From a virus, in the IMG/VR virus record IMGVR_UViG_3300042893_001701, positions 1 through 64,000 of that record: a stretch of 64,000 bases of DNA. One strand, written 5' to 3'. Made by a program: the position numbers and the translations under genes. The first letter of the stretch is position 1. Each line of letters opens with the position of its first letter. This document shows, piece after piece, positions 1 through 64,000 of the stretch. A model generated the notes under the pieces. That model was not told where the DNA came from. It saw only the letters and a list, made by a program, of their open reading frames with translations, and made no database searches.

Positions 1-3000
1 TTACCACCCGAACCTTGTAGAATAAGGTTTTTATAAGCAACCCCATCTTGAATAGCAAATATAGTTGCTGCGTCAAGTGCGTCATCAAAATCCATTGCTA
101 ATCGTTTAACTCCACCATCGCCAACTATATTAACTACTCCAACTATTCTTGCACCACCAGCAACATCAAGTTTTGCAACAGGACTCGCTGTTCCAATACC
201 AACATTAGCACCATTGATGGTCATTACATTTGTGCCATTTGCTTGTGTAAAGTTTAATCTATCAACCGTTTGTGGTCGAATAACCCCACCATTACCATCA
301 GCGCCAAGTTGGATAGATGAACTTGCACCGCTAAATGTAGAAAGTATTCCATTAGAACCATTGACTTGTAATAGATGTGTGGGCGTGGTCGTGCCGATGC
401 CGACGTTGCCGCTCGTGCCATTTACGTAGAACCTGTACACCGCGCTTTGGTTCCTGTAGTAGAACGTGTTGCCCTGGAGGTACACCCCGTCGTCTGACTT
501 TATGTAGGTGTTGCCGTACTGGTCGTCCAAGTAAAACAAAGCCGTGCCCGCGGCGTTCGTAATACCTTTATCTACGTTATTAGCAAATAAAATATTATTG
601 GTCATCGTCCCGCCGCTTAAAGGTAAGTAATTAGCAAACCGTGGATCACTACTATTGATGACAGAAAAAGTAAATTCTTGATCGTCGCCGTTTCCTGCAA
701 CATTACTATATTTTGTAAAGACGATCATATCGCCGGCTTCTAAAGTAACTGGTGATGTTGAGTCGCCTTCATCTCCTGGAGTTAATACGTGATATTGATA
801 TACTGGACCTAAAGTAGTTTGATCAGTCCAAGTTAAAGTTACTTCCGCTGCAGCTGTCCACATGTAACCATACATGTTTTCATAATCGCCACCTGATAAA
901 GCTACTAATTGTGCAACTAAACCAGTAGAAGCTGCGCTTAATGAAACAGCACCGCTAATAGTACCTACTAAATAAAAACCACGACCTGCACCTGTAATAA
1001 AATCAGGTAAGTTCGCAACAGGAACTTTGCTAGTTGCATCAAGCGGAGCAACTCCGTTTGCTGCGTTACGTGCAGTTGTAAGTAAAAACGCCGATGCATG
1101 ATTTCCGTCAAGAAGATCAGCATCTAATGTAGACCCTGTTCCATCGTTACCAGCATGCCATATAGCATTTGAACCTACAGTAGGATTAAAACCAAATCTA
1201 AATACACCTGCTTGTGTAACATCAAATACACTATCTACCCTTAATCCAACACCACCTGTCAGTCCATTTCTAATTAACCCAAAATTGTTTGTTGAGTTTG
1301 TTCCTAAATTACCAATTCCCCAAGCACTCGTTATAGTGGCAAGAGTTGCACTAGGTCTAAATACAGCTAAAGCAAAACCGTTATCTGCAGCAGGGTGTAT
1401 TCCAAGCCCCTCAGACCAACTGTTTCCACCAGATTTAATTCTAATTGCAGGGACAGAACCTGAACCACCTGTAAAATCTACTGTTCCTGTAACTGTATCA
1501 TCTGCATTACTTCTAATAAATGAACTTTCATGAAGCCCATCTAACAGATCAGCATCTAAGCCAGATGTACTACCATCGTTCTGAGCATTCCAAACTTTAT
1601 TATTATTTATAAATAAATCATTTTCAGCGACCATGTCAGTAACTGTTATACTACTATTTATTTCTGAATTAATAACAGTAGAAGTTTGTGTATTAAAATA
1701 ATCTAAACCAAAAATAGCGAAGTTAGACTCACCATGGAATGTAACTTCAGATAATTCTGCAGCACTAAAAAAGAATTCAATACCACCATACCAAACACCG
1801 TTATACTGGAATTTAATATATTGAACGTTATCACCAAAACTATCACCAGATTGAACTAAAGAAGTATAGTTTGCACCAACAACGTTATAACGTTTCTCCA
1901 TTGCAATTTGCATTAAAGCAGGTGCTTCTAAACCATTAGTTCTATGGAATGTAATCATTCCAATAGAATAACTATTAGCACTTGGATTTGTATTAGTTAA
2001 TTCACATAAAGCAATTACAGATTTTCTATAAGATGCTGTTTGAACTTGTCCTGCTAAGTTAACACGTTTTGATAAACCTGCAGCATGAAAACCATCTACA
2101 GTATCTGCGTTTAAGTTAGTAACTGATGTAGTAGAAGTAATAGCAAAAGGAGCAGTCCCTGTAGAAACTGGTATTTCTAACTGACCAGAAGTGTTAAAAG
2201 TTGCTCTTCTAGTTGTGCTTTGAACAATTTGTAGGTTACCACCTGAGTTGGTTGTTAAATCGTTTGGGCTTTCATATATTGCCCAGGCATTACCACCAGC
2301 CCACTGAATACCTTCACTTGGACCGGGATCAGTAATGACAATGTTATTAACACCAGTAATAGAGTTATTACTTAAATCTAAAGCACCTATTACTCCTGCA
2401 TTAGTCAAGTCTAAAATACCAGAAATATTAACGTTACCTGTAAATGTTTTAGTTCCACTAATAGATTGATCACCTGTTGTTTGAACTAAGCTACTACTAT
2501 GTAAACCATCTACTAAGTCAGCGTCAAGTCCTGAAGCAGCACCATCGTTACCGCTGTGCCAAATTTGACCAGAAGTTGCTCCAACAACGTTGAGCTGGCC
2601 GTTAGCGGCTAAAAACATCTTCATTGCAGTTATTCCGCCCCAATGCCAAGAAATAGATGGAGCATAAGCATCCGCAGTTTGAGTACTAGTTACAAGGTTT
2701 ACTTCCCTTATTTCAATTGCTGCAGTGTCGTAGTTACCACTAGTAGCTGTAGCATAGAACTCGTGATTGCCAACTGCTACATCTCCGATGTCTTTTCTAA
2801 GGAAAGCGCTAGAGTGAAGTCCGTCAAGTAAGTCAGCGTTAAGATTAGTTACAGCAGTAGTAGACGTAACAGCTAACGGGGATGTGCCTGTAGCAATAGT
2901 AGATATTAAACGAGTCCCAGTTAAAGCAGCAGGAAAAGCAACGTTTGCATTTTCATCTGTAGAAAATACATTACGTTTACCAGCAGGATAACCACCCCAA

Positions 3001-3782
3001 ATTTGAAGTTTCTGAATAAAAATAGGTTGTGTTCCATAAGTAGGATCACCAGACCAAATAGGTTGAAAATCAATATGAACAATATCGTAATGTCCTGAAG
3101 AACTTCCGCCTGTTAAATAAGGAATGGTACTAAAAGGTAAGTAAACGTGACCAGGCCATAAATTAACAGTACTGCTGCTAGTAGCAAAATTTACAAAAGT
3201 TAAATCACTTCTACGACGTGCTTTAATTTTAACTGATGTTGCGTGAGAACTTGTGGTCATGTATAAATACAAAGCATTTAAAAATACATAGTTGCCATTA
3301 TTAGTGATTTCAATACGATAGTATGGTGTTAAGTTAGGAATAGTTACACCACCGCCGTTATCACCACCTACTAACGTACGTTTTTGTCCGTCTGTTATAG
3401 TTGTAATTTCTGTCCAAGTTGTACCATCAGTAGAACTATAAAATTTTAATCTTGAAATATCATAGAACGCTGTTTGATTATAAAACTGTTCATCAAACAA
3501 AGCCATTTCAGTGACGGTGGGATTTCCTAAGTTTCCTGTAGGAACTCCGTTAGCATTTTGGTAATAACGATTAGCAAATAAATTATTATTAACTGTTAAC
3601 GCACCTGTCATCGTATCGCCGGTAATGTTTACATAATTATCTACACCGGCAGGCACCGCCCACGTTCCATCTCCACGAAGAAAAGTAGTGCCACTTGGAG
3701 TACCTGTAGCAACAATACTAGAAATGTCTACTTCAGGATAATCTTGTACCCAAGCAGATCCATTCCACTTTTTAATTTTCAT
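1..3782 (-). CDS. Tail fibre protein, C-terminal part cut off by left edge
   Basis: The frame opens with ATG at 3782 and stays open for 1,260 codons to the window edge, so the 3' end is missing. The N-terminus (MKIKKWNGSAWVQDYPE) resembles that of the neighbouring fibre at 3804-5240 and probably anchors both to the same tail part. Five copies of a DADLLDGxH-type motif are spaced along the chain (plus-strand positions near 2830, 2520, 2100, 1550 and 1115); this repeat is common in phage fibres. Near the visible end come GNVGIGTTTP and NVGIGTASP motifs, which usually lie just before an intramolecular chaperone domain (Peptidase_S74 type), here presumably outside the window. It should bind the host surface. 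A GC-rich patch lies at about 381-560. Fibre identity is firm; the receptor is unknown. Confidence 0.85.
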   Translation of the reverse strand, partial: MKIKKWNGSAWVQDYPEVDISSIVATGTPSGTTFLRGDGTWAVPAGVDNYVNITGDTMTGALTVNNNLFANRYYQNANGVPTGNLGNPTVTEMALFDEQFYNQTAFYDISRLKFYSSTDGTTWTEITTITDGQKRTLVGGDNGGGVTIPNLTPYYRIEITNNGNYVFLNALYLYMTTSSHATSVKIKARRRSDLTFVNFATSSSTVNLWPGHVYLPFSTIPYLTGGSSSGHYDIVHIDFQPIWSGDPTYGTQPIFIQKLQIWGGYPAGKRNVFSTDENANVAFPAALTGTRLISTIATGTSPLAVTSTTAVTNLNADLLDGLHSSAFLRKDIGDVAVGNHEFYATATSGNYDTAAIEIREVNLVTSTQTADAYAPSISWHWGGITAMKMFLAANGQLNVVGATSGQIWHSGNDGAASGLDADLVDGLHSSSLVQTTGDQSISGTKTFTGNVNISGILDLTNAGVIGALDLSNNSITGVNNIVITDPGPSEGIQWAGGNAWAIYESPNDLTTNSGGNLQIVQSTTRRATFNTSGQLEIPVSTGTAPFAITSTTSVTNLNADTVDGFHAAGLSKRVNLAGQVQTASYRKSVIALCELTNTNPSANSYSIGMITFHRTNGLEAPALMQIAMEKRYNVVGANYTSLVQSGDSFGDNVQYIKFQYNGVWYGGIEFFFSAAELSEVTFHGESNFAIFGLDYFNTQTSTVINSEINSSITVTDMVAENDLFINNNKVWNAQNDGSTSGLDADLLDGLHESSFIRSNADDTVTGTVDFTGGSGSVPAIRIKSGGNSWSEGLGIHPAADNGFALAVFRPSATLATITSAWGIGNLGTNSTNNFGLIRNGLTGGVGLRVDSVFDVTQAGVFRFGFNPTVGSNAIWHAGNDGTGSTLDADLLDGNHASAFLLTTARNAANGVAPLDATSKVPVANLPDFITGAGRGFYLVGTISGAVSLSAASTGLVAQLVALSGGDYENMYGYMWTAAAEVTLTWTDQTTLGPVYQYHVLTPGDEGDSTSPVTLEAGDMIVFTKYSNVAGNGDDQEFTFSVINSSDPRFANYLPLSGGTMTNNILFANNVDKGITNAAGTALFYLDDQYGNTYIKSDDGVYLQGNTFYYRNQSAVYRFYVNGTSGNVGIGTTTPTHLLQVNGSNGILSTFSGASSSIQLGADGNGGVIRPQTVDRLNFTQANGTNVMTINGANVGIGTASPVAKLDVAGGARIVGVVNIVGDGGVKRLAMDFDDALDAATIFAIQDGVAYKNLILQGSGG

Positions 3783-3803
3783 AGGGATTACCTAACCCCT
3801 ACA

Positions 3804-5240
3804 TTACCATTCAAGACCAATAGCGTTGGCAGAAATATTTGTAGTAGGTAACGTATCTCCATGATACACAGGATACGTCATTTTAAGACCAGTCGCTTCT
3901 TGTGTTAAACCAACACCAGCACCGACACTAAATGCAAAACTACTTAAACTAATACCGTTACCAGCAGTATACGCAGTGGGGGTAAAAGTTAATTGAGTCG
4001 CACTGTTACGAGTAATTGTCATGCCTGTACCAGCACTTAAAGTAATATCATCGTTTGTAGTATCTGAACCAGCTAAACGAATAGTTGTTGTAGATTCAGG
4101 TACAGTAAGATCATATGTTGTATTTGTATTAACAACAGTTTCACTACCGGTCGTGTATCCAATGACGTGACCAAAGGTGTCAAATGTTAAACCACTAACA
4201 TAAGTTCTTGCTGTAGAAGCTAGATTAGATGTTGAAGAAGTATCAGCGTGTCTAATAGTAATAATGTCAGAAGCTTGTTCAATCGTTAAACCAAATGTTG
4301 AAGCAGTGTAAGTAGCACCACCATTAACAGTAGCAGCAATACTAATAGTTACACTAGTATTAGGATTAATATCTGTAATTAATGCATTTGCAGGAATTCC
4401 AGTTCCAGTAACTAATTGACCTACTAGTAAACCTGCAGTGTCTGCTACCGAAGCTATAGTAGTACTGCCGTTAGTTGTAAGACCTGTAAATGTTCTTAAA
4501 GATGTTGCATTAACAGCAATTTGAACAGTATCAGTTGAGCTGTCACTTCCAGTTAAATTAATTTTTTCTTTGTAAATGTCATCACCGTTTGCTGTAGCAA
4601 CTGCATACGTAGTATTTGTTGGTGTAGCCCACGTTCCGTTTCCTCTTAAAAACTGTAATTCGTTTGCAATTAAAGGAGTAGGAACAAGCCCTGGCGCACC
4701 GTTAGCTGCATTAGTAGCGCCAGTCATTAATTCATAAGTGTTTTCAACAACACCAAAAGTAACAACATAAGGAGTACCGCTTGTACCAGCACCTGTAATT
4801 TTTGTAATAACAAGCCAGTCACCAGCTTCTAATGATGAGCCTGTAATACCACCACCATAAGTTCCTTCATCACTTGGATTTAATTCAGTTCTGTACCATA
4901 AAGACCCAATTTGTACTGATGTTGCTTGTGCGGTAACCCCAGAGCTTCCGTTTGAAACCCAATAATAACCCAATGCACTTCTGTTAATACTTGCTGCGTT
5001 TGTAAGAGCGCCATCTGCTAAACTTGATAAAGAGTTTGGTCCAGAAGTTATTGTGCTATAAAAATATAAACTATCAAAGACTGCGTTAGGTAAGTAAGCA
5101 ACTTTAATTCTATCATTAACATCAAATATAGAAGTAGTACCTGCATTATCAAAAATCTTTTGTGCAACAGTTTTTGGATACTGTTCCGCCCAACCACCTG
5201 CACCACTATTTAACGTAGTGTCCCATTTTTTTATAATCAT
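3804..5240 (-). CDS. Second tail fibre / receptor-binding protein
   Basis: A 478-aa beta-rich, Thr/Ser/Gly/Asn-rich protein typical of phage fibres. It begins MIIKKWDTTL and continues to WAEQYP, matching the N-terminal KKW...YP pattern of the larger fibre downstream, and it shares that fibre's FLRGxGTWA motif. A central segment (SVADTAGLLVGQLVTGTGIP and what follows) is a small Ig-like module also found near the C-terminus of the protein at 12532-14067. It overlaps the coiled-coil gene upstream by 4 nt (ATGA), so the two are translated together. It may sit in the same fibre complex as the 1-3782 product. Function as a fibre is inferred from composition, motifs and position. Confidence 0.75.
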   Translation of the reverse strand: MIIKKWDTTLNSGAGGWAEQYPKTVAQKIFDNAGTTSIFDVNDRIKVAYLPNAVFDSLYFYSTITSGPNSLSSLADGALTNAASINRSALGYYWVSNGSSGVTAQATSVQIGSLWYRTELNPSDEGTYGGGITGSSLEAGDWLVITKITGAGTSGTPYVVTFGVVENTYELMTGATNAANGAPGLVPTPLIANELQFLRGNGTWATPTNTTYAVATANGDDIYKEKINLTGSDSSTDTVQIAVNATSLRTFTGLTTNGSTTIASVADTAGLLVGQLVTGTGIPANALITDINPNTSVTISIAATVNGGATYTASTFGLTIEQASDIITIRHADTSSTSNLASTARTYVSGLTFDTFGHVIGYTTGSETVVNTNTTYDLTVPESTTTIRLAGSDTTNDDITLSAGTGMTITRNSATQLTFTPTAYTAGNGISLSSFAFSVGAGVGLTQEATGLKMTYPVYHGDTLPTTNISANAIGLEW

Positions 5241-5728
5241 TTTTTGTTATCTCCCTCGCCATTAAAGGCTTTTATTTTAATTTGCAATAGTTCTTTTGTA
5301 CGCAAATTATTTCTTAATAACATCTGCTGTAATTCTATCATATCATCTGAGCTTTTAATATACTCATCAAATAATTTAGCTAATTCATTAAATTTAGATG
5401 ATACTTGTTCGTATTGTTTTAATTTTAAACTTAATTGATTTTCTAATTCTTTAATTTTATTGCCTGATTGAAATTCTACTTCACGTGTTTTTCCAGTAAT
5501 ATCTTCTTTTAAACGTAAAATTTCTTTATCTCTATCAAAAATTTGTTGCGTCTTTTCATCACGTTCTTTAATAATTTGTTTTAAATCATGTTTTGCAGAT
5601 TCAACTTCTTTTTGTTTTTCAAATAAAACAATTTTAAGTTTTTCAATTTCATTACTTTGATCAACAAGTAAAACACCGTTGTTAAGTGTTTCCGGTTGTA
5701 TAACTTCAATTGGTTTTTTTGTTGCCAT
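5237..5728 (-). CDS. Coiled-coil protein, probable tail-fibre accessory
   Basis: A 163-aa, highly charged protein. Residues about 25-145 form almost continuous heptads rich in Lys, Glu, Leu and Gln, so a long coiled coil is likely. No enzymatic motif is visible. It has a good ribosome site (AAAGGAAAA before the ATG) and its stop overlaps the start of the fibre gene. Position between a short structural protein and two fibres suggests a trimeric stalk or assembly factor, but this is inference. Confidence 0.6.
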   Translation of the reverse strand: MATKKPIEVIQPETLNNGVLLVDQSNEIEKLKIVLFEKQKEVESAKHDLKQIIKERDEKTQQIFDRDKEILRLKEDITGKTREVEFQSGNKIKELENQLSLKLKQYEQVSSKFNELAKLFDEYIKSSDDMIELQQMLLRNNLRTKELLQIKIKAFNGEGDNKK

Positions 5729-5745
5729 GTTATTTTCCTTTTTTT

Positions 5746-5754
5746 AGTATAACA
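5746..5754 (-). promoter_or_regulatory. Extended -10 promoter TGTTATACT
   Basis: On the minus strand the sequence TGTTATACT lies 18 nt upstream of the ATG at 5728, in the short gap after the gene at 5761-6165. It matches the TGnTATACT element found before several other leftward genes of this phage. No good -35 box was seen. It would start a transcript for the coiled-coil and fibre genes. Confidence 0.45.
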
Positions 5755-5760
5755 TAATTT

Positions 5761-6165
5761 TTAAATGTTAAACCACAGATCATTTGATTTGTTATCATTT
5801 GGTTCAGTTTGAGATACAACAACTTTATTAGCAGTCGTTGCTTTAAACTTTTCAGTAGTTCCGTCATAACGAATAAACTGTCCGTCTTGTAAGTTAGCAA
5901 TATTAAATTCCTCAAGTATTGATAAAAGTGTATTAATAACCCCTTCATCTTCAAACTCATTAAGCCCAGTGGTAGCACTTGTGTACGTACCAAACAAAGC
6001 TTTATGTAATTTTTCAAGATACTCGACCGTTACGTTAGCTTGAAGCTTAAGTGTATTAACAACTTGATTCCATTCTTGGATCGTTAAACTATTCGCGGCT
6101 TGTTTAACTTGTTCAACAATCCCGTTTCTAACTAATGTGGGTTTCTTTTCAAGAAAAACTGCCAT
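5761..6165 (-). CDS. Small structural protein, probably fibre-linked
   Basis: A 134-aa protein with a helical N-terminal half (residues about 5-55) and a C-terminal part reading NLQDGQFIRYDGTTEKF and ending SNDLWFNI. Such DGQFIRYD and DLWF motifs occur in short phage tail and baseplate-associated proteins, where they decorate or link fibres. Its start lies 1 nt from the stop of the membrane protein upstream. Exact role unknown. Confidence 0.5.
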   Translation of the reverse strand: MAVFLEKKPTLVRNGIVEQVKQAANSLTIQEWNQVVNTLKLQANVTVEYLEKLHKALFGTYTSATTGLNEFEDEGVINTLLSILEEFNIANLQDGQFIRYDGTTEKFKATTANKVVVSQTEPNDNKSNDLWFNI

Positions 6166-6166
6166 G

Positions 6167-6634
6167 TTATTTGTTTACTACGCCTAACACGTAGCCTTTA
6201 GAAAGAAGGTACAGTTCTTTATATTTAAGATGAAACGCATCAAACACACTAGCAACTGCCATGCTTCCAAACAATACAATGACTGTTTCAAAGTATGATG
6301 TAAACGCTACATCAATTGCATTTTCTATTACATACTTAAGTGTAAGACCTAATGTAATTAACACAATAAACAATAATATCTTTGGGCTCGCTTTAACTAA
6401 ACCTTTAAATAGACTAGGTTCCCATGCGCTAACCCATTGTGGTATATCTGAAGCTAGTTTAATAATTCCTATGGTGCCTACAATAATCGTTGGCATGACA
6501 AGTCTACTGGAAACAGGCGCCTCAGTAAATCCTAACTTAATTGCAAAGTATGCAAAAGGTAAAACATATCCTATTAGAAATCCAATCCAATAGTAAGTAT
6601 TCTTTAACTTTGCATAGTTAGGTGTGGTGCTCAT
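6167..6634 (-). CDS. Four-helix membrane protein, holin candidate
   Basis: A 155-aa protein with four hydrophobic segments (about residues 12-34, 45-66, 84-106 and 114-133), the first reading WIGFLIGYVLPFAYFAIKLG. It overlaps the preceding gene by one base at the stop/start junction. The placement between tail genes and next to a second single-span membrane protein fits a lysis cassette, but no endolysin is visible nearby, so the holin role is only a suggestion. It could instead be an inner-membrane channel protein used in DNA entry. Confidence 0.45.
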   Translation of the reverse strand: MSTTPNYAKLKNTYYWIGFLIGYVLPFAYFAIKLGFTEAPVSSRLVMPTIIVGTIGIIKLASDIPQWVSAWEPSLFKGLVKASPKILLFIVLITLGLTLKYVIENAIDVAFTSYFETVIVLFGSMAVASVFDAFHLKYKELYLLSKGYVLGVVNK

Positions 6635-7134
6635 TACTTCGCTCCTACGTATTTACTTAATAAATCTCCTGCGGCTTTAACAACAGTTTCAACTGTTTGT
6701 GTTACCACTTCTTGACTTACAATTGGTTTAGGTAATGTTGGTGTAACACTTGCACTTCCTTCAGAAACAACAGGTTTAACTGTCATTAACTTAGTAAACT
6801 CTTCTTGTAAAGATAGTTTATCTTCAATTGGAAGTTTAGATGCAATGACAATATACGACAATGCCTTGAATGTAGCTAGGTTAACTTGTTCTAAGTAACG
6901 ATCCTTAGCTTCTAATTCTTGGTGTCGTGCTTCTAAAGCATTGTACTTTTGCGCAATGTCTTTGACTAACTGATTAGAGTTAGATAATTGACCCGTGCTT
7001 TGCATACGTAATGCATTGAACTGCAAGATAGACTTAACTTGCACAACAATAAACGTTAGCAGTGTACCTACAGTCACACCACCCGCAATTGACACTCCCC
7101 AATACTCTTCTAAAAATTGAATAACTTGTTCCAT
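6634..7134 (-). CDS. Single-span membrane protein with coiled coil
   Basis: A 166-aa protein. Residues about 13-36 (WGVSIAGGVTVGTLLTFIVV) form one membrane span, followed by a charged helical region (about 50-90: KYNALEARHQELEAKDRYLE) with coiled-coil character. This N-in, single-span plus coiled-coil design is seen in holin partners and inner-membrane spanins, but no spanin partner gene was found. It has a strong AGGAGG-type ribosome site and a one-base overlap with the next membrane protein, so both are likely made together. Confidence 0.45.
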   Translation of the reverse strand: MEQVIQFLEEYWGVSIAGGVTVGTLLTFIVVQVKSILQFNALRMQSTGQLSNSNQLVKDIAQKYNALEARHQELEAKDRYLEQVNLATFKALSYIVIASKLPIEDKLSLQEEFTKLMTVKPVVSEGSASVTPTLPKPIVSQEVVTQTVETVVKAAGDLLSKYVGAK

Positions 7135-7150
7135 AAATTATTCCTCCTTT

Positions 7151-8050
7151 CTATTTAGTCTGATTTTGACCAGTTACCTGGTTCGACACAGTCGACCATT
7201 GTTGAGACGTCCATCGTGTTGGATCATTACCATACAAAGTTGTCATCTGACGGATGGTTTGTTGATAAGCATCACCTGCATCAGAGGCAGCCATACCAGC
7301 AGCAACTTGACCTCGTTGAGCAGACTGTGCTAAGAAGTCTGTATATGCTTGGTCTTGTGAAGTGTTCATACCAATTTGTGCTTGTAGTCTTTGATCATTT
7401 AACATTTGTGCATTTTGATTTAATGTATTAACATTCGTCATTAGCATCTGCATGTCTTGGTTTGCAATTTGAGATTCACTCATACCAGCTCTTAATCGTG
7501 CCATACGTTCTGATCTTACTTGGTCTGTAATTTGTTTAACAGTACTTGCTTGTTGTAATGCTGCTTGCTGGAATCCTACATCGGCCATTGTAGCAGCTTG
7601 CTGTGCTTGGTTAGCATAAGATTGTTCTAGTCGACCTAACATGTCTGCACCAGAAGTTCCAGCATCTAAAGAATAAAGATCACGATAGTATTCATTAAAG
7701 GCTGATGTTTGGCCTGGTTCACTTTCAGGTGCTGTAAGACCTCTAGATCCTTGTGTTGTAAACCCAAACTTGCTTGGGTTTTGTGCAATGATACGTTCTT
7801 GTGCTTCAATCACATTATCCATTCGGTCGCCTTCAACACCACCACCAACGATACCTAAAGCGTTAATCTGTGTTCTACTTAAAGGTCCTCCGTTTTCATT
7901 AATTTGTGTAATTAATGTTTTAATTTCACCTTCTGTTAAATTAAAATAAGCATTAGTTCCACCCAAAGAAGTACTATACGTTGTTCCATCTACATCAACA
8001 GTAGATGCACCACCAAACTGTTGTAGATTAAGTCTAAATTTTAACTTCAT
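7151..8050 (-). CDS. Gln-rich helical virion protein, candidate ejection protein
   Basis: A 299-aa protein beginning MKLKFRLNLQQFGG. A basic NLQxF leader of this kind occurs on several virion proteins of Bacillota phages. Residues about 140-260 are Ala/Gln/Met-rich and helical, like the internal core or ejection proteins of podoviruses. No catalytic motif is visible. It lies directly downstream of the nozzle-like and 153-aa genes, in the tail block. It does not look like an HK97-fold capsid protein, although the leader is reminiscent of some. The role is inferred from composition and order. Confidence 0.45.
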   Translation of the reverse strand: MKLKFRLNLQQFGGASTVDVDGTTYSTSLGGTNAYFNLTEGEIKTLITQINENGGPLSRTQINALGIVGGGVEGDRMDNVIEAQERIIAQNPSKFGFTTQGSRGLTAPESEPGQTSAFNEYYRDLYSLDAGTSGADMLGRLEQSYANQAQQAATMADVGFQQAALQQASTVKQITDQVRSERMARLRAGMSESQIANQDMQMLMTNVNTLNQNAQMLNDQRLQAQIGMNTSQDQAYTDFLAQSAQRGQVAAGMAASDAGDAYQQTIRQMTTLYGNDPTRWTSQQWSTVSNQVTGQNQTK

Positions 8051-8508
8051 ATAATTTCTCCTTTCTCTTCAAGTTCTTTAATAAGATTTTTATACATAAG
8101 AACTAAATCATTAATAGCTTTTTCGTGTTCAATAATTAAACGGTTGATAGTTTCTTTTAATGTTAATACTTCTAATTCAAGCGTGTGAATATACTTTTCA
8201 AAATCTGGACGAACAGGTTTAGTACCCGTTATCTGGTATTTATTATACGCTAATTCGCCTTGATAAATGTGAACAACTTTTTCATTATCATCATATAGCT
8301 TAACCACAAAAGAAATAACATTGTCAAAAGATTCTGGTAAACTAATTACAATATGGTTTCCTTTATATTGTTTTTCTTTAATAAACAAAATAGGATGTAG
8401 GTGTTCAGTGTCAGATTCAAAAACATAGTGAATAGAAGTTTCCTTAATTAATTCAGGAACTTTCATAAGCAGAACTTCTACTTTTTGATTCGTTAGTTTT
8501 AAAATCAT
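8047..8508 (-). CDS. Beta-sandwich plus coiled-coil structural protein
   Basis: A 153-aa protein. The first ~100 residues look beta-rich (alternating short hydrophobic strands, as in HIVISLPESFDNVISFVVKL), and residues about 100-150 form a coiled coil (LELEVLTLKETINRLIIEHE). This two-part design resembles small baseplate or tail adaptor proteins. It overlaps both neighbours by 4 nt, so it is tightly coupled to the nozzle-like gene. No family was recognised with certainty. Confidence 0.5.
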   Translation of the reverse strand: MILKLTNQKVEVLLMKVPELIKETSIHYVFESDTEHLHPILFIKEKQYKGNHIVISLPESFDNVISFVVKLYDDNEKVVHIYQGELAYNKYQITGTKPVRPDFEKYIHTLELEVLTLKETINRLIIEHEKAINDLVLMYKNLIKELEEKGEII

Positions 8509-11500
8509 ACTCTTCTCTCCTTATAAATAATACCAAAGTTTTGCAGTTTATATAAACCTTTTGATATAAATTGAAGTTTAAGTCTAAATACTTTACCTAA
8601 TCCTAGTATACTTGTTCGATGTGTAAGTAGTTTGCTAGATGAATAGTCTGAAAAATCCATCAATATATTATTGTTTTCAAAAAGATTATTAGTTAAGGAA
8701 TATTTAATAACATCAGTAGCTGTGTTTGAAATCATATTAACATCAACAAGTTCAATTAAATCTTTATTATCAGCTTTAGAAACTGTAACATAGTACGAAA
8801 TATTATTTGAATCAATAACTTCTAGTTGTTGGTTATAAAAAGGTTTAGCAACAATTTCATCGATCATTGTTTCAAGATTAAATAATACATTGCTTGCATT
8901 AAGATTTTTAAAAGTAACATGTAAGTCGCGGAATCGTTTAAAAAGATGGTTGTTTAAATTCATATTACCTGTATCAATTAAACAGTTAATACCTTCTTTT
9001 TTAAAATTATTAGTAAATGTCATATCAACGTGGTTGTCTCTAATGTTTGGTTCTACGTAAGGCATTGTAAAATAAAGATTGTTATTTTGCTTTGTAATAA
9101 ATAAATCTCCGCTTTGAATAAACCATTTATCAAATATTTCTGTAAACGTTAAAGTATCATAAGTAGTATAGCGATTATTAATAACATCATAAATCAACAT
9201 GTAAGTAATAACGCCTGGTACATAGTATAAAATTTTAATAAAGTTAATAGACACTAAAGCTTTAATTTTAACTTCTTCTTTTGTAATACGCATAGCACTT
9301 CCATAAGAAGCTAAACGTTCGTTTATATAATTATGATAGTTTTTAAGAATATCATTGGCTGCTTTATTTAAAAATTGAATACTAAAACGAGTTTCGCTGT
9401 CAATAGTATTACTTGGACGTATCATAAATAATTGTCCATCTTCAGAATAAAATAAAACCATTTGATTAAATATTTGAATAACATCTGCATAGTCAATATT
9501 AACAAGAAGATTATATAAAACAATTTGTTTAAGCCAGGCTGAACCAGTTACATTTTGTTCAATTTGATTTGTAGCTGTGTTAAGTTGCGTACTAAGTGTT
9601 TCAACACGATACACGGCGTAAAGATGTTGTATTGTAAATACAAGAATAATTGTTTTGTACTGTAATACTTTTACAATTTTTTCTCCAAACTCAATACGGT
9701 TACGTTCTTTAAACCAATAAAACTTACCTTCTTCAGAAATATATAAAACATTATCTTTCCATAACAGTAATCGACTGTTTTCAAAAACAGTCATTGTATT
9801 ACTTGATTGTATCTTTCCTGGAATAGTATCTAGTTCTTTATCAATATACGTAACACTTAAAGCATCGTATCCATAAGTGACATTAAATGATTGTGTAAAA
9901 GAAGCAGCTCCCCACGCTACTTTAATTGTTTCAAGTTCTTCAAAATCTTTATCAGTAATTTCAGATTCTTCATAAGGACGTATGTAAAAAATTCCACTAA
10001 CATTTTTATCAAAAAATCCTAATGATTTGAGATTAGGTTTATTTAAACTTATAGGTGTCATATACCCTGTGTACCCTGTGCTGTTATTCCACTTATAAAA
10101 AAATCCAGTACGTGTATCTTTATATAAAGAATTTTGTATAAAAGAAGTTGCAGGAGGTGTTCCTGAACTATTTATTGCTACCCATGTATTCCCTGAAGGA
10201 GAAGTAGTTTGCCTATAAATAGGACTAACTGTTGTACCTCCTATTACAACCGAAGGTGTTTGGATCACAGTATTAAAAGCAGCAGTAACAACTCCGTTAG
10301 GATTTGTAGCGTAATAATAAGGCGGCTGTTGCGTTCCGTAACTGTGAAACAAAGCTGAACTTGTAAAATCTATTGTAGTAGATAATGTTGTACTTTCTAA
10401 AGTATTTAAATCTGTTTTTAGAACATACTCAAGTTTACTCCAGTCGTATTCAAAAAAACCTTCGCTATTATTAGACACGCCGTTATATACGTTAATATAA
10501 TCAACATAAGGATTTACAGTAACATCAGTATCACTTGGTTTCCAATAATTTAATTCATTAAATACCCAACGGTAAGTAAATTTTTGTGAATTAGGAACAG
10601 TAGTTACAGGTGTCATTCTCCCTGTTTTGCCTGTAGCAGCTTCCCACAAATAATATTTTTCTGTACGTGTATCATAATAATAATTTCCAGTAATAAAATT
10701 AGTAGTAGTTGCTACACCTGTACCTTGACTAATCCAAGCAGCTCCTGATGTGTGTTTAAATACAGTATAAGGACTATTACTATGTTGTATAATTGTTCCT
10801 AAAACTCTACCTTCTGTTGTTGCAGGCATTGTCGCAGCAAACTCAGGCGTTTCATCGCCAAACAAACTACTACTTGCAAAGTTAACAACTGTATTTGTTT
10901 CTAATCTAGTGTCATTAGAACCAAACGGTAGTAATTTAAAAACAATATCTTTATTATCTACATTAAAAATACCTTCGTTTTTAATACGCGTAATTAATTC
11001 TTCATCGTTTAAAAAAATATTATACAAATCGCCAGCAGTTTCTTTTTCTATAATATGCGTTTCTACTTGATAGTTGCTTGAACCATTCATAGATTCATCA
11101 AATGTTTGATAAATATCACTTGAAGGACTTGCTTGTATATCATACAAATAAAATAAAGCATTATTACCTAAAGTTGTAATAGTTTCGATTAATGTTTTTA
11201 TATCTTTAATTTTATTAATTTCAGTAATCCAGTTGTTTTGACGGTTAATTAAATCATTGTAGCTAAGAAAAAAAGGAGCGGATGCAATTGGATCAAAGTC
11301 TCCATCTTGATTTGTTCTAGGAAAAGTTTCTGTTACAACACCATCAGTTTTTACAAGTGAACTTACACTAGGCACTAAATCTCTAGGCATAACAAAAATA
11401 GTATAACGTGCACCTTTATAGTGTCTAAGTTGTCTATTAGATGCTGTTAAAGAAATAACACTGTTTCTATTACCTTTTGGAAATACTTCAATAGGTCTAG

Positions 11501-12539
11501 AAAATTTATCGCTGTATTTCATCCAAGGCGATTTAAACAAAGTTGCTTTGTCTTTAGAAGATATATCAACACTACTATTAAATATTTCAAACTTATAAGC
11601 CCATTTATCTGTTGAACCTGGTTCATTATTAAGATCAACATAAGCAGGATTTAAAGTAAAAAATGGTTTAATATTGTAATTAATATTTTTAAAAATAAGA
11701 TTATTAACATATTCTTCTTGATCATTGTAAATATAAATAAAATTACCTAGACTACTAATATGCCCATCAGGTCTAGTTGCTTGAGTATACAATGTTTGAA
11801 ATGTACTAGGAATAATAGACTTAGCTACTGCAATATTACGTTCGCTTGGAGCAAGTGTAGGATGCTCAAACATATAAGGAAGTCCTTCAATAATAAGTGT
11901 GTCTGCTGCGTAGGGTCCTATTGCAGTTTGACGGTAACGAAGTTGGATAATAAAATTAAAAGCTGTTTGTCCATTAACACCAGTATCTAATGTAACTTTT
12001 ACTAAAGCCCGACTAATTCCATTTTCATCATAAATGTGTTCTATTTTTGTATCAGGTATAGGTTTAATAGATGTAATAAATTGTGTAATTGTTGCTGCTA
12101 ATGTTGTGGTATTTTTATAAGCAGCGACATAACTTACTTGTGGAATTAACACTTGCGTAAATAAATCATCCCAGTGCTTATTAGCAATTACAGATTTAAT
12201 AGGTAAATAATATGCTTCATCTTTACCTACATTGTATGCTGATACATCTGCTATGTATGCTGCATTACTAAATATGTCAAACAATATATAATCACCTAAA
12301 GTATTATCTTTATAAATAATAGTTTTATCACTTAATGAAATATGATTAGCATTTTTTAATATTGTAGTTAAAAAACCATCACGTGGTTCTACGGATTGTC
12401 CTGTGTCAGACACATCAAAGTTTACCATGTGTTTAAACAGTCCTTCGTTTAAAGGATCCGTAGTTGCAACAATTCCTAGGTATCTAGTGTTATCGTAATA
12501 TGATTTTTCAGGGTACCCCTGTACAGCTTTTCTAGCCAT
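8505..12539 (-). CDS. Tail nozzle / tail tubular B-like protein
   Basis: A 1344-aa protein, the largest of the tail block. The N-terminus (MARKAVQGYPEKSYYDNTRY ... VNFDVSDTGQSVEPRDGF) and a later stretch around residues 910-990 (SSNTMTVFENSRLLLWKDN, LYISEEGKFYWF, then QYKTIILVFT) resemble the propeller-like nozzle proteins of short-tailed phages such as T7 gp12 relatives. The family normally forms the distal tube of the tail. Two related inserts of about 70-80 residues each carry a Y(Y/K)DTRT..(Y/F)YxW segment followed by a TGxMTP motif; they look like a duplicated decoration domain. Overlaps of 8 nt with the upstream gene and 4 nt with the downstream gene place it in one transcript with them. 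Assignment rests on motifs and order. Confidence 0.55.
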   Translation of the reverse strand: MARKAVQGYPEKSYYDNTRYLGIVATTDPLNEGLFKHMVNFDVSDTGQSVEPRDGFLTTILKNANHISLSDKTIIYKDNTLGDYILFDIFSNAAYIADVSAYNVGKDEAYYLPIKSVIANKHWDDLFTQVLIPQVSYVAAYKNTTTLAATITQFITSIKPIPDTKIEHIYDENGISRALVKVTLDTGVNGQTAFNFIIQLRYRQTAIGPYAADTLIIEGLPYMFEHPTLAPSERNIAVAKSIIPSTFQTLYTQATRPDGHISSLGNFIYIYNDQEEYVNNLIFKNINYNIKPFFTLNPAYVDLNNEPGSTDKWAYKFEIFNSSVDISSKDKATLFKSPWMKYSDKFSRPIEVFPKGNRNSVISLTASNRQLRHYKGARYTIFVMPRDLVPSVSSLVKTDGVVTETFPRTNQDGDFDPIASAPFFLSYNDLINRQNNWITEINKIKDIKTLIETITTLGNNALFYLYDIQASPSSDIYQTFDESMNGSSNYQVETHIIEKETAGDLYNIFLNDEELITRIKNEGIFNVDNKDIVFKLLPFGSNDTRLETNTVVNFASSSLFGDETPEFAATMPATTEGRVLGTIIQHSNSPYTVFKHTSGAAWISQGTGVATTTNFITGNYYYDTRTEKYYLWEAATGKTGRMTPVTTVPNSQKFTYRWVFNELNYWKPSDTDVTVNPYVDYINVYNGVSNNSEGFFEYDWSKLEYVLKTDLNTLESTTLSTTIDFTSSALFHSYGTQQPPYYYATNPNGVVTAAFNTVIQTPSVVIGGTTVSPIYRQTTSPSGNTWVAINSSGTPPATSFIQNSLYKDTRTGFFYKWNNSTGYTGYMTPISLNKPNLKSLGFFDKNVSGIFYIRPYEESEITDKDFEELETIKVAWGAASFTQSFNVTYGYDALSVTYIDKELDTIPGKIQSSNTMTVFENSRLLLWKDNVLYISEEGKFYWFKERNRIEFGEKIVKVLQYKTIILVFTIQHLYAVYRVETLSTQLNTATNQIEQNVTGSAWLKQIVLYNLLVNIDYADVIQIFNQMVLFYSEDGQLFMIRPSNTIDSETRFSIQFLNKAANDILKNYHNYINERLASYGSAMRITKEEVKIKALVSINFIKILYYVPGVITYMLIYDVINNRYTTYDTLTFTEIFDKWFIQSGDLFITKQNNNLYFTMPYVEPNIRDNHVDMTFTNNFKKEGINCLIDTGNMNLNNHLFKRFRDLHVTFKNLNASNVLFNLETMIDEIVAKPFYNQQLEVIDSNNISYYVTVSKADNKDLIELVDVNMISNTATDVIKYSLTNNLFENNNILMDFSDYSSSKLLTHRTSILGLGKVFRLKLQFISKGLYKLQNFGIIYKERRV

Positions 12540-14067
12540 TATAACCCCATAAAATTTCTACATTATAACTAGTATCTGAAGTGTTACCTGCAACATTTTT
12601 AGCATACCATCCTGTAAATGTCATTAATGTTCCTGTAGCATTTGCAGTAGCATTATTACTAATTTGAATAGTTGTTGAACCTACAGCTGTAACAACCGTA
12701 TTAGCAGGTATATTAGTACCTGTAATATTTTGACCAACACTTATGCCGGCTGTAACATTTGCTGAAGACGAAGCAGTAAGAGTATTACTACCTGATGTTG
12801 TATTGTAATTTTGTGTTAATGGATTCGCTGGCACAGTAGCCCAACCTGCTGGTTTGTTAATTTCTAACACACGTGTTTTAATAACAAGTCGTTTTCCAAG
12901 TTTAACTGGAAACGCATTTCCTTCAATAGTTACTACTGAGTCAGGTATTACAATTTCAAATAATGCCGGTGTATCAGCAAAAGCATTAGCTCTTATTGTT
13001 TGCAATCCTTGATTTAATGAAATTGTATGTCCTTTAAAACCATTAAAAGCATTTGCTTGAAGTTCTAAAATACTCTTAGGTAAATAAATACCTTGTGTTA
13101 ATAAATCTGTAGCTGGCGGTGCTGGGTCATTAATAAAATTACTTCTAATTGTTTTAGCTATAATGCTTCCAATAGTTTCTGGAATAATTAAATTTATAAG
13201 GTTAGGACGTGCAGCTGATGAAATATTAACTAATCCTAAATTTGTAATTTCTAAAGTTCTAATGAAACTCCAAAAAGCATACAGACTAAGATCAGCACGC
13301 ATAATAATTGTTACGCCTGCTGTAAGTTGGTTAACTGTATAACCATTTGCTGCAGTAACACCGATTTCATTAAGAACTTTTTGTTGCCTAGTCCAACCAT
13401 TAAATGTGTATATAAATTGACCATCAATAGAAGCAAATACATTATTGGGTGCTTGAGGAAATAAAAGTACAGCTGGTTTTTCATACAAATATACATTAAG
13501 ATCTTTCGTAAAAGAATTACCTTCAGGTATATAAAGGTTGTTATTGTCTGGATAATAGTTAATTCTAAATTGAAATGTAGGAATATTTAAATTACGTTCA
13601 TTATGTTGGATAAGACCTTGTGCTGTATCTAACCCAAAAAATACGCCTTGGTCTGAGTTTTGTCTAAATTCAACAGGAACACTATTAAATTCTTTTTGGA
13701 ACATATCAAACAAACCTTCTTGCATTTCAAGTAAGTACTTATTATAAATAGTAGTAAACTCTTCATCTCTTGCTAATATTTCTGAAGCAATGTAAGGAAT
13801 AATTACGCTGTGAAAAAACTCTTCTTTTATAATTTCAAAGTCTTCTATTCTAGTTATATTTCCAGCTGCATCTTTTTCAGTTCGAGGAATACTATAAGTA
13901 TCATTTGGTGATTTCATAGTAGTTGAAAGCTTTGGATACTTTGTACCCAAAAAACTATTAATTTTATTAATCGCTTTGTCCGCATCGTACTTAACATCAA
14001 ACCAAGTAAGGTTGTACCTTAAGGTTAACTGATTAAGACGTAACAGCAATTCTTCTTGTGTTAACAT
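12532..14067 (-). CDS. Adaptor-like protein fused to leucine-rich repeats
   Basis: A 511-aa protein. Residues 1-130 are helical and resemble head-to-tail adaptor or stopper proteins lying next to nozzle genes. From about 200 comes an InlB-type B-repeat (TFNGWTRQQKVLNEIG ... LYAFW), then a BspA-like leucine-rich stretch (about 300-410; SILELQANAFNGF, ANAFADTPALFEIVIPDS). A small Ig-like module follows (SANVTAGISVGQNITGTNIP). These later domains are usually surface-exposed binding modules, so the protein would join the tail and carry an outward-facing adhesin. Its own promoter and the upstream terminator mark it as the first gene of a transcript. The adaptor part is inferred; the repeat domains are clear. 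Confidence 0.5.
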   Translation of the reverse strand: MLTQEELLLRLNQLTLRYNLTWFDVKYDADKAINKINSFLGTKYPKLSTTMKSPNDTYSIPRTEKDAAGNITRIEDFEIIKEEFFHSVIIPYIASEILARDEEFTTIYNKYLLEMQEGLFDMFQKEFNSVPVEFRQNSDQGVFFGLDTAQGLIQHNERNLNIPTFQFRINYYPDNNNLYIPEGNSFTKDLNVYLYEKPAVLLFPQAPNNVFASIDGQFIYTFNGWTRQQKVLNEIGVTAANGYTVNQLTAGVTIIMRADLSLYAFWSFIRTLEITNLGLVNISSAARPNLINLIIPETIGSIIAKTIRSNFINDPAPPATDLLTQGIYLPKSILELQANAFNGFKGHTISLNQGLQTIRANAFADTPALFEIVIPDSVVTIEGNAFPVKLGKRLVIKTRVLEINKPAGWATVPANPLTQNYNTTSGSNTLTASSSANVTAGISVGQNITGTNIPANTVVTAVGSTTIQISNNATANATGTLMTFTGWYAKNVAGNTSDTSYNVEILWGYNG

Positions 14068-14089
14068 TTCAAAAGATCCTCACATTTTG

Positions 14090-14116
14090 ATTATAGCACA
14101 AAAGTTTTTAAACAAT
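14090..14116 (-). promoter_or_regulatory. Extended -10 promoter for tail operon
   Basis: On the minus strand TGCTATAAT (14090-14098) is a near-perfect extended -10 element, with TTGTTT as a weak -35 box 15 nt upstream. It lies in the 91-nt gap between the terminator after the scaffold-like gene and the ATG at 14067, so it should start the tail gene transcript. Confidence 0.6.
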
Positions 14117-14128
14117 AGTTCAATTAGT

Positions 14129-14151
14129 AAAAACACACCCGAAGGTGTGTC
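14129..14151 (-). terminator. Rho-independent terminator after scaffold-like gene
   Basis: On the minus strand ACACACC and GGTGTGT form a 7-bp stem with a TTCG loop, followed by a run of T residues. It lies 7 nt after the stop codon at 14159 and separates the head block from the tail block. Confidence 0.8.
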
Positions 14152-14158
14152 TTTAGTT

Positions 14159-15058
14159 TTATTTCTTACGATTACTTGCTTCAGTCAGTAAGTCTGATAA
14201 CGATACGCCGTTGTTATTAATAGGTTTAGGTTGTGTGCTTTGTGCTGGGTTAGCGACTGGAACTTTAGTTTGTCTTGCACGTTCTTCTTCCCACTTACCT
14301 TTAGCTTGTGTAACAGCGGTATCAATTTGTTGTTTTAATAACTTGTCACGATAAACAAGGATATAAAGATCTTGTAGGTCTCCGCCTTGAGCTAACCATT
14401 GATACGGGTTTTTCTTGACAGACATCGCATCTTTGAAGAAGTTATTAACGTCCGCACCTTTAATATTCATATTTTGTTGAAGATTATTAAGGGCACGGTC
14501 CATGGTAATTTGAAGTCTTTGCTTTTGAATTTCAACTTTTTCTCTATCAATACGTTCAATTTCAGCTTGGACTTCAGGAGTAATGCCTTTGGCTTCTGCT
14601 TTGACAACGGTATCTGATTTATCCATTGCAGCAGCCATCGCGTCATAATCCATTTTACCTTCCTTCATGAATTCTTTTAATTTAAATTCATAAGTACCAG
14701 CAGTATAACGTTGTACAAGTGCTTCAATTCTTTCTTTACTAGCTTTTTCAGTGGCGTACTTATCCCGAATTTCTTTCATCGGGTTAACTTTGCCATCTTT
14801 CTTTTCTTCTGGTTTAGCTTCAGCAGCTGGTTTAACATCAACTGGTTTGGTTTCAGCTGGTTTAACTTCAGCAGTTGTCGGCGCTGGCGTAGGTTCAGCT
14901 AATTTAGCTTGAACTAATTGATCAGCAGCTTTGTCAGTAACAGTTGCAACATCTGCTTTTGGTTGTTCAGTTGGAGTTGGAGCTGGAGTAGGTGTTGGAG
15001 TAGGTGCATTACCTGCTGCTTGACTTAAAGCTTCACCTAACGAAATTTTGTCTGCCAT
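14159..15058 (-). CDS. Scaffolding-like protein
   Basis: A 299-aa acidic/basic alternating protein. Residues about 18-35 are a Pro/Thr repeat (PTPTPTPAPTPTEQP) and about 55-90 a Lys/Pro/Ala-rich linker. The rest is mostly charged helix with coiled-coil character (RIDREKVEIQKQRLQITMDR). Low-complexity linker plus helical body is typical of phage scaffolding proteins, which shape the procapsid and are then lost. A capsid gene would normally follow, but here a terminator follows instead. Strong AGGAGG site upstream. Could also be an internal core protein. Confidence 0.5.
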   Translation of the reverse strand: MADKISLGEALSQAAGNAPTPTPTPAPTPTEQPKADVATVTDKAADQLVQAKLAEPTPAPTTAEVKPAETKPVDVKPAAEAKPEEKKDGKVNPMKEIRDKYATEKASKERIEALVQRYTAGTYEFKLKEFMKEGKMDYDAMAAAMDKSDTVVKAEAKGITPEVQAEIERIDREKVEIQKQRLQITMDRALNNLQQNMNIKGADVNNFFKDAMSVKKNPYQWLAQGGDLQDLYILVYRDKLLKQQIDTAVTQAKGKWEEERARQTKVPVANPAQSTQPKPINNNGVSLSDLLTEASNRKK

Positions 15059-15060
15059 AA

Positions 15061-15213
15061 TTATTTACCTCCTTCAGGTTTTTTTGGCTCTTGTGCATTA
15101 AGAGTTTCTACAATCGTTTCAATAAACTTAGCAACTTGATCATATGGTAATCTAGCTAACGAGTTTAGAATAACTTTAACTTCTTCGACGGTGAATTCAA
15201 ATTTATATTTCAT
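15061..15213 (-). CDS. Small protein of 50 residues
   Basis: A short frame from ATG 15213 to TAA 15061 fills the gap between the 117-aa gene and the scaffold-like gene, with 2 nt to each. It is helical and acidic (FTVEEVKVILNSLARLPYDQ) and ends EPKKPEGGK. Ribosome site AGGAGGAAA lies just before the ATG. No family was recognised. Confidence 0.6.
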   Translation of the reverse strand: MKYKFEFTVEEVKVILNSLARLPYDQVAKFIETIVETLNAQEPKKPEGGK

Positions 15214-15215
15214 GT

Positions 15216-15569
15216 TTATTTTCCTCCTTTAAACATTTTTAATAAATCGATATATAGTTTGGCGTGTACAATGGATTTGTTTATTTTATTTTTAATAAAC
15301 TTTTCAACTTCTTCTTGTGATGCTATAACAGGATTATCCCTAATAATGGTTTCAATATCTTGGATAGTTGCCAGGTTTACATCAATGCTTTGATCAACTA
15401 TAGTAGTAGACTTTGGTATATGTATATCAGGAACTTTTTTACCTAAAGATAGTTTTGATACATAAGATGCTGAGACTCCATATTTTTTTGCAGCATCTTT
15501 GTTTAACATACCTAACCCCACGTCAGCTAAGATTTGCATATCAATATCTGCGCTAATTCGTTTTGGCAT
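15216..15569 (-). CDS. Helix-turn-helix protein
   Basis: A 117-aa protein. Residues about 10-45 form a clear homeodomain-like helix-turn-helix (DMQILADVGLGMLNKDAAKK, then YGVSASYVSKL), followed by a helical C-terminal half. It overlaps the membrane protein gene upstream by 17 nt. The fold is shared by phage small terminase subunits and by DNA-binding regulators. It is a competing candidate for the small terminase, although it lies 5 kb downstream of TerL. Confidence 0.6.
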   Translation of the reverse strand: MPKRISADIDMQILADVGLGMLNKDAAKKYGVSASYVSKLSLGKKVPDIHIPKSTTIVDQSIDVNLATIQDIETIIRDNPVIASQEEVEKFIKNKINKSIVHAKLYIDLLKMFKGGK

Positions 15570-16764
15570 TAGTTACTCCTTTCTTTATCTCAGCCAGATA
15601 TAACAACCCAATTGATCGACGACTAATCAGGTTTGTCATTAACTGTGTATCCATAAAGACATTACTATAGTCTATTGCTAAAGGTACTTGTAATAGTAGA
15701 GGTGCAATTTTAGACACAGCGTTAATGATTATCCAGAAAGGATCTTGTTGGTAAGAAGAAACTGCTGTGACTGTAATAAGAATTGCAAACAAGAATGTAT
15801 TCACAACTGTCCAAAGAACTTTAGTACCTGCATCACGTACAACTCGACGTTCGTTACTATTAATAAGAGAGTAACTATCTACACTTACACCTTCATTGTC
15901 ACTTCCGTTATAAACAAACATAGGACTTATGTATTTAAAATATTTAACATAACCATCAATAACGTACTCAACAATGTAATCATCTTCTAGTAGTTGTAGT
16001 AGTCTTTCTTTTTTTCTTAAGTAACTCCATTCTTTCCATGAAAGTTTTCCTAAGTTTTTAAGAACAACAGATGCTTCGTCTTTATTAACTTTAAGTTTAT
16101 CAAAGTATGGTTTAAGTTTTTTTCGTATATGATAGTTTGCTTTGCGTTCTATTTTGTCAATTTTAAATTTAACATTAATTTTATGTTGTTGTATTTTACG
16201 GAAGCGATTAAAGATATCATGTATCCACGGTTCAAACGTAACTGGGTCTAAATGTTTTTCTGTCATCTCATCTACTTCTTTACTTAAGTCAACAAACTTT
16301 TTGTACTTTTCTTTTGATAATGTCACAAGATAGTTAAATAAACTATAAAATAATATAATTGCGGAACCTAATGAAATTGTTGTTGTAATGTACCAGAATG
16401 GATACTCAAAGAAAAACTTAGTGTTGACTTGAACTTTAAAGTTAGCAGGAATTTCTACTTCAAACGGATTTGTTCCAGGGTTTACAATAACGTAGTTAGC
16501 AACGTATAAGTTAATTGCCTGTTCTGAATACCACGTAATACGGTAGTTAACGTTTTCTTCTTTCATTGTAAGGTATTCACCATACGTTGTATCAACAGCT
16601 CCGACTGTATACTGTGCTTGACCTTCAATAACAGGAAGCACACCGTTAATGCCTAGAACAACAAGTAATGAAAGTAATAGAAAAATAACGCTACGTGACT
16701 TTTTATTTGTAAGTACGTTGCTTGTACGTTCTATTAAAGCTTCAATCTTTGTTTGTTCTGGCAT
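15553..16764 (-). CDS. Multi-span membrane protein
   Basis: A 403-aa protein with four membrane segments: about residues 24-46 (SVIFLLLSLLVVLGINGVLP), 115-140, 310-335 and 340-368. Between the second and third is a large Lys-rich helical domain (about 140-290: RKANYHIRKKLKPYFDKLKV) likely on the cytoplasmic side. Membrane proteins of this size among head genes are unusual; a role in DNA entry, exclusion of other phages or lysis is possible. No family recognised. Confidence 0.55.
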   Translation of the reverse strand: MPEQTKIEALIERTSNVLTNKKSRSVIFLLLSLLVVLGINGVLPVIEGQAQYTVGAVDTTYGEYLTMKEENVNYRITWYSEQAINLYVANYVIVNPGTNPFEVEIPANFKVQVNTKFFFEYPFWYITTTISLGSAIILFYSLFNYLVTLSKEKYKKFVDLSKEVDEMTEKHLDPVTFEPWIHDIFNRFRKIQQHKINVKFKIDKIERKANYHIRKKLKPYFDKLKVNKDEASVVLKNLGKLSWKEWSYLRKKERLLQLLEDDYIVEYVIDGYVKYFKYISPMFVYNGSDNEGVSVDSYSLINSNERRVVRDAGTKVLWTVVNTFLFAILITVTAVSSYQQDPFWIIINAVSKIAPLLLQVPLAIDYSNVFMDTQLMTNLISRRSIGLLYLAEIKKGVTNAKTN

Positions 16765-16765
16765 A

Positions 16766-16999
16766 TTAAATATCCGTTAAAGTAAACGTTACCTTTTTAA
16801 TTAATGCGTATTGTTCGTCGCGTTCTTTTAAATCAGTATACGTAGCAGTAATTGGTTCGCGAACATCTGCTAACCAAACTGTTAAAGCAAATGCTTCAGG
16901 TGTTTGCAGTGTAGCAGGAATTGTAATCTTACCAAACGCTACAACAGACCTACTATCAATTGCGACATCTTTTAATTCAACGAATCTAATTTGTTCCAT
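16766..16999 (-). CDS. Hypothetical protein, 77 residues
   Basis: A small beta-rich protein (IRFVELKDVAIDSRSVVAFG ... VTFTLTDI). It has an AGGAGG ribosome site and lies 1 nt before the membrane protein gene in the same transcript. The strand-like pattern suggests a decoration or stopper-type fold, but nothing diagnostic is visible. Confidence 0.55.
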   Translation of the reverse strand: MEQIRFVELKDVAIDSRSVVAFGKITIPATLQTPEAFALTVWLADVREPITATYTDLKERDEQYALIKKVTFTLTDI

Positions 17000-17012
17000 A
17001 TTTATTTACCTC

Positions 17013-17447
17013 CTAAATGTGGATGACATATTCTATTTGAACGTCTTTACTTTTTATAACTTTAGCTTTAATAAATTTAGCTAGTGTTTGCATTCGTTTA
17101 TTTTCTAAGTGGACAACAAAGTGTATAGGTCGCATGTACATTTTTAACTGAATAATCATTTCCAGTAATACAGGCAGTGATCCTAAGCGATGTTTCGGGT
17201 CTACATACATTTCAGTAATAAATAATTCACTGTCATTATTTAAATCAAAACTTGTAAACCCAATTAGTTTTCCTTCTTCATTAAGAAGCATAACGCATTG
17301 CCCTTTAATAACTTTATAATGTAAGTTTGTTAATTTTACAAAGAATTGTTCGTTATCAAAGAATAAGAATTTTTTATCTTCTTGAGACATTTGATTAAAC
17401 ATTTCTATAACTTTATATAAGTCAGGGTGACTACTATAATATATCAT
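17013..17447 (-). CDS. GNAT-like acetyltransferase-fold protein
   Basis: A 144-aa protein with the order of elements of the GNAT fold: a strand pair with an (L/I)IGF turn (NEEGKLIGFTSFDL, about 77-90), then a strand reading ELFITEMYVDP and a following helix (LPVLLEMIIQLKMYMR). The usual Q/RxxGxG/A acetyl-CoA loop is not well kept (HRLGSLP), so catalysis is uncertain. GNAT-like proteins are frequent among podovirus head and internal genes. Overlaps the zinc-ribbon gene by 4 nt. Confidence 0.55.
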   Translation of the reverse strand: MIYYSSHPDLYKVIEMFNQMSQEDKKFLFFDNEQFFVKLTNLHYKVIKGQCVMLLNEEGKLIGFTSFDLNNDSELFITEMYVDPKHRLGSLPVLLEMIIQLKMYMRPIHFVVHLENKRMQTLAKFIKAKVIKSKDVQIEYVIHI

Positions 17448-17722
17448 CCGATGCTAGGGTCCCATCCACCATCATCATCCTCGTAAGGATTTTCAGGTTC
17501 TTGTACTTCGTATGAATCATCGTCTTCTACATTACCGAATTCATCTATGTTTATTTCTTTAATGTTATTAACTTCAACATCTCTCATCGTTACTACAGTT
17601 TTACCTGTTTGACATTTCCGACAGAAATAAATATCAATAACTTTATTTAAACCCTGTATGTTACTATTTAGTAATGTTAGCGACGTGTTGCCACACTTGT
17701 CACATTTTAAGGGTTCCATCAT
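17444..17722 (-). CDS. Zinc-ribbon protein
   Basis: A 92-aa protein from the first of two adjacent ATG codons (17722 or 17719); an AGGAGG site lies 12 nt upstream. CDKC near residue 8 and CRKC near residue 35 form a four-cysteine zinc ribbon. The C-terminal half is very acidic (EDDDSYEVQEPENPYEDDDG). A longer start at 17758 is possible but lies upstream of the ribosome site. Might bind nucleic acid or a capsid partner; role unknown. Confidence 0.6.
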   Translation of the reverse strand: MMEPLKCDKCGNTSLTLLNSNIQGLNKVIDIYFCRKCQTGKTVVTMRDVEVNNIKEINIDEFGNVEDDDSYEVQEPENPYEDDDGGWDPSIG

Positions 17723-18188
17723 CTTTAAGAGGTACCTCCTCTCTAACTTCTTTAGCAATATCTTCGATAAAGCGTTTGTGGTCTGCTACTTCTTCAGGTT
17801 TCATTTCTGTAACTGTAGTTTGTTGGTATTTAATTGCTTCTCCAATAAACTCAACATCAGGAAATAAATCTTTTAATGTGTTGTTAAATACATCTGCAAC
17901 AGCTTGATAGACTGCTTTGCGTGTAACATATAACGCATTATCATTTTTTTCATCTTTAAAAATATATACTTTAGCTTCAACTTCAGCTTTTGTTGCAGGT
18001 CGCAGTACAGGCAAGTCAGCTAAGATTGCAGTCAATCCAACTTTGACACTGCTAAGCATGACGTTTAAATAAGGTTTAATATCTGTCATCACACCACGTT
18101 TTTGTTTGGGAACAATACGTGCTTCTAATTCACCTTTAACCATGTCTGCAGTAAACGAGAGTTTAATTACGTCTGTCTTTTTTGGCAT
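17700..18188 (-). CDS. Hypothetical protein, 162 residues
   Basis: A 162-aa protein with a basic N-terminus (MPKKTDVIKLSF) and an alpha/beta body. It follows the portal gene after a terminator and a promoter, with a good AGGAGG site (CAAGGAGGC before the ATG), so it is the first gene of a new transcript and may be made in quantity. The size is small for a major capsid protein and no HK97-like pattern is visible. Confidence 0.55.
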   Translation of the reverse strand: MPKKTDVIKLSFTADMVKGELEARIVPKQKRGVMTDIKPYLNVMLSSVKVGLTAILADLPVLRPATKAEVEAKVYIFKDEKNDNALYVTRKAVYQAVADVFNNTLKDLFPDVEFIGEAIKYQQTTVTEMKPEEVADHKRFIEDIAKEVREEVPLKDDGTLKM

Positions 18189-18209
18189 AAAGCCTCCTTG
18201 GTTTTCTTA

Positions 18210-18237
18210 AGTATATCATACCATATAAAAAACACAA
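18210..18237 (-). promoter_or_regulatory. Promoter for head genes downstream of portal
   Basis: Minus strand: -10 TATACT at 18210-18215 preceded by TGA (extended -10, TGATATACT), with -35 TTGTGT at 18232-18237 and a 16-nt spacer. The -35 box overlaps the terminator stem just upstream. It would drive the genes from 18188 leftwards. Confidence 0.65.
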
Positions 18238-18256
18238 GATGTGTATATCTTGTGTT
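18227..18256 (-). terminator. Rho-independent terminator after portal gene
   Basis: Minus strand: AACACAAGAT and ATCTTGTGTT form a perfect 10-bp stem around a 6-nt loop, followed by TTTTTT. It lies 25 nt after the portal stop codon and ends the terminase-portal transcript. Confidence 0.85.
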
Positions 18257-18280
18257 CTTTGTGTAAACTTTTACAATTGT

Positions 18281-20017
18281 CTACTTAAAGCCTTGTCCCA
18301 TTTGTGGGTCTTGCTGGATAGCATTCTTTTCTTCAATTAAAATTGTAATAGCTTGTTGAGCTGCTTGTTCTTCCGATAATCCTTGTGATAGCAATCTACT
18401 AAAGATAGAGGCGAAGTTTGTAAGATCAGCAACTAATGTTTCTGCTGTACTATCTTGAGCTTCTTTTTCTAAGCGTTGTAAGAATAAGTCTTTTTGTGGG
18501 AAGTCCGAGTATTTAAGCAAATCTTGTGGAGTAATAATTTGTGGTTTAATTTGATACTGTGCTTGCATTTCGTACAAAGCTTTAGCTGAATCAAACAAGT
18601 TAGCTTGGTTCATTGGCAGTAATGTAGAAGCAGCAATATTATAATCAAACTTCATGCCACGCTCACGCAATACATCGAATTGAATTTTACGTTGCTCAAT
18701 TATTTTATTAGTTCCAGTAGCAGATAACTTTGGCACAGTATATGTTTTATCGCCACCATATGCAAAGTAATATTCAAGTACTAGCTTAGTTAAATCTTCA
18801 CAAAATTCTTCAAGTAAAGTAATACGTGAGTTATCTGTTAGCATTGTTACACGCGCTTGGAAAGCTTGAGTAGCACCAGTAGTTTGAATACTATTTGTCA
18901 TACGACCTTTATAGTAAGGATCTACACCAGTAACTTGAAAAATAGAATTTTCTAAACGTTGTTTAATGTTGCTAAGATCTGGAATAACAGGAACATCTAC
19001 GTAGTAAACTAAATTACGTGGGTCACCTTTTGTTTCAAACGAAGCTCCAGGTGTACCACCGTAGTCAGCAAACGAGCGCATATTAATTCGGCCGTCAGTA
19101 TTAACAAAGCGTACGCGATTAAGTACACGGTACGGTTGTGTAGCTTCCATTGAGTCAAGCATGTTAAGAGCAACAACTGTGTTAAGAATCTTAGTTAACT
19201 TAGAGTTTCCATAGGGATTACCGTCTGGGCGTTGTGGAGTAAACACAACGACAGGAAAACGTTTAAGCGGAATGTTTATATTTTCATAAATAATTGTATC
19301 TTCATTCAACATAAATATTTGATCAATACTGCCGTTTTCATTACGCATAAAACATTCGACTAAAGACACAGTGCGATTGTTAGTAATGGTATAATTTTCA
19401 TAACCAGCAATACGATTGTTAGCAGTTTTATCACTCATAACGCCTTTATACTTTTCCATAAACTCTTTAACCCCATCTTTAAAGTCAGGGTTGTTGACTA
19501 AAGTATCAATGTTAACGGCACGTTCAATAAAAATTGCTTCACCTTCTTTATAAGAATCAACACTAGGATCAAAGTAAAGTTCTTGGGGAGATACTGCTTT
19601 TAATTTAATATGTCCTTTAGCACTGTCCCAGTCAACACGCATAGCACCGACGTTATATAACTCAGCGTTTTCGCCGACGTGTAAGAATTTATTTTTCATT
19701 CCCCACTTACTCCAGTTGTAAGCAATAAACGCATTAAGATCTTGCACTGTTTTTTCATCTTGAATATATCGTGGAGTTAACGTACCAATAAATGAACCAC
19801 TATAAATAGAGTTCATATAACCTTGAACAACATATTCAAAGTAGTTCCAGTCTGGTGTAATACTGTATTCTTTTAAATTCTTTTTAAAGTATGCCCAAAA
19901 TTCGCCTTTGTATAATGAGCGAATTAAACGCCACTCGCGTAGTTGTCCTTGTTTATATGAACGAAACTCATCAAACTTTTGTTTAATCTTATAAATGTCG
20001 TAGGTAAACTTAGGCAT
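18281..20017 (-). CDS. Portal protein
   Basis: A 578-aa protein immediately downstream of the terminase genes, where phage portals usually lie. The sequence has typical portal features: an early aromatic/basic helical part (LREWRLIRSLYKGEFWAYFK), an alpha/beta middle with AVSPQELYFDPSV, a long basic helix region, and the segment VTGVDPYYKGR followed by TTGATQAFQARV, like the YxG...aTA pattern of podovirus portals. The portal ring of twelve subunits sits at one capsid corner and docks TerL and then the tail. The C-terminus is Gln-rich. It shares one base with the stop of the upstream membrane-anchored gene and is followed by a strong terminator. Confidence 0.85.
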   Translation of the reverse strand: MPKFTYDIYKIKQKFDEFRSYKQGQLREWRLIRSLYKGEFWAYFKKNLKEYSITPDWNYFEYVVQGYMNSIYSGSFIGTLTPRYIQDEKTVQDLNAFIAYNWSKWGMKNKFLHVGENAELYNVGAMRVDWDSAKGHIKLKAVSPQELYFDPSVDSYKEGEAIFIERAVNIDTLVNNPDFKDGVKEFMEKYKGVMSDKTANNRIAGYENYTITNNRTVSLVECFMRNENGSIDQIFMLNEDTIIYENINIPLKRFPVVVFTPQRPDGNPYGNSKLTKILNTVVALNMLDSMEATQPYRVLNRVRFVNTDGRINMRSFADYGGTPGASFETKGDPRNLVYYVDVPVIPDLSNIKQRLENSIFQVTGVDPYYKGRMTNSIQTTGATQAFQARVTMLTDNSRITLLEEFCEDLTKLVLEYYFAYGGDKTYTVPKLSATGTNKIIEQRKIQFDVLRERGMKFDYNIAASTLLPMNQANLFDSAKALYEMQAQYQIKPQIITPQDLLKYSDFPQKDLFLQRLEKEAQDSTAETLVADLTNFASIFSRLLSQGLSEEQAAQQAITILIEEKNAIQQDPQMGQGFK

Positions 20018-20448
20018 TATTGTTTACCTTCTTTCTTTTTAGGTGGCTCTGGCATAACCGGACCATCCATAATATCTTCAAAGGTTTTAGCAATTGCTTC
20101 ATTTTGACGTTGTGTGCTTTGGATAATTGCTTCTTCAATTTGTTTTTGACGAATGCGTTCTTTTTTAGCAATGTCTTCTTTTTGTTGTTCACTTAATTCT
20201 TCTTGTTCTGTTTCAGGATTATCTCCTAAAGTATTATGTTTAGCAGCGTCAATGATTGCTTGAATAGGTGCAGTGATGTCTCCGTCATTGTCTAATTCTT
20301 TACTTCGGGAGCCACGCACCGAGCGGTTTGTTGAAGTTATCTTCTTCACTGGACGTTTCATCAGTTTCATCAAATACACTACTTGCAAAGACAACACGAT
20401 CGTTACCAGTATAAGTGAGATTGTTACCATAGCTATCAGAATTTCCAT
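20017..20448 (-). CDS. Membrane-anchored protein overlapping terL
   Basis: A 143-aa protein. Residues about 2-28 (ILIAMVTISLILVTIVLSLQ) form one membrane span, then a basic stretch (KLMKRPVKKI) and a long charged helix. The first 149 nt are read inside the 3' end of the terminase gene in another frame. A good AAAGGAG site 10 nt before the ATG supports this start, and no start after the terminase stop would give a sensible protein. Topology resembles an inner-membrane spanin or anchor, but no partner is visible. Confidence 0.65.
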   Translation of the reverse strand: MEILIAMVTISLILVTIVLSLQVVYLMKLMKRPVKKITSTNRSVRGSRSKELDNDGDITAPIQAIIDAAKHNTLGDNPETEQEELSEQQKEDIAKKERIRQKQIEEAIIQSTQRQNEAIAKTFEDIMDGPVMPEPPKKKEGKQ

Positions 20449-22168
20449 TAGTTGTATTCTCCTTTAATGGGTCATAATAAGTCGGGGTCTTTTTAATTAT
20501 AACATTTTTTTGTTTATCATGAACGAAACTTTTTCCACTAGGTAAATATACATTAAGTTTTAATTCTTGTAAATTGTGTGGAAGTTCTACAACAATAAAC
20601 TCTAATGCAGTAATACCGTGGTCTCGTCCGTCTTCTGGTTTACCAGTAGGTGCTCCGCTTTTATCTAATTGAAATTTATAGTTGAGTGCTTCATCAATTA
20701 AAAACTCACAAGTAGAATAAACTTCTATTTGACTGTGGTTAAGTAACGAATTCATTTTAATAATACGTGCGTCATGGGTAGCAAACGAAGGTTCAAAATA
20801 TAAACCTTCATCTTCAAACATACTTCCGATCGTCACAAGATTACTTTCACGCTTACTGTAACTACGTCCGTCAAACTTAGGCATCATAAGTAGTCCATCT
20901 AGGTCAGTTCCGTTAATTTTTGTGGCTTTTCGGTACTCTTTAGCCAGGGTTTTGATGTCAGAATTATTAACCCGGAGCTCATCATATACGTACAATTTTT
21001 TGGTTTCTGTGGAAAAAGCACCATAAACTATGTGAGTCGGGTCGTTTATTCCATAGTCTACACCTATAACGTAGTACAAAACCCGCTTACCACTTTCATC
21101 GAAAGCTCTTGGCAACGGATGTGGTGCTACAATACACACCCCAAAGTTAGGAAAGACTAGATTACTTGAGAAGTTAAACGAACCTTTATAAAACTGTTGG
21201 ATATAAGCTTTAGATTTTCCACGCGTTTGTTCTTCTTCATAGGTTGCAGGTAAAAATGGGTTAGCACTTGTAGAAATAATCTGTGTATATTTTTGTGGAT
21301 CTCGTTCTTTGTTAAACTTATAGCCTTCGTTATAAGCGTCTCCATAAAATTCTACCGTTGCAGAATCTAAAAGAAACTTTGACTTAACCCAACCTGAGTC
21401 TGGATTTGTTTCAAGATTAATGTGGCGTGTATCAACACGGTACTTAGGTTTATAAACTTGTTGGTTTGGATCCCACTGCATTTGTGGCTGTCCGTCTGCG
21501 TTTACTTCTGGAATCATCGCTGCTGTATTACGGATACGAGATTGTAACATGGTAAATGCACCGTACTGTACATCTGATGATTCAACAATAACTGCCATCG
21601 TTAAGTTAATTGATTTAAGTTTTGTTTCATCATCGAAAGAACGAAACAATATTTCAGAACCATTAGTAAGTTGTAGTTCGTGCTTTTGATCGTTCTTACG
21701 TCGAACAAGTTTTGTAGGAAAAATACTATAAAACTCTTTAACAAACGTAGCTTCTAACGCTGGGTATGTTCGTGCAGTCACTGCAACACGTGCTCCAGGT
21801 ATTAACAGAATGTGTTTAATGACATCTTCAATATTAGCACGAGACTTACCTGAACCGTAACCACCTGCTGTCATCTTATAACGTTCGCGTCTACGAAGAA
21901 ACATGGCTTGATATGCTGTAGGTTTAAATGTATTAATAAGCGTTCCACATTGTGGACATTCTTTAAAGCTCAAACTTTCACTGCCGTTAATTGCTTTAGC
22001 TGCAACTAAAGGTTTGTTACAACGTGGACAGTGTTGAATATTATCAACACGAATAATTTGTGGCTTAGCTTCTTCTACTGACGGAACAATCGCAGGCTGA
22101 ACAACATCAAACACTTCGCCAGTGTCTTGATCAATAAATCGTTGCGTATCAAGAATTGACTTTGGCAT
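20300..22168 (-). CDS. terL: Terminase large subunit
   Basis: A 622-aa packaging motor. Walker A is GGYGSGKS (residues 102-109), and a Walker B-type strand with the catalytic acid is MAVIVESSD (about 191-199). The nuclease part begins with VIGVDYGIND (Asp371) and includes a late GRDHGITALEF acid. The protein pumps DNA into the capsid through the portal and cuts the concatemer. Unusually, the N-terminus carries a CxxC...CxxC zinc ribbon (Cys47, 50, 71, 74) ahead of the ATPase. The last 149 nt also encode the start of the next gene in another frame. Identification is secure. Confidence 0.95.
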   Translation of the reverse strand: MPKSILDTQRFIDQDTGEVFDVVQPAIVPSVEEAKPQIIRVDNIQHCPRCNKPLVAAKAINGSESLSFKECPQCGTLINTFKPTAYQAMFLRRRERYKMTAGGYGSGKSRANIEDVIKHILLIPGARVAVTARTYPALEATFVKEFYSIFPTKLVRRKNDQKHELQLTNGSEILFRSFDDETKLKSINLTMAVIVESSDVQYGAFTMLQSRIRNTAAMIPEVNADGQPQMQWDPNQQVYKPKYRVDTRHINLETNPDSGWVKSKFLLDSATVEFYGDAYNEGYKFNKERDPQKYTQIISTSANPFLPATYEEEQTRGKSKAYIQQFYKGSFNFSSNLVFPNFGVCIVAPHPLPRAFDESGKRVLYYVIGVDYGINDPTHIVYGAFSTETKKLYVYDELRVNNSDIKTLAKEYRKATKINGTDLDGLLMMPKFDGRSYSKRESNLVTIGSMFEDEGLYFEPSFATHDARIIKMNSLLNHSQIEVYSTCEFLIDEALNYKFQLDKSGAPTGKPEDGRDHGITALEFIVVELPHNLQELKLNVYLPSGKSFVHDKQKNVIIKKTPTYYDPLKENTTNGNSDSYGNNLTYTGNDRVVFASSVFDETDETSSEEDNFNKPLGAWLPK

Positions 22169-22169
22169 A

Positions 22170-22604
22170 TTATAATCCTGGCTTTTTATTTTCTGGAACG
22201 TTAGGTAAAAATTCTGCTTCTTCAGAAGTTAAAGGCGTTTGAATATAAATGTATTGCACAGGCGTAGCAAAACTAGGACGGTGATCATCACGGTATTTAA
22301 TCGCCGCGTTTAGTTTAGTAGCATCCGCCATTCCAACATGCACACCGTCTTTCATATACTTATTCACAATAATCCCTGCTTGAGTATAAATAATACGGTC
22401 GATGTAATCTTGAACACGGCTGTCTGCTAAAAACATTTGCCAGTCATGATACGTTGTATTTTGTCCAATAACGGTAGCAAGTTCGTGTGGATCAGAAACA
22501 AAAAGTTTATCATACGCCATCGGTACACTTTCAGCAAAGTTCCATAAGTTTACTAAGTGAATTAATTTAACTTCAGTTTTTGTAAATTGTTCTAACGCTA
22601 TCAT
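22170..22604 (-). CDS. Small terminase subunit candidate
   Basis: A 144-aa helical protein one base upstream of terL. The middle has the pattern YHDWQMFLADSRVQDYIDR, with a tryptophan/FL and a short helix. Similar segments occur in small terminase subunits of several phages, where they follow a DNA-binding helix-turn-helix. The gene position is the usual one for TerS. No clear helix-turn-helix can be drawn, so the call rests mainly on order and size. The 117-aa protein at 15216-15569 is the alternative. Confidence 0.45.
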   Translation of the reverse strand: MIALEQFTKTEVKLIHLVNLWNFAESVPMAYDKLFVSDPHELATVIGQNTTYHDWQMFLADSRVQDYIDRIIYTQAGIIVNKYMKDGVHVGMADATKLNAAIKYRDDHRPSFATPVQYIYIQTPLTSEEAEFLPNVPENKKPGL

Positions 22605-23212
22605 AGTTTACCTTTCAAGTGGGGTAGGTTGATTGACATTCCCCTACGATTGGTTTCCAAAATTAAAGGAACCCTTTGTTTATAGTATACACCTTTTGTT
22701 TTGCTCATACGATATAGTGTAAAATTTTCTATTGGATAGAATCTAGTTAGATTAATAACTTCTTGTCTAGCTTCAGCAAGAGTTGTAAAATATAATTCAT
22801 GCGTACGCGCACCTTGTTTTTGAATAAGTAAAGCACCATTAAGTGTACCTTCTTTATAATTAATACCTGTAACTCCTTTTAAATTATTGAGACCAGTATG
22901 TTTTTCTAAATCAGTTATATTTTTTAGATTAACAAAAAGGTGTTGAAACGTTGATCTTAAAAAAATTAATGTATACTTTTTAAATTCATCAATAAGCCAA
23001 CGATATCCATCTTCTGTTAAATAAAGTTTGTAGTTGTCATAAATACTAATATCATTATTATCCAAAGTAAAAGGCAACTTACTGTGTAGTGCATAAGCTT
23101 TAAGCACAGCAGCAACGTTGCCTGATCTTAGTGGGTATTTTCGAATCTGCTCAGGAGTTAAGATACCAATAATTATACATTGGTCTATATACTTATCGAC
23201 TAACTCTTTCAT
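22601..23212 (-). CDS. Hypothetical protein, 203 residues
   Basis: A 203-aa protein with a helical N-terminal half and a beta-rich C-terminus that is basic (YKQRVPLILETNRRGMSINL). Its ends overlap both neighbours (4 nt and 1 nt), so it is part of the operon running into the terminase. No motif was recognised; the basic C-terminus could bind DNA. Confidence 0.55.
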   Translation of the reverse strand: MKELVDKYIDQCIIIGILTPEQIRKYPLRSGNVAAVLKAYALHSKLPFTLDNNDISIYDNYKLYLTEDGYRWLIDEFKKYTLIFLRSTFQHLFVNLKNITDLEKHTGLNNLKGVTGINYKEGTLNGALLIQKQGARTHELYFTTLAEARQEVINLTRFYPIENFTLYRMSKTKGVYYKQRVPLILETNRRGMSINLPHLKGKL

Positions 23213-23502
23213 TACATGCCAGACATTGCTTCGTCTAAGGCTGCCATTTGGTCTGCATCTTCTTCAGTGTTTTCTTCTGCAACAGGTTCAACGGCTGGTT
23301 CAGGAGTCATACCTGAGGAAACTACCATGGTTGTGTCTGTTAGTTCAGTAACAGTCATACCCATAGAGTTAACCATGTTTAAAACTTCAATCAATTGCAT
23401 TTTATCCATTTGGCCTACTTCAACAGAAAGCATACCTTGTTCAGGCATCTCTTCGTATCCGATATCCATTCCTTGTAATGCACTAATAATTTCTTCAAAC
23501 AT
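23212..23502 (-). CDS. Small acidic Met-rich protein
   Basis: A 96-aa acidic protein, Met- and Glu-rich (MFEEIISALQGMDIGYEEMP ... AEENTEEDADQMAALDEAMS). It has a good AGGAGG site and lies 1 nt downstream of a second acidic Met-rich protein of 158 residues. Both contain a short motif with a DxMxMLxxL-like pattern and may be related. Function unknown. Confidence 0.55.
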   Translation of the reverse strand: MFEEIISALQGMDIGYEEMPEQGMLSVEVGQMDKMQLIEVLNMVNSMGMTVTELTDTTMVVSSGMTPEPAVEPVAEENTEEDADQMAALDEAMSGM

Positions 23503-23503
23503 T

Positions 23504-23980
23504 TTATTTACCTCCTTTTTCTATCATGTTATGTAGGATCGTCCTATAAGGTTCCGCCACCATTTCCATATCTTGCATATGAACATCATAGTGACCATTT
23601 TTAATTAACTCAGCGTGATACATAAACTTACCGAACGCGTCATCGTACTCTGGAATAAACTTACGAGCAAACAATTCGATTTCTAATCCTAAGGTTTCAT
23701 TACCTTTGGGTTGTTCTTCTGGGTATGGCATTTCAATTGCCATTGCTATTTCAACAGGCGCTTCCATTTCAGTACCCATTGTTTCAGGGTAGACATATAA
23801 ATATTTTTCATCTACAGAATATTGAACTTGCTTTTCTTCTAGGTGGTCCATCATGGATAACATTAACATTTGATCAACGTCAGTTAAATCAACGACGATT
23901 TTTTCTGGCCATTGTTCATACATTACATTCATGTCATCTAACATCATCATGAATTCATTACAGTTACTATCGTAGTGCAT
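23504..23980 (-). CDS. Acidic Met-rich protein, 158 residues
   Basis: A 158-aa acidic protein rich in Met, Asp and Glu (NEFMMMLDDMNVMYEQWPEK, then DLTDVDQMLMLSMMDHLEEK). It is preceded by an extended -10 promoter and an AGGAT ribosome site, so it is the first gene of a transcript that runs through the terminase to the portal. Acidic proteins of this kind can act as DNA mimics that block host defence, but nothing in the sequence proves that here. Confidence 0.55.
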   Translation of the reverse strand: MHYDSNCNEFMMMLDDMNVMYEQWPEKIVVDLTDVDQMLMLSMMDHLEEKQVQYSVDEKYLYVYPETMGTEMEAPVEIAMAIEMPYPEEQPKGNETLGLEIELFARKFIPEYDDAFGKFMYHAELIKNGHYDVHMQDMEMVAEPYRTILHNMIEKGGK

Positions 23981-24001
23981 CCGTTATCCTCCACATTTTT
24001 A

Positions 24002-24010
24002 AGTATATCA
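24002..24010 (-). promoter_or_regulatory. Extended -10 promoter TGATATACT
   Basis: Minus strand TGATATACT, the same nine bases as before the gene at 18188, here overlapping the stop codon of the VRR-NUC gene and 22 nt upstream of the ATG at 23980. No convincing -35 box. It should start the packaging transcript. Confidence 0.55.
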
Positions 24011-24361
24011 TAAATCTTCTTTTAAAAGATTACGTTCTACTTCAATTAGTATACTACCAATTTTTATAAACTTGTCACATATTTTTTTAACATGGTCAAG
24101 TTCATCATCATTGGTTACTAAAAAGTATCGATGTGGATTTGAACCCATCAAGTATTCTTTCCACCATGCTTGTAGTGGTGCTAGGTCGTAATAACTGGTA
24201 CCTTTGAACTCAACATAAATAGTACCGCCGCCTTTAGGCAGTTGGAGAAAACGATCTGGAAAACCTTTCGAGGTCATCACAGGACCTTTGATAGCAACAA
24301 TCTCTTTGGACTGGCACCATCTTACAAAGTCTGCTTCAAGTCGTTTTTCAACTGTGCTCAC
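24008..24361 (-). CDS. VRR-NUC domain nuclease
   Basis: A 117-aa single-domain protein. It has the PD-(D/E)XK nuclease signature of the VRR-NUC family: GFPDRF (Asp36), then YVEFKG with Glu51 and Lys53, followed by LAPLQAWWKEY, a usual conserved helix start. Members are structure-specific DNA nucleases; stand-alone phage copies are common and may resolve branched DNA before packaging or degrade host DNA. Overlaps the upstream gene by one base. Confidence 0.85.
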   Translation of the reverse strand: MSTVEKRLEADFVRWCQSKEIVAIKGPVMTSKGFPDRFLQLPKGGGTIYVEFKGTSYYDLAPLQAWWKEYLMGSNPHRYFLVTNDDELDHVKKICDKFIKIGSILIEVERNLLKEDL

Positions 24362-24813
24362 TACTCAATAATACCATTTTTTCGTAAGGTATCAATTGTG
24401 CCTTTATATAAGTCACGTTGTTCTTGTAGATGAGCGTTATCAGTTTTAAGTTCTCGGATTTGTTTACTGGCGTTATTAAGAACAGCAAACATCATTAAGA
24501 ACAAGTCACGTGTGATGACATGTGCGCGTTCACCTGCGCTATTAATAAACTGGTTGCCATAATTTGCACGGGTACCCTTTTCAACAATGCAGTACCGACG
24601 CTTGTTACTGTTGGCAACTGAGGTTTCGCATTCCATTAATTGAAATGTGGTAGCATCAAGGTTTACTTTTTCTGTACCTGGCTTAGAAACAACCATCCCA
24701 ACTGTAGCATGACCAACAGGTTGTTCAGGATTGACTGCTGTATTATCTAATGTTGCGTTACGTTTTTCTTCTGTAAGCTGTTTGATACGTGCATTAATAT
24801 CATTGAATGGCAT
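24361..24813 (-). CDS. Hypothetical protein with C-terminal coiled coil
   Basis: A 150-aa protein, taking the start MPFNDINARI at 24813, which overlaps the MazG-like stop as ATAATATG; an upstream in-frame ATG at 24870 lies inside the MazG-like gene without a ribosome site. Residues 1-25 and 115-145 are helical, the last part a coiled coil (ELKTDNAHLQEQRDLYKGT). A beta-rich middle includes CIVEKGTRANYGN. No family recognised. Confidence 0.55.
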   Translation of the reverse strand: MPFNDINARIKQLTEEKRNATLDNTAVNPEQPVGHATVGMVVSKPGTEKVNLDATTFQLMECETSVANSNKRRYCIVEKGTRANYGNQFINSAGERAHVITRDLFLMMFAVLNNASKQIRELKTDNAHLQEQRDLYKGTIDTLRKNGIIE

Positions 24814-24814
24814 A

Positions 24815-25141
24815 TTATAATTTCTTTCCGTGTTTATATGGACGGGTAATATTGTACTGGTGTTTTTCAATCACAGCTTTTTCCATGTCGATACCAAAGT
24901 ATTCGCAGAGATCTAAGACACGAATGATTACATCCGCTAATTCAGCTGGTACGCCTTCTGGCTTGCCGTCTTCTTGGTAGTAGGCGTAGGTCGGTGCATA
25001 ACCTTTACGAACTTCTTCTAAGGCTTCGGACAGTTCACTATGTACGAGAGCAATCAATTCTGGAAGCTCTCTATGTTTTTCCCACCAGCCATGTTCTTTG
25101 GCATTGTGGTGAATCATTTCTTGGAGTTGTTTAAGGTTCAT
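24815..25141 (-). CDS. MazG-like nucleotide pyrophosphohydrolase
   Basis: A 108-aa all-helical protein. The metal-binding pattern of the MazG family is present: ELSEALEE (residues 36-43) and a second helix PAELADVIIR with Glu67 and Asp70. Family members hydrolyse NTPs or dNTPs to monophosphates; phage copies may clean the nucleotide pool or lower alarmone signals. Part of the early leftward gene set. Length is typical for the single-domain type. Confidence 0.85.
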   Translation of the reverse strand: MNLKQLQEMIHHNAKEHGWWEKHRELPELIALVHSELSEALEEVRKGYAPTYAYYQEDGKPEGVPAELADVIIRVLDLCEYFGIDMEKAVIEKHQYNITRPYKHGKKL

Positions 25142-25143
25142 AT

Positions 25144-25350
25144 TTAATCCTTCTTTTCTACGTAACAGACTTCATAGCCCATTAACGTGTTTTTAGTTTT
25201 TCTAAACTTGTTGTTAAGCGCCAGTGAGACCATTGGTCTCGACACAGTTATGTAAATGGCAACTTCTTCTTGTGTGTGAAAGATCTTCCATGTATCTTCA
25301 TCTAGTTTACGCACACCGATTAAACCACGACGATGTTTACGTTTAGTCAT
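25144..25350 (-). CDS. Small basic helix-turn-helix-like protein
   Basis: A 68-aa protein with a Lys/Arg-rich start (MTKRKHRRGLIG) and a segment like a short helix-turn-helix (TQEEVAIYITVSRPMVSLAL). It probably binds DNA and may regulate early genes. It overlaps the upstream gene by 8 nt and is 2 nt from the MazG-like gene. Confidence 0.55.
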   Translation of the reverse strand: MTKRKHRRGLIGVRKLDEDTWKIFHTQEEVAIYITVSRPMVSLALNNKFRKTKNTLMGYEVCYVEKKD

Positions 25351-25537
25351 TGTCTACCTCTGTTAGTTGATGCTCTTCGAACGTCCAGCCTTCTGGTACT
25401 ACAGGTAATGCGACAAGGTAGTTGTTACCTTCTAGGATTTGTAAAACCTTGCCGACCATCCCTGGGTTAATCTCTTTGTGAATATCCCTGAGATAAATTT
25501 TTTTAACTACAACTTTAGTTCCAACCTTAAATGCCAT
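25343..25537 (-). CDS. Small SH3/KOW-like protein
   Basis: A 64-aa beta-rich protein (MAFKVGTKVVVKKIYL ... NPGMVGKVLQILEGNNYLVA). The GxxGxV turn and strand spacing resemble small SH3-like or KOW barrels. Role unknown. AGGAGA ribosome site directly before the ATG. Confidence 0.5.
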   Translation of the reverse strand: MAFKVGTKVVVKKIYLRDIHKEINPGMVGKVLQILEGNNYLVALPVVPEGWTFEEHQLTEVDND

Positions 25538-25547
25538 ATAGTCTCCT

Positions 25548-25730
25548 TTATCTTTTACGACGAAGCTTTTCTTTTGCTTCCTTCTTTAATTGTAACTCAA
25601 CTTCTAGGTACCCAAGTTTATGTTCTAACTGTGTACGAATCTTTGGATTAGATTCCATCCTAATGGTAATCTTTAAAAACCGAATGGCTGCTTCTGGTGT
25701 TTCGAATGTTCTGCCTAAGACTTTAATCAT
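25548..25730 (-). CDS. Small basic helical protein
   Basis: A 60-aa protein, basic toward the end (LQLKKEAKEKLRRKR). It overlaps the upstream gene by 4 nt (ATGA). The C-terminal cluster suggests nucleic-acid binding. No family recognised. Confidence 0.55.
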   Translation of the reverse strand: MIKVLGRTFETPEAAIRFLKITIRMESNPKIRTQLEHKLGYLEVELQLKKEAKEKLRRKR

Positions 25731-26113
25731 ACTTCTCCTTTTGATACCGCCGGATATACTCGGACAAGATCCTTAAGTGTTCCAGGTCGGTTTGCGTAGA
25801 TACGTTTAGATAACAGTTCTTTAGTTAACAAGTATGTCGGATTGTTTTCATTGAAGATAATGTAGTAGTAGAACTCTGTACCGTGTCGGCATATATACTT
25901 ATCATAATACAAATACTGTCCTGCGATTTGGAAGAAATCTTTAATTAATAATCGTCCGTCGGTTTCGAATACGTTGTGTTTATAGATTTGATACAAGGTT
26001 GTTGCTTTAACTAACACGGCGTTGTCTCGCATACTGTTTAGCTCTTCAACATTGTGTTCGATCTTATGGCAATCAGGGCTAATGAACTTTACGAAGAAGT
26101 CTAGGGTTTTCAT
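25727..26113 (-). CDS. Hypothetical protein, 128 residues
   Basis: A 128-aa mixed alpha/beta protein with many Tyr and Phe residues (GQYLYYDKYICRHGTEFYYY). It overlaps both neighbours by 4 nt in an early operon. No motif recognised. Confidence 0.55.
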   Translation of the reverse strand: MKTLDFFVKFISPDCHKIEHNVEELNSMRDNAVLVKATTLYQIYKHNVFETDGRLLIKDFFQIAGQYLYYDKYICRHGTEFYYYIIFNENNPTYLLTKELLSKRIYANRPGTLKDLVRVYPAVSKGEV

Positions 26114-26286
26114 AAGTTACCCCCTACTAAATCTTCAAGGTCTTTAATAGACACAACTTTTTCACCTTGCTTTGTCATTATCACAATTTGATTGTCAACT
26201 ATCTTGATCTTAAGTCCTGTCTCTTGGTTGAGGTAGGTTCCGTCTGGTCCTTTAACGAAACCTAGGTTAAGCAGATGTACATGCAT
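26110..26286 (-). CDS. Small protein of 58 residues
   Basis: A short frame with ATG at 26286 sharing its bases with the TAA of the helicase gene, and TGA overlapping the next ATG at 26113. The perfect coupling on both sides supports it as a real gene. The sequence (MHVHLLNLGFVKGPDGTYLN ... MTKQGEKVVSIKDLEDL) looks like a small beta-rich protein. Function unknown. Confidence 0.65.
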   Translation of the reverse strand: MHVHLLNLGFVKGPDGTYLNQETGLKIKIVDNQIVIMTKQGEKVVSIKDLEDLVGGNL

Positions 26287-27872
26287 TATAGATTAAACTT
26301 ACTGATTTCATTATCGAAGAATACTGTTCGCTTGACGCCTTGCACATAATAGGACCCGTTCTTATGTACAATCGTAGCTTTGGCTAAGTATCCTTCGACT
26401 AGATTTTGGAACCCGTTCGTTCCTTTGTTTCGTATCGGCTTACGTCCGTTGGCTTTGCAGTACTGTTCATACATCCGATACAGTTCACTACGTAGCATTT
26501 CATCTTTTGGATTGGCAGTCACTTGTAGACATTCGTTCCAGTACATCCCGATGATGTCAGAGTCTTGTCGATACTGATTAAACTTTTGTTCGATGCCTGC
26601 TGGTTTTGGTACTTGTTTAAGTTTGATTCCCTTGTGCTTGAAGTAATTCAGATACAACCAAGCTTGGATTTTAGGGTACTCTTGTGCCAGCTTATTAAGA
26701 AGGTGGGGGTCTTCATGGGTAATCTTGAAATCAAATGGAACTAAGATAAGTCTTTTAAAGATTGGATCTAACGCTGACCAGTCACCGAAGTTAACTAAGC
26801 TGTTGGCAATCACAACTGGTGTTCCACAGACGTTAACTTCATAGTTACGACTATAAGCCGGTCTTACTACGGTCATGATTTTATTACCGAACTCATCACG
26901 TCCACCTTCGGTTAAGTCTTTAATGTTTTGTGTGGATGCGATCATACGTTCGTCGACTTCGTTAAACAGTAACAAGCTTCTACCTTCAGTCGCTGCAAGG
27001 GCGTCATCTTTCTTGAACGAAGATTGTGGTTGTGAGTTAAGCAACTCAGAGTTCATACGGATGGCATGGGGTCCAAGAATATCTTGTAGCACTTTGATCA
27101 CGGTTGACTTACCATTACGTCCTGACTCACCAAGAAAATAAATCATCACTTGGTTGTAGTTGTAGGGGCTCATCAAGTATGCTAGTACTTTATGGAAGTA
27201 TTCGACTTTGTCTTTATCACCTAACATGTATTGTTCAATCAGCTGCAACCATAAGGTTGGCTCTTCGTCTGTCGTGTTGATTGGCACAGGACTGATGTGC
27301 ATCAAGTGTAAGTCTTGGGTATCTTTAAAGGCAACCGTTCTAAGATTGAACTGTGGTTGACTCATGTCTAGTAAGGCACGCTTCCCGTCTACGGTGTTGA
27401 AGTATCTGAGTTGCTCTGTCGCATTGATAATGTCTGCACTCTTATGTATGGTGAATACAATGGCAGTCTTGATCCGTGCGGCTAAGCTGTTCAGTCTACC
27501 TGGAACAAAGAACGACTTTGCGTATCGGTAGAAGATACTGTCCTTCGCTGCGTCAGCTTCTTCGGCAACGATACTAAAAAAGTCAGTGAGCATATTTCTT
27601 AGTTTCGTTTCATCTTGTTCGAACGCCCATAGTCCACTCGTGTTGTCATAGAACAGCATTTGTTCTTTGTCTTCCACGTACTTGAAGTATGAACCTAACC
27701 ACTGGAACGTCTCTTGCGGAATCGGGATCGCACTGTCGCTGGTTAGTTCAGCAACGAACGCTTTGATCTCTGGCTCCGTCACACCTGTTCTGTCTTGGAA
27801 TTGAAAAACTTCCTTAACATGTTTACGCAAGTGCGCTTTGTAACTCGTCAAATAGTTATTAAAACCCGCCAT
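26286..27872 (-). CDS. D5/P4-type SF3 helicase
   Basis: A 528-aa replicative helicase of superfamily 3. Walker A is GESGRNGKST (Lys255), followed by SLLLFNEVDE as Walker B and a sensor strand VCGTPVVIANS, then DWSALDPIFKRLILVPF, the typical C-terminal arginine-containing part. The N-terminal 230 residues match the D5_N helical domain in layout and carry no primase motifs, so priming is probably supplied by the Toprim primase on the opposite arm (36119-37057). Driven by the strongest promoter in the window with an operator-like inverted repeat. It forms a hexamer that opens DNA at the fork or origin. Confidence 0.88.
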   Translation of the reverse strand: MAGFNNYLTSYKAHLRKHVKEVFQFQDRTGVTEPEIKAFVAELTSDSAIPIPQETFQWLGSYFKYVEDKEQMLFYDNTSGLWAFEQDETKLRNMLTDFFSIVAEEADAAKDSIFYRYAKSFFVPGRLNSLAARIKTAIVFTIHKSADIINATEQLRYFNTVDGKRALLDMSQPQFNLRTVAFKDTQDLHLMHISPVPINTTDEEPTLWLQLIEQYMLGDKDKVEYFHKVLAYLMSPYNYNQVMIYFLGESGRNGKSTVIKVLQDILGPHAIRMNSELLNSQPQSSFKKDDALAATEGRSLLLFNEVDERMIASTQNIKDLTEGGRDEFGNKIMTVVRPAYSRNYEVNVCGTPVVIANSLVNFGDWSALDPIFKRLILVPFDFKITHEDPHLLNKLAQEYPKIQAWLYLNYFKHKGIKLKQVPKPAGIEQKFNQYRQDSDIIGMYWNECLQVTANPKDEMLRSELYRMYEQYCKANGRKPIRNKGTNGFQNLVEGYLAKATIVHKNGSYYVQGVKRTVFFDNEISKFNL

Positions 27873-27920
27873 GTCTTTCTCTCCTATCTTGGAATTTCTC
27901 CGTCACCATCGGAGTTTTTC

Positions 27921-27962
27921 CTGCTATGATACAAGTATACCATAGCAGTTTTTATTTGTCAA
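27921..27962 (-). promoter_or_regulatory. Strong promoter with operator-like inverted repeat
   Basis: Minus strand: -35 TTGACA (27957-27962), 17-nt spacer, -10 TATACT (27934-27939) preceded by TGG. A perfect 8-bp inverted repeat, CTGCTATG (27921-27928) and CATAGCAG (27941-27948), flanks the -10 box, so a dimeric repressor could block the polymerase. Just downstream (27898-27914) CTCCG and CGGAG form a small hairpin that is followed by TTTTT on the plus strand and could stop antisense transcripts. Confidence 0.8.
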
Positions 27963-27995
27963 CACATACGACACAGAAAATACACAGACTGTAAA

Positions 27996-28664
27996 TTACT
28001 TCTTGACAAGTATGTCGGCTTCGTATAGGAAGTCATCGGTGTCTTCGGTGACCCAAGCATGTTCTTGCTCGCAACTATATTCTTGCGTGTTGATCTTCCA
28101 CGGTTTACCTTCATACTTCTTTGTCACGAAACTTGGTTCGTACCATTTCAAGATCCGATTGTTAGGCTGTAGGGCAAACTGTCCTGTCTCCAACATGATG
28201 AAGTGATGGGACTTATGTTCTTGCGGATCTTCGGATAACGTGAAGTCCATCCCGTTGTTCTCGTTAGCTCCCCACTGGATCGTGTACAGGTAAGTACCTT
28301 CGAGCGTTGTCCGGTTTTTCATCCTGACATCGACACTAGCATTATACACATAGTTCAGGGTTACTAAGCTGAATACTTTAGAGAAGCAGTCCCATAACTG
28401 TAGACTATGGAACGGGTAAGTCTCCCAGACCTTTTCGTCTTCTGGTATCTTCCATGCCAAGGCAGAGATCGGTAATTTGTCCCGCATCATGCCATACTCG
28501 GTCAATACTTGGAACAAAGCGGCAGACCCTTCGTTACATCGGATCGAGATCAAGATCGCCTTGGTATACTTGCCTCGGTAAATAGGATTCTCAGGATCAT
28601 CGAAGAAGAACCCATCTCGTACGAACACCTTCATTGGCGGCAAACTGGCTTCAATGTATGGCAT
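27996..28664 (-). CDS. Conserved-looking early phage protein, 222 residues
   Basis: The first leftward gene after the divergent region. The 222-aa protein starts MPYIEASLPPMKVFVR and contains LRWGANENNG-like and DFTLSEDPQEHKSHHF segments. It is rich in Trp and Tyr. GC content and codon choice are visibly higher than in the tail and giant genes. It looks like a conserved early phage protein but I cannot assign a function. An extended -10 promoter lies 21 nt upstream of its ATG. Confidence 0.6.
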   Translation of the reverse strand: MPYIEASLPPMKVFVRDGFFFDDPENPIYRGKYTKAILISIRCNEGSAALFQVLTEYGMMRDKLPISALAWKIPEDEKVWETYPFHSLQLWDCFSKVFSLVTLNYVYNASVDVRMKNRTTLEGTYLYTIQWGANENNGMDFTLSEDPQEHKSHHFIMLETGQFALQPNNRILKWYEPSFVTKKYEGKPWKINTQEYSCEQEHAWVTEDTDDFLYEADILVKK

Positions 28665-28684
28665 GTTTAAAACCTCTTGGTCTT

Positions 28685-28693
28685 AGTATAACA
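28685..28693 (-). promoter_or_regulatory. Extended -10 promoter TGTTATACT (leftward)
   Basis: Minus strand TGTTATACT, 21 nt upstream of the ATG at 28664. The region 17 nt further up reads TGCACA, a weak -35. It would start the leftward early transcript. Confidence 0.55.
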
Positions 28694-28825
28694 CACCCTG
28701 CACTGTTTGTGCACCTGCTTCTGGTAAGACAAGCGGTTGCGACTTCACGTCCTACGAAGTCTTAGCTTTAAGGTGCCATCTCTAAATGAGGCATTCGGCG
28801 ATTCTTGACGGATATCGTGCGGTAT

Positions 28826-28855
28826 TTGACGGTTAAGTAGTGTAGGTAGTATAAG
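28826..28855 (+). promoter_or_regulatory. Rightward promoter TTGACG/TATAAG
   Basis: Plus strand: TTGACG (28826-28831), 18-nt spacer, TATAAG (28850-28855). The -35 box is part of the second TTGACGG repeat, so a protein binding the repeats could control it. Confidence 0.45.
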
Positions 28856-29012
28856 TGAGGGTATCCCTTAGAGTATCCTATGGATGGCTATATGATATAT
28901 ATATATATAAGGAGATAGAGTACTGGTAGTAAATACTTTATATATACTACATATACTACTTATACTACTTCCTTCGTCTGTGACGCACAGGTTTCTTATA
29001 GGGTTATGCTAT

Positions 29013-29021
29013 TGTTATACT
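29013..29021 (+). promoter_or_regulatory. Extended -10 promoter TGTTATACT (rightward)
   Basis: Plus strand TGTTATACT, the same element as in front of leftward genes. No clear -35 box. It lies 510 bp before the first rightward gene, so a long leader would be made. Confidence 0.4.
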
Positions 29022-29530
29022 ACCATTGGGAAATTGGTTGCTAATATATATTTATATATATTATACCCCCCACATCAAATCTCATTTAAGAACCACCCCC
29101 CCCCTATACCCCTATAGGTCACCTCTCTCTACACACACCACATATTAAATAACATATGTACTACAACAATAGGTACACGTAAAAACGTCATACCGCAAGG
29201 TATCTACCTTTTCCGCGCGACAGAGCCACAATAACCCGCAGGGCACAGTAAACTTCCAGTTTACGATTAGTGCATCGTAGATGTTATTAGGCTCCACACG
29301 TGTTAATACCCTTGGATTCATAAGTTTTTCGAGTACCTCTATTTGTCACTACATATACTATGTATATGCACTCTTTCCATTAACCCTTTATTACTTTTTA
29401 TACTCCTATCCCACACACCAAAGTTCCCCGCCCTGCGTCACTGCCGTTCCGACCGAGCCCAGCAAGGATTGCTTTAAGACTTCGTCCACGTCATTAATTC
29501 TAGCCACATACCCAAAAGGAGGGAAAAATT

Positions 29531-29770
29531 ATGGCAAAAGTTGTTGATAAACGTGACTTCTGTGAACTCAGTGAAGTTCGCGCCCGCGAAGGGTACAATA
29601 CCAAGACCGGTAAGAATACCGGCAAGGTATCTTCTCTTGTTTCCCGTAGGGGAAACCCAGTTACTGCCCTTTATGATATAAAGGACTTAGGAAAACGAGT
29701 TGCTGACGCAACCGTTATCTCCTACCTTGAAACTTTTTTCAAGGAAGGTTCTGAACCCTCGGACAAGTAA
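29531..29770 (+). CDS. First rightward early protein, 79 residues
   Basis: A 79-aa basic protein (MAKVVDKRDFCELSEVRARE ... GKVSSLVSRRGNPVTALYDI) after a strong AAAGGAGGG site. GC content is clearly above that of the genes to its right. Its 3' end lies within the start of a chain of hairpins, one of which has the stop codon in its loop. No family recognised. Being the first early gene, it may act on the host. Confidence 0.6.
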   Translation: MAKVVDKRDFCELSEVRAREGYNTKTGKNTGKVSSLVSRRGNPVTALYDIKDLGKRVADATVISYLETFFKEGSEPSDK

Positions 29771-29962
29771 GTCCGAGGCGTTCGCCTCTTACAGGCCAAG
29801 CCTGATCTCGACTATATAACATAGTAACTATTCAATAGTTATGTAATCAAATGTGGGATGTTCCCACTTAGGTTTTAGTACTTTCCACATAAAAAAGTAC
29901 ATTATGAACTAACAGGGTAACTCCCTTAACAGTTCACCAATAGGGTAATGACCTACCATTAC
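29725..29962 (+). promoter_or_regulatory. Chain of nine small hairpins
   Basis: Successive inverted repeats: 29725-29744 (8 bp), 29757-29778 (8 bp, stop codon in loop), 29775-29788 (5-6 bp), 29792-29804 (5 bp, 3-nt loop), 29825-29841 (6 bp), 29853-29867 (6 bp, 3-nt loop), 29878-29900 (7 bp), 29906-29935 (5+4 bp), 29945-29962 (6 bp). The second and third share GAGG and cannot form together. None has a clear T-tract. They fill nearly the whole 210-nt gap before the gene at 29981. They could be a structured leader RNA, protein-binding sites or single-strand DNA hairpins. Confidence 0.7.
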
Positions 29963-29980
29963 GCTTACCTAGGAGGGTAT

Positions 29981-30244
29981 ATGCAACAATTAATGATCTT
30001 ATCTGTCTACCATGTTCCTACATTAGAAAAACTTTATATTAAAGTTGTTAATGTAGATGGTCCACGTTATGTTTTAAATCTTGTCATGGATAAACAAAAC
30101 GCTTCTGTGTTTAACCATACTCAAGCCTCAGAACTATTAGAAGATTTTCGTTCACATAACAAAGACCAAGCTTACTTCTCTGATGAATCTCTTCATACCG
30201 AAATGAAACAAGGTTTGATTGAATTTCATAAGGAAATACTATGA
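29981..30244 (+). CDS. Hypothetical early protein, 87 residues
   Basis: Start chosen at ATG 29981 because AGGAGGG lies just before it; an in-frame ATG at 29948 falls inside a hairpin. The 87-aa protein (MQQLMILSVYHVPTLEKLYI ... TEMKQGLIEFHKEIL) is mixed alpha/beta. Its TGA overlaps the next ATG. No family recognised. Confidence 0.6.
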   Translation: MQQLMILSVYHVPTLEKLYIKVVNVDGPRYVLNLVMDKQNASVFNHTQASELLEDFRSHNKDQAYFSDESLHTEMKQGLIEFHKEIL

Positions 30245-30426
30245 CCTTCGAAGAATTCTGTAAACAAGCTGAAGCATCTCCCTTTACCTGGGAGATCTTC
30301 GGCGAAATGAATACACTTCTTCACGAAGGATATTCAGAACAACAAGCTTATAGAGAAGCACTACAATTAGGATATGACTTGGAACAAGAAGCATTACGTT
30401 TTGAAAAAATATTTACTGGGAGGTAA
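30241..30426 (+). CDS. Small helical protein, 61 residues
   Basis: A 61-aa acidic, helical protein (MTFEEFCKQAEASPFTWEIF). Start overlaps the previous stop (ATGA). It has the look of a small helical early protein that binds a host factor; no family recognised. Confidence 0.6.
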   Translation: MTFEEFCKQAEASPFTWEIFGEMNTLLHEGYSEQQAYREALQLGYDLEQEALRFEKIFTGR

Positions 30427-30433
30427 ATTAAAT

Positions 30434-30625
30434 ATGGAAAATATTCAAGCCCAACAAATTTTACTTACTGTAGACGACCTTATTCGTATTGACCAAATTC
30501 AAAAAGAATTAAGTGCAATCGAAGAAGGCTATACTGACATGTTAGACGGAAATGAAACCGTCACAGATAGAGCCCTTAGACTTGCATACGAACTTCTTAA
30601 TATTATTAATGGAGGTATAAGATAA
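30434..30625 (+). CDS. Small helical protein, 63 residues
   Basis: ATG at 30434 follows GGGAGG by 10 nt; upstream in-frame ATG at 30374 lies inside the preceding gene. The 63-aa product (MENIQAQQILLTVDDLIRID ... YELLNIINGGIR) is helical and acidic. Its stop overlaps the next start by one base (TAATG). Confidence 0.6.
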   Translation: MENIQAQQILLTVDDLIRIDQIQKELSAIEEGYTDMLDGNETVTDRALRLAYELLNIINGGIR

Positions 30626-30801
30626 TGAAAAAACTTCAAACTAAATACGCCCAACGTACTGAGCCCGATTACGTACTGTTCGAAGTGCTCCAAGCACTTC
30701 TTACAGCGCGTAGTAAAATCCGTAGTAAAGATGTCAAACGCTATGAAGATAAACTACAAGTAATCATCGATCAGCTATATGCTGAACTGAAAGGAATGTA
30801 A
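30625..30801 (+). CDS. Small basic helical protein, 58 residues
   Basis: A short frame running from ATG 30625 to TAA 30801 and filling the gap between coupled neighbours. The product (MKKLQTKYAQRTEPDYVLFE ... QLYAELKGM) is helical with many Lys and Arg residues. Coupling on both sides supports it. Function unknown. Confidence 0.65.
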   Translation: MKKLQTKYAQRTEPDYVLFEVLQALLTARSKIRSKDVKRYEDKLQVIIDQLYAELKGM

Positions 30802-30803
30802 AC

Positions 30804-31580
30804 ATGGCAATCAAAGGTAAAGATATTTTGGTTTACTTAACCATCAAATATCAAGGCGATTGGAACCAAGTCTATCAAGCAATTAAAAATAAAGAACTTG
30901 TTGATGAAGTAACTGTATCTGAAACACTTAACAAGTGTGAAGGAAAATACGTTACCATTATCGACGATAACTATCCGGAAAAACTTAAAAAAATATACAA
31001 GCCACCGTTTGTATTATTTTATAAAGGTGATCTAAACCTTATCAACGGTACGAATGTTTCTATCGCAGGATCAGACGACTCAAGTACTTATACTTATGAA
31101 TTACTAAACAAAGTATTAAAGAAAACATTAAGTAAGTATAAAGAAATTACAATTGCGTCTCTTGTATCTGGTGCCTATGATAACGAAATCTATTCAATCT
31201 ATGGAAAGAATAGAATTTTAGTGTTTAACAGAGGCATTGAACAATTCGATAAAAACGCAGACCTTATCATCTCTGAATACCCAAGTCAATCAAACAATAA
31301 AAAAGAACATACACCTTGGGCATACCGTATCTTAGTAGGCATTTCAAATGCTTTACTTATTCCAGAAGCCAAGCGTAAAGAAGATACACTTATTGCTGCA
31401 GGCTATGGACTCTATCTTGGTAAACCACTTGGTGTGTTCGCACAACAAGAAGTTAAAACAGATGGAACCACACAGCTAGCTAAAGATGGAGCATTACTTA
31501 TCAGCACTGCTGAAGAGTTAGCTAAACTTACTCAAGTTACACCGCAAACAAGCGGTAATGTACCATCTGAAATGCAATAA
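30804..31580 (+). CDS. DprA/Smf-like Rossmann protein
   Basis: A 258-aa protein matching DprA in order: YPEKLKKIYKPPFVLFYKGD (residues about 57-76), a strand with VSIAGSDDSS, ITIASLVSGAYD, LIISEYPSQSN, and ILVGISNALLIPEAKRKEDT. DprA binds single-stranded DNA and loads RecA in natural transformation. Here the usual GSR motif reads GSD and the SGlARGID loop is only partly kept, so DNA binding may differ. No C-terminal winged helix. It may assist the phage recombination genes 10 kb downstream or counter a host system. Confidence 0.75.
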   Translation: MAIKGKDILVYLTIKYQGDWNQVYQAIKNKELVDEVTVSETLNKCEGKYVTIIDDNYPEKLKKIYKPPFVLFYKGDLNLINGTNVSIAGSDDSSTYTYELLNKVLKKTLSKYKEITIASLVSGAYDNEIYSIYGKNRILVFNRGIEQFDKNADLIISEYPSQSNNKKEHTPWAYRILVGISNALLIPEAKRKEDTLIAAGYGLYLGKPLGVFAQQEVKTDGTTQLAKDGALLISTAEELAKLTQVTPQTSGNVPSEMQ

Positions 31581-31611
31581 ATAATATGTGGTTGTGCATA
31601 AGCACCACGTA

Positions 31612-31657
31612 AAAGACTTAACGTACCCTTTCCCCCTAGAAATAACGGTAAGTCTTT
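31612..31657 (+). promoter_or_regulatory. Long-range stem in leader of next gene
   Basis: AAAGACTTA (31612-31620) and TAAGTCTTT (31649-31657) can form a 9-bp stem around a 28-nt loop containing CCCTTTCCCCC, ending 39 nt before the ATG at 31697. A smaller GTGC/GCAC hairpin lies upstream (31593-31604). May control translation or processing. Confidence 0.4.
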
Positions 31658-31696
31658 CCACACAATTTTCCATTTAATCCAAAGGAGGATATAAAC

Positions 31697-31966
31697 ATGG
31701 GAAGAAAAGTTATTGATAAAGTTTTCGACACTATCGTACGTATGGATGTAACCATTCGTGTTCATGCAAACAGTAAAGATGAAGCAGCTGCTTGGATTAA
31801 TGAACGCTTTGTTAGCTCATTAACACTAGGTCATGGTCACATTGCTAATACTTCAGAATTTATTCCTCTTGAAATGTTACCTACAATTCAAGAAACAATT
31901 ATTAAAAAAGTTAAACGTCCACGCCGTGTTAAATTAACTTCAGTTCAAGTAACCACAGGAGAATAA
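31697..31966 (+). CDS. Hypothetical protein, 89 residues
   Basis: An 89-aa protein with a strong AAAGGAGG site. N-terminal half is alpha/beta (VFDTIVRMDVTIRVHANSKD), C-terminus basic (KKVKRPRRVKLTSVQV), suggesting binding to nucleic acid. No family recognised. Confidence 0.55.
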   Translation: MGRKVIDKVFDTIVRMDVTIRVHANSKDEAAAWINERFVSSLTLGHGHIANTSEFIPLEMLPTIQETIIKKVKRPRRVKLTSVQVTTGE

Positions 31967-31968
31967 CT

Positions 31969-32421
31969 ATGGGTCTTGATATGTATTTATTATCTAGTAA
32001 ACGTGGTGAAGTTATGACTTGGCGTAAAGCTAATCATATCCATGGATGGTTTGAACGTAAACTAAAAGGTGTTGATAATCAAGCACAACATGCAGTAACT
32101 TATGATGCACTTGAAGATCTATTAATGGATTGCATCAGTGTCAAAGATTCTCTTATTGCAAGTGGTACAGAATTAAAAGACACTGTTATTGAAGAAGGAT
32201 TTAAAGACGGTCAACCATATAGAAAAATTGAACCACGTCCTCACTTTAAAAATACTAAAGTTGCATTAAAATTACTACCACCTACCCAAGGATTCTTCTT
32301 TGGTAACTATGATATAGACGAATGGTATCTTAAAGATATCGAAGATACTATTGAAAAATTAAGTACTGTACTTTCAACAAAAGAAAAAGGAGAACGGTTT
32401 TACTACCATGCTTGGTGGTAA
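31969..32421 (+). CDS. Conserved phage protein, MGLDMYL family
   Basis: A 150-aa protein starting MGLDMYLLSSKRGEV, with WRKANHIHGWF (residues about 18-28), a central DALEDLLMDCISV helix and LLPPTQGFFFGNYDIDEWY near 103. I recognise this layout as that of a small protein found in many phages of Gram-positive and Gram-negative bacteria, with no known function. The order of conserved Trp, His and Phe blocks suggests an enzyme or a ligand-binding fold, but no reaction can be named. Confidence 0.7.
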   Translation: MGLDMYLLSSKRGEVMTWRKANHIHGWFERKLKGVDNQAQHAVTYDALEDLLMDCISVKDSLIASGTELKDTVIEEGFKDGQPYRKIEPRPHFKNTKVALKLLPPTQGFFFGNYDIDEWYLKDIEDTIEKLSTVLSTKEKGERFYYHAWW

Positions 32422-32426
32422 GACTA

Positions 32427-32570
32427 TTGCACTGACTGGTTTATTACTTTCGCTTCGGGACAAGCTCAAAGTTAACTATGATTACTAAACTCTAGGAGTT
32501 TATAAAATTTTTAACAACGACAGGTTCCCACCAACCGAAACATCTTGGGTTCGATTCCCTTGTAGTGCAA
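32427..32570 (+). ncRNA. Possible interrupted or degenerate tRNA-like RNA
   Basis: In the gene-free stretch 32422-32579, TTGCACT (32427-32433) and AGTGCAA (32564-32570) form a perfect 7-bp closing helix 144 nt apart. Just inside the 3' strand is a T-arm-like GGG-TTCGATT-CCC. Inside are a possible D-arm (GCTT-CGGGAC-AAGC, 32452-32465) and a TAAACTC/GAGTTTA hairpin (32486-32502). No normal cloverleaf of about 76 nt can be drawn and CCA is not encoded, so this may be a tRNA remnant, an interrupted tRNA or another structured RNA. Confidence 0.35.
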
Positions 32571-32579
32571 CCTAATCTT

Positions 32580-32738
32580 ATGGAAAAAAGAATTATGTAT
32601 CAATATCTCAAACGATTCATAACAACATATCGTACTCGTAAGAGCTATGATCCTATGATGTTACGAATCTTTGAGATACTACTAGCCGAGATTGAATCAG
32701 AAATTATATCTAATTATATGAAAGGTAAACAAAAATGA
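32580..32738 (+). CDS. Small basic protein, 52 residues
   Basis: A short frame from ATG 32580 to TGA 32738, the stop overlapping the next ATG at 32735. Product is helical, basic at the start (MEKRIMYQYLKRFITTYRTR) and hydrophobic in the middle (MMLRIFEILLAEIE). The ribosome site is weak. The coupling supports it. Confidence 0.5.
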   Translation: MEKRIMYQYLKRFITTYRTRKSYDPMMLRIFEILLAEIESEIISNYMKGKQK

Positions 32739-32938
32739 AACACCATCTTATTGGTAAATTAATTGTCATCGTCTATATGGACGGTGAACCACATTACAAT
32801 GGACGACAAGGTATTGTTAATCACGTTGATGACATCGGTCAACTTCATGGTACATGGGGTGGACTCGCAATCAATCCACAAGTTGATAAATATATTGTTG
32901 TTAATCAACAAGAAGAAAGAGGTCCAGCTTATGACTAA
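32735..32938 (+). CDS. DUF4314-like small protein
   Basis: A 67-aa beta-rich protein with the pattern GRQGIVNHVDDIGQLHGTWG, then GLAINPQVDKY. The VDDxGQLHGTWGGL motif is typical of the DUF4314 family found in phages and mobile elements of Bacillota; function unknown. This supports a Bacillota host. Confidence 0.65.
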   Translation: MKHHLIGKLIVIVYMDGEPHYNGRQGIVNHVDDIGQLHGTWGGLAINPQVDKYIVVNQQEERGPAYD

Positions 32939-33092
32939 AAGTAAATTGTATGCACTCATTGCAAATCTAATTCAAGAACTTCTTGACTTAGGATATGAGT
33001 ACAAAAATTTAGTATGGATGTTAAAGCAATACGGTATGTCTGAACAAGACATGAAAGATTGGTATGGTATTCCTTATGACGAAAACGACTAA
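32931..33092 (+). CDS. Small helical protein, 53 residues
   Basis: ATG at 32931 overlaps the stop of the previous gene (ATGACTAA). The 53-aa product (MTKSKLYALIANLIQELLDL ... DWYGIPYDEND) is helical with a C-terminal acidic tail. AAAGAGG lies 9 nt upstream. No family recognised. Confidence 0.6.
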   Translation: MTKSKLYALIANLIQELLDLGYEYKNLVWMLKQYGMSEQDMKDWYGIPYDEND

Positions 33093-33294
33093 ACGTTTAG
33101 AAACTTTATCTAAAAATATTATTAAAATCATTCGTGAATTTAATGATATTCCTACTGAAAATTTAAGTATTCTTTCTAAAAGACTTGGCCTATTAAAAGA
33201 ATTATCAAATGCCTTACCTGTAATTAATGAATTAATTAATCAATTAGAACTTGATGAACAAAACTTTAGTGTCGGTATGACAACGGAGGATTAA
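33076..33294 (+). CDS. Small coiled-coil protein, 72 residues
   Basis: Start taken at ATG 33076, inside the end of the previous gene. Product (MTKTTKRLETLSKNIIKIIR ... LNELINQLELDEQ-type helices) is all-helical with Leu/Ile heptads. Probably a dimeric helper protein. Function unknown. Confidence 0.5.
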   Translation: MTKTTKRLETLSKNIIKIIREFNDIPTENLSILSKRLGLLKELSNALPVINELINQLELDEQNFSVGMTTED

Positions 33295-33295
33295 C

Positions 33296-34189
33296 ATGAC
33301 AACACAAGATATTATTGTTCGCATGCGCGACGATATTGCTAAAGGTATTGTTAAAGTTGTATCAAGTGATGGGTATAGATACTATACAGACACACTTACA
33401 GAACAACTCATCGTTCCTATTACAACACCAGATGAAACGGCACAGTTGTACGAACGTATAATTATAAACGCAAGCCAAGCAAGACAAGAAGCTAACAAAG
33501 ATTTGTTTAGTACAATGCCACGCGTGTCTATGTTCGTAGGTCAACCAGATACTGGTAAGACATATCGAGCAGAAGAAATTGCTAAGCAATGTGGTATTAC
33601 ACCACTCTTTAAAATGTGTAGAGATAATTTAAATCTCGAAACATTATTAGAAGACTTCAAATTAATCGATGGTAAACCAGTGTTCGATGAATCATTAGCT
33701 ATTAAATATATGACAGATAATGATCGACACATTATTATCTTTGACGAATTCAATACACTATTAACTGGTGTTATGAAAACGATGCAACCATTATTTGATG
33801 ACACTTCAACCACATTCGAATACCGTGGTAAAGTGTATAAGAAAAATATGAATTGCAAATTTATTGTTACACTTAACGATAAAGATAAAGGTATTAGTGT
33901 CGTGCCTGACGCAATTTTATCACGTGTTGAACTTACATTTTTTGATCCTGTTACAACCAATGTGATTTCTAAATGGACAAGTGTACCTATTGAATGGATT
34001 AATAATCTATTTAATATTTATAAAGTGTTAGGCATCACCAACATTTTTGGTACAAGACAAATTAAAATCTTGTCAGGTAAAACAATTGAGAGAATTAAAA
34101 ATCACCTCTATGGTTTATGCAAAATGACAAAGACAGACGATAAGTTACTTGATACATTACAAGTCCAACAACTCATTAACAAATTATAA
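33296..34189 (+). CDS. MoxR/CobS-type AAA ATPase
   Basis: A 297-aa ATPase. Walker A is GQPDTGKT (residues 82-89), Walker B is IIIFDEFN (about 146-153), followed by a sensor strand (FIVTLNDKDK, about 183-192) and an arginine in PDAILSRVELTFF. The order matches MoxR/CobS-type AAA proteins, which work with a VWA-domain partner to remodel or insert metal into target proteins. Its partner is encoded two genes downstream (34458-36092). Strong GGAGG site before the ATG. Confidence 0.85.
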   Translation: MTTQDIIVRMRDDIAKGIVKVVSSDGYRYYTDTLTEQLIVPITTPDETAQLYERIIINASQARQEANKDLFSTMPRVSMFVGQPDTGKTYRAEEIAKQCGITPLFKMCRDNLNLETLLEDFKLIDGKPVFDESLAIKYMTDNDRHIIIFDEFNTLLTGVMKTMQPLFDDTSTTFEYRGKVYKKNMNCKFIVTLNDKDKGISVVPDAILSRVELTFFDPVTTNVISKWTSVPIEWINNLFNIYKVLGITNIFGTRQIKILSGKTIERIKNHLYGLCKMTKTDDKLLDTLQVQQLINKL

Positions 34190-34201
34190 AGGAGGTTAAT
34201 C

Positions 34202-34456
34202 ATGGACTACGAAGATTTCTTTCCCATCACAGAAGAACAACTCGTTCGTATACAACAAGATGGAATTAAAGGTATAAAAAGATACGAAACAGAACGTCCA
34301 ATGCAACGACAAGAATTAAATAATCTTAAATTAATTTACACTGTCGGTGGAATAGATGAAACTATTTACTATCGTGGCTATGTAGATAAGTATGATATCT
34401 GGGAATCAGATGGCAACTTATATCTACGCCATCGTGTCCATGATTCAACGGACTAA
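34202..34456 (+). CDS. Hypothetical protein between MoxR and VWA genes
   Basis: An 84-aa protein (MDYEDFFPITEEQLVRIQQD ... YRGYVDKYDIWESDGNLYLR) with an AAAGGAGG site, lying 12 nt after the ATPase and 1 nt before the VWA gene. C-terminal part looks like a small beta sheet. It may be a third component of the ATPase-VWA system. No family recognised. Confidence 0.55.
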   Translation: MDYEDFFPITEEQLVRIQQDGIKGIKRYETERPMQRQELNNLKLIYTVGGIDETIYYRGYVDKYDIWESDGNLYLRHRVHDSTD

Positions 34457-34457
34457 C

Positions 34458-36092
34458 ATGGAACAAGAAGAAATTAAAAAGCTTGATCCAATCAAGCAAG
34501 CATACGCTAATGTCTTGCAGTTTATTACAAACAATTTTTATACACAACCAGGAGAAGAAATTACTATTCAAATAGATGAAACATCTATCGAAAATAATTT
34601 CTACAATGGTAAAAAAATTGTACTTAGTGGACAATTATTAGACGCGTTTGGTAAATTAAATCTTCCAAGATTCTTAGTATACTACCATGAACTTGGTCAT
34701 CATTTGTACAGCAAAGGCATGTTCAATCTTATTGACACATGGCAAAAGCAAACAAGTGGACCACTTGAATGGAAAACAAATTATCATCACTTAATTAATT
34801 GGGTTGAAGATTATTATATCGAAGCCCGATTAAAACGTGAACATACTTATCTTACGGATGTTATCGATTGCATTCGTAAGATGCCTCCTGAGTATGACAT
34901 TAGTCAAATACAATACGCATTCAACTACTATTATGTACATGAAGCACCGACTCCATCGCTAGTATACCTAGATCAAATTATTTTTAAAAAATATCTCGAC
35001 AAACTATTACAGTTAAGAGACAGTAACAAAACAAGATTTGGATATGGTATTCTTACAACACTTTCTATTAAGAAAAGTAATGAAACATTATTTGCAGAAA
35101 CCATTATTGAATTTTATAACTGGTGCGTAAGCAAAAATATTTTTAGTGATGAACGCATGCTTCCACCATTACGTAATCCTAATCAACATCTTGAACCAGG
35201 TAAAGGTCAAACACCTAAAGATTTTTTACAAAGCATACAAAATATGTTTGATGATAAAAATCATATTAAAGATACCGGACCTAAAACAAATTCAACTGAT
35301 GGTACATACAGCGACCATAGTAAAAATATAGGTAAGATAAACATTAGTGGTTACAAAGAAATGTCACACATCAAACAATCAACAGATATGTTACAAGAAC
35401 ATTTAGTTCAAGAAAAAACTTTAATTGATAAAGAAATGTTAGACATGTCTGTTCGTCCTGAAACACAACGTCACACACTCGATGGATTGTTTACTCCTAA
35501 CTATGTTGAGTCAATGATCATACAACCTAAAGTTAACGTTGTTAATTTCTTTAATCCTAATCGTATTGTCGACCAACGTTTGTTCCTTGAAAGAGGACAC
35601 ACGTATATGAACGTCGCTATCTACCGAGATATATCTGGTAGTACATCAGGACTAACTCATTATCTTATGAGTCAAGTAACTGAAAAGTTATTTGAAAATA
35701 TTCCTGTAGATATTACTTACTACTTGTATGCAAGTGGTAAGGTAAGCATTGTCGAAGTTCCTTATGTTAAATGGGAAAATGATAATGATAAACCTAAAGA
35801 GTACACAAGCAATCCTTTGTTTGAACAACTCGGAGGTGGTACTAATAGCGATGCAATTGCTGACGTCATGACACAACAACTTAGTGATAAGTGGTTGAAC
35901 ATCATCATCACAGATGGTGACTTAAATAGTTTAATGGGACGAGATAACATCAATGCCCTACTTAAAAACGTATTCGCTATCGCAGTACATGGCACCCTTG
36001 ATAAAGGTGTTAATGGCATTGAAATCAAAGACGCAACTAAAATCAATGACATAGTTAACGCGATGCAAACGTTGAATATATCTGGAAGTTAG
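34458..36092 (+). CDS. VWA-domain protein with HELGH metal motif
   Basis: A 544-aa protein from ATG 34458, 1 nt after the previous stop. N-terminal domain: FLVYYHELGHHLY (His77, Glu78, His81), a zinc-protease-like motif as seen in the N-terminal domain of DUF2201-type VWA proteins. C-terminal domain: a von Willebrand A fold with the MIDAS motif DISGSTS (Asp391, Ser393, Ser395) and a later NIIITDGD. Such proteins pair with MoxR/CobS ATPases like the one just upstream and act as the metal-dependent substrate-binding partner. Whether the HELGH site is a working protease is not known. The stop is TAG, which shows TAG is a normal stop here. Confidence 0.8.
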   Translation: MEQEEIKKLDPIKQAYANVLQFITNNFYTQPGEEITIQIDETSIENNFYNGKKIVLSGQLLDAFGKLNLPRFLVYYHELGHHLYSKGMFNLIDTWQKQTSGPLEWKTNYHHLINWVEDYYIEARLKREHTYLTDVIDCIRKMPPEYDISQIQYAFNYYYVHEAPTPSLVYLDQIIFKKYLDKLLQLRDSNKTRFGYGILTTLSIKKSNETLFAETIIEFYNWCVSKNIFSDERMLPPLRNPNQHLEPGKGQTPKDFLQSIQNMFDDKNHIKDTGPKTNSTDGTYSDHSKNIGKINISGYKEMSHIKQSTDMLQEHLVQEKTLIDKEMLDMSVRPETQRHTLDGLFTPNYVESMIIQPKVNVVNFFNPNRIVDQRLFLERGHTYMNVAIYRDISGSTSGLTHYLMSQVTEKLFENIPVDITYYLYASGKVSIVEVPYVKWENDNDKPKEYTSNPLFEQLGGGTNSDAIADVMTQQLSDKWLNIIITDGDLNSLMGRDNINALLKNVFAIAVHGTLDKGVNGIEIKDATKINDIVNAMQTLNISGS

Positions 36093-36118
36093 ACTCAGAA
36101 AGGAGTATAATTATATAG

Positions 36119-37057
36119 ATGAATATTTATCAACTCGTCTTCGGTGTTGACTCTGGACAAGTCAACTGTGTCTTTCATGATGATACCAAACCTAGTGCTG
36201 GTATAAGTCATGAAGGGCAATACAATTGTCTAACATGTAACGCTAAAGCGCACAATGAAATTGGATTTATATCCAAGTACTTTAGTGTCAGTCAAAGATA
36301 TGCAGCTACAATACAAGCAGCTTTAATTAAAGCAGAAGAGTATAAGTATAACAAGAATCCCATTAGTGAAGAACAAAACAACTACCTTAAAGGCATAGGC
36401 TTAAGCGATGCAATCATAAAAGATAATTTCTTTATGGCATCCACAGGTAAGTTAATGTACGAACACAAATGGAATGGTGTTAGAATAGGTACAACTTGGT
36501 TTAACAATCCAGGTTTATCTAATCACAATGCTACTGCTGCTAAGTACAAGTATGGTCCAGGAGTATTCGCAGGAATGCTTACACCATATGATGTAGTTCA
36601 AGCCAACACAACTTTAATTATTTGTGAAGGCGAAAAAGATATGCTGACTGCGCGATCCCAAGGTATCACCAATGCAGTCGCTAAACTAGGTGGTGCCAAG
36701 TCTTATATCATCGGAGGTAAAAATTTAGAAAACAAAAACGTTGTCTTAATTTATGACTGCGATGAAGCAGGTAGAGCTGGTGCAAAACAAGATGCGCAAA
36801 TTCTTACGGAACGTTTTAAATGCAAAGTTAAAGTTATTGATCTAGGTTTAGGCGATGCCGAAGACCTCAATGACTTCTTTGTTAAACATAAAAAGACACC
36901 GCAAGATTTGTATAATCTGTTTAAGACCACACCTATTTACATAGCCGAGGTAGAAACGGCACAATCTAAATTACAAAAGCTTGTATCTAAACTCACACCT
37001 GATGAGATAGATCAACTCGTAGTTATACTGAAAGAAAAACAAGGAGAAAAACAATGA
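36119..37057 (+). CDS. DnaG-type primase with Toprim domain
   Basis: A 312-aa primase. A CHC2-like zinc motif lies at the N-terminus (Cys17, His20, Cys37, Cys40), then a Toprim domain with CEGEKD (Glu170) and YDCDEAG (Asp213, Asp215). There is no helicase domain, unlike T7 gp4; the SF3 helicase is encoded separately at 26286-27872. It makes RNA primers on single-stranded DNA. The stop overlaps the start of the SSB-like gene, and the whole replication block runs rightward from here. Confidence 0.88.
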   Translation: MNIYQLVFGVDSGQVNCVFHDDTKPSAGISHEGQYNCLTCNAKAHNEIGFISKYFSVSQRYAATIQAALIKAEEYKYNKNPISEEQNNYLKGIGLSDAIIKDNFFMASTGKLMYEHKWNGVRIGTTWFNNPGLSNHNATAAKYKYGPGVFAGMLTPYDVVQANTTLIICEGEKDMLTARSQGITNAVAKLGGAKSYIIGGKNLENKNVVLIYDCDEAGRAGAKQDAQILTERFKCKVKVIDLGLGDAEDLNDFFVKHKKTPQDLYNLFKTTPIYIAEVETAQSKLQKLVSKLTPDEIDQLVVILKEKQGEKQ

Positions 37058-37506
37058 ACAAACCTTCATTAAAAGACATTCTTATTAAGGATGCAAACAC
37101 AGCCAAGACTCAAGGAGGTATCGTTAACGAAGTGTTACCACCAGGAACTTACTTAGCTAAGGTCTTAGGTTTCACCGAAGAAGAAGCATACCAATTTGTT
37201 TCAGTTGAAATCAACAAGAAGAAATTTAATTTCTTTTACAACTATTACTTACGTAATACAACTGACTTAGACGCAAGCTTAATCAACTGGATTAAAGCAT
37301 TAGCTACTATCCCTGTTAAAGAAACAACTTCATTATTAGAAATTGCTAACAGTGCTATTGGTTCTACATTCAAAGTTACGATCTATAACTACGTCTCTAA
37401 GACTGGTAAGAACGCTGGTAAAACTCAACACGCTATCTCATTCAAAGATAAGCCAGTGTTAGAAACAACCACGATCGAAACAGAACAAGTCGAACTACCA
37501 TTCTAA
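37054..37506 (+). CDS. Single-stranded DNA-binding protein candidate
   Basis: A 150-aa protein overlapping the primase stop by 4 nt. It is mostly beta (VLPPGTYLAKVLGFTEEEAY ... KFNFFYNYYLRNT) in the pattern of an OB-like fold, and ends TEQVELPF, similar to the acidic-hydrophobic tail tip of SSB proteins that recruits replication partners. Position between primase and helicase fits. The sequence is too divergent for certainty. Confidence 0.65.
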   Translation: MNKPSLKDILIKDANTAKTQGGIVNEVLPPGTYLAKVLGFTEEEAYQFVSVEINKKKFNFFYNYYLRNTTDLDASLINWIKALATIPVKETTSLLEIANSAIGSTFKVTIYNYVSKTGKNAGKTQHAISFKDKPVLETTTIETEQVELPF

Positions 37507-37515
37507 TCAAACACC

Positions 37516-37539
37516 TGGCAGTGTATAGGTTAACTGCCA
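37516..37539 (+). promoter_or_regulatory. Intergenic hairpin after SSB-like gene
   Basis: TGGCAGT (37516-37522) and ACTGCCA (37533-37539) form a 7-bp stem with a 10-nt loop between the SSB-like and helicase genes. No T-tract follows, so it is more likely an RNA processing or stability element than a full terminator. Confidence 0.5.
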
Positions 37540-37561
37540 CTTCTAAAGAAAGGGAAGCTAT

Positions 37562-38884
37562 ATGAAACACGCCTATCTGTTATACACAGGTTACGGTAAA
37601 ACTAAAATGTGTTTAGATAAAATTATGGCTGCTCCTACCAAACCAAGAACGTTACTTATTAGTACTAAAAACGTCATTGAATCCTCATGGATAGGTGAAA
37701 TAGATAAGTGGTATAAAGATAAAATTAGTTATGGTTACATAACCGGTAAGATTAAAGAAGAAGATAGAATCAATATTGCTACACAGCAATTCGATATCTT
37801 CGGAATGAATACCGAAATGATCGACTGGTACATCAGTCATACCACAAACGTTAAACGTAAAACCTATAACAAACATGGTGTTAAACTACACTATGACGAA
37901 CAAGATCTATTAGATCGATTCGACTTGCTTATCATTGATGAAGTAAGTTTGTTTAAGAACTACCGTTCACAACGCTTTAAACTTATTAAGAAGTGGGCAC
38001 ATCAAATCAAAAACGTTATGATTTTGTCAGCCACACCAACACCTAAAAACATCGAAGATATATGGGCACCTATATTTTTACTAGACGGTGGACAAAGATT
38101 GGGTCGTACCATCACTGAGTTCAGAACAAACTATGCTATACCTGTACCATTAATGAATGGGCAGAATCGTTATCAATATTCTATTGAAGCAACGAATCAT
38201 ATTCTTAATCTTATTAAGGATGTTTCAACTAGCATACCTGAACCAGCACAAGCGTTGTTCCCCGAACCAATTATCAAAAAGATTATTATTAAACCAGATC
38301 CTACGACTGAACAATTGCTTAAACAATTTAAGCAAGACTTTATAGTTAAGTTAAGTAATGGATCTAATCTTATTGCCTTTAGTAAAACACAATTGATTAA
38401 TAAAATTAATCAGATCGCAAGTGGTAATGTTTACAATCAAAATCAAACAGTCCATCTTAACGATATTAAAATACGTGTATTACAACAACGTATTGCCACC
38501 ATTCAAACACCAATCCTCGTAGCTTATACGTATGTGTTCGATAAAGAACAACTACTTAAACTACCTGGTGCAAGGATACTATCCAGTAAAGAAGACTTTG
38601 AAGACTGGAATGCCAACAAAATTAAACTAGGTATCCTTAGTCCATTCAGTGCAGCACACGGTCTCAATTTACAATACAGTGATTGCCAAGATATCTTTTG
38701 GTTTAGCCCAATATGGGATACTGAAAAGTGGATACAAACCAATGCTCGCATTTGTCGACGTGGACAAACAAGACAAGTCACAGTCAATGTCTTACTGCTT
38801 AAAGAAAGCTATGACGATTACGCATTCGATTTATGCCAAGAAAAATTTAAAGCACAATATAGTAATTTAGTAAAACTAAAATAA
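37562..38884 (+). CDS. SNF2/DEAD-type SF2 helicase
   Basis: A 440-aa protein. Motif I is TGYGKTKM (Lys13), motif II LLIIDEVSLFKN, motif III LSATPTPKNIEDIW, and motif VI QTNARICRRGQTRQV, as in SNF2-like members of superfamily 2. The start is close to motif I, so there is no N-terminal extension. Phage copies lie next to DNA polymerase and probably move branches or clear proteins from DNA. Confidence 0.88.
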   Translation: MKHAYLLYTGYGKTKMCLDKIMAAPTKPRTLLISTKNVIESSWIGEIDKWYKDKISYGYITGKIKEEDRINIATQQFDIFGMNTEMIDWYISHTTNVKRKTYNKHGVKLHYDEQDLLDRFDLLIIDEVSLFKNYRSQRFKLIKKWAHQIKNVMILSATPTPKNIEDIWAPIFLLDGGQRLGRTITEFRTNYAIPVPLMNGQNRYQYSIEATNHILNLIKDVSTSIPEPAQALFPEPIIKKIIIKPDPTTEQLLKQFKQDFIVKLSNGSNLIAFSKTQLINKINQIASGNVYNQNQTVHLNDIKIRVLQQRIATIQTPILVAYTYVFDKEQLLKLPGARILSSKEDFEDWNANKIKLGILSPFSAAHGLNLQYSDCQDIFWFSPIWDTEKWIQTNARICRRGQTRQVTVNVLLLKESYDDYAFDLCQEKFKAQYSNLVKLK

Positions 38885-38897
38885 AGGAGAGACTTGT

Positions 38898-40883
38898 ATG
38901 ATTAAATATTTAGTATATGATACTGAGACTACAGGTCTCAATATTATTTCAGACAAACCGTTTATGTTTCAATATGGATTAGTCGATCACAACCTGCAGC
39001 TTGTATCAAGCGATTGGTTTCACGTGAAAGATAAAGCCAAGATGGATGTGTTTAAACAACACTTACTATCTCTCAATACAATCGTCGGTCATAACATTAA
39101 GTTTGACGTACACATGGCAATCAATGCAGGCTTCGATAAAGAAATCTTTATGAATAAAAACTTTATTGATACGTCTGTATTAGCACGACTTGTCGTAGAC
39201 CATGATACACAAACGGATAAAACATTTTCTGCCGGTCTTAAAACACTTGGTGTCAGATACTTAGGTATCGATTCCAACACAGAAGAACGTGCATTGAAGA
39301 TGGAACTAAGCCGACTAGTATCAGAACACAAAGAAAAGATGAAAGCTTACTTTGTAGCACAAAGTGTATGGGATAGCAAGCTAACACAAACAAATCAAAC
39401 CAAGTTAATTAATGACATTTATCTTAACTGGAATAAAGTGTTTCACTTATACCCACAATATACACAACACCGTAAAGCATTCCTACAATCTAATCCTGAA
39501 CCTACCTATGAACAATGTTCTAACGTTGTTACGTATGGTATGACAGATATTAAATTGACCCATGGTTTACTTAAACTATGGTTTCCAAAAGCAGTACAAC
39601 TACAACAAGTTGATACGCTTAAACGAATTAGTAATGCTACCTATCCATTAGTCATTATGGAACGTCAAGGTCTAGCCGTTGATGTCCAACAAGTTCTTAA
39701 AGATAGAGCAAAAATTGTCGACGAACTTAGTAAGACAACCATTGTTGATCCAAGAACCAATACAACATTGTCAATTGGTCAACATGCAAAGCTTAAAGAA
39801 CTATACGAATTTGAATCAGGTGAACAGCTAGAAAGTTCGGATAAAGAAACACGTGCTGAAATTGAAAGTATATCTCCAGCAGCTAAGGCAGCAAATTATA
39901 TTGCTAAATTAGATAAGTATTTGAATACTTATGTACGATCTATACTCGATAAACTAACACTCGTTGGTAAAGAGTACCGTGTATTTACCCAGTATAACTT
40001 AGCAGGTACCATTACAGGACGCTTGTCGTCTGACTTTCAACAGTTCCCAAAGGATGCAATTACATTAGCCGATGGAACTGAAATCAATATACGGAGCTGG
40101 TTCGTTGTACCTAAGCAAGATAAGTACATGTTCTACTTTGACTATAGTCAAATGGAACTACGCCTTCAATGCGAATGGACTAACATTGTTAACGGTCACC
40201 CAGACATTAACATGGTGCGAGCATTCTCACCATACAAATGTATAGAAAAAGACGGTAAGTATTTTTTAGAAGAAGATCCAACTAAAGAGTGGAAAGCTAC
40301 CGATCTCCACGCACTAACCGCTAAGAACGCTTTTCCAAACATAGACGAAACACACCCAGATTGGAAACAATATAGAAACCTTGGTAAACGTACCAACTTT
40401 GCAGTTAACTATGGTGCAGCCGCACCTAAAATACAACAAGCTTTAAAGGTAGATTTTCCTACTGCACAAGCTTTAGTACAAGGTTACCGTAAAGCATTTG
40501 CAGGTGTCGTCGCATTTGGTAAGTGGATTAGCAATCGAGTTTATGTCACAGACAATATACCTAACCTATTACTACGTAGATATTACTCACGTAATAAACA
40601 TCAGTTACAAAACTGGTTAGTACAAGGTAGTGGTGCTGACATTCTATTACTAAAGCTTAGAGAAATATTTGAGTATATTAAAACTAAACCACACTGGAAG
40701 TTCATGATCACCGTTCACGATGAATTGGGATTCGTATGCTCAGACATACCACAAGAACAACTTAAGCGTGAAGTAAAAGATATACAAAAGCTAATGACAC
40801 ATAGCATGTCTGCTGTTGATATCATTAGTGATGTAGAATATACAACGACCAAGTGGTCAGAAAAGGACGAATGGACAGAATGA
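38898..40883 (+). CDS. DNA polymerase, family A
   Basis: A complete 661-aa polymerase. Proofreading exonuclease motifs: VYDTETTG near residue 7 and GHNIKFD near 62. Polymerase motifs: A DYSQMELR (Asp415), B KRTNFAVNYG (from Lys497), C VHDELG (Asp608). It copies the phage genome together with the Toprim primase, SSB-like protein and SF3 helicase. A strong AAGGAGA site precedes it and the next gene starts inside its last codons. Confidence 0.95.
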   Translation: MIKYLVYDTETTGLNIISDKPFMFQYGLVDHNLQLVSSDWFHVKDKAKMDVFKQHLLSLNTIVGHNIKFDVHMAINAGFDKEIFMNKNFIDTSVLARLVVDHDTQTDKTFSAGLKTLGVRYLGIDSNTEERALKMELSRLVSEHKEKMKAYFVAQSVWDSKLTQTNQTKLINDIYLNWNKVFHLYPQYTQHRKAFLQSNPEPTYEQCSNVVTYGMTDIKLTHGLLKLWFPKAVQLQQVDTLKRISNATYPLVIMERQGLAVDVQQVLKDRAKIVDELSKTTIVDPRTNTTLSIGQHAKLKELYEFESGEQLESSDKETRAEIESISPAAKAANYIAKLDKYLNTYVRSILDKLTLVGKEYRVFTQYNLAGTITGRLSSDFQQFPKDAITLADGTEINIRSWFVVPKQDKYMFYFDYSQMELRLQCEWTNIVNGHPDINMVRAFSPYKCIEKDGKYFLEEDPTKEWKATDLHALTAKNAFPNIDETHPDWKQYRNLGKRTNFAVNYGAAAPKIQQALKVDFPTAQALVQGYRKAFAGVVAFGKWISNRVYVTDNIPNLLLRRYYSRNKHQLQNWLVQGSGADILLLKLREIFEYIKTKPHWKFMITVHDELGFVCSDIPQEQLKREVKDIQKLMTHSMSAVDIISDVEYTTTKWSEKDEWTE

Positions 40884-41791
40884 AATTCGACGAACAGAAA
40901 CATGAGTACGAACGTAATGGTATCGTTTATACTAGCGTCACCCAACTCTTAAAAAAGTATGGGTTGTCTGCTAACTATGACGGTATCCCACAAGACGTAC
41001 TAACTAAAGCGGCTAATAAAGGTAAGAACATTCATAAGAATTTAGAACTTTATATTAATGGCGACAAGTCTATGCTAGGTACAGTCAATGAAGTAGATAT
41101 GTTTGATAACTACGTTAAGACAAGAGGCATTGATTTAGCAATGACTAAGTCTGAACAAATGGTTTATGATGACAACTATAAAATTGCAGGTACCGTAGAC
41201 ATTCAATACGCAGATGGGTCAGACAGCATTGTTGCTGACTTTAAAACTACATCTAGTTTACACGTTGATGCAGTTGCTTGGCAGTTAAGTATTTATAATT
41301 ACCTTTTATCTAAAGGTGATGTGATGACTTATTACTTTAATAAACTTAAAGTATTTCATTACACAGGTACTAAGCTGTATGTCAAAGATGTTTATCTTGT
41401 AGACTTTGATGCGGTTAAACAATTACTAGATGCTAACCTACGTGGTGATGCAACATTTAACTATGTCAAATCAACCAACGTTGTAGCAGGATCAGATGAA
41501 CAACTCATCGGTCAAATACTTAGTGAACTTAATTCACATAAAGAAGTTGTTGATAGACTTCAAAGTGAACTTGATGTGTTGTTAACTAAAGTAAAAGAAA
41601 AGATGGTTCTTAATAAAGACTATCAATTTAGTAATGATAATTACATGATTAACTATGTACATCCACAAACAAGATTATCTTTAGATCAAACTAAAGTGAA
41701 GACTTACCTTGAAAGTAAAGGTGAAAAAGTAGAAGACTACATGAAGACTACCACTACTAAAGATGGTGTTAAAGCTGTAGTCAAACGTTAA
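40871..41791 (+). CDS. PD-(D/E)XK exonuclease, Cas4/YqaJ-like
   Basis: Start taken at ATG 40871, just after AAGGACGA; ATG 40880 overlapping the polymerase stop is an alternative. The 306-aa product has the nuclease core KIAGTVDIQYAD followed by VADFKTTSS, giving the Asp and the D-x-K pair of the PD-(D/E)XK fold. The C-terminal part is helical. It probably resects DNA ends to give single strands for the Sak4-like protein encoded next. Family placement beyond PD-(D/E)XK is uncertain. Confidence 0.8.
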   Translation: MDRMKFDEQKHEYERNGIVYTSVTQLLKKYGLSANYDGIPQDVLTKAANKGKNIHKNLELYINGDKSMLGTVNEVDMFDNYVKTRGIDLAMTKSEQMVYDDNYKIAGTVDIQYADGSDSIVADFKTTSSLHVDAVAWQLSIYNYLLSKGDVMTYYFNKLKVFHYTGTKLYVKDVYLVDFDAVKQLLDANLRGDATFNYVKSTNVVAGSDEQLIGQILSELNSHKEVVDRLQSELDVLLTKVKEKMVLNKDYQFSNDNYMINYVHPQTRLSLDQTKVKTYLESKGEKVEDYMKTTTTKDGVKAVVKR

Positions 41792-41799
41792 ATCAAATT

Positions 41800-41820
41800 G
41801 GGAGGGCTAACTACCCTCCC
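41800..41820 (+). terminator. Strong GC hairpin between recombination genes
   Basis: GGGAGGG (41800-41806) and CCCTCCC (41814-41820) form a 7-bp GC-only-type stem with a 7-nt loop, followed by TTGATTATAG rather than a clean T-tract. It may weaken read-through or protect the upstream mRNA; call as terminator is tentative. Confidence 0.5.
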
Positions 41821-41848
41821 TTGATTATAGGCATAAGGAGGAAAACAC

Positions 41849-42760
41849 ATGCCAATAGTATTACAAGCAGCCGTTAAGACGCTTAAGCCATTGAAGGTAC
41901 TGTCCTATGGACCTACCTATAGTGGCAAAACGCTTAGCTCATTGTACCTTGCAGTCGGTCTTGTTATGAAGATCCGTAAGTGTACTGAAGCAGATGCGTA
42001 CAAACACATAGTCATGATCGACACAGAGTTCGGTCGTGGCGCACTCTACAATAAGATCGGATTATATAACTATATCCGTATCGATCCACCGTACTATACC
42101 GAAAAACTAGTTGATATCATCCATGAACTTAATGGTATGGAACAAGTCGACGTGATTATCACCGACTCACTTACCCATTTCTGGGTTAAAGAAGGTGGTA
42201 TCCTAGACCAAAAAGCAGCTAAAGATAAGCTAGGTGGTAACTCATATACCAACTGGCAAGACTTTACTACCAAGTTTAACAAGATGATTGACACCATTTT
42301 AGCATCACCTAAGCATATCTTTTCCACAGCTCGTGCGAAAACAGATACTGCATTAGTCACAGGTGACAATGGTAAAGCAACCCCAAGATCTTATGGTCTC
42401 AAGCCTGAGCTACGTGATAACGTTGAGTATGACTTTGATATTGTTTTCAATATTGATAAGTTATCCCACAACTTAATTGTAGACAAAGGTGTCCCTGGTC
42501 TTAAGCCAGTCTATGATATCGCTACTGTTAAAGTAGGTCAAGAAATCTATGACTTGTTTAGTGCTGATGCAGTGGTACCTGTACGCACTAAAGATGACGT
42601 TGCGAATAGCATCCGTAAAGTTGCTAAAGATAACGGCATGATTCCATTTGTTCAACTAGAATTACGTGGACGTAAGATTGAAGAACTTACTGAAACAGAA
42701 CTAAAGACAATGGAAACCATGTTGCTTAACAACCTAAAGAAATCGCAAATCAAAAACTAA
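41849..42760 (+). CDS. Sak4-like RecA-fold recombinase
   Basis: A 303-aa ATPase. Walker A is GPTYSGKT (residues 21-28) and Walker B VDVIITDSLTHFW (about 105-117), in the layout of phage Sak4 single-strand annealing ATPases (AAA_24 type). Family members help anneal single-stranded DNA together with SSB. Together with the PD-(D/E)XK nuclease upstream it makes up a recombination pair. Good AAGGAGG site. A clear terminator follows. Confidence 0.82.
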   Translation: MPIVLQAAVKTLKPLKVLSYGPTYSGKTLSSLYLAVGLVMKIRKCTEADAYKHIVMIDTEFGRGALYNKIGLYNYIRIDPPYYTEKLVDIIHELNGMEQVDVIITDSLTHFWVKEGGILDQKAAKDKLGGNSYTNWQDFTTKFNKMIDTILASPKHIFSTARAKTDTALVTGDNGKATPRSYGLKPELRDNVEYDFDIVFNIDKLSHNLIVDKGVPGLKPVYDIATVKVGQEIYDLFSADAVVPVRTKDDVANSIRKVAKDNGMIPFVQLELRGRKIEELTETELKTMETMLLNNLKKSQIKN

Positions 42761-42774
42761 TTGTACACAGCGCT

Positions 42775-42801
42775 AGCATACCGCATATAGTATGCTTTTT
42801 T
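42775..42801 (+). terminator. Rho-independent terminator after Sak4-like gene
   Basis: AGCATAC (42775-42781) and GTATGCT (42790-42796) form a 7-bp stem with an 8-nt loop, followed by TTTTT. It ends the replication-recombination transcript 15 nt after the stop codon. Confidence 0.85.
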
Positions 42802-42833
42802 ATTTAGCTACGTTAATTTAGCGAAGGAGATAA

Positions 42834-43097
42834 ATGAATGTAAAAGAATTTATAGATAAGTTGTATTTTGATGCTAGTAAACCCATTGTATTTATTATTA
42901 ATAATATGTCTTATAGTTATTTTGAAGTTGTTTCTGATCCTATTCTATTAAATAAACCAATAAATAAAATAGAAATAGAAGGAAACTTATATGAACTTAA
43001 TGAAAAAGACATCATTAAATTAAACGGAAATAATATAGATGATATATTAATACCTGATAATGCCCATTACTATTTGATAAAAATAAAGATTAAATGA
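42834..43097 (+). CDS. Hypothetical protein, 87 residues
   Basis: An 87-aa very AT-rich gene with an AAGGAG site. Product is rich in Ile, Asn and Lys (KPIVFIINNMSYSYFEVVSD ... PDNAHYYLIKIKIK) and looks like a small beta-rich protein. It lies after the terminator, so it must be read from its own promoter or by read-through. Confidence 0.5.
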   Translation: MNVKEFIDKLYFDASKPIVFIINNMSYSYFEVVSDPILLNKPINKIEIEGNLYELNEKDIIKLNGNNIDDILIPDNAHYYLIKIKIK

Positions 43098-43114
43098 AAT
43101 AAAAGGAGATACAT

Positions 43115-43390
43115 ATGTATTCATACACATTTAATGGACAAGTTTATTCTGCTAAAACATTGCCTGAATTACAAGTAATTTTAGAAGGACAAGGATTTAA
43201 AGGAGATGTTATTAAAATCTTTAATGACTTTGCTTTAGAAGCTTTACAAAAAGAAGAACAATTAAGTAATGAAAACCTTAACCAAGATTCAGAATTACCT
43301 AATGAAAAACCTGACCCATCATCAGATGAATTGTTAGAAGAAGAATTAGCATTAGATTATATGAGCGATGGTTTAGATCAACTAAACTAA
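43115..43390 (+). CDS. Acidic protein, 91 residues
   Basis: A 91-aa protein with a small N-terminal fold (MYSYTFNGQVYSAKTLPELQ) and a strongly acidic C-terminus (PSSDELLEEELALDYMSDGL). Strong AAAGGAG site. Last gene of the rightward arm. The N-terminus resembles small phage proteins that bind host factors; function unknown. Confidence 0.55.
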   Translation: MYSYTFNGQVYSAKTLPELQVILEGQGFKGDVIKIFNDFALEALQKEEQLSNENLNQDSELPNEKPDPSSDELLEEELALDYMSDGLDQLN

Positions 43391-43400
43391 TATTAAGACT

Positions 43401-43417
43401 AGCCCACTTTACGGGCT
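43401..43417 (+). terminator. Short terminator-like hairpin before tRNA-like gene
   Basis: AGCCC (43401-43405) and GGGCT (43413-43417) form a 5-bp stem with a 7-nt loop, followed by TTCTAAC. The T-tract is short, so some read-through into the tRNA-like gene is likely. Confidence 0.45.
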
Positions 43418-43419
43418 TT

Positions 43420-43530
43420 CTAACTAAACTTTTTATTGGGGTAGTCGGGTAAGACAATCTATAAACCTTATGGGCTAAAGATTGTAACGTGGGTTCAACT
43501 CCCACCTACTCCACCAAAAAGTTTAGTTAG
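43420..43530 (+). repeat. Perfect 15-bp inverted repeat around the tRNA-like gene
   Basis: CTAACTAAACTTTTT (43420-43434) and AAAAAGTTTAGTTAG (43516-43530) are exact reverse complements. The tRNA-like RNA sits between them, so the transcript would fold into one long stem topped by the tRNA-like domain. The 3' arm shares its first A with the encoded CCA end. Confidence 0.9.
43438..43516 (+). tRNA. tRNA-like RNA with encoded CCA and abnormal anticodon region
   Basis: Acceptor GGGGTAG pairs with CTACTCC over 7 bp (one G-U), followed by discriminator A and encoded CCA. The T-arm is perfect: GTGGG, loop TTCAACT, CCCAC. Between them are 44 nt in which no normal D-arm plus anticodon arm can be drawn. 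Instead ACAATCT and AGATTGT form a 7-bp stem with an 18-nt loop, and only 3 nt separate it from the T-arm. A GGGTAAG stretch may replace the D-loop. No anticodon can be named. It could be a non-decoding tRNA mimic or a tRNA with an inserted anticodon loop. Confidence 0.65.
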
Positions 43531-43595
43531 GTTAACTCGTGTTGTACCAACAAGTTAATACATCTCCCTCCCTTTCTAAACGGTACTAAATAATG

Positions 43596-43627
43596 CCAGG
43601 AATATAAGCTGATTACTTATATCCTGG
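43596..43627. terminator. Bidirectional terminator between converging transcripts
   Basis: CCAGGA-TATAAG on one side (with one bulged A) pairs with CTTATA-TCCTGG around a 7-nt loop. On the plus strand TTTATTTATTTT follows; on the minus strand it lies 5 nt after the stop codon of the giant gene. It separates the rightward early arm from the leftward giant gene. Confidence 0.75.
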
Positions 43628-43632
43628 TTTAT

Positions 43633-46600
43633 TTATTTTAATATCATAGCTTGTGATTGTCTGTAACGCACGTACTGTCTCCATTGAATGTTCTTAACTA
43701 AACGATATGGATTAGTAGTAGGTCTACGCATACGACCATATTTATTAAACCAATCTCTATAAATATTTTCATATTTTGCATACCTACCATTACGTCCGTA
43801 ACGATAACGTCGTGGTGTATACTTTTCATAGTTTACAATATCATAAGCAAAACCTCTAAGGGTTCTTCCTAAAGTTGCTTGTCTTGTATCCAGCATTTCA
43901 CGCAATACAGGAATTCTAGCAGCTTGTTCTCTTAACTTAGTGCCTGCTGCCAAATCACTTGCACCTGTTACAGTGTTAGCAATTCTACCAATTAAACCTA
44001 AACTAGCAAGTTGATTTAAAGATTCAAAAACATTTCTTTTTTCTACAAGTGTTTTAACAGCGCGTAAAATAGGAGATATTCTACCTTCAAATGCTTCTTG
44101 TGTATTGTATAAAATATTCATTATATCTAAGGCACCATTGCCAATACGTAAACCAAAATTTTTACTTAATGGTATCCAACCATTACGCATTTGGTATTTC
44201 ATAAAGTCATCATATTCTTTTTCTTCTTCATCAATATATTGTCCATACCAACCATCAAAAAAGTCAGACATAAATCTCCACCATCTAGGATTATTTAAAC
44301 GGTCAATCCAGTTTTGTATTGAACGTACAGGGAATGATACGAATGGAATATCAGCAAGTAAACGTTGTTCTAAAGGTGATCTTAATCCATAATTAAACCA
44401 ACTACGTAAAGAAGCAGTAACAGACTCATCAAAAGTTTTATTGTATATCATTAAATTATATAAGAAGTTTGTTATACGAGCACTGTTTTCAATCTTAGTA
44501 TTAATGTCATCATATAAATTAATTAAAGCGCTTGATAAAGTTTTAAAAGGAAAGAAACCTTTTCTATCTCTTCTAATTTTTCTAGCATCTGTAATCATTT
44601 TTTTAATTTCTTCATAAGTATTTGTACTTGTATCGTTGTCATCATACCCACGATATCTTTCAAAAACTTCTGGAAGAAGTTCAAAATTATCTTTACGTAA
44701 ATAATCTGATGTAGCTGATGTGTACATAAAAGCACTTAATTGTTTTAGTATATCTTTTTTCCATTTATTATCTTCACCACTAATAAGTTTAGATAATGAA
44801 GGCGCATTTGTACGCACGTTATTATTTTCGTCCCGTGAATCAATTCTTAAACCAGCAATCATCTTGCCATTTATTTCACGGTTATCATATAGTTCAATAT
44901 ATTCACCGAATTTAATATTAGATATTAAAGTAACAACATCGTACAATGTTTCTTTATATTTATCTACATTTTTAAAATTGATTTGTTTTATAATTCTTAT
45001 TAAACGCTCAACTTTATTTAAATTAAATTTAACGCGTGGGTTATCTATTGTTCTACCAATAGTATAATAACTTTCTAAAATTTCTTTCATCAAGTTAATA
45101 TTTTTTTCGATAACTTTAGCATCAGGTACAGGCATTTTTAATTGATTTAAAATATCTTCATAATATAAACCAGCACTAACAATTGTTGCTGTATGTTCGT
45201 CGCTATATTTTTCATAAAGATTATATAGTTCTAATGATGTCATTGTCATATGCGTAAAATCTTTAGAGTCAACTACCTTAGGAAGTATTTGCGCGTTACT
45301 AAATAATTGATACACAGTATCGTTTAAGTTTCTGAACAAGAAAGCTGCACTAAACTTAGAAACATTCTTAGAAAAAATTTGTAACTTCCATGCAAACTTT
45401 TCAAGTCCATTAGGAATTATTGTAGACTTATATGTATTCTCCATTGTTTGCATCCAAGTATCCAAATCAATAAAACCAATAATAGGTCTTACACCTTGGT
45501 CATTGTTGCCTCTAGCAACTTCATAAATTTCTTTTAGTTCACTTAAACTTCTAATAGGTATTTCTTTATACGTAGGAGTTAAAGCTCTATTGTTTTCTAG
45601 TATAATTTTAGGATCAATTTTTTCATAGACCTGACCATTAAAAACAATTTTTCCTCCATCTGTTTGCCACTTTTTAAGTTCTTCCATATTATTAAACTTC
45701 AAAGATTTAAATTCTTCTTCTGTAAACTTAGTAAATAGTTTAGTCTTTGTATCCTTATTAGGATCAAACTTTCTTATTTGATCAACAATAGAACGGTAAG
45801 CACCTTCATCTTCATAAGGAGGTTTTACAATAACTAAACGGAAATCACCTTGACGTTCTTTCATGAAGTTATAAATAATTTTAAAACTTAAATCTAAATT
45901 ATTAGAATCAATCATGTTAGTTAACAAGGTAACATTGTTAGTCATTTCTAATGTAGATCTTTCACGATTTTTATTTAAATCTTCTTGAGTTAAATACCGT
46001 GGTTTACCAACACTACTATCGCCCATTCCATATCCATCAACAGTTCTTAATAATAAAATACCACCACCAATATTATTTAATACTGCATTTTGTAACGCGT
46101 TTGTTTTAATTTCTTCTTTGTCTTTTTCTAATTGTTTATTTTCTTCTTCTAATTTAGCAATAGGATTTTTGTTTTCTGCATACCAAGCTTTAATTCTTTC
46201 AATATTTTGAACAGCTGTTTTTAATTTGCTTTGTTCTTTTTCTTGCAACTTAATTTTATTTTCAGTTTCTTTAATAAGCTGCTCGTTACTTGATTTTTTA
46301 TTTTGAAGCTCTTCTAATTTAGCATATTGCTTTGCATTAGCAGTGTCGCGAATAGCATTACGTACACGTCTTGTGCTTAATTCATTTTGTGCAGTAGTTT
46401 TTAAATTAAGTTTCTTTATAATTTTTTTAGTATTTTTTATTTGTTCTTCAATATTATCTGTTGAAGTTAAAATTAAATCTATTTCAGTTCTAAAATTATT
46501 AATAACGTCATCAATCTTTTCTATTTCAGAATTAAAAGTAGAGTACTTTAAACGATCTGTTATATCTTTAGATACTTCAGGCATTGTAGCTTCTAATAAT

Positions 46601-49600
46601 TCATCAGATGTTTTTGAAATAATAGGACCGTTATTACTACCAGCAACGCTTACACTTAAGTGTACGTCGTTGTGTTCACTAATAGCTTCTTTAATATCCT
46701 CATCTAATAAATCATCTTCTGGTGTAAATACAGTACGATTACCTTCTTCATCAACAATAAACCAACCTTCAGTCATATCATTTACGTTTTGGAAAAAGTT
46801 ATAAATAATAGTTTCTTTACCATAACGATTTTTAAAAACTTCCATAAAGTTAGGATCTCTTAAACGATACATTAAAGATAAAATGTTACGGGTATTTTTT
46901 ACTAAGTTAACTTTATTTATATCAAGTTTATATTTACTTACAAACCGTTCACTTACTACATTAGCAATTGATAAAACATCTCGTAAAAATGTAGATAGTT
47001 TATAGAAAGGAATATTCATTGATTCAAAAAATCTAATACTATTTATTAAATCATTTGAATATTGCATATAATTAACAGGATTTATTAATGCATTATTTAA
47101 TTGAATAACTTTATTAAACATTGTAGTAACAAAAGTATCAGGCATAAATAAATTTCCTAATAAAAATAACTTAGCACGTTCAACAATTAAAGCATTAATA
47201 TCATTTAGTGCTGGCTTTTCTTCTGTGTAATTTTCTTTAAGAGATACATGACTATCAGGATTTTGTTCAAAGTATTCTTGGTTAATACTTCCTGATCCAA
47301 TTTTATCTAGTTTTAAATCAATACGCTCACGCATATTTCTATCTGTATTAATAGCCATACCAAATAAACTTTCAATATTATTACTACCTAATATAATTTT
47401 TCTAATACTTTTTTTAGTGGTAATTTCATCAACAGCTTGTCTATTTAATAATGAACGTTGGTTAGGATTTGTATCAATACCATCATGTTTATTCATAGAT
47501 ATATCTTTTTGAATTAATCGAGACATATTATTCAACGCTACACGTTCAATAACAAACTGATTTAAATAACCACTCATTAGTTCTTCTATACTTTCTCTAC
47601 CATTTAAAAAACCATTAAGTGTTTTAGGATTATTAAAGTAAAACATTAATAATTCTTTAACAAAGCTATTAGATATTGTTTCTTCGGGATTATATTTACT
47701 CAGTTGTTTAATGTAGTTAGCAATAACAGGATCATTAGTTTTACTAGAAGACTGCAAGAACGTTATATATTCTCTATAAGTAACAGTGTCTTGGTTAACT
47801 AAATCAGAAAGATTTTCCAGCTCAACAAATCCTTGTTTGTATTCTTCTACAAGTCTAATTAAATCATTAATAATTAAAGGCACATCTTTAACAAAGAAAC
47901 GCATGCTACCTTTAGGATTATTAATAGCACTGTTACCTGTCTTACCCGTTTGTTTAATAGTTGTTAATAAATTTAAAATTTCGTCAGGACTTAAATCAGT
48001 AACATCTTTACCTATGATAGCTTTTAATAATGAAGCGATAGTAACTTCGCCTTCTTGGTTAGCTGCAGCTCCAATAGATTTCCAAAACTCACCTGTTTTT
48101 GATAAGTTAATACGTGGATATATTGAAAGGAACGAGGATATAAATTGATCTTTACGTTTATTACCTGTGTAATTAACACCATTTTTAGAAGCACGACCAC
48201 GGCTTGTAGTAAATTGTTCAATCTTTTTAGTTAAAACAAAACGAACAAATCGTTTATAAAGACGTGCAAATTCAGGATCTTTATCATTTGTAATAATATT
48301 TTGTTCTTCTTCTGTAAAGTATTTTAAATAGACATCAGTAAGATCTTTATTAAGTTTTACATCGTTACCAAACATTACTTTATTTTGTGTTAAAGCAGCT
48401 TCTAAAGTATAAAGTAAATCAATGTTTTCTTTATTAGTATTGTAATATTCTAATACCTTTTTATTGTCTTGGTAATCATTAATTGTTTTAATAACACCAG
48501 CAAAGTCATTGCCTTGATTAGTCATTCTAATATGCGCATTTACGTATACTTTTAAATTAGCAGTATTAGAAGTATCTAATTCAATAATAGTATTCTTAAC
48601 TGTTTCCCCAAGTTGAGCTAGTATATCTGGTTCAATTAAAACATACTCTTCGATTTCTAGATATTCTTTATTAGGTCTTACATCTTTATTAAATGTATTT
48701 TTACCTGTTTGGTTACGAGTAAATTTATAACTAATTAAATCAACGTTACCAACTTTATGTTCGTTTTTAATTAAATCTAGTTCTTCTTTTCCAAACATTT
48801 CTTCATTAGATTTTTCAAGATAGCTCACAAGATTAATTACATTACCTTTACTATCTTTCTTAACTTCTTCATCATAAGTGTAGTAATTTAAGTCAGTAGA
48901 AAGCAAATTTTTTAACGGAGCATCAGGACCTTCTACATCATTTATTTTTAACAAAGCCATACCTAAAGCATCACCGTCGTTATCAGCACCCATCATGTTA
49001 TATGCATAAACGTTTATATTAGCAGCGTAGGATTTACTATAACCTATAGCTTTAAAGACAGGCACAGCTGCATAATCTTGAACTGGTGAACGAGCAGCTA
49101 GTAAATATGTATACGTTTGTTTTATAATTAGTGCACTAAGTTTGTTTACATCTGTTACATTCGCTTTTAATTCTTTATATAAAGCTTCGTTTTCTTTTGC
49201 AAAAATACCACGAGAGTTTAAATACTCTTCACGTTCTTCATCTGTTTTATAAGTTAAAGCAGTTTCAATGTACTCTTTAATTTTTTGTTTGTTTGTTAAC
49301 TCTTCAGTTTTAATTAACGTACCACCATCACGTTGGTTACGTTCTTCAATAGCTTTCCAAGCAGATTCAGATAAATTAATTTCACCGGCGTCAAGAGTAA
49401 CATCAGCAAGATACTGTTGTCGTATACCTTCCCAACGTTTAAACGTAGATTTATAATAAGCACTTTGTTTACCGTCATACATTTTTTGTAAGACGTTACT
49501 TTCTGTATTAGTAACTAGCTTTTCAACTTCCTTTTGATAACCTATTGTACTGTTATTAGAAGTATGGATAAGCAATAATAGTTGTAAGTATTTAATACCT

Positions 49601-52600
49601 TGGTTTCTTACATACTCATGTATTTTTTTATTCTGAAAAGCTTTTGATAATAAACTTATATATTTTTCAAAAGCTTCTTCACTATTTACGTCTTCTTCTT
49701 TTTCAAGATTAATCGCTTCTTTAATAACAGTTTTAAATCCTAAAGCACGTACATCACTTAATAAGTTTAAGTTACTGTAGTCAGGGTTAAATACTTTAAA
49801 GAAGTTATCTTTACCAATTTTTGTAAATATTTGATTCATTACTGTAGGTGATAAAGACTGACCTTTAATTGGGTTATTATTACCATCTACAATAGTTCTA
49901 ATTAACTTACCAACTGCATTAACTTTAGTGATTGTTTGCAACGCTTGTGCAGTATTTTCATGGTCTGCATAAACGTATAACAAACCTCTGACATATTTGC
50001 TTTCTGTTAAGTTGCTAATAATATAACGACGTTCATGTAGTTTATTTTGATCTGTGTCAGTGTCTAAATCTTTCTGATTAAAAATAGCAGGTTTAACAAT
50101 TGTAGGTGTAACAACTTGTATACCTTTTAAATCGGTGATATCTTTTTCTTTATAATCTCTCAATAAAAGAACTTGATATAATTTTTCTTTACTTATACCT
50201 GTAAATTCTGGCAGGTTCCCTAACTTACTTTGAATAACATCTGATAATTCTTCAAATATTTCGTAAGTTGTTTTACCGTCAATTAACATAATATTATCTT
50301 TACCAGACTTAGTAATTAAAGGTAAAAATACTTTTCGTAAGTGTTCGTCAATAAGTTTAAAGTAACTTTCAGTGCGTTCAGGTACAACACTGTTACCACG
50401 ATTATCAGTTTCTTTAATTAAATAAGCACGGATATAGTTAAATAACATTTCAGCATAAGCACCAGCAGTACCACGACTAAAGACTGAATCAGCAGATGCA
50501 GCAAAGTATGCACCATATGTCTTGTATAAGTTTGGTATATATCTTACAGCTCCTTTAAAGCCGTAGTGCAATCCTAACCAAGTCTTATTACCTTGCCCCC
50601 AGTTAGTTGCTCTAGCCCAATCAGCATCAATTGCGATAACGTCTAAAGGAATTCGTGGGTCTTTAACAAAAGCTACAGGTACTGTGACCCCAAATTGGTG
50701 CACCATTGAATCTTTTTTATATTCATTGTATAAACTTTCAGACATAATATTAGGCATAAAAATTTGAGTATTAGACGTTTTAGTCTTTCGTATGAACTGA
50801 TCGCTTATTGTTTTATTATTTAAATATTTAATAGGGTCTGCTAAAAATGTTTCTAATAACTTTTTACCAGGCGCTTGTTTTTCTTTAATATCTCCATAAA
50901 TATTATTAAGAAATCCTACTGTAGTATACTTAGCTAAAAGATGTTTAGCACTTAGCATTGTACGAATAGAGTTTGTCATTAATGTAAATGGAAAATTAAA
51001 ATCATACTTAGTTTTATATTTAAGCACAGCACCCATGCTACCGTCAGAGTTTAATCCAAGATCTATTTTTTCTTCTTCTAAAAATTTAGCATCAAAACTG
51101 TCTAAGTTATAGTCATAACTGTAATCAGAATTTATTTGATTGATTAAGGATCCAGGTTCTAGTGCTTTGTACTTAGCTGTAATACGGTTATAAATACCTG
51201 AATATATTTCTTTTATATTAATTGCTGTTAACTTTTGATTAGATTGATATAAAGAAAGTTCTGCAAAAAATTGATTTTTAATAATTTTAGATATGTTAAT
51301 AACTTGTAAATAATTATAGTTACCTGCAAACTTTTCATGGGTCAAAGTACTGTCATATAATTCTTTAATAATTTTAAGCTTATCGTCTACTTGTGCTTTA
51401 GTATCATCTTTTTTAAAGTTAACAAACTTGTCTTCACTTTTAATAATCCATTCAATTAGTACTTTAATTGCATCTTTGCTAGAATCTTTACCCTCTGAAA
51501 AATGTAATTCATCTTGTTTTAAGTTAGGAATAATAACAAGTTTTTTATCACTCTTAGTATCTTGCCAATAGAAGTGTTTGTTTTCATTAATAAATTCTTT
51601 TAATTCATTAACAGTAAATTGATAACCTTTTTTATTTTTAGGGTTTAACGCTACTTCTATTTTCTTTTCTTGTATTTGAAAACCTTTACTAGTACCACCA
51701 GAATATTTTAAATGTGCAGGAATGTAACCGTATTTTAAATTAATAGTTAAAGTATTTGATTTTGCATTGTATACAACATTATTTGCTTCATTGTATTCTT
51801 GATCTAGTACCGTAAAAATATAAGTATTATTAGTTTCGTCAGTAGCATCTTTAATAACTTTACTTAATACTGTATTTGAAACTGTTCTTAAAACTTTAAT
51901 ATCATTTCCTTTAGTAGGATCGTCATACATTACTTTAACGCCTTCTTTTTTTAGAAGTTTGTCTTGGTCTATTTCTTCTTGTGGTAAAATACGTGATGCT
52001 ACATCTTCATATTGTTCATCAGTCATTCTATCAGATGGTATTTCACCCGTAATTAAAGTTAATATTGATTCATTTTTAATACGTTCAAGATTATCTTGAA
52101 TACCAGTTAATGTATGAAGGACATCTTTGTATACTAAAAGAACAGCATCAGTTGACTTTTCTTCTAAGGTACGATCACCTTTATAGTTTTCTAAAAATGT
52201 TTTTGTTTGTAGTAAAGCTGTATAACGATCGTTTACTAAAGCTTTAAACACTTCAAACTCATTGCTAAAATTATCTTTTAGTAAGTCGTCAAATTTAATA
52301 CTTGTATACTTTAAACTTTCTTCATAGGTGTTTAAAAGTCTTGTTACATTTGTAACAATAGCTGTGTTAGATTCAAAGAATTTTTGATTATTATCAGTAG
52401 CTTCAGTAATAACATTATAAATAGTTTTAATTGTTTTATAATCAGCTACTTTATTATTAAATAAAATCTCACCATCTTTAACTGAAACCCCTTTGTAATC
52501 TCTAATATTTAAAAGATTCTTTAAAGATTCAATAAGTTCTGTTTTAGTTTGTTTTAAAATAATCGTATGATCTTTTATAAACTCTTCATAAACTATTTTA

Positions 52601-55600
52601 AGTAAAGCAACAACACCGGTGTCTTTAATATTTTCTTCAGCTTTATTAAGAATACTTAGTTCTTTATTAATTTGTTCTAAAGCATCTTCTGGTTTTAATG
52701 TACCATCTAATACTTGAACTAATCTAGAATCTATTGTTTTTTCAAGCGTCTTTTTTAATTTATCTTCGCTAAGATCTTTGCTACTCAACATTGTGCTTAA
52801 GTTTAATAAAGCTTGTACTTTATTTTGAAGATTATTAAAAGCTACCTTTTGTTGATTTTCAAACAACGCCAATGATTTAGGACCTGTAGAACTACCTATG
52901 TTTGCGGTAATATTATTTAAAGCAATACCAATAGTTTTAGCATAACCAAAACTATTGTTGTTAATTTTACGTGCAACATCTAGTATCTTTAATAAAATTT
53001 CTTCATTAGAAACTTTTAAAGTAGCTTGTTCTTGCTGTAAACGTACAATTAATTTTTGACCTTCTTCAATAGTTTTATTTATTTTATCTAGTTCTTCTTG
53101 ACGTGCAAGTACAATTTCATCTGATGTAGCACCTAACTTTAAAGCTTCTATTAAATTATTATTAGCTAATATTGCAACATCAATTAATTCTAAACGTTTG
53201 TTAACATCTAAAGCATCACCTTCTTCATACAACTTAATGCCTGTTTGACTAATTGCTTCTAATGTAATCTCTGTTTTAACTGTTGTTCCTGCTTTAGTTG
53301 CACCGTAATCAATTTTTAGTGCACCACTTAAATACTGGTTATATGTGTTTGTTACATCAACAATTAATTTTTCTACATACTCAATAATAATTTTTTGAAT
53401 AGCAGGGTTTCTATTATTTAAACTAATACCTTCCATAAATTTAAGTATTAAATCTTCTTTAATACTGTTTTGTTCTATAATATCTTTTGAATTAATATGC
53501 TTTAATAAAGAATCGTTAATGTATTTAATTGAACCTGTAGATACATCCATAATTTGTTTACGAATATTATCATTAATAATATAGCCAACTTGTTCAGATG
53601 CATATCTTACACGTTGTTTTATTTTTAACTCTGCTGTTTTTCTATTAATTAAATTTAAACGTTTCTTAAAAATATCTGCTTCTTGTGAGGTCAACAAAGG
53701 TAAACGTTCATTTAATTGTTTAATTGTATCAGCATATTCTTTTTGCAAAGCAACTAAATATTCTTTAGTAATTTCATCATCATTTAAATCAGTTTTATCT
53801 ATGTTGTCAAATATTTTTTTAACATCTGTTTCTTCTCTTAAGTTACGATAGTATTCGTTTACAATTAAATTTTCTCCAACACGTGAAACAAAATCTTTAA
53901 TTAAACTAAAATCAAAACGATAACCGTTATGTGCTACGATATCTACACTTTGATCACCAATAAGTTGTAAGAAAGTATTAATAAAGTTATCATTGTTTTT
54001 GACATTTCTTACACGTGTAATTAACAAGTCCATTTTTTCTTTTGCTTTAATTTCAAAATTTTCTTCTGTTAAGTTTTCGTTTTTCCATTGTTCTTTCCAT
54101 ATAGATTTTTGTTGTTCATAAAACTTAAGCATGTTTTCTTTATAAGATCCATCATCATTTAAACCATCAAAGAATAAAGCACTGTTAATAAATACATCGT
54201 TAATAATAACTTCATCATTCTTTTCGTAAATCATTGTCATTTGATAAGGTTTGAATTGTCCGTCTTGTTTGTAAGTTTCTAAGTCAACCACTACAAAGTT
54301 TTTAGCATTTGGTTTTTGATGTATGTAATTTAAAAACGTAATTAAAGAGTCTACAATAGAGTTGTGTAAAGCGTAATCACCGCGTGACATAATTTGTTTT
54401 TTAATAACATCTACATTAAAGTTCTTATAACGTGACTTTAATGTTGATAAAACAATATCAATAACATCAGATTCTTCTTCATCTTCTTTAATTTTATAAT
54501 AGTGTTTAAATACGTCAATGTTAGATAGTTTATCTCCAGCAACTTCAAGTTCTTTTTTGTATAACATTTCACGTTCAGCTCTTATTTTTAATAAAGCTTC
54601 TCGTTTTTCTTGAAGTAAAACTTTTAAGTCAGCTATATTTTTTTGAACTTTAGGCACATTTAGTAATTCATCTTTTACTTGAGCAATATCATTTATTTGA
54701 CCGACAATAGCATTTTTATTTTCATTAGCTTGTTTTAATTGACCGCTAGATTTATTATTAGCAACAAAACGAATTAATGATTCTAATGTAGCATTGTTAA
54801 TATCTAAAGTAGGGCCACCTAGTGCAGCATATAAACTATTAAATAATTTTTTATTATTATCTGAGTCATTAATAGTAGGTACTTTTTTTACACGTTTTAA
54901 TATGTCATCTTCTAATAAAAGATCTTTAGTTGTAAGCTCCCATTGCTTAATTAATTTTTCATTGTTTAAAATAATTTCATCAATATTGTTATTATATAAG
55001 TTATTAATTTTATTATTAACAATTGATAGCAAAGATTCTGCGTGTTTTAATTGATCTATTGTTAAACCTGATAAATTAATATTTATATTTTTACTTCCGA
55101 AATCAGACTTAATAGGCCTATAACTTTCTTTCTTTTGAGCAACACTCATTAAAAGATTGTAAGCTACTAAAGGATCTGTAATATTTTCAAACAAACGTTC
55201 TGTGTCTTCTGTTATACGTTTTACTTCTTGATTAGTTAATAGCCCGCCTAATTGTAATTCACGTTTTACAAGTTGTAATTCTAAAACAGTATTAAAGTAT
55301 AAGTTAATTTTAAATTCATTCTCACCTTTTAATTCTGTTAATGTAATAGCTTCTGTAATATTAATTAACTTTTTAGATTTAAGATTTTCAAGATGCGTTT
55401 TTAATATAGCTGTTTCATTTTCAATAGCTTTAATTAAAACAAAAGGCTTAATAAGCGTATCTTCTGTAATTTTACCAAGGTCTTTACTGTCTGCTCTACC
55501 ATATGAAATATTAAAAGCACGTACTAACATGTACGCTTTTTTAAGGTATTTCATTTTTTCGTTAAATTGTTTATTGTGTCTGGCTTGAATTAAATCTTTT

Positions 55601-58600
55601 GCAGTTTCTGTTAATTCTTTAAAGTTATCTTTACGATCAATAGTATCAAAAGTTCTGGTTAAATCAATTTTACCTTCTTTTTTAAAGTCAGTTATAAGTT
55701 CTGTTAATGCGTTTAAAGCAAAGTCAATTTGATCTACATCGCCCAGACGTATATTGTCTCTTTGTTCTTTTAAGCTTAAAATCTTTTCATCAATAATAAC
55801 ACGTTTATCTTTGTAAGAAACATAAGTAAATTTTTTACTTGTTATTTTTAAACCTTTACCACGAGCATCTCTTTGATCTCTTAAAGCATTTAGTTTATCT
55901 ATAATCTTTTTATTGTTAATATCTTTATAAATATTAAATAAATCTTTAACATTATTAACTTCGTACACTGCTAGTTCATCTTTGTAAAAATCAAACAACG
56001 TATCAAAAATAACATTAGCAGGTGTGTTTGTTTTTATAAAGTATTCAAATTCTTCATTTAATAATTTGTATATTTTAAATTCTTTAGTAGCTTCAATAGC
56101 TTTAACTTCAAGATCATCTTTTAAATAAGCTTCGTATTCTTTAACAATTTTTGATTCATATTCATTTTTAAGTTTGTCTAATCTAAGTTGTTGTTTACCT
56201 AATTCAAGATTAATTTTATTTTCTGCACGGTCTAAAAAGAAGTTTCTTAAACCAGGATAAAGTTTAAATAAGTTATTAATTAATTCAAGTTTCTTTTCTT
56301 TAATAATTTTTTCTTCTTCTTTTACTTTTTGATCTGCTTCCACTAATTTTTCTTGTAAAATAAATGTAGCTAAGTCAGCTTGATCATTAATATCTTGTGG
56401 TATATTTAAAGGTCTAACAGCATCATAAACATAATGACTTGGTGCATCTTTAATAGTAAACAGTGTATTTTGCCTATCTAATCTTCTGGCATTTGCTGTA
56501 CTTGTATCTAAAGAACTTTGCATTTTAATAACAGTTTTATCTAAAGCATCTATTTCTAATTCTTCATTTGCTTCATCTTGCATTTTTATTGTAGTTGCTG
56601 CACCAATTCTATTTTTCTTACCATAAGCAACATCAAATGTGTCATACCATTGTTTTGGATTATAAAAGTTTTCGGAAGCATTAATAAAGTTATTAATCTT
56701 TAAACCTGTTTCAATGATTGATTTTTGTTCAACACTTAATTGATCAAATGTTTTACCTTGTAATTTAGCCAACTCTTCTTTTTTTTCAAGATTAGTTTTA
56801 TCACTTTTAATGATACGATATATAACACTTGTAATAGTTTTAAACTTATAGTTTTTATACTGAAGATCAGTCTTAAGTTGATCTTTAATACTTGCAGCTA
56901 ATTTATTTTGAATTTCAGGTATGTCTTTACTGTCTACAAAACGGGCAGTAAAAATATATCCTATAACAGCTTTAATATTACTGTCATTAAATTCAACAAT
57001 CTTATTGTTATTATCAGATATACTAATAATTTGTTTAACACGTTTAGCTAACTCTGCATCAAATTCATCTGCCAATACATCAGGACTTTTTTTAGAACTT
57101 GAATTATTAACGATGTATTCTTTTTTAGCTTCTGATACTAAATAGTTATACTGTTCAATAAAGTAATTAACAGCACTCTTTTCTTTTAAAAATAAACCAA
57201 CTGCAGTTGCCACGTCTCGTACTCTTATAAACTCGTAAGGTTTAAAGTCTTTTTTAATAAATGCTAAAACATCAGTAAAGTTGTTTCTTATTGAATTATA
57301 TAAAACGTTTGAACTTCCTACATCTTTTGTTTTAGATGAGTTTTCTGCCATCATATCTAAAACAAAGTCTTTACGCATCAACATAAGTTCATACATACGT
57401 CCACCAACAAAACCGGCTTCACCTTCTCTAAATAAAGGTTCGTATAATGTGCGTTGAGTTTCTGTAGCTACTGTTTTAATATTATTTTCTTTATAAATAA
57501 TCCCATGACGCGTGCCAGTGTACTCATCATTATCTTTTAAATTAGTGCCATCAAGTATAATACGTTGTAAACGATCGTTTAAAAAAGTTACTCTTGAGTT
57601 TATTTTTCTTAAAGTAACAAATCCTTTATTAAAGTAAAAGTTAATACTATTAGTAATAGCATTACCGTCACCTAAAACATCATTCATGTTAATTGTTTTA
57701 TAATTTAAGAAATTATTTTTATCTCTTAATTTTTCATAGTATAAAACTTGTTTAATTTTATCTGCATCTAAACCATAATCTTTTATATTTAATTTATTTT
57801 CAATAAATTGTTGTTTATGATAATTAATAAACAACATTAAAACAGTAGCTTTTGTGTAGTCTTCTGTAGACAACTTATCTTTTTTAGCAGTTTCTATATT
57901 TTTTACATGCGCGTTAATAAAGTGAGAGATATCTTCATACTCACCTTCTAATATAGAAAACACTTCACTTCTAGTGATGCCGAACTTATTCATAACCTTA
58001 ACAATTTCTTCGGTATCAGTATCGTCACTATAGTTTCTAATAACATCTTTAAAATAATCTAAGAACTTTTTACTGTTTTCTAATAAGTCTAATGTATGAA
58101 CTTCATAAATTTCTTTATAACTTAGTTCAACTTTTTTAATTTTATAAGTACCTTTTTTTATAGCAGATACTTCATTTATAAATAAATTAATTGTTTCTTT
58201 AGTTAAGTCATCGCTATCAGTTAACATTTTTTTATATTCACTTGTGTCTGTAATAATACGTCCAGTAGATATATTAGCGTTTCCAACGTCAAACATTACT
58301 CTTATTTGAGCTTCTGTAAAACCTTTAGCAATCATTTCTTTTTTAAGGGTATCTGTTTTATTAATTGTTTTTTCAAGTGTACCTAACTCTGATACATAAC
58401 GTTTAGTTTCTTTAGTTTCTTTAGAATATAAGTATTCTGTTGCAGTTAAAATAACATCACTTGCTAAATCTGTTAACGATAAACGATCAGCATTATCTAA
58501 AGAATACCCAAATTTCTTTAAAACATATTGACTAATATATTCATCAATTTTAATGTTTTCAACTGGATCTAATTTATTTTCTGCTAATTGCTTTTTAACT

Positions 58601-61600
58601 TTCTCGGCATCAGGTGCTTCGTAACTAAACATTTTTGATGTATCATTACCTTTATAAATTAAATGCTCGTTGTTATAGGTATATCTTACAGCGTTGTCTT
58701 TAATTATATTAGAAGCTTTTAATCGGGCTCTTATTTCTTTTAAAAGAATAGTTTCCTGTGCTGTAATACTATTATCTTTTTCTTTAATTCTTAATAAACT
58801 TTCGTTATGAGTTAATAAATTAAGATAATCAACATTATTATAACCATCTAATTCGTTAGTAATGTTTCTATCCATGAATTGTTTAATAGACACTAAGTAA
58901 GATTTAATAATATAACCATATATTAAATGATCAGCAATACGTTCAGCGCTTGTATAACCATCTTTTTTATTTTTTTCTTGCTCATATATTTTTGTAGCAA
59001 CAGCATAAATAGACTCTTTTACTTTTTCTGGTACAACAAAAAGTTCTTTTAATTTCTTGTAAAGAGTTTCACTATTGATGTTACGATTATTAAAATCTCT
59101 GAATAGTGTTCTAATACTTGTAAAATTTAAATAGTTAATACTATTGTTTTTATACTTTTTATGTAATACATAATGTCTTCTTTTAGCAGCATTTACTAAA
59201 TCATGTAGTGTTTTTAAATAATACTGCTGTGCGTTTAATACACTTAAACCCTGTAAGCCGGCGTAAATATTATTTTTTACACCATCAAATAGTTTAACTG
59301 GGTCGTATTCTTTTTTATAAGGATCTTTAAATGCAGTATCTAAAACACTGTAAAATACCTGATTTACTTCATTGTATAGTACATTAAATGTTTTTATATT
59401 AGAAGAAGATACTTCATCACTTAAAGATGTTTGTATATGCTTTTCAATAATAGGTACAATTTTTTGATAAGCCGTGTTGTTTGTTCTTTCAATGTATTTA
59501 ACAATACCGTAAATAGAATTTTTAAGTTTTAATAATTCTGAAATGCTATCAGGAGTTAAGATATTAAAGTAATTTAATTTATTTAATAAAGGACTTCTTC
59601 CATATTCATTTTGTAGATACTGTAAAGCATTAACAATCTTATTAAATAAACCTCTACTTTTTAAACGTTGTACTAATTGTGCGTTTAAATCTGTTTCAAT
59701 ATTATTTAAATTATAGTCTGCATTAATAAACTTACTGTTAAAAAAGTTAACACCAATTGTATGAATATCATAATCTTCTTCTCCGATTAAATTATAAAAG
59801 TCAAAAAATATAGTATTTAACTTTGCACTTTCTACAAGTTTTTGAAATGGTTGTGTATTAAATAAGTTAACACCGTTACCATAAGCTTTTAAAATAGGTA
59901 CAAATCCTTGTAGATTTTTTTTACTATAACGTAAAGCATAAAATTCACTTAACTTTTTAAGTACTTCAAAGGCAGAGGTTTTATTGCTTGTGTCTAAACT
60001 TTCTTTAAATACTAAATTAATATCGTCTAACCAGTAATCTACAATAACTTTGTTACCTTGTACGTTAATGATATCGGGTATAGGTACAATGTTATCGTCA
60101 TCTATTTTATGTATATCAATAGTAGGTACATCAGATTGTTTAAGCTTTCCTAACTCTTGTATTTCAGCGTATTTACTTTCAGATAATACGTAAACTTCAA
60201 TAACATCTCTTTCTCCAGTTTCATAATTGTTATTCATTACTCGTTTTAAAACGGTTGAAATAGATTTAGTATTATCAAAACTCCAGTTTTTATCAGGAAC
60301 AACTACAACCGCACTGCCATCATCTGTTACAATACGTACGTCAACATTTTTTACTTGTTCATTTTTTGCAACACGATCTTGCATTAAGGATAATAAGTTA
60401 GAATCATTATTTTTTAAAGCTTTAATTAATAAAACGTTAAGCGTAGGAATACCTTTACCATCATTTCTATCTTTGTAATCAGGTATATCTTTAGTACGGT
60501 AAAGTTTAGGTTCTCCTGCTTTGTTATATGCTAAAGCAAAATCATCACCATCTGTATTTACTACGTTATTAAAATAACGTTCAGCTACTTCTGGATCTTT
60601 AATCATATCTTCTAAAATAACATCAAACTTATTAAAAGGATCTACTGTAATTTTACTATTAATTTCTTTATAAAATTTAATTAAATCATTATAGTTTTGT
60701 TTTCGTATCTTATACATATTAACAGTACGTTTATATATAACAGATCCTTTATCAATACCTTCTCTACTTTGGTATTCTTTTAGGTCTTCATTTAATTCTT
60801 TAACAAACTTTTCGAGTCTAACAATATTAGTATTTTGTGCTTTACCTTTAACAGCTTTAGAATCTTTAAAAAATATATCTTTAATAATAGTTTTAATAGC
60901 TTCGGGTTTAATAAATACTTGTTGACGTATACCATCATCTGGACGTTTAATACTGTATCCTTTAAATTCATCAGCATTTAACTGTGTTAACTGAAGTAAA
61001 GTTAATAGCAGTAAAGTGTTTTTATTTCTAAGACTACCATTTTTATTGGTAAGACTTATTGCAAACATTTCTTTTTTATTATCATCTTTATCGTAGGCAT
61101 AAAATACAAATTTAGGATTTACAGGTTTACCACTTGTTAGATCATCGTTGTATTTAACAAGTGCATTATCAATATATAAACTGTAACTGCGATAGCGGTT
61201 ATCATAATACATATTAAAATCTATTTGATTTGTATTTAAATCTTGTTCAAAAATATTATTTACTAAACGTAAACGTTGTCTTAGTTCGGTTACACCAGGA
61301 TCTGTAAATAACTTATAAATTTCTTCTGTAGCTCCTTCTTGTTTCATAAATACTTCTTTACTGATGCTAAAAGCATTATTAGTTAACAGGCTGCCATACT
61401 CTTCAATCAACATATCGTAGCTTGCTAACGCAGCTGCGATAAGATCTTTAACTTGATTAGATGTTTTAGATGCAGCTGTTCTTAACCCAACAGTTTCTAC
61501 AAAACGGTTAAAGTCAGTTCTTGAAAGACCGTGAATAAATATCATGTCAAACACAGAGTATTGTACAACTTTATTGTTAACCTTAAAATTAAAGTATATT

Positions 61601-64000
61601 TCATTATCTTTTAATTCTAAAGATTCAAAACCATCGAAACTTTTTAAAATAATTTTTGTAGCATAATCTTCTGTATAGTAGTCTTTAACTACGTGCAAAA
61701 TTTTAAAAAATATATGACTATATTCATTTGGATTTTTATCTGCTTTAGCAGTAGCTAAGTCTTTAAAGAGTTCTTGAATTTCTTTTGATTTAAGAATAGC
61801 TTGTATTCTAATTGAAGGACTGGCTTCAGCGGTATATTTGTCAATACTTGTTTTTAAACTAAGCTCAAGATCTCTTAAATCCACAATAGCATCAGTTAAA
61901 GTACTAAACATTATAATACTTTTTTTATTGCGATTTAATATACCGTGTAATTGAGAGTTTGTTTTAGAAATTAAATTTTTAAGAACATCATCTTTGTTTT
62001 GATCTGTAGCTGCGTCTAGCAACCAGTTTTTAATATCAGCAGTAGAAGCGCCTTTGCCTAAGTAAGAACCAACTTGTTTAAATAAAAGCGTTTTAAATAA
62101 TTTTGTATACTGTACTTGTTTTTTAAATTTATCTTCCATTTTAATCTGAACATCAACATTACCGTCTTTTAAATATGCAGCAGTAATACGTTTAGCTATG
62201 TCTTCAACATTTCCACTTGTATCTATGTCTTTAAATTTAATAATTTCAGGATACTTTATAAATAACCACGCTAGCTTATAACTAAAAGCACCAACAGCTT
62301 CTTCGTACTCTACAGTGCTACGATTGTTTTCTTTTAAATATTCATAAATGTTTACATCTTTTTTGCCACGAAGAAACAAAGACATATTTAAACGTATTTG
62401 TAAATAATCAGGCAAAATAATATAATTTCTATTATTCACTAAACCTTCAACTAATTTTGATCTAGCAAAACGACCGGTTCCTTTACCTTTAGTAGCAGGC
62501 AAACTTACAATGTCTAAAGATAACTGAGTCCTAACTTCAGTAGGACCGTATTTATCTTGCATAATTTTTTCTAATATTTTATTTCTTTTTTCTTCTGGAC
62601 TTAAACGTGCGTCATCTTTAGCAGCTTCATCTGTTACAGACTTAACTTCTTTTTCTTCTAACTCATGTATAATACGTTCATCTTCTGCTTTGTTAAATCT
62701 TTGTATTACTTTGTCTTTTAACCTAGATTCTTCTTCAGTTAAAACAGCGTTCACATTCATTTTAAATCTAACAATAGAAGCTTCTCTTAAACTTTTTAAA
62801 TCTAACGGATTTAATAAGGTTCTAGTAAAGTCAGATTCTAAAAAATTATTAACAATATTATTAGCAATTCTTTCATTTTTTACTGCTTTTTGTATATCAT
62901 AGTCTTCAATGTTATCGGGAAGTATTTCACTAATCGTTGATCGTTTAAATAAAGTTAACTTATTTTTATCGTGTTGTAAGTAGTTGTATAAAAATGATTT
63001 AACATACCGGTAGATAGGTGTGTATTTTAAAGAAGTTTCAAATCTTCCTTGAAGTTCTTCTAAGGTAGCTTGGGTAAACTCATCTATTTTACCTGTAGTT
63101 TTTGCAACTTGATCGTCTAAATTTTTAATAATTTCTGCAGCTTTAACAAATGCTTGTATAATTGGATTTTTATTTTCCTTTGGATCAGCACCATCTTTAT
63201 ATAACTTCATCTGTTCTTGCATTACATAACGGTATAAAAGATCACTAGATATTTGACTAGAAGCATAAAATGTTGTAGAACCTACTTTAGTTCTAGCTAT
63301 AGTTTCCATTGTTACAATAGCTTTACGTAACGTCTTATCTTCTAATAGTTTGTCTTTATCTTCCTGTTTAAGATTAGATTCATTAATATACGCAACGATT
63401 GTTTTAACTTTATTTTGTGGTGTAAGATCTTTAAACGTTTTTAAATCTAAATTAAAATGTTTGTGATTATAATTTAATAAATCTTCAAATACATTTTTAC
63501 CTAATAAAGTATTTAATAACTTGTTAATTTGTAACTCAAAATTATCTTTTAAAACTACACCTACTTCTTTAATTTCATTACCTGTTTCATACACTTTAAT
63601 AAAGTATGCCTGAGTAATTTTTTCATTTACGTTTTCTTTTGTTTCATTTCCGTCTTTATCTTTAACTGTAATTTGAAATTGAATCCCATTTAATAAATTA
63701 ACACGTTGTAATTCATTTAAAGTTTTAACTGTTAATTCAAATTTAACAGGATCAAAACCTTTAATAAGACTAACAGGATCTTTTTTACCGTTTCTAATTA
63801 ACTTTTGCAAATCAGCAAGTTCTTTTTTATTAACATCAATCTTTTTATTTACTTCATCTTCAGATGTTTTTAATGCAGCTATTCTTGTTTGAGTGTCATT
63901 AACACGTTTGATTAAAGCTTGATAGTCAACATCTGTTTTTAAAAAATCTGCTTTATATTGTTTTTCAAACTCTTGTTTCTTTAAAAGTAAACCATTCTTT
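43633..64000 (-). CDS. Giant virion RNA polymerase polyprotein, 5' end outside window
   Basis: One frame runs from the window's right edge to the TAA at 43633, giving 6,788 visible residues (numbered here from the edge); the start is outside. Most of the chain is charged helix and coiled coil. An RNA polymerase core is visible. GFKGAV (residue 4480, Lys4482) fits the first double-psi barrel; ARSPVQDYAAVPV (about 4969) and then GADNDGDALGM (Asp5006, 5008, 5010) fit the metal-binding loop of the second barrel (usual form DFDGD). Two-barrel single-chain polymerases are known from crAss-like phages (phi14:2 gp66) and act from the virion. A DEDD-type exonuclease-like segment lies at 3239-3510. Near the C-terminus, SAAFLFRNLNDT (about 6220) and IPFVSFPV (about 6552) resemble motifs of injected polyvalent proteins. 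The final 100 residues are Arg/Tyr-rich. Confidence 0.85.
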   Translation of the reverse strand, partial: KNGLLLKKQEFEKQYKADFLKTDVDYQALIKRVNDTQTRIAALKTSEDEVNKKIDVNKKELADLQKLIRNGKKDPVSLIKGFDPVKFELTVKTLNELQRVNLLNGIQFQITVKDKDGNETKENVNEKITQAYFIKVYETGNEIKEVGVVLKDNFELQINKLLNTLLGKNVFEDLLNYNHKHFNLDLKTFKDLTPQNKVKTIVAYINESNLKQEDKDKLLEDKTLRKAIVTMETIARTKVGSTTFYASSQISSDLLYRYVMQEQMKLYKDGADPKENKNPIIQAFVKAAEIIKNLDDQVAKTTGKIDEFTQATLEELQGRFETSLKYTPIYRYVKSFLYNYLQHDKNKLTLFKRSTISEILPDNIEDYDIQKAVKNERIANNIVNNFLESDFTRTLLNPLDLKSLREASIVRFKMNVNAVLTEEESRLKDKVIQRFNKAEDERIIHELEEKEVKSVTDEAAKDDARLSPEEKRNKILEKIMQDKYGPTEVRTQLSLDIVSLPATKGKGTGRFARSKLVEGLVNNRNYIILPDYLQIRLNMSLFLRGKKDVNIYEYLKENNRSTVEYEEAVGAFSYKLAWLFIKYPEIIKFKDIDTSGNVEDIAKRITAAYLKDGNVDVQIKMEDKFKKQVQYTKLFKTLLFKQVGSYLGKGASTADIKNWLLDAATDQNKDDVLKNLISKTNSQLHGILNRNKKSIIMFSTLTDAIVDLRDLELSLKTSIDKYTAEASPSIRIQAILKSKEIQELFKDLATAKADKNPNEYSHIFFKILHVVKDYYTEDYATKIILKSFDGFESLELKDNEIYFNFKVNNKVVQYSVFDMIFIHGLSRTDFNRFVETVGLRTAASKTSNQVKDLIAAALASYDMLIEEYGSLLTNNAFSISKEVFMKQEGATEEIYKLFTDPGVTELRQRLRLVNNIFEQDLNTNQIDFNMYYDNRYRSYSLYIDNALVKYNDDLTSGKPVNPKFVFYAYDKDDNKKEMFAISLTNKNGSLRNKNTLLLLTLLQLTQLNADEFKGYSIKRPDDGIRQQVFIKPEAIKTIIKDIFFKDSKAVKGKAQNTNIVRLEKFVKELNEDLKEYQSREGIDKGSVIYKRTVNMYKIRKQNYNDLIKFYKEINSKITVDPFNKFDVILEDMIKDPEVAERYFNNVVNTDGDDFALAYNKAGEPKLYRTKDIPDYKDRNDGKGIPTLNVLLIKALKNNDSNLLSLMQDRVAKNEQVKNVDVRIVTDDGSAVVVVPDKNWSFDNTKSISTVLKRVMNNNYETGERDVIEVYVLSESKYAEIQELGKLKQSDVPTIDIHKIDDDNIVPIPDIINVQGNKVIVDYWLDDINLVFKESLDTSNKTSAFEVLKKLSEFYALRYSKKNLQGFVPILKAYGNGVNLFNTQPFQKLVESAKLNTIFFDFYNLIGEEDYDIHTIGVNFFNSKFINADYNLNNIETDLNAQLVQRLKSRGLFNKIVNALQYLQNEYGRSPLLNKLNYFNILTPDSISELLKLKNSIYGIVKYIERTNNTAYQKIVPIIEKHIQTSLSDEVSSSNIKTFNVLYNEVNQVFYSVLDTAFKDPYKKEYDPVKLFDGVKNNIYAGLQGLSVLNAQQYYLKTLHDLVNAAKRRHYVLHKKYKNNSINYLNFTSIRTLFRDFNNRNINSETLYKKLKELFVVPEKVKESIYAVATKIYEQEKNKKDGYTSAERIADHLIYGYIIKSYLVSIKQFMDRNITNELDGYNNVDYLNLLTHNESLLRIKEKDNSITAQETILLKEIRARLKASNIIKDNAVRYTYNNEHLIYKGNDTSKMFSYEAPDAEKVKKQLAENKLDPVENIKIDEYISQYVLKKFGYSLDNADRLSLTDLASDVILTATEYLYSKETKETKRYVSELGTLEKTINKTDTLKKEMIAKGFTEAQIRVMFDVGNANISTGRIITDTSEYKKMLTDSDDLTKETINLFINEVSAIKKGTYKIKKVELSYKEIYEVHTLDLLENSKKFLDYFKDVIRNYSDDTDTEEIVKVMNKFGITRSEVFSILEGEYEDISHFINAHVKNIETAKKDKLSTEDYTKATVLMLFINYHKQQFIENKLNIKDYGLDADKIKQVLYYEKLRDKNNFLNYKTINMNDVLGDGNAITNSINFYFNKGFVTLRKINSRVTFLNDRLQRIILDGTNLKDNDEYTGTRHGIIYKENNIKTVATETQRTLYEPLFREGEAGFVGGRMYELMLMRKDFVLDMMAENSSKTKDVGSSNVLYNSIRNNFTDVLAFIKKDFKPYEFIRVRDVATAVGLFLKEKSAVNYFIEQYNYLVSEAKKEYIVNNSSSKKSPDVLADEFDAELAKRVKQIISISDNNNKIVEFNDSNIKAVIGYIFTARFVDSKDIPEIQNKLAASIKDQLKTDLQYKNYKFKTITSVIYRIIKSDKTNLEKKEELAKLQGKTFDQLSVEQKSIIETGLKINNFINASENFYNPKQWYDTFDVAYGKKNRIGAATTIKMQDEANEELEIDALDKTVIKMQSSLDTSTANARRLDRQNTLFTIKDAPSHYVYDAVRPLNIPQDINDQADLATFILQEKLVEADQKVKEEEKIIKEKKLELINNLFKLYPGLRNFFLDRAENKINLELGKQQLRLDKLKNEYESKIVKEYEAYLKDDLEVKAIEATKEFKIYKLLNEEFEYFIKTNTPANVIFDTLFDFYKDELAVYEVNNVKDLFNIYKDINNKKIIDKLNALRDQRDARGKGLKITSKKFTYVSYKDKRVIIDEKILSLKEQRDNIRLGDVDQIDFALNALTELITDFKKEGKIDLTRTFDTIDRKDNFKELTETAKDLIQARHNKQFNEKMKYLKKAYMLVRAFNISYGRADSKDLGKITEDTLIKPFVLIKAIENETAILKTHLENLKSKKLINITEAITLTELKGENEFKINLYFNTVLELQLVKRELQLGGLLTNQEVKRITEDTERLFENITDPLVAYNLLMSVAQKKESYRPIKSDFGSKNININLSGLTIDQLKHAESLLSIVNNKINNLYNNNIDEIILNNEKLIKQWELTTKDLLLEDDILKRVKKVPTINDSDNNKKLFNSLYAALGGPTLDINNATLESLIRFVANNKSSGQLKQANENKNAIVGQINDIAQVKDELLNVPKVQKNIADLKVLLQEKREALLKIRAEREMLYKKELEVAGDKLSNIDVFKHYYKIKEDEEESDVIDIVLSTLKSRYKNFNVDVIKKQIMSRGDYALHNSIVDSLITFLNYIHQKPNAKNFVVVDLETYKQDGQFKPYQMTMIYEKNDEVIINDVFINSALFFDGLNDDGSYKENMLKFYEQQKSIWKEQWKNENLTEENFEIKAKEKMDLLITRVRNVKNNDNFINTFLQLIGDQSVDIVAHNGYRFDFSLIKDFVSRVGENLIVNEYYRNLREETDVKKIFDNIDKTDLNDDEITKEYLVALQKEYADTIKQLNERLPLLTSQEADIFKKRLNLINRKTAELKIKQRVRYASEQVGYIINDNIRKQIMDVSTGSIKYINDSLLKHINSKDIIEQNSIKEDLILKFMEGISLNNRNPAIQKIIIEYVEKLIVDVTNTYNQYLSGALKIDYGATKAGTTVKTEITLEAISQTGIKLYEEGDALDVNKRLELIDVAILANNNLIEALKLGATSDEIVLARQEELDKINKTIEEGQKLIVRLQQEQATLKVSNEEILLKILDVARKINNNSFGYAKTIGIALNNITANIGSSTGPKSLALFENQQKVAFNNLQNKVQALLNLSTMLSSKDLSEDKLKKTLEKTIDSRLVQVLDGTLKPEDALEQINKELSILNKAEENIKDTGVVALLKIVYEEFIKDHTIILKQTKTELIESLKNLLNIRDYKGVSVKDGEILFNNKVADYKTIKTIYNVITEATDNNQKFFESNTAIVTNVTRLLNTYEESLKYTSIKFDDLLKDNFSNEFEVFKALVNDRYTALLQTKTFLENYKGDRTLEEKSTDAVLLVYKDVLHTLTGIQDNLERIKNESILTLITGEIPSDRMTDEQYEDVASRILPQEEIDQDKLLKKEGVKVMYDDPTKGNDIKVLRTVSNTVLSKVIKDATDETNNTYIFTVLDQEYNEANNVVYNAKSNTLTINLKYGYIPAHLKYSGGTSKGFQIQEKKIEVALNPKNKKGYQFTVNELKEFINENKHFYWQDTKSDKKLVIIPNLKQDELHFSEGKDSSKDAIKVLIEWIIKSEDKFVNFKKDDTKAQVDDKLKIIKELYDSTLTHEKFAGNYNYLQVINISKIIKNQFFAELSLYQSNQKLTAINIKEIYSGIYNRITAKYKALEPGSLINQINSDYSYDYNLDSFDAKFLEEEKIDLGLNSDGSMGAVLKYKTKYDFNFPFTLMTNSIRTMLSAKHLLAKYTTVGFLNNIYGDIKEKQAPGKKLLETFLADPIKYLNNKTISDQFIRKTKTSNTQIFMPNIMSESLYNEYKKDSMVHQFGVTVPVAFVKDPRIPLDVIAIDADWARATNWGQGNKTWLGLHYGFKGAVRYIPNLYKTYGAYFAASADSVFSRGTAGAYAEMLFNYIRAYLIKETDNRGNSVVPERTESYFKLIDEHLRKVFLPLITKSGKDNIMLIDGKTTYEIFEELSDVIQSKLGNLPEFTGISKEKLYQVLLLRDYKEKDITDLKGIQVVTPTIVKPAIFNQKDLDTDTDQNKLHERRYIISNLTESKYVRGLLYVYADHENTAQALQTITKVNAVGKLIRTIVDGNNNPIKGQSLSPTVMNQIFTKIGKDNFFKVFNPDYSNLNLLSDVRALGFKTVIKEAINLEKEEDVNSEEAFEKYISLLSKAFQNKKIHEYVRNQGIKYLQLLLLIHTSNNSTIGYQKEVEKLVTNTESNVLQKMYDGKQSAYYKSTFKRWEGIRQQYLADVTLDAGEINLSESAWKAIEERNQRDGGTLIKTEELTNKQKIKEYIETALTYKTDEEREEYLNSRGIFAKENEALYKELKANVTDVNKLSALIIKQTYTYLLAARSPVQDYAAVPVFKAIGYSKSYAANINVYAYNMMGADNDGDALGMALLKINDVEGPDAPLKNLLSTDLNYYTYDEEVKKDSKGNVINLVSYLEKSNEEMFGKEELDLIKNEHKVGNVDLISYKFTRNQTGKNTFNKDVRPNKEYLEIEEYVLIEPDILAQLGETVKNTIIELDTSNTANLKVYVNAHIRMTNQGNDFAGVIKTINDYQDNKKVLEYYNTNKENIDLLYTLEAALTQNKVMFGNDVKLNKDLTDVYLKYFTEEEQNIITNDKDPEFARLYKRFVRFVLTKKIEQFTTSRGRASKNGVNYTGNKRKDQFISSFLSIYPRINLSKTGEFWKSIGAAANQEGEVTIASLLKAIIGKDVTDLSPDEILNLLTTIKQTGKTGNSAINNPKGSMRFFVKDVPLIINDLIRLVEEYKQGFVELENLSDLVNQDTVTYREYITFLQSSSKTNDPVIANYIKQLSKYNPEETISNSFVKELLMFYFNNPKTLNGFLNGRESIEELMSGYLNQFVIERVALNNMSRLIQKDISMNKHDGIDTNPNQRSLLNRQAVDEITTKKSIRKIILGSNNIESLFGMAINTDRNMRERIDLKLDKIGSGSINQEYFEQNPDSHVSLKENYTEEKPALNDINALIVERAKLFLLGNLFMPDTFVTTMFNKVIQLNNALINPVNYMQYSNDLINSIRFFESMNIPFYKLSTFLRDVLSIANVVSERFVSKYKLDINKVNLVKNTRNILSLMYRLRDPNFMEVFKNRYGKETIIYNFFQNVNDMTEGWFIVDEEGNRTVFTPEDDLLDEDIKEAISEHNDVHLSVSVAGSNNGPIISKTSDELLEATMPEVSKDITDRLKYSTFNSEIEKIDDVINNFRTEIDLILTSTDNIEEQIKNTKKIIKKLNLKTTAQNELSTRRVRNAIRDTANAKQYAKLEELQNKKSSNEQLIKETENKIKLQEKEQSKLKTAVQNIERIKAWYAENKNPIAKLEEENKQLEKDKEEIKTNALQNAVLNNIGGGILLLRTVDGYGMGDSSVGKPRYLTQEDLNKNRERSTLEMTNNVTLLTNMIDSNNLDLSFKIIYNFMKERQGDFRLVIVKPPYEDEGAYRSIVDQIRKFDPNKDTKTKLFTKFTEEEFKSLKFNNMEELKKWQTDGGKIVFNGQVYEKIDPKIILENNRALTPTYKEIPIRSLSELKEIYEVARGNNDQGVRPIIGFIDLDTWMQTMENTYKSTIIPNGLEKFAWKLQIFSKNVSKFSAAFLFRNLNDTVYQLFSNAQILPKVVDSKDFTHMTMTSLELYNLYEKYSDEHTATIVSAGLYYEDILNQLKMPVPDAKVIEKNINLMKEILESYYTIGRTIDNPRVKFNLNKVERLIRIIKQINFKNVDKYKETLYDVVTLISNIKFGEYIELYDNREINGKMIAGLRIDSRDENNNVRTNAPSLSKLISGEDNKWKKDILKQLSAFMYTSATSDYLRKDNFELLPEVFERYRGYDDNDTSTNTYEEIKKMITDARKIRRDRKGFFPFKTLSSALINLYDDINTKIENSARITNFLYNLMIYNKTFDESVTASLRSWFNYGLRSPLEQRLLADIPFVSFPVRSIQNWIDRLNNPRWWRFMSDFFDGWYGQYIDEEEKEYDDFMKYQMRNGWIPLSKNFGLRIGNGALDIMNILYNTQEAFEGRISPILRAVKTLVEKRNVFESLNQLASLGLIGRIANTVTGASDLAAGTKLREQAARIPVLREMLDTRQATLGRTLRGFAYDIVNYEKYTPRRYRYGRNGRYAKYENIYRDWFNKYGRMRRPTTNPYRLVKNIQWRQYVRYRQSQAMILK

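What the first reader, a model, noticed from the sequence alone, without database searches (positions are those of the whole stretch)
43633..64000. A single phage gene longer than 20 kb
The minus-strand frame is open for 6,788 sense codons up to the window edge, so the protein is at least 6,788 residues. This is nearly twice the virion RNA polymerase of phage N4 (about 3,500) and about three times crAss-like phi14:2 gp66. All of it would have to be translated as one chain and, if virion-packaged like its relatives, fit in the particle. Such a size raises the question whether it is cleaved into parts.
Basis: partly seen in the sequence, partly recalled or inferred. Interest (0 to 1): 0.95.

Follow-up and report, generated by a model that had tools for sequence, protein, structure and literature searches.

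The report
Giant phage RNA polymerase, 7,858 residues
An uncultured, probably short-tailed phage and its relatives carry one intact gene for a single protein of about 7,600-8,400 amino acids, larger than any phage polymerase I found described, that contains the active-site motifs of a cell-type RNA polymerase and probably a DNA/RNA-trimming domain, and is most likely packed in the virus particle and injected to start transcription.

Summary
The minus-strand frame is open for 6,788 codons to the window edge. On the 69,981-bp contig it continues to an ATG at 67209, giving 7,858 aa (903 kDa). It is not an assembly accident: six further distinct relatives in IMG/VR (20-52% identity, aligned over most of their length) each have one uninterrupted frame of 7,596-8,437 aa.

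What it is: seven-way alignment leaves islands of invariance. These include the two-barrel RNA polymerase active site (K5542/K5552 barrel; RxPxQD...GxDxDGD, aa 6040-6080), a DEDD-exonuclease-like domain (D4309, E4311, D4433), an Ala/Gly-rich N-terminus and a basic C-terminus. Six of seven proteins contain no cysteine in 48,060 residues, a trait shared with N4 vRNAP and P23-45 gp96; the seventh has 34.

Best reading: a virion-packaged, ejected single-chain RNA polymerase. It works like the crAss-like phi14:2 enzyme, but sits in a lineage whose capsid, portal and terminase genes resemble Paenibacillus podovirus API480 rather than Crassvirales. RNAP identity rests on motifs and a weak profile match; structure prediction of the core failed. 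Packaging, ejection, activity and cleavage are untested. New variant of a known kind.

The parts
43633..64000 (-). Giant gene, window part (about aa 1071-7858 and stop). The whole gene is contig 43633-67209, 7,858 aa.
   Evidence: homologous open frames in six relatives
48970..48984 (-). D6076-x-D6078-G-D6080, predicted Mg-binding triad of the beta'-like double-psi barrel (DNDGD)
   Evidence: Asp, Asp, Gly and Asp invariant in all seven relatives; aligned by hhalign with DFDID of crAss-like RNAPs
48925..49122 (-). beta'-like barrel region aa 6030-6095: RSPVQD..(A)VPV.K.IGY...Y.MMGADNDGD
   Evidence: R6040, P6042, Q6044, D6045, P6050, K6053, G6056 invariant in seven
50410..50712 (-). Candidate beta-like double-psi barrel aa 5500-5600: G(N)K.WLG..GFKG with invariant K5542 and K5552
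   Evidence: assignment as the beta-side barrel by resemblance to the beta-subunit GDK..GRHGNKG motif (from memory), fold not confirmed
48130..48222 (-). Conserved T..R....K......G..RK block, aa 6330-6360, candidate bridge-helix/trigger-loop region
   Evidence: invariant T6334, R6337, K6342, G6349, R6352, K6353; function by position only
53830..54402 (-). DEDD-type 3'-5' exonuclease-like domain aa 4270-4460: D(L/M/I)ET (D4309, E4311) and AHNG..FDF (D4433)
   Evidence: invariant in seven; nearly all weak PDB profile hits are DEDD exonucleases; AF2 pLDDT 71.7, weak Foldseek/VIA matches to DexA, DnaQ, PolC exo
43636..44532 (-). Highly conserved basic C-terminal domain aa 7560-7858 (67 of the 341 seven-way invariant columns lie at 7601-7858)
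   Evidence: pI 9.75-10.6
43596..43627 (-). Stem-loop directly after the stop codon (CCAGGATATAAG...CTTATATTCCTGG), likely 3' end of the transcript
   Evidence: seen in sequence; hairpins at the same place in relatives

Best explanation
The gene encodes one ~0.9 MDa chain whose C-terminal half holds a single-subunit two-barrel (double-psi beta-barrel) DNA-dependent RNA polymerase, preceded by an RNase H-like DEDD exonuclease domain and a long fast-evolving region, with an Ala/Gly-rich, weakly membrane-like N-terminus and a basic C-terminus. It is most likely made late by host RNA polymerase from its own insulated promoter, packed in a few copies in the head, ejected largely unfolded through the tail with or ahead of the DNA, and refolded in the cell to transcribe early genes before host RNAP is used. 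Shown: the gene, its size, its conservation, the motifs, the missing cysteines, the promoter/terminator element as sequence. Inferred: RNAP activity, packaging, ejection, unfolding, early-gene targets.
For: Intact 7.6-8.4 kaa frame in seven distinct relatives. Invariant R-x-P-x-Q-D ... P-x-x-K ... G-x-D-x-D-G-D in all seven at 20-52% identity. hhalign of the 1,125-column core profile against a crAss-like RNAP profile put exactly RSPVQD...GADNDGD on RIPNQG...GSDFDID, E 0.02 for one comparison; two other domains of the same protein gave E 0.81 and 0.54. No cysteine in 48,060 aa of six relatives, against 32-53 expected per protein at the proteome rate and about 5 at the structural-protein rate. 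N4-like vRNAPs are reported cysteine-free, explained there by passage through the tail (PMC3915230); I counted 0 in P23-45 gp96 (5,002 aa), StenR_269 putative vRNAP and API480 gp16. The gene lies next to the major capsid gene on the late, structural strand. Conserved terminator hairpin, then extended -10 TATGCTATAAT (one relative TATGTTATAAT) 10-12 nt before the ATG without ribosome site in five of seven, fitting late transcription by host RNAP as in Crassvirales (PMC10136315).
Against: No Pfam, PHROG or PDB sequence hit for the RNAP core; hhalign probability only 2%; AlphaFold of aa 5330-6529 failed (pLDDT 38). The most distant relative, G011, has 34 cysteines, so cysteine avoidance is not essential to the family. 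No virion proteomics. Hydropathy shows only a few marginal N-terminal membrane-like peaks.
Confidence: 0.72

Rival explanations
1. The protein is a giant ejected inner-virion protein (channel-forming, DNA-protecting or host-takeover 'polyvalent' protein) that carries no working RNA polymerase; the DxDGD motif is degenerate or coincidental.
For: No database profile recognises an RNAP; most of the chain (aa 600-4200) is unassigned.
Against: The catalytic aspartates and flanking R-x-P-x-Q-D are among the few columns invariant at about 20% identity, in the register expected from crAss-like RNAPs.
Confidence: 0.15
2. The chain is a polyprotein, cut during head maturation into RNAP, exonuclease and structural pieces.
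For: Extreme size; head-maturation proteolysis is known in the Salmonella phage SPN3US, which also packages ejected proteins (PMC10052503, abstract only).
Against: No protease recognised among the proteins scanned; P23-45 gp96 stays full-sized in virions (PMC10770324).
Confidence: 0.12
3. It is a tape-measure or core protein with a fused RNAP, as in P23-45 gp96, so its length sets a tail length.
For: P23-45 precedent (PMC10770324); P23-45 gp96 is also cysteine-free.
Against: Portal, terminase and capsid are closest to podovirus API480 with a 12 nm tail (PMC6937236); RNAP lies in the C-terminal half here, N-terminal in gp96.
Confidence: 0.06
4. Assembly artefact or spurious frame.
For: None found.
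Against: Seven distinct assemblies with the same architecture.
Confidence: 0.01

Closest known systems
crAss-like phage phi14:2 virion RNA polymerase (gp66 in the literature; gp077 in KC821624)
   Same: Single chain, RxPxQ...DxDxD catalytic motif, two barrels (predicted here), part of the structural gene cluster
   Different: 2,180 aa with 2 cysteines versus 7,858 with none; no confident sequence similarity; capsid, portal and terminase here are not recognisably crAss-like; an exonuclease-like domain is not known in it
Other Crassvirales giant RNAPs (4,091-4,551 aa in the largest of the records seen; up to ~6,000 aa, PMC10136315)
   Same: Giant multidomain chains with a two-barrel RNAP
   Different: Smaller, Bacteroidota phages, different capsid/portal lineage
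Thermus phage P23-45 gp96 RNAP-tape measure fusion, 5,002 aa (PMC10770324)
   Same: Giant cysteine-free virion protein with DFDGD two-barrel RNAP
   Different: RNAP at the N-terminus, fused to a tape measure with metallopeptidase in a long-tailed phage
Phage N4 (Schitoviridae) vRNAP gp50, 3,500 aa
   Same: Giant vRNAP, reported cysteine-free, encoded near the capsid genes of a ~70-kb podovirus; ejection model
   Different: N4 RNAP is T7-like, not two-barrel
StenR_269 putative vRNAP (2,270 aa, 0 Cys) and API480 gp16 (1,631 aa, 0 Cys)
   Same: Cysteine-free large proteins in phages whose capsid protein is related to this one
   Different: Three to five times shorter; RNAP nature not shown for either; no DxDxD motif

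Membership tests
Two-barrel (DPBB) DNA-dependent RNA polymerase | DxDxD metal-binding motif in the beta'-like barrel, with upstream R-x-P | tested here: met
   GxDxDGD and RxPxQD invariant in seven; hhalign register match
Two-barrel (DPBB) DNA-dependent RNA polymerase | Second barrel with conserved lysines | tested here: inconclusive
   K5542, K5552 invariant in G(N)K.WLG..GFKG, but the fold was not confirmed
Two-barrel (DPBB) DNA-dependent RNA polymerase | Two double-psi barrels, bridge helix and trigger loop in 3D | tested here: inconclusive
   AF2 with 4 sequences, pLDDT 38
Two-barrel (DPBB) DNA-dependent RNA polymerase | RNA polymerase activity | not testable with these tools
   needs biochemistry
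Virion RNA polymerase | Present in virions and ejected | not testable with these tools
   inferred from location on the late strand, missing cysteines and analogy
Crassvirales | Recognisable Crassvirales portal and capsid | tested here: not met
   tblastn of the portal hits only API480 and SV21; the capsid hits Paenibacillus, Bacillus and Stenotrophomonas phages and one unclassified faecal record; distant kinship is not excluded
N4-type (T7-like) vRNAP, Schitoviridae | T7-like single-subunit RNAP domain | tested here: not met
   no T7-like RNAP family in Pfam or PHROGs at E<=0.1 for any 1-kaa piece; limited by sequence-profile sensitivity
DEDD 3'-5' exonuclease | Exo I DxE and Exo II with conserved Asp | tested here: met
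   D4309, E4311, AHNG..FD4433 invariant in seven
DEDD 3'-5' exonuclease | Exo III motif with the fourth acidic residue and RNase H-like fold | tested here: inconclusive
   no clear Exo III found; weak structure matches only

The most novel reading that the evidence does not exclude
A lineage of ~70-80 kb phages outside Crassvirales ejects a single 0.9 MDa transcription machine that carries both a two-barrel RNA polymerase and its own 3'-5' exonuclease (RNA proofreading, or trimming of host or phage nucleic acid). If the chain passes whole and unfolded through a short tail, it would be longer than any ejected phage polypeptide I found described.
Probability: 0.3. Interest if true: 0.82.

Novelty: new variant of a known kind. 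Interest (0 to 1): 0.66.

Why it matters
It raises the reported upper size of phage RNA polymerases from ~6,000 to ~8,400 residues. It places a two-barrel giant polymerase in a capsid lineage where I found none described, and joins it to an exonuclease-like domain. Because the gene is about a third of the genome in every relative, something selects for one continuous chain. It gives a sharp test of how far a protein can be threaded through a phage tail, and of cysteine avoidance as a marker of ejected proteins: six of seven relatives obey it, one does not.

Tried and rejected
Pfam and PHROG scans of eight 1-kaa pieces gave nothing convincing. tblastn of RNAP core and C-terminus against 50,697 phage records: no match. 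Genome-contig scan with the C-terminal alignment: no relative, so no host or prophage link. AlphaFold of the 1,200-aa core failed. Pfam beta' profile PF00623 hits none of these phages, though it hits all 14 control genomes. VIA-align top rows for the exonuclease model are helical matches outside the expected core and were discarded; RNase H-like/DnaQ rows (PolC exo Z 3.8, 3.9 A, 100 residues) lie in the expected part but are weak. Repeat search: no internal duplication explains the size, only short low-identity repeats. Early-region promoter search found no repeated motif for the phage RNAP; sigma-70-like sites equal the shuffle mean. I had thought missing cysteines were a family trait until G011 showed 34. 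Paper searches found no report of a phage protein of this size, in open-licence papers only.

Full report
Observation. The frame is as described: minus strand, 43633 to the window edge, 6,788 codons without a stop. The held contig is 69,981 bp; its last 10 kb (L003) show the frame running to an ATG at 67209, with an in-frame stop at 67222, so the protein has 7,858 residues, 903 kDa, pI 8.5. The start is supported by homology from the first residue (MALLFPRKP / MALLYPLKP / MALLLPR...) in relatives.

Not an artefact. A relative contig (IMGVR_UViG_3300025646_000028) holds a 7,903-aa homologue, 52% identical end to end. Using the terminase, whose copy in that relative is 83% identical, and then conserved C-terminal and catalytic motifs, I found five more distinct ones: 8,437 (two contigs with identical protein), 8,038, 8,228, 7,596 and about 8,057 aa, 20-52% identical, none with an internal stop. 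Gene order around it is the same where read: early + strand genes converge on the giant gene, the major capsid gene lies just upstream, and structural and packaging genes lie on the same strand.

Anatomy. In the seven-way alignment only 341 columns are invariant, gathered in islands: aa 1-600, 4200-4520, 5400-5600, 6000-6400 and 7200-7858. The rest evolves fast with indels. The 6040-6080 island reads R-x-P-x-Q-D...P..K..G...Y...GxDxDGD. This is the order of the RxP and DxDxD signature of two-barrel RNA polymerases; phi14:2 has YRIPNQG...TGSDFDID. hhalign of the whole core against an eight-member crAss-like profile chose exactly this register (E 0.02, probability only 2%), while two other domains of the giant gave E 0.5-0.8. 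The 5500-5600 island (GNKTWLGLHYGFKGAVR; K5542 and K5552 invariant) looks like the lysine-bearing beta-side barrel, about 500 residues upstream, which is the order expected for single-chain enzymes (PMC10770324). AlphaFold with four sequences could not fold the core, so the fold is unproven.

The 4270-4460 island carries D-x-E-T and AHNG-x-x-FDF, as in DEDD exonucleases. All 38 sub-threshold PDB profile hits at first, and nearly all of 43 later (best E 0.025), were TREX1/TREX2 or family-B polymerase entries matched in the proofreading domain. The AlphaFold model (pLDDT 71.7, pTM 0.64) has weak matches to DexA, DnaQ and PolC exonuclease. The third motif was not found, so catalytic competence is open.

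Cysteine. The window protein and five relatives contain no cysteine in 48,060 residues. At their own proteome rates 32-53 are expected each. Part of this is a trait of the structural module (4 Cys in 6,283 aa), but even at that rate about 5 are expected per giant (P about 0.007). N4-like vRNAPs are also cysteine-free, and the authors explain it by passage through the tail (PMC3915230). I find the same in P23-45 gp96, StenR_269 vRNAP and API480 gp16. The seventh relative, G011, has 34, so the avoidance is strong but not universal; the six are related to each other and are not independent samples.

Expression. Just upstream lies a terminator-like hairpin (sequence changes between relatives keep the pairing by eye) whose T-run leads directly into an extended -10 box, TATGCTATAAT (TATGTTATAAT in one), ending 10-12 nt before the ATG in five of seven relatives; no ribosome-binding site fits. 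This suggests an insulated promoter for host RNA polymerase and a near-leaderless mRNA. Two relatives (G010, G011) have a different upstream stretch with a possible ribosome-binding site.

Kin. Terminase, portal and capsid are nearest to Paenibacillus podoviruses API480 and SV21 (24-31% identity), not to Crassvirales. So function resembles the crAss/P23-45 polymerases while phage membership differs. Many genes have AGGAG-type ribosome sites (21 of 34 with a relaxed motif), which does not suggest Bacteroidota (general knowledge of that phylum); the host is unknown.

Verdict. Real, large and new as a size and lineage record; the kind of enzyme is known. RNAP identity is likely, while activity, packaging, ejection as one chain and any cleavage remain to be tested.

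Noticed in passing
contig 67210-67270 (L003:7210-7270), outside the window: Terminator hairpin running into an extended -10 promoter 12 nt before the giant gene's ATG, conserved in five of seven relatives; looks like an insulated promoter with a near-leaderless mRNA.
   Followed up: partly
window 44000-64000: GC falls to 25-29% over the giant gene against 31-43% in most of the rest of the window.
   Followed up: no
contig 67690-69759 (L003:7690-9759): Capsid protein of 689 aa, twice the 313-aa API480 capsid protein, with what looks like a large insertion in the middle.
   Followed up: no
window 27996-28664: Strong hit to PHROG 3704, labelled 'ferredoxin' (E 2.6e-52), beside the replication genes.
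   Followed up: no
window 12532-14067: Structural-module protein with a BspA-type leucine-rich repeat match (PF13306, E 6e-9).
   Followed up: no
G010 53345-65014 (contig IMGVR_UViG_3300039098_000035): A second very long gene, 3,889 aa, in the structural module of one relative.
   Followed up: no
L093/L094 (G011): The most distant relative keeps the motifs but has 34 cysteines, unlike the other six.
   Followed up: partly
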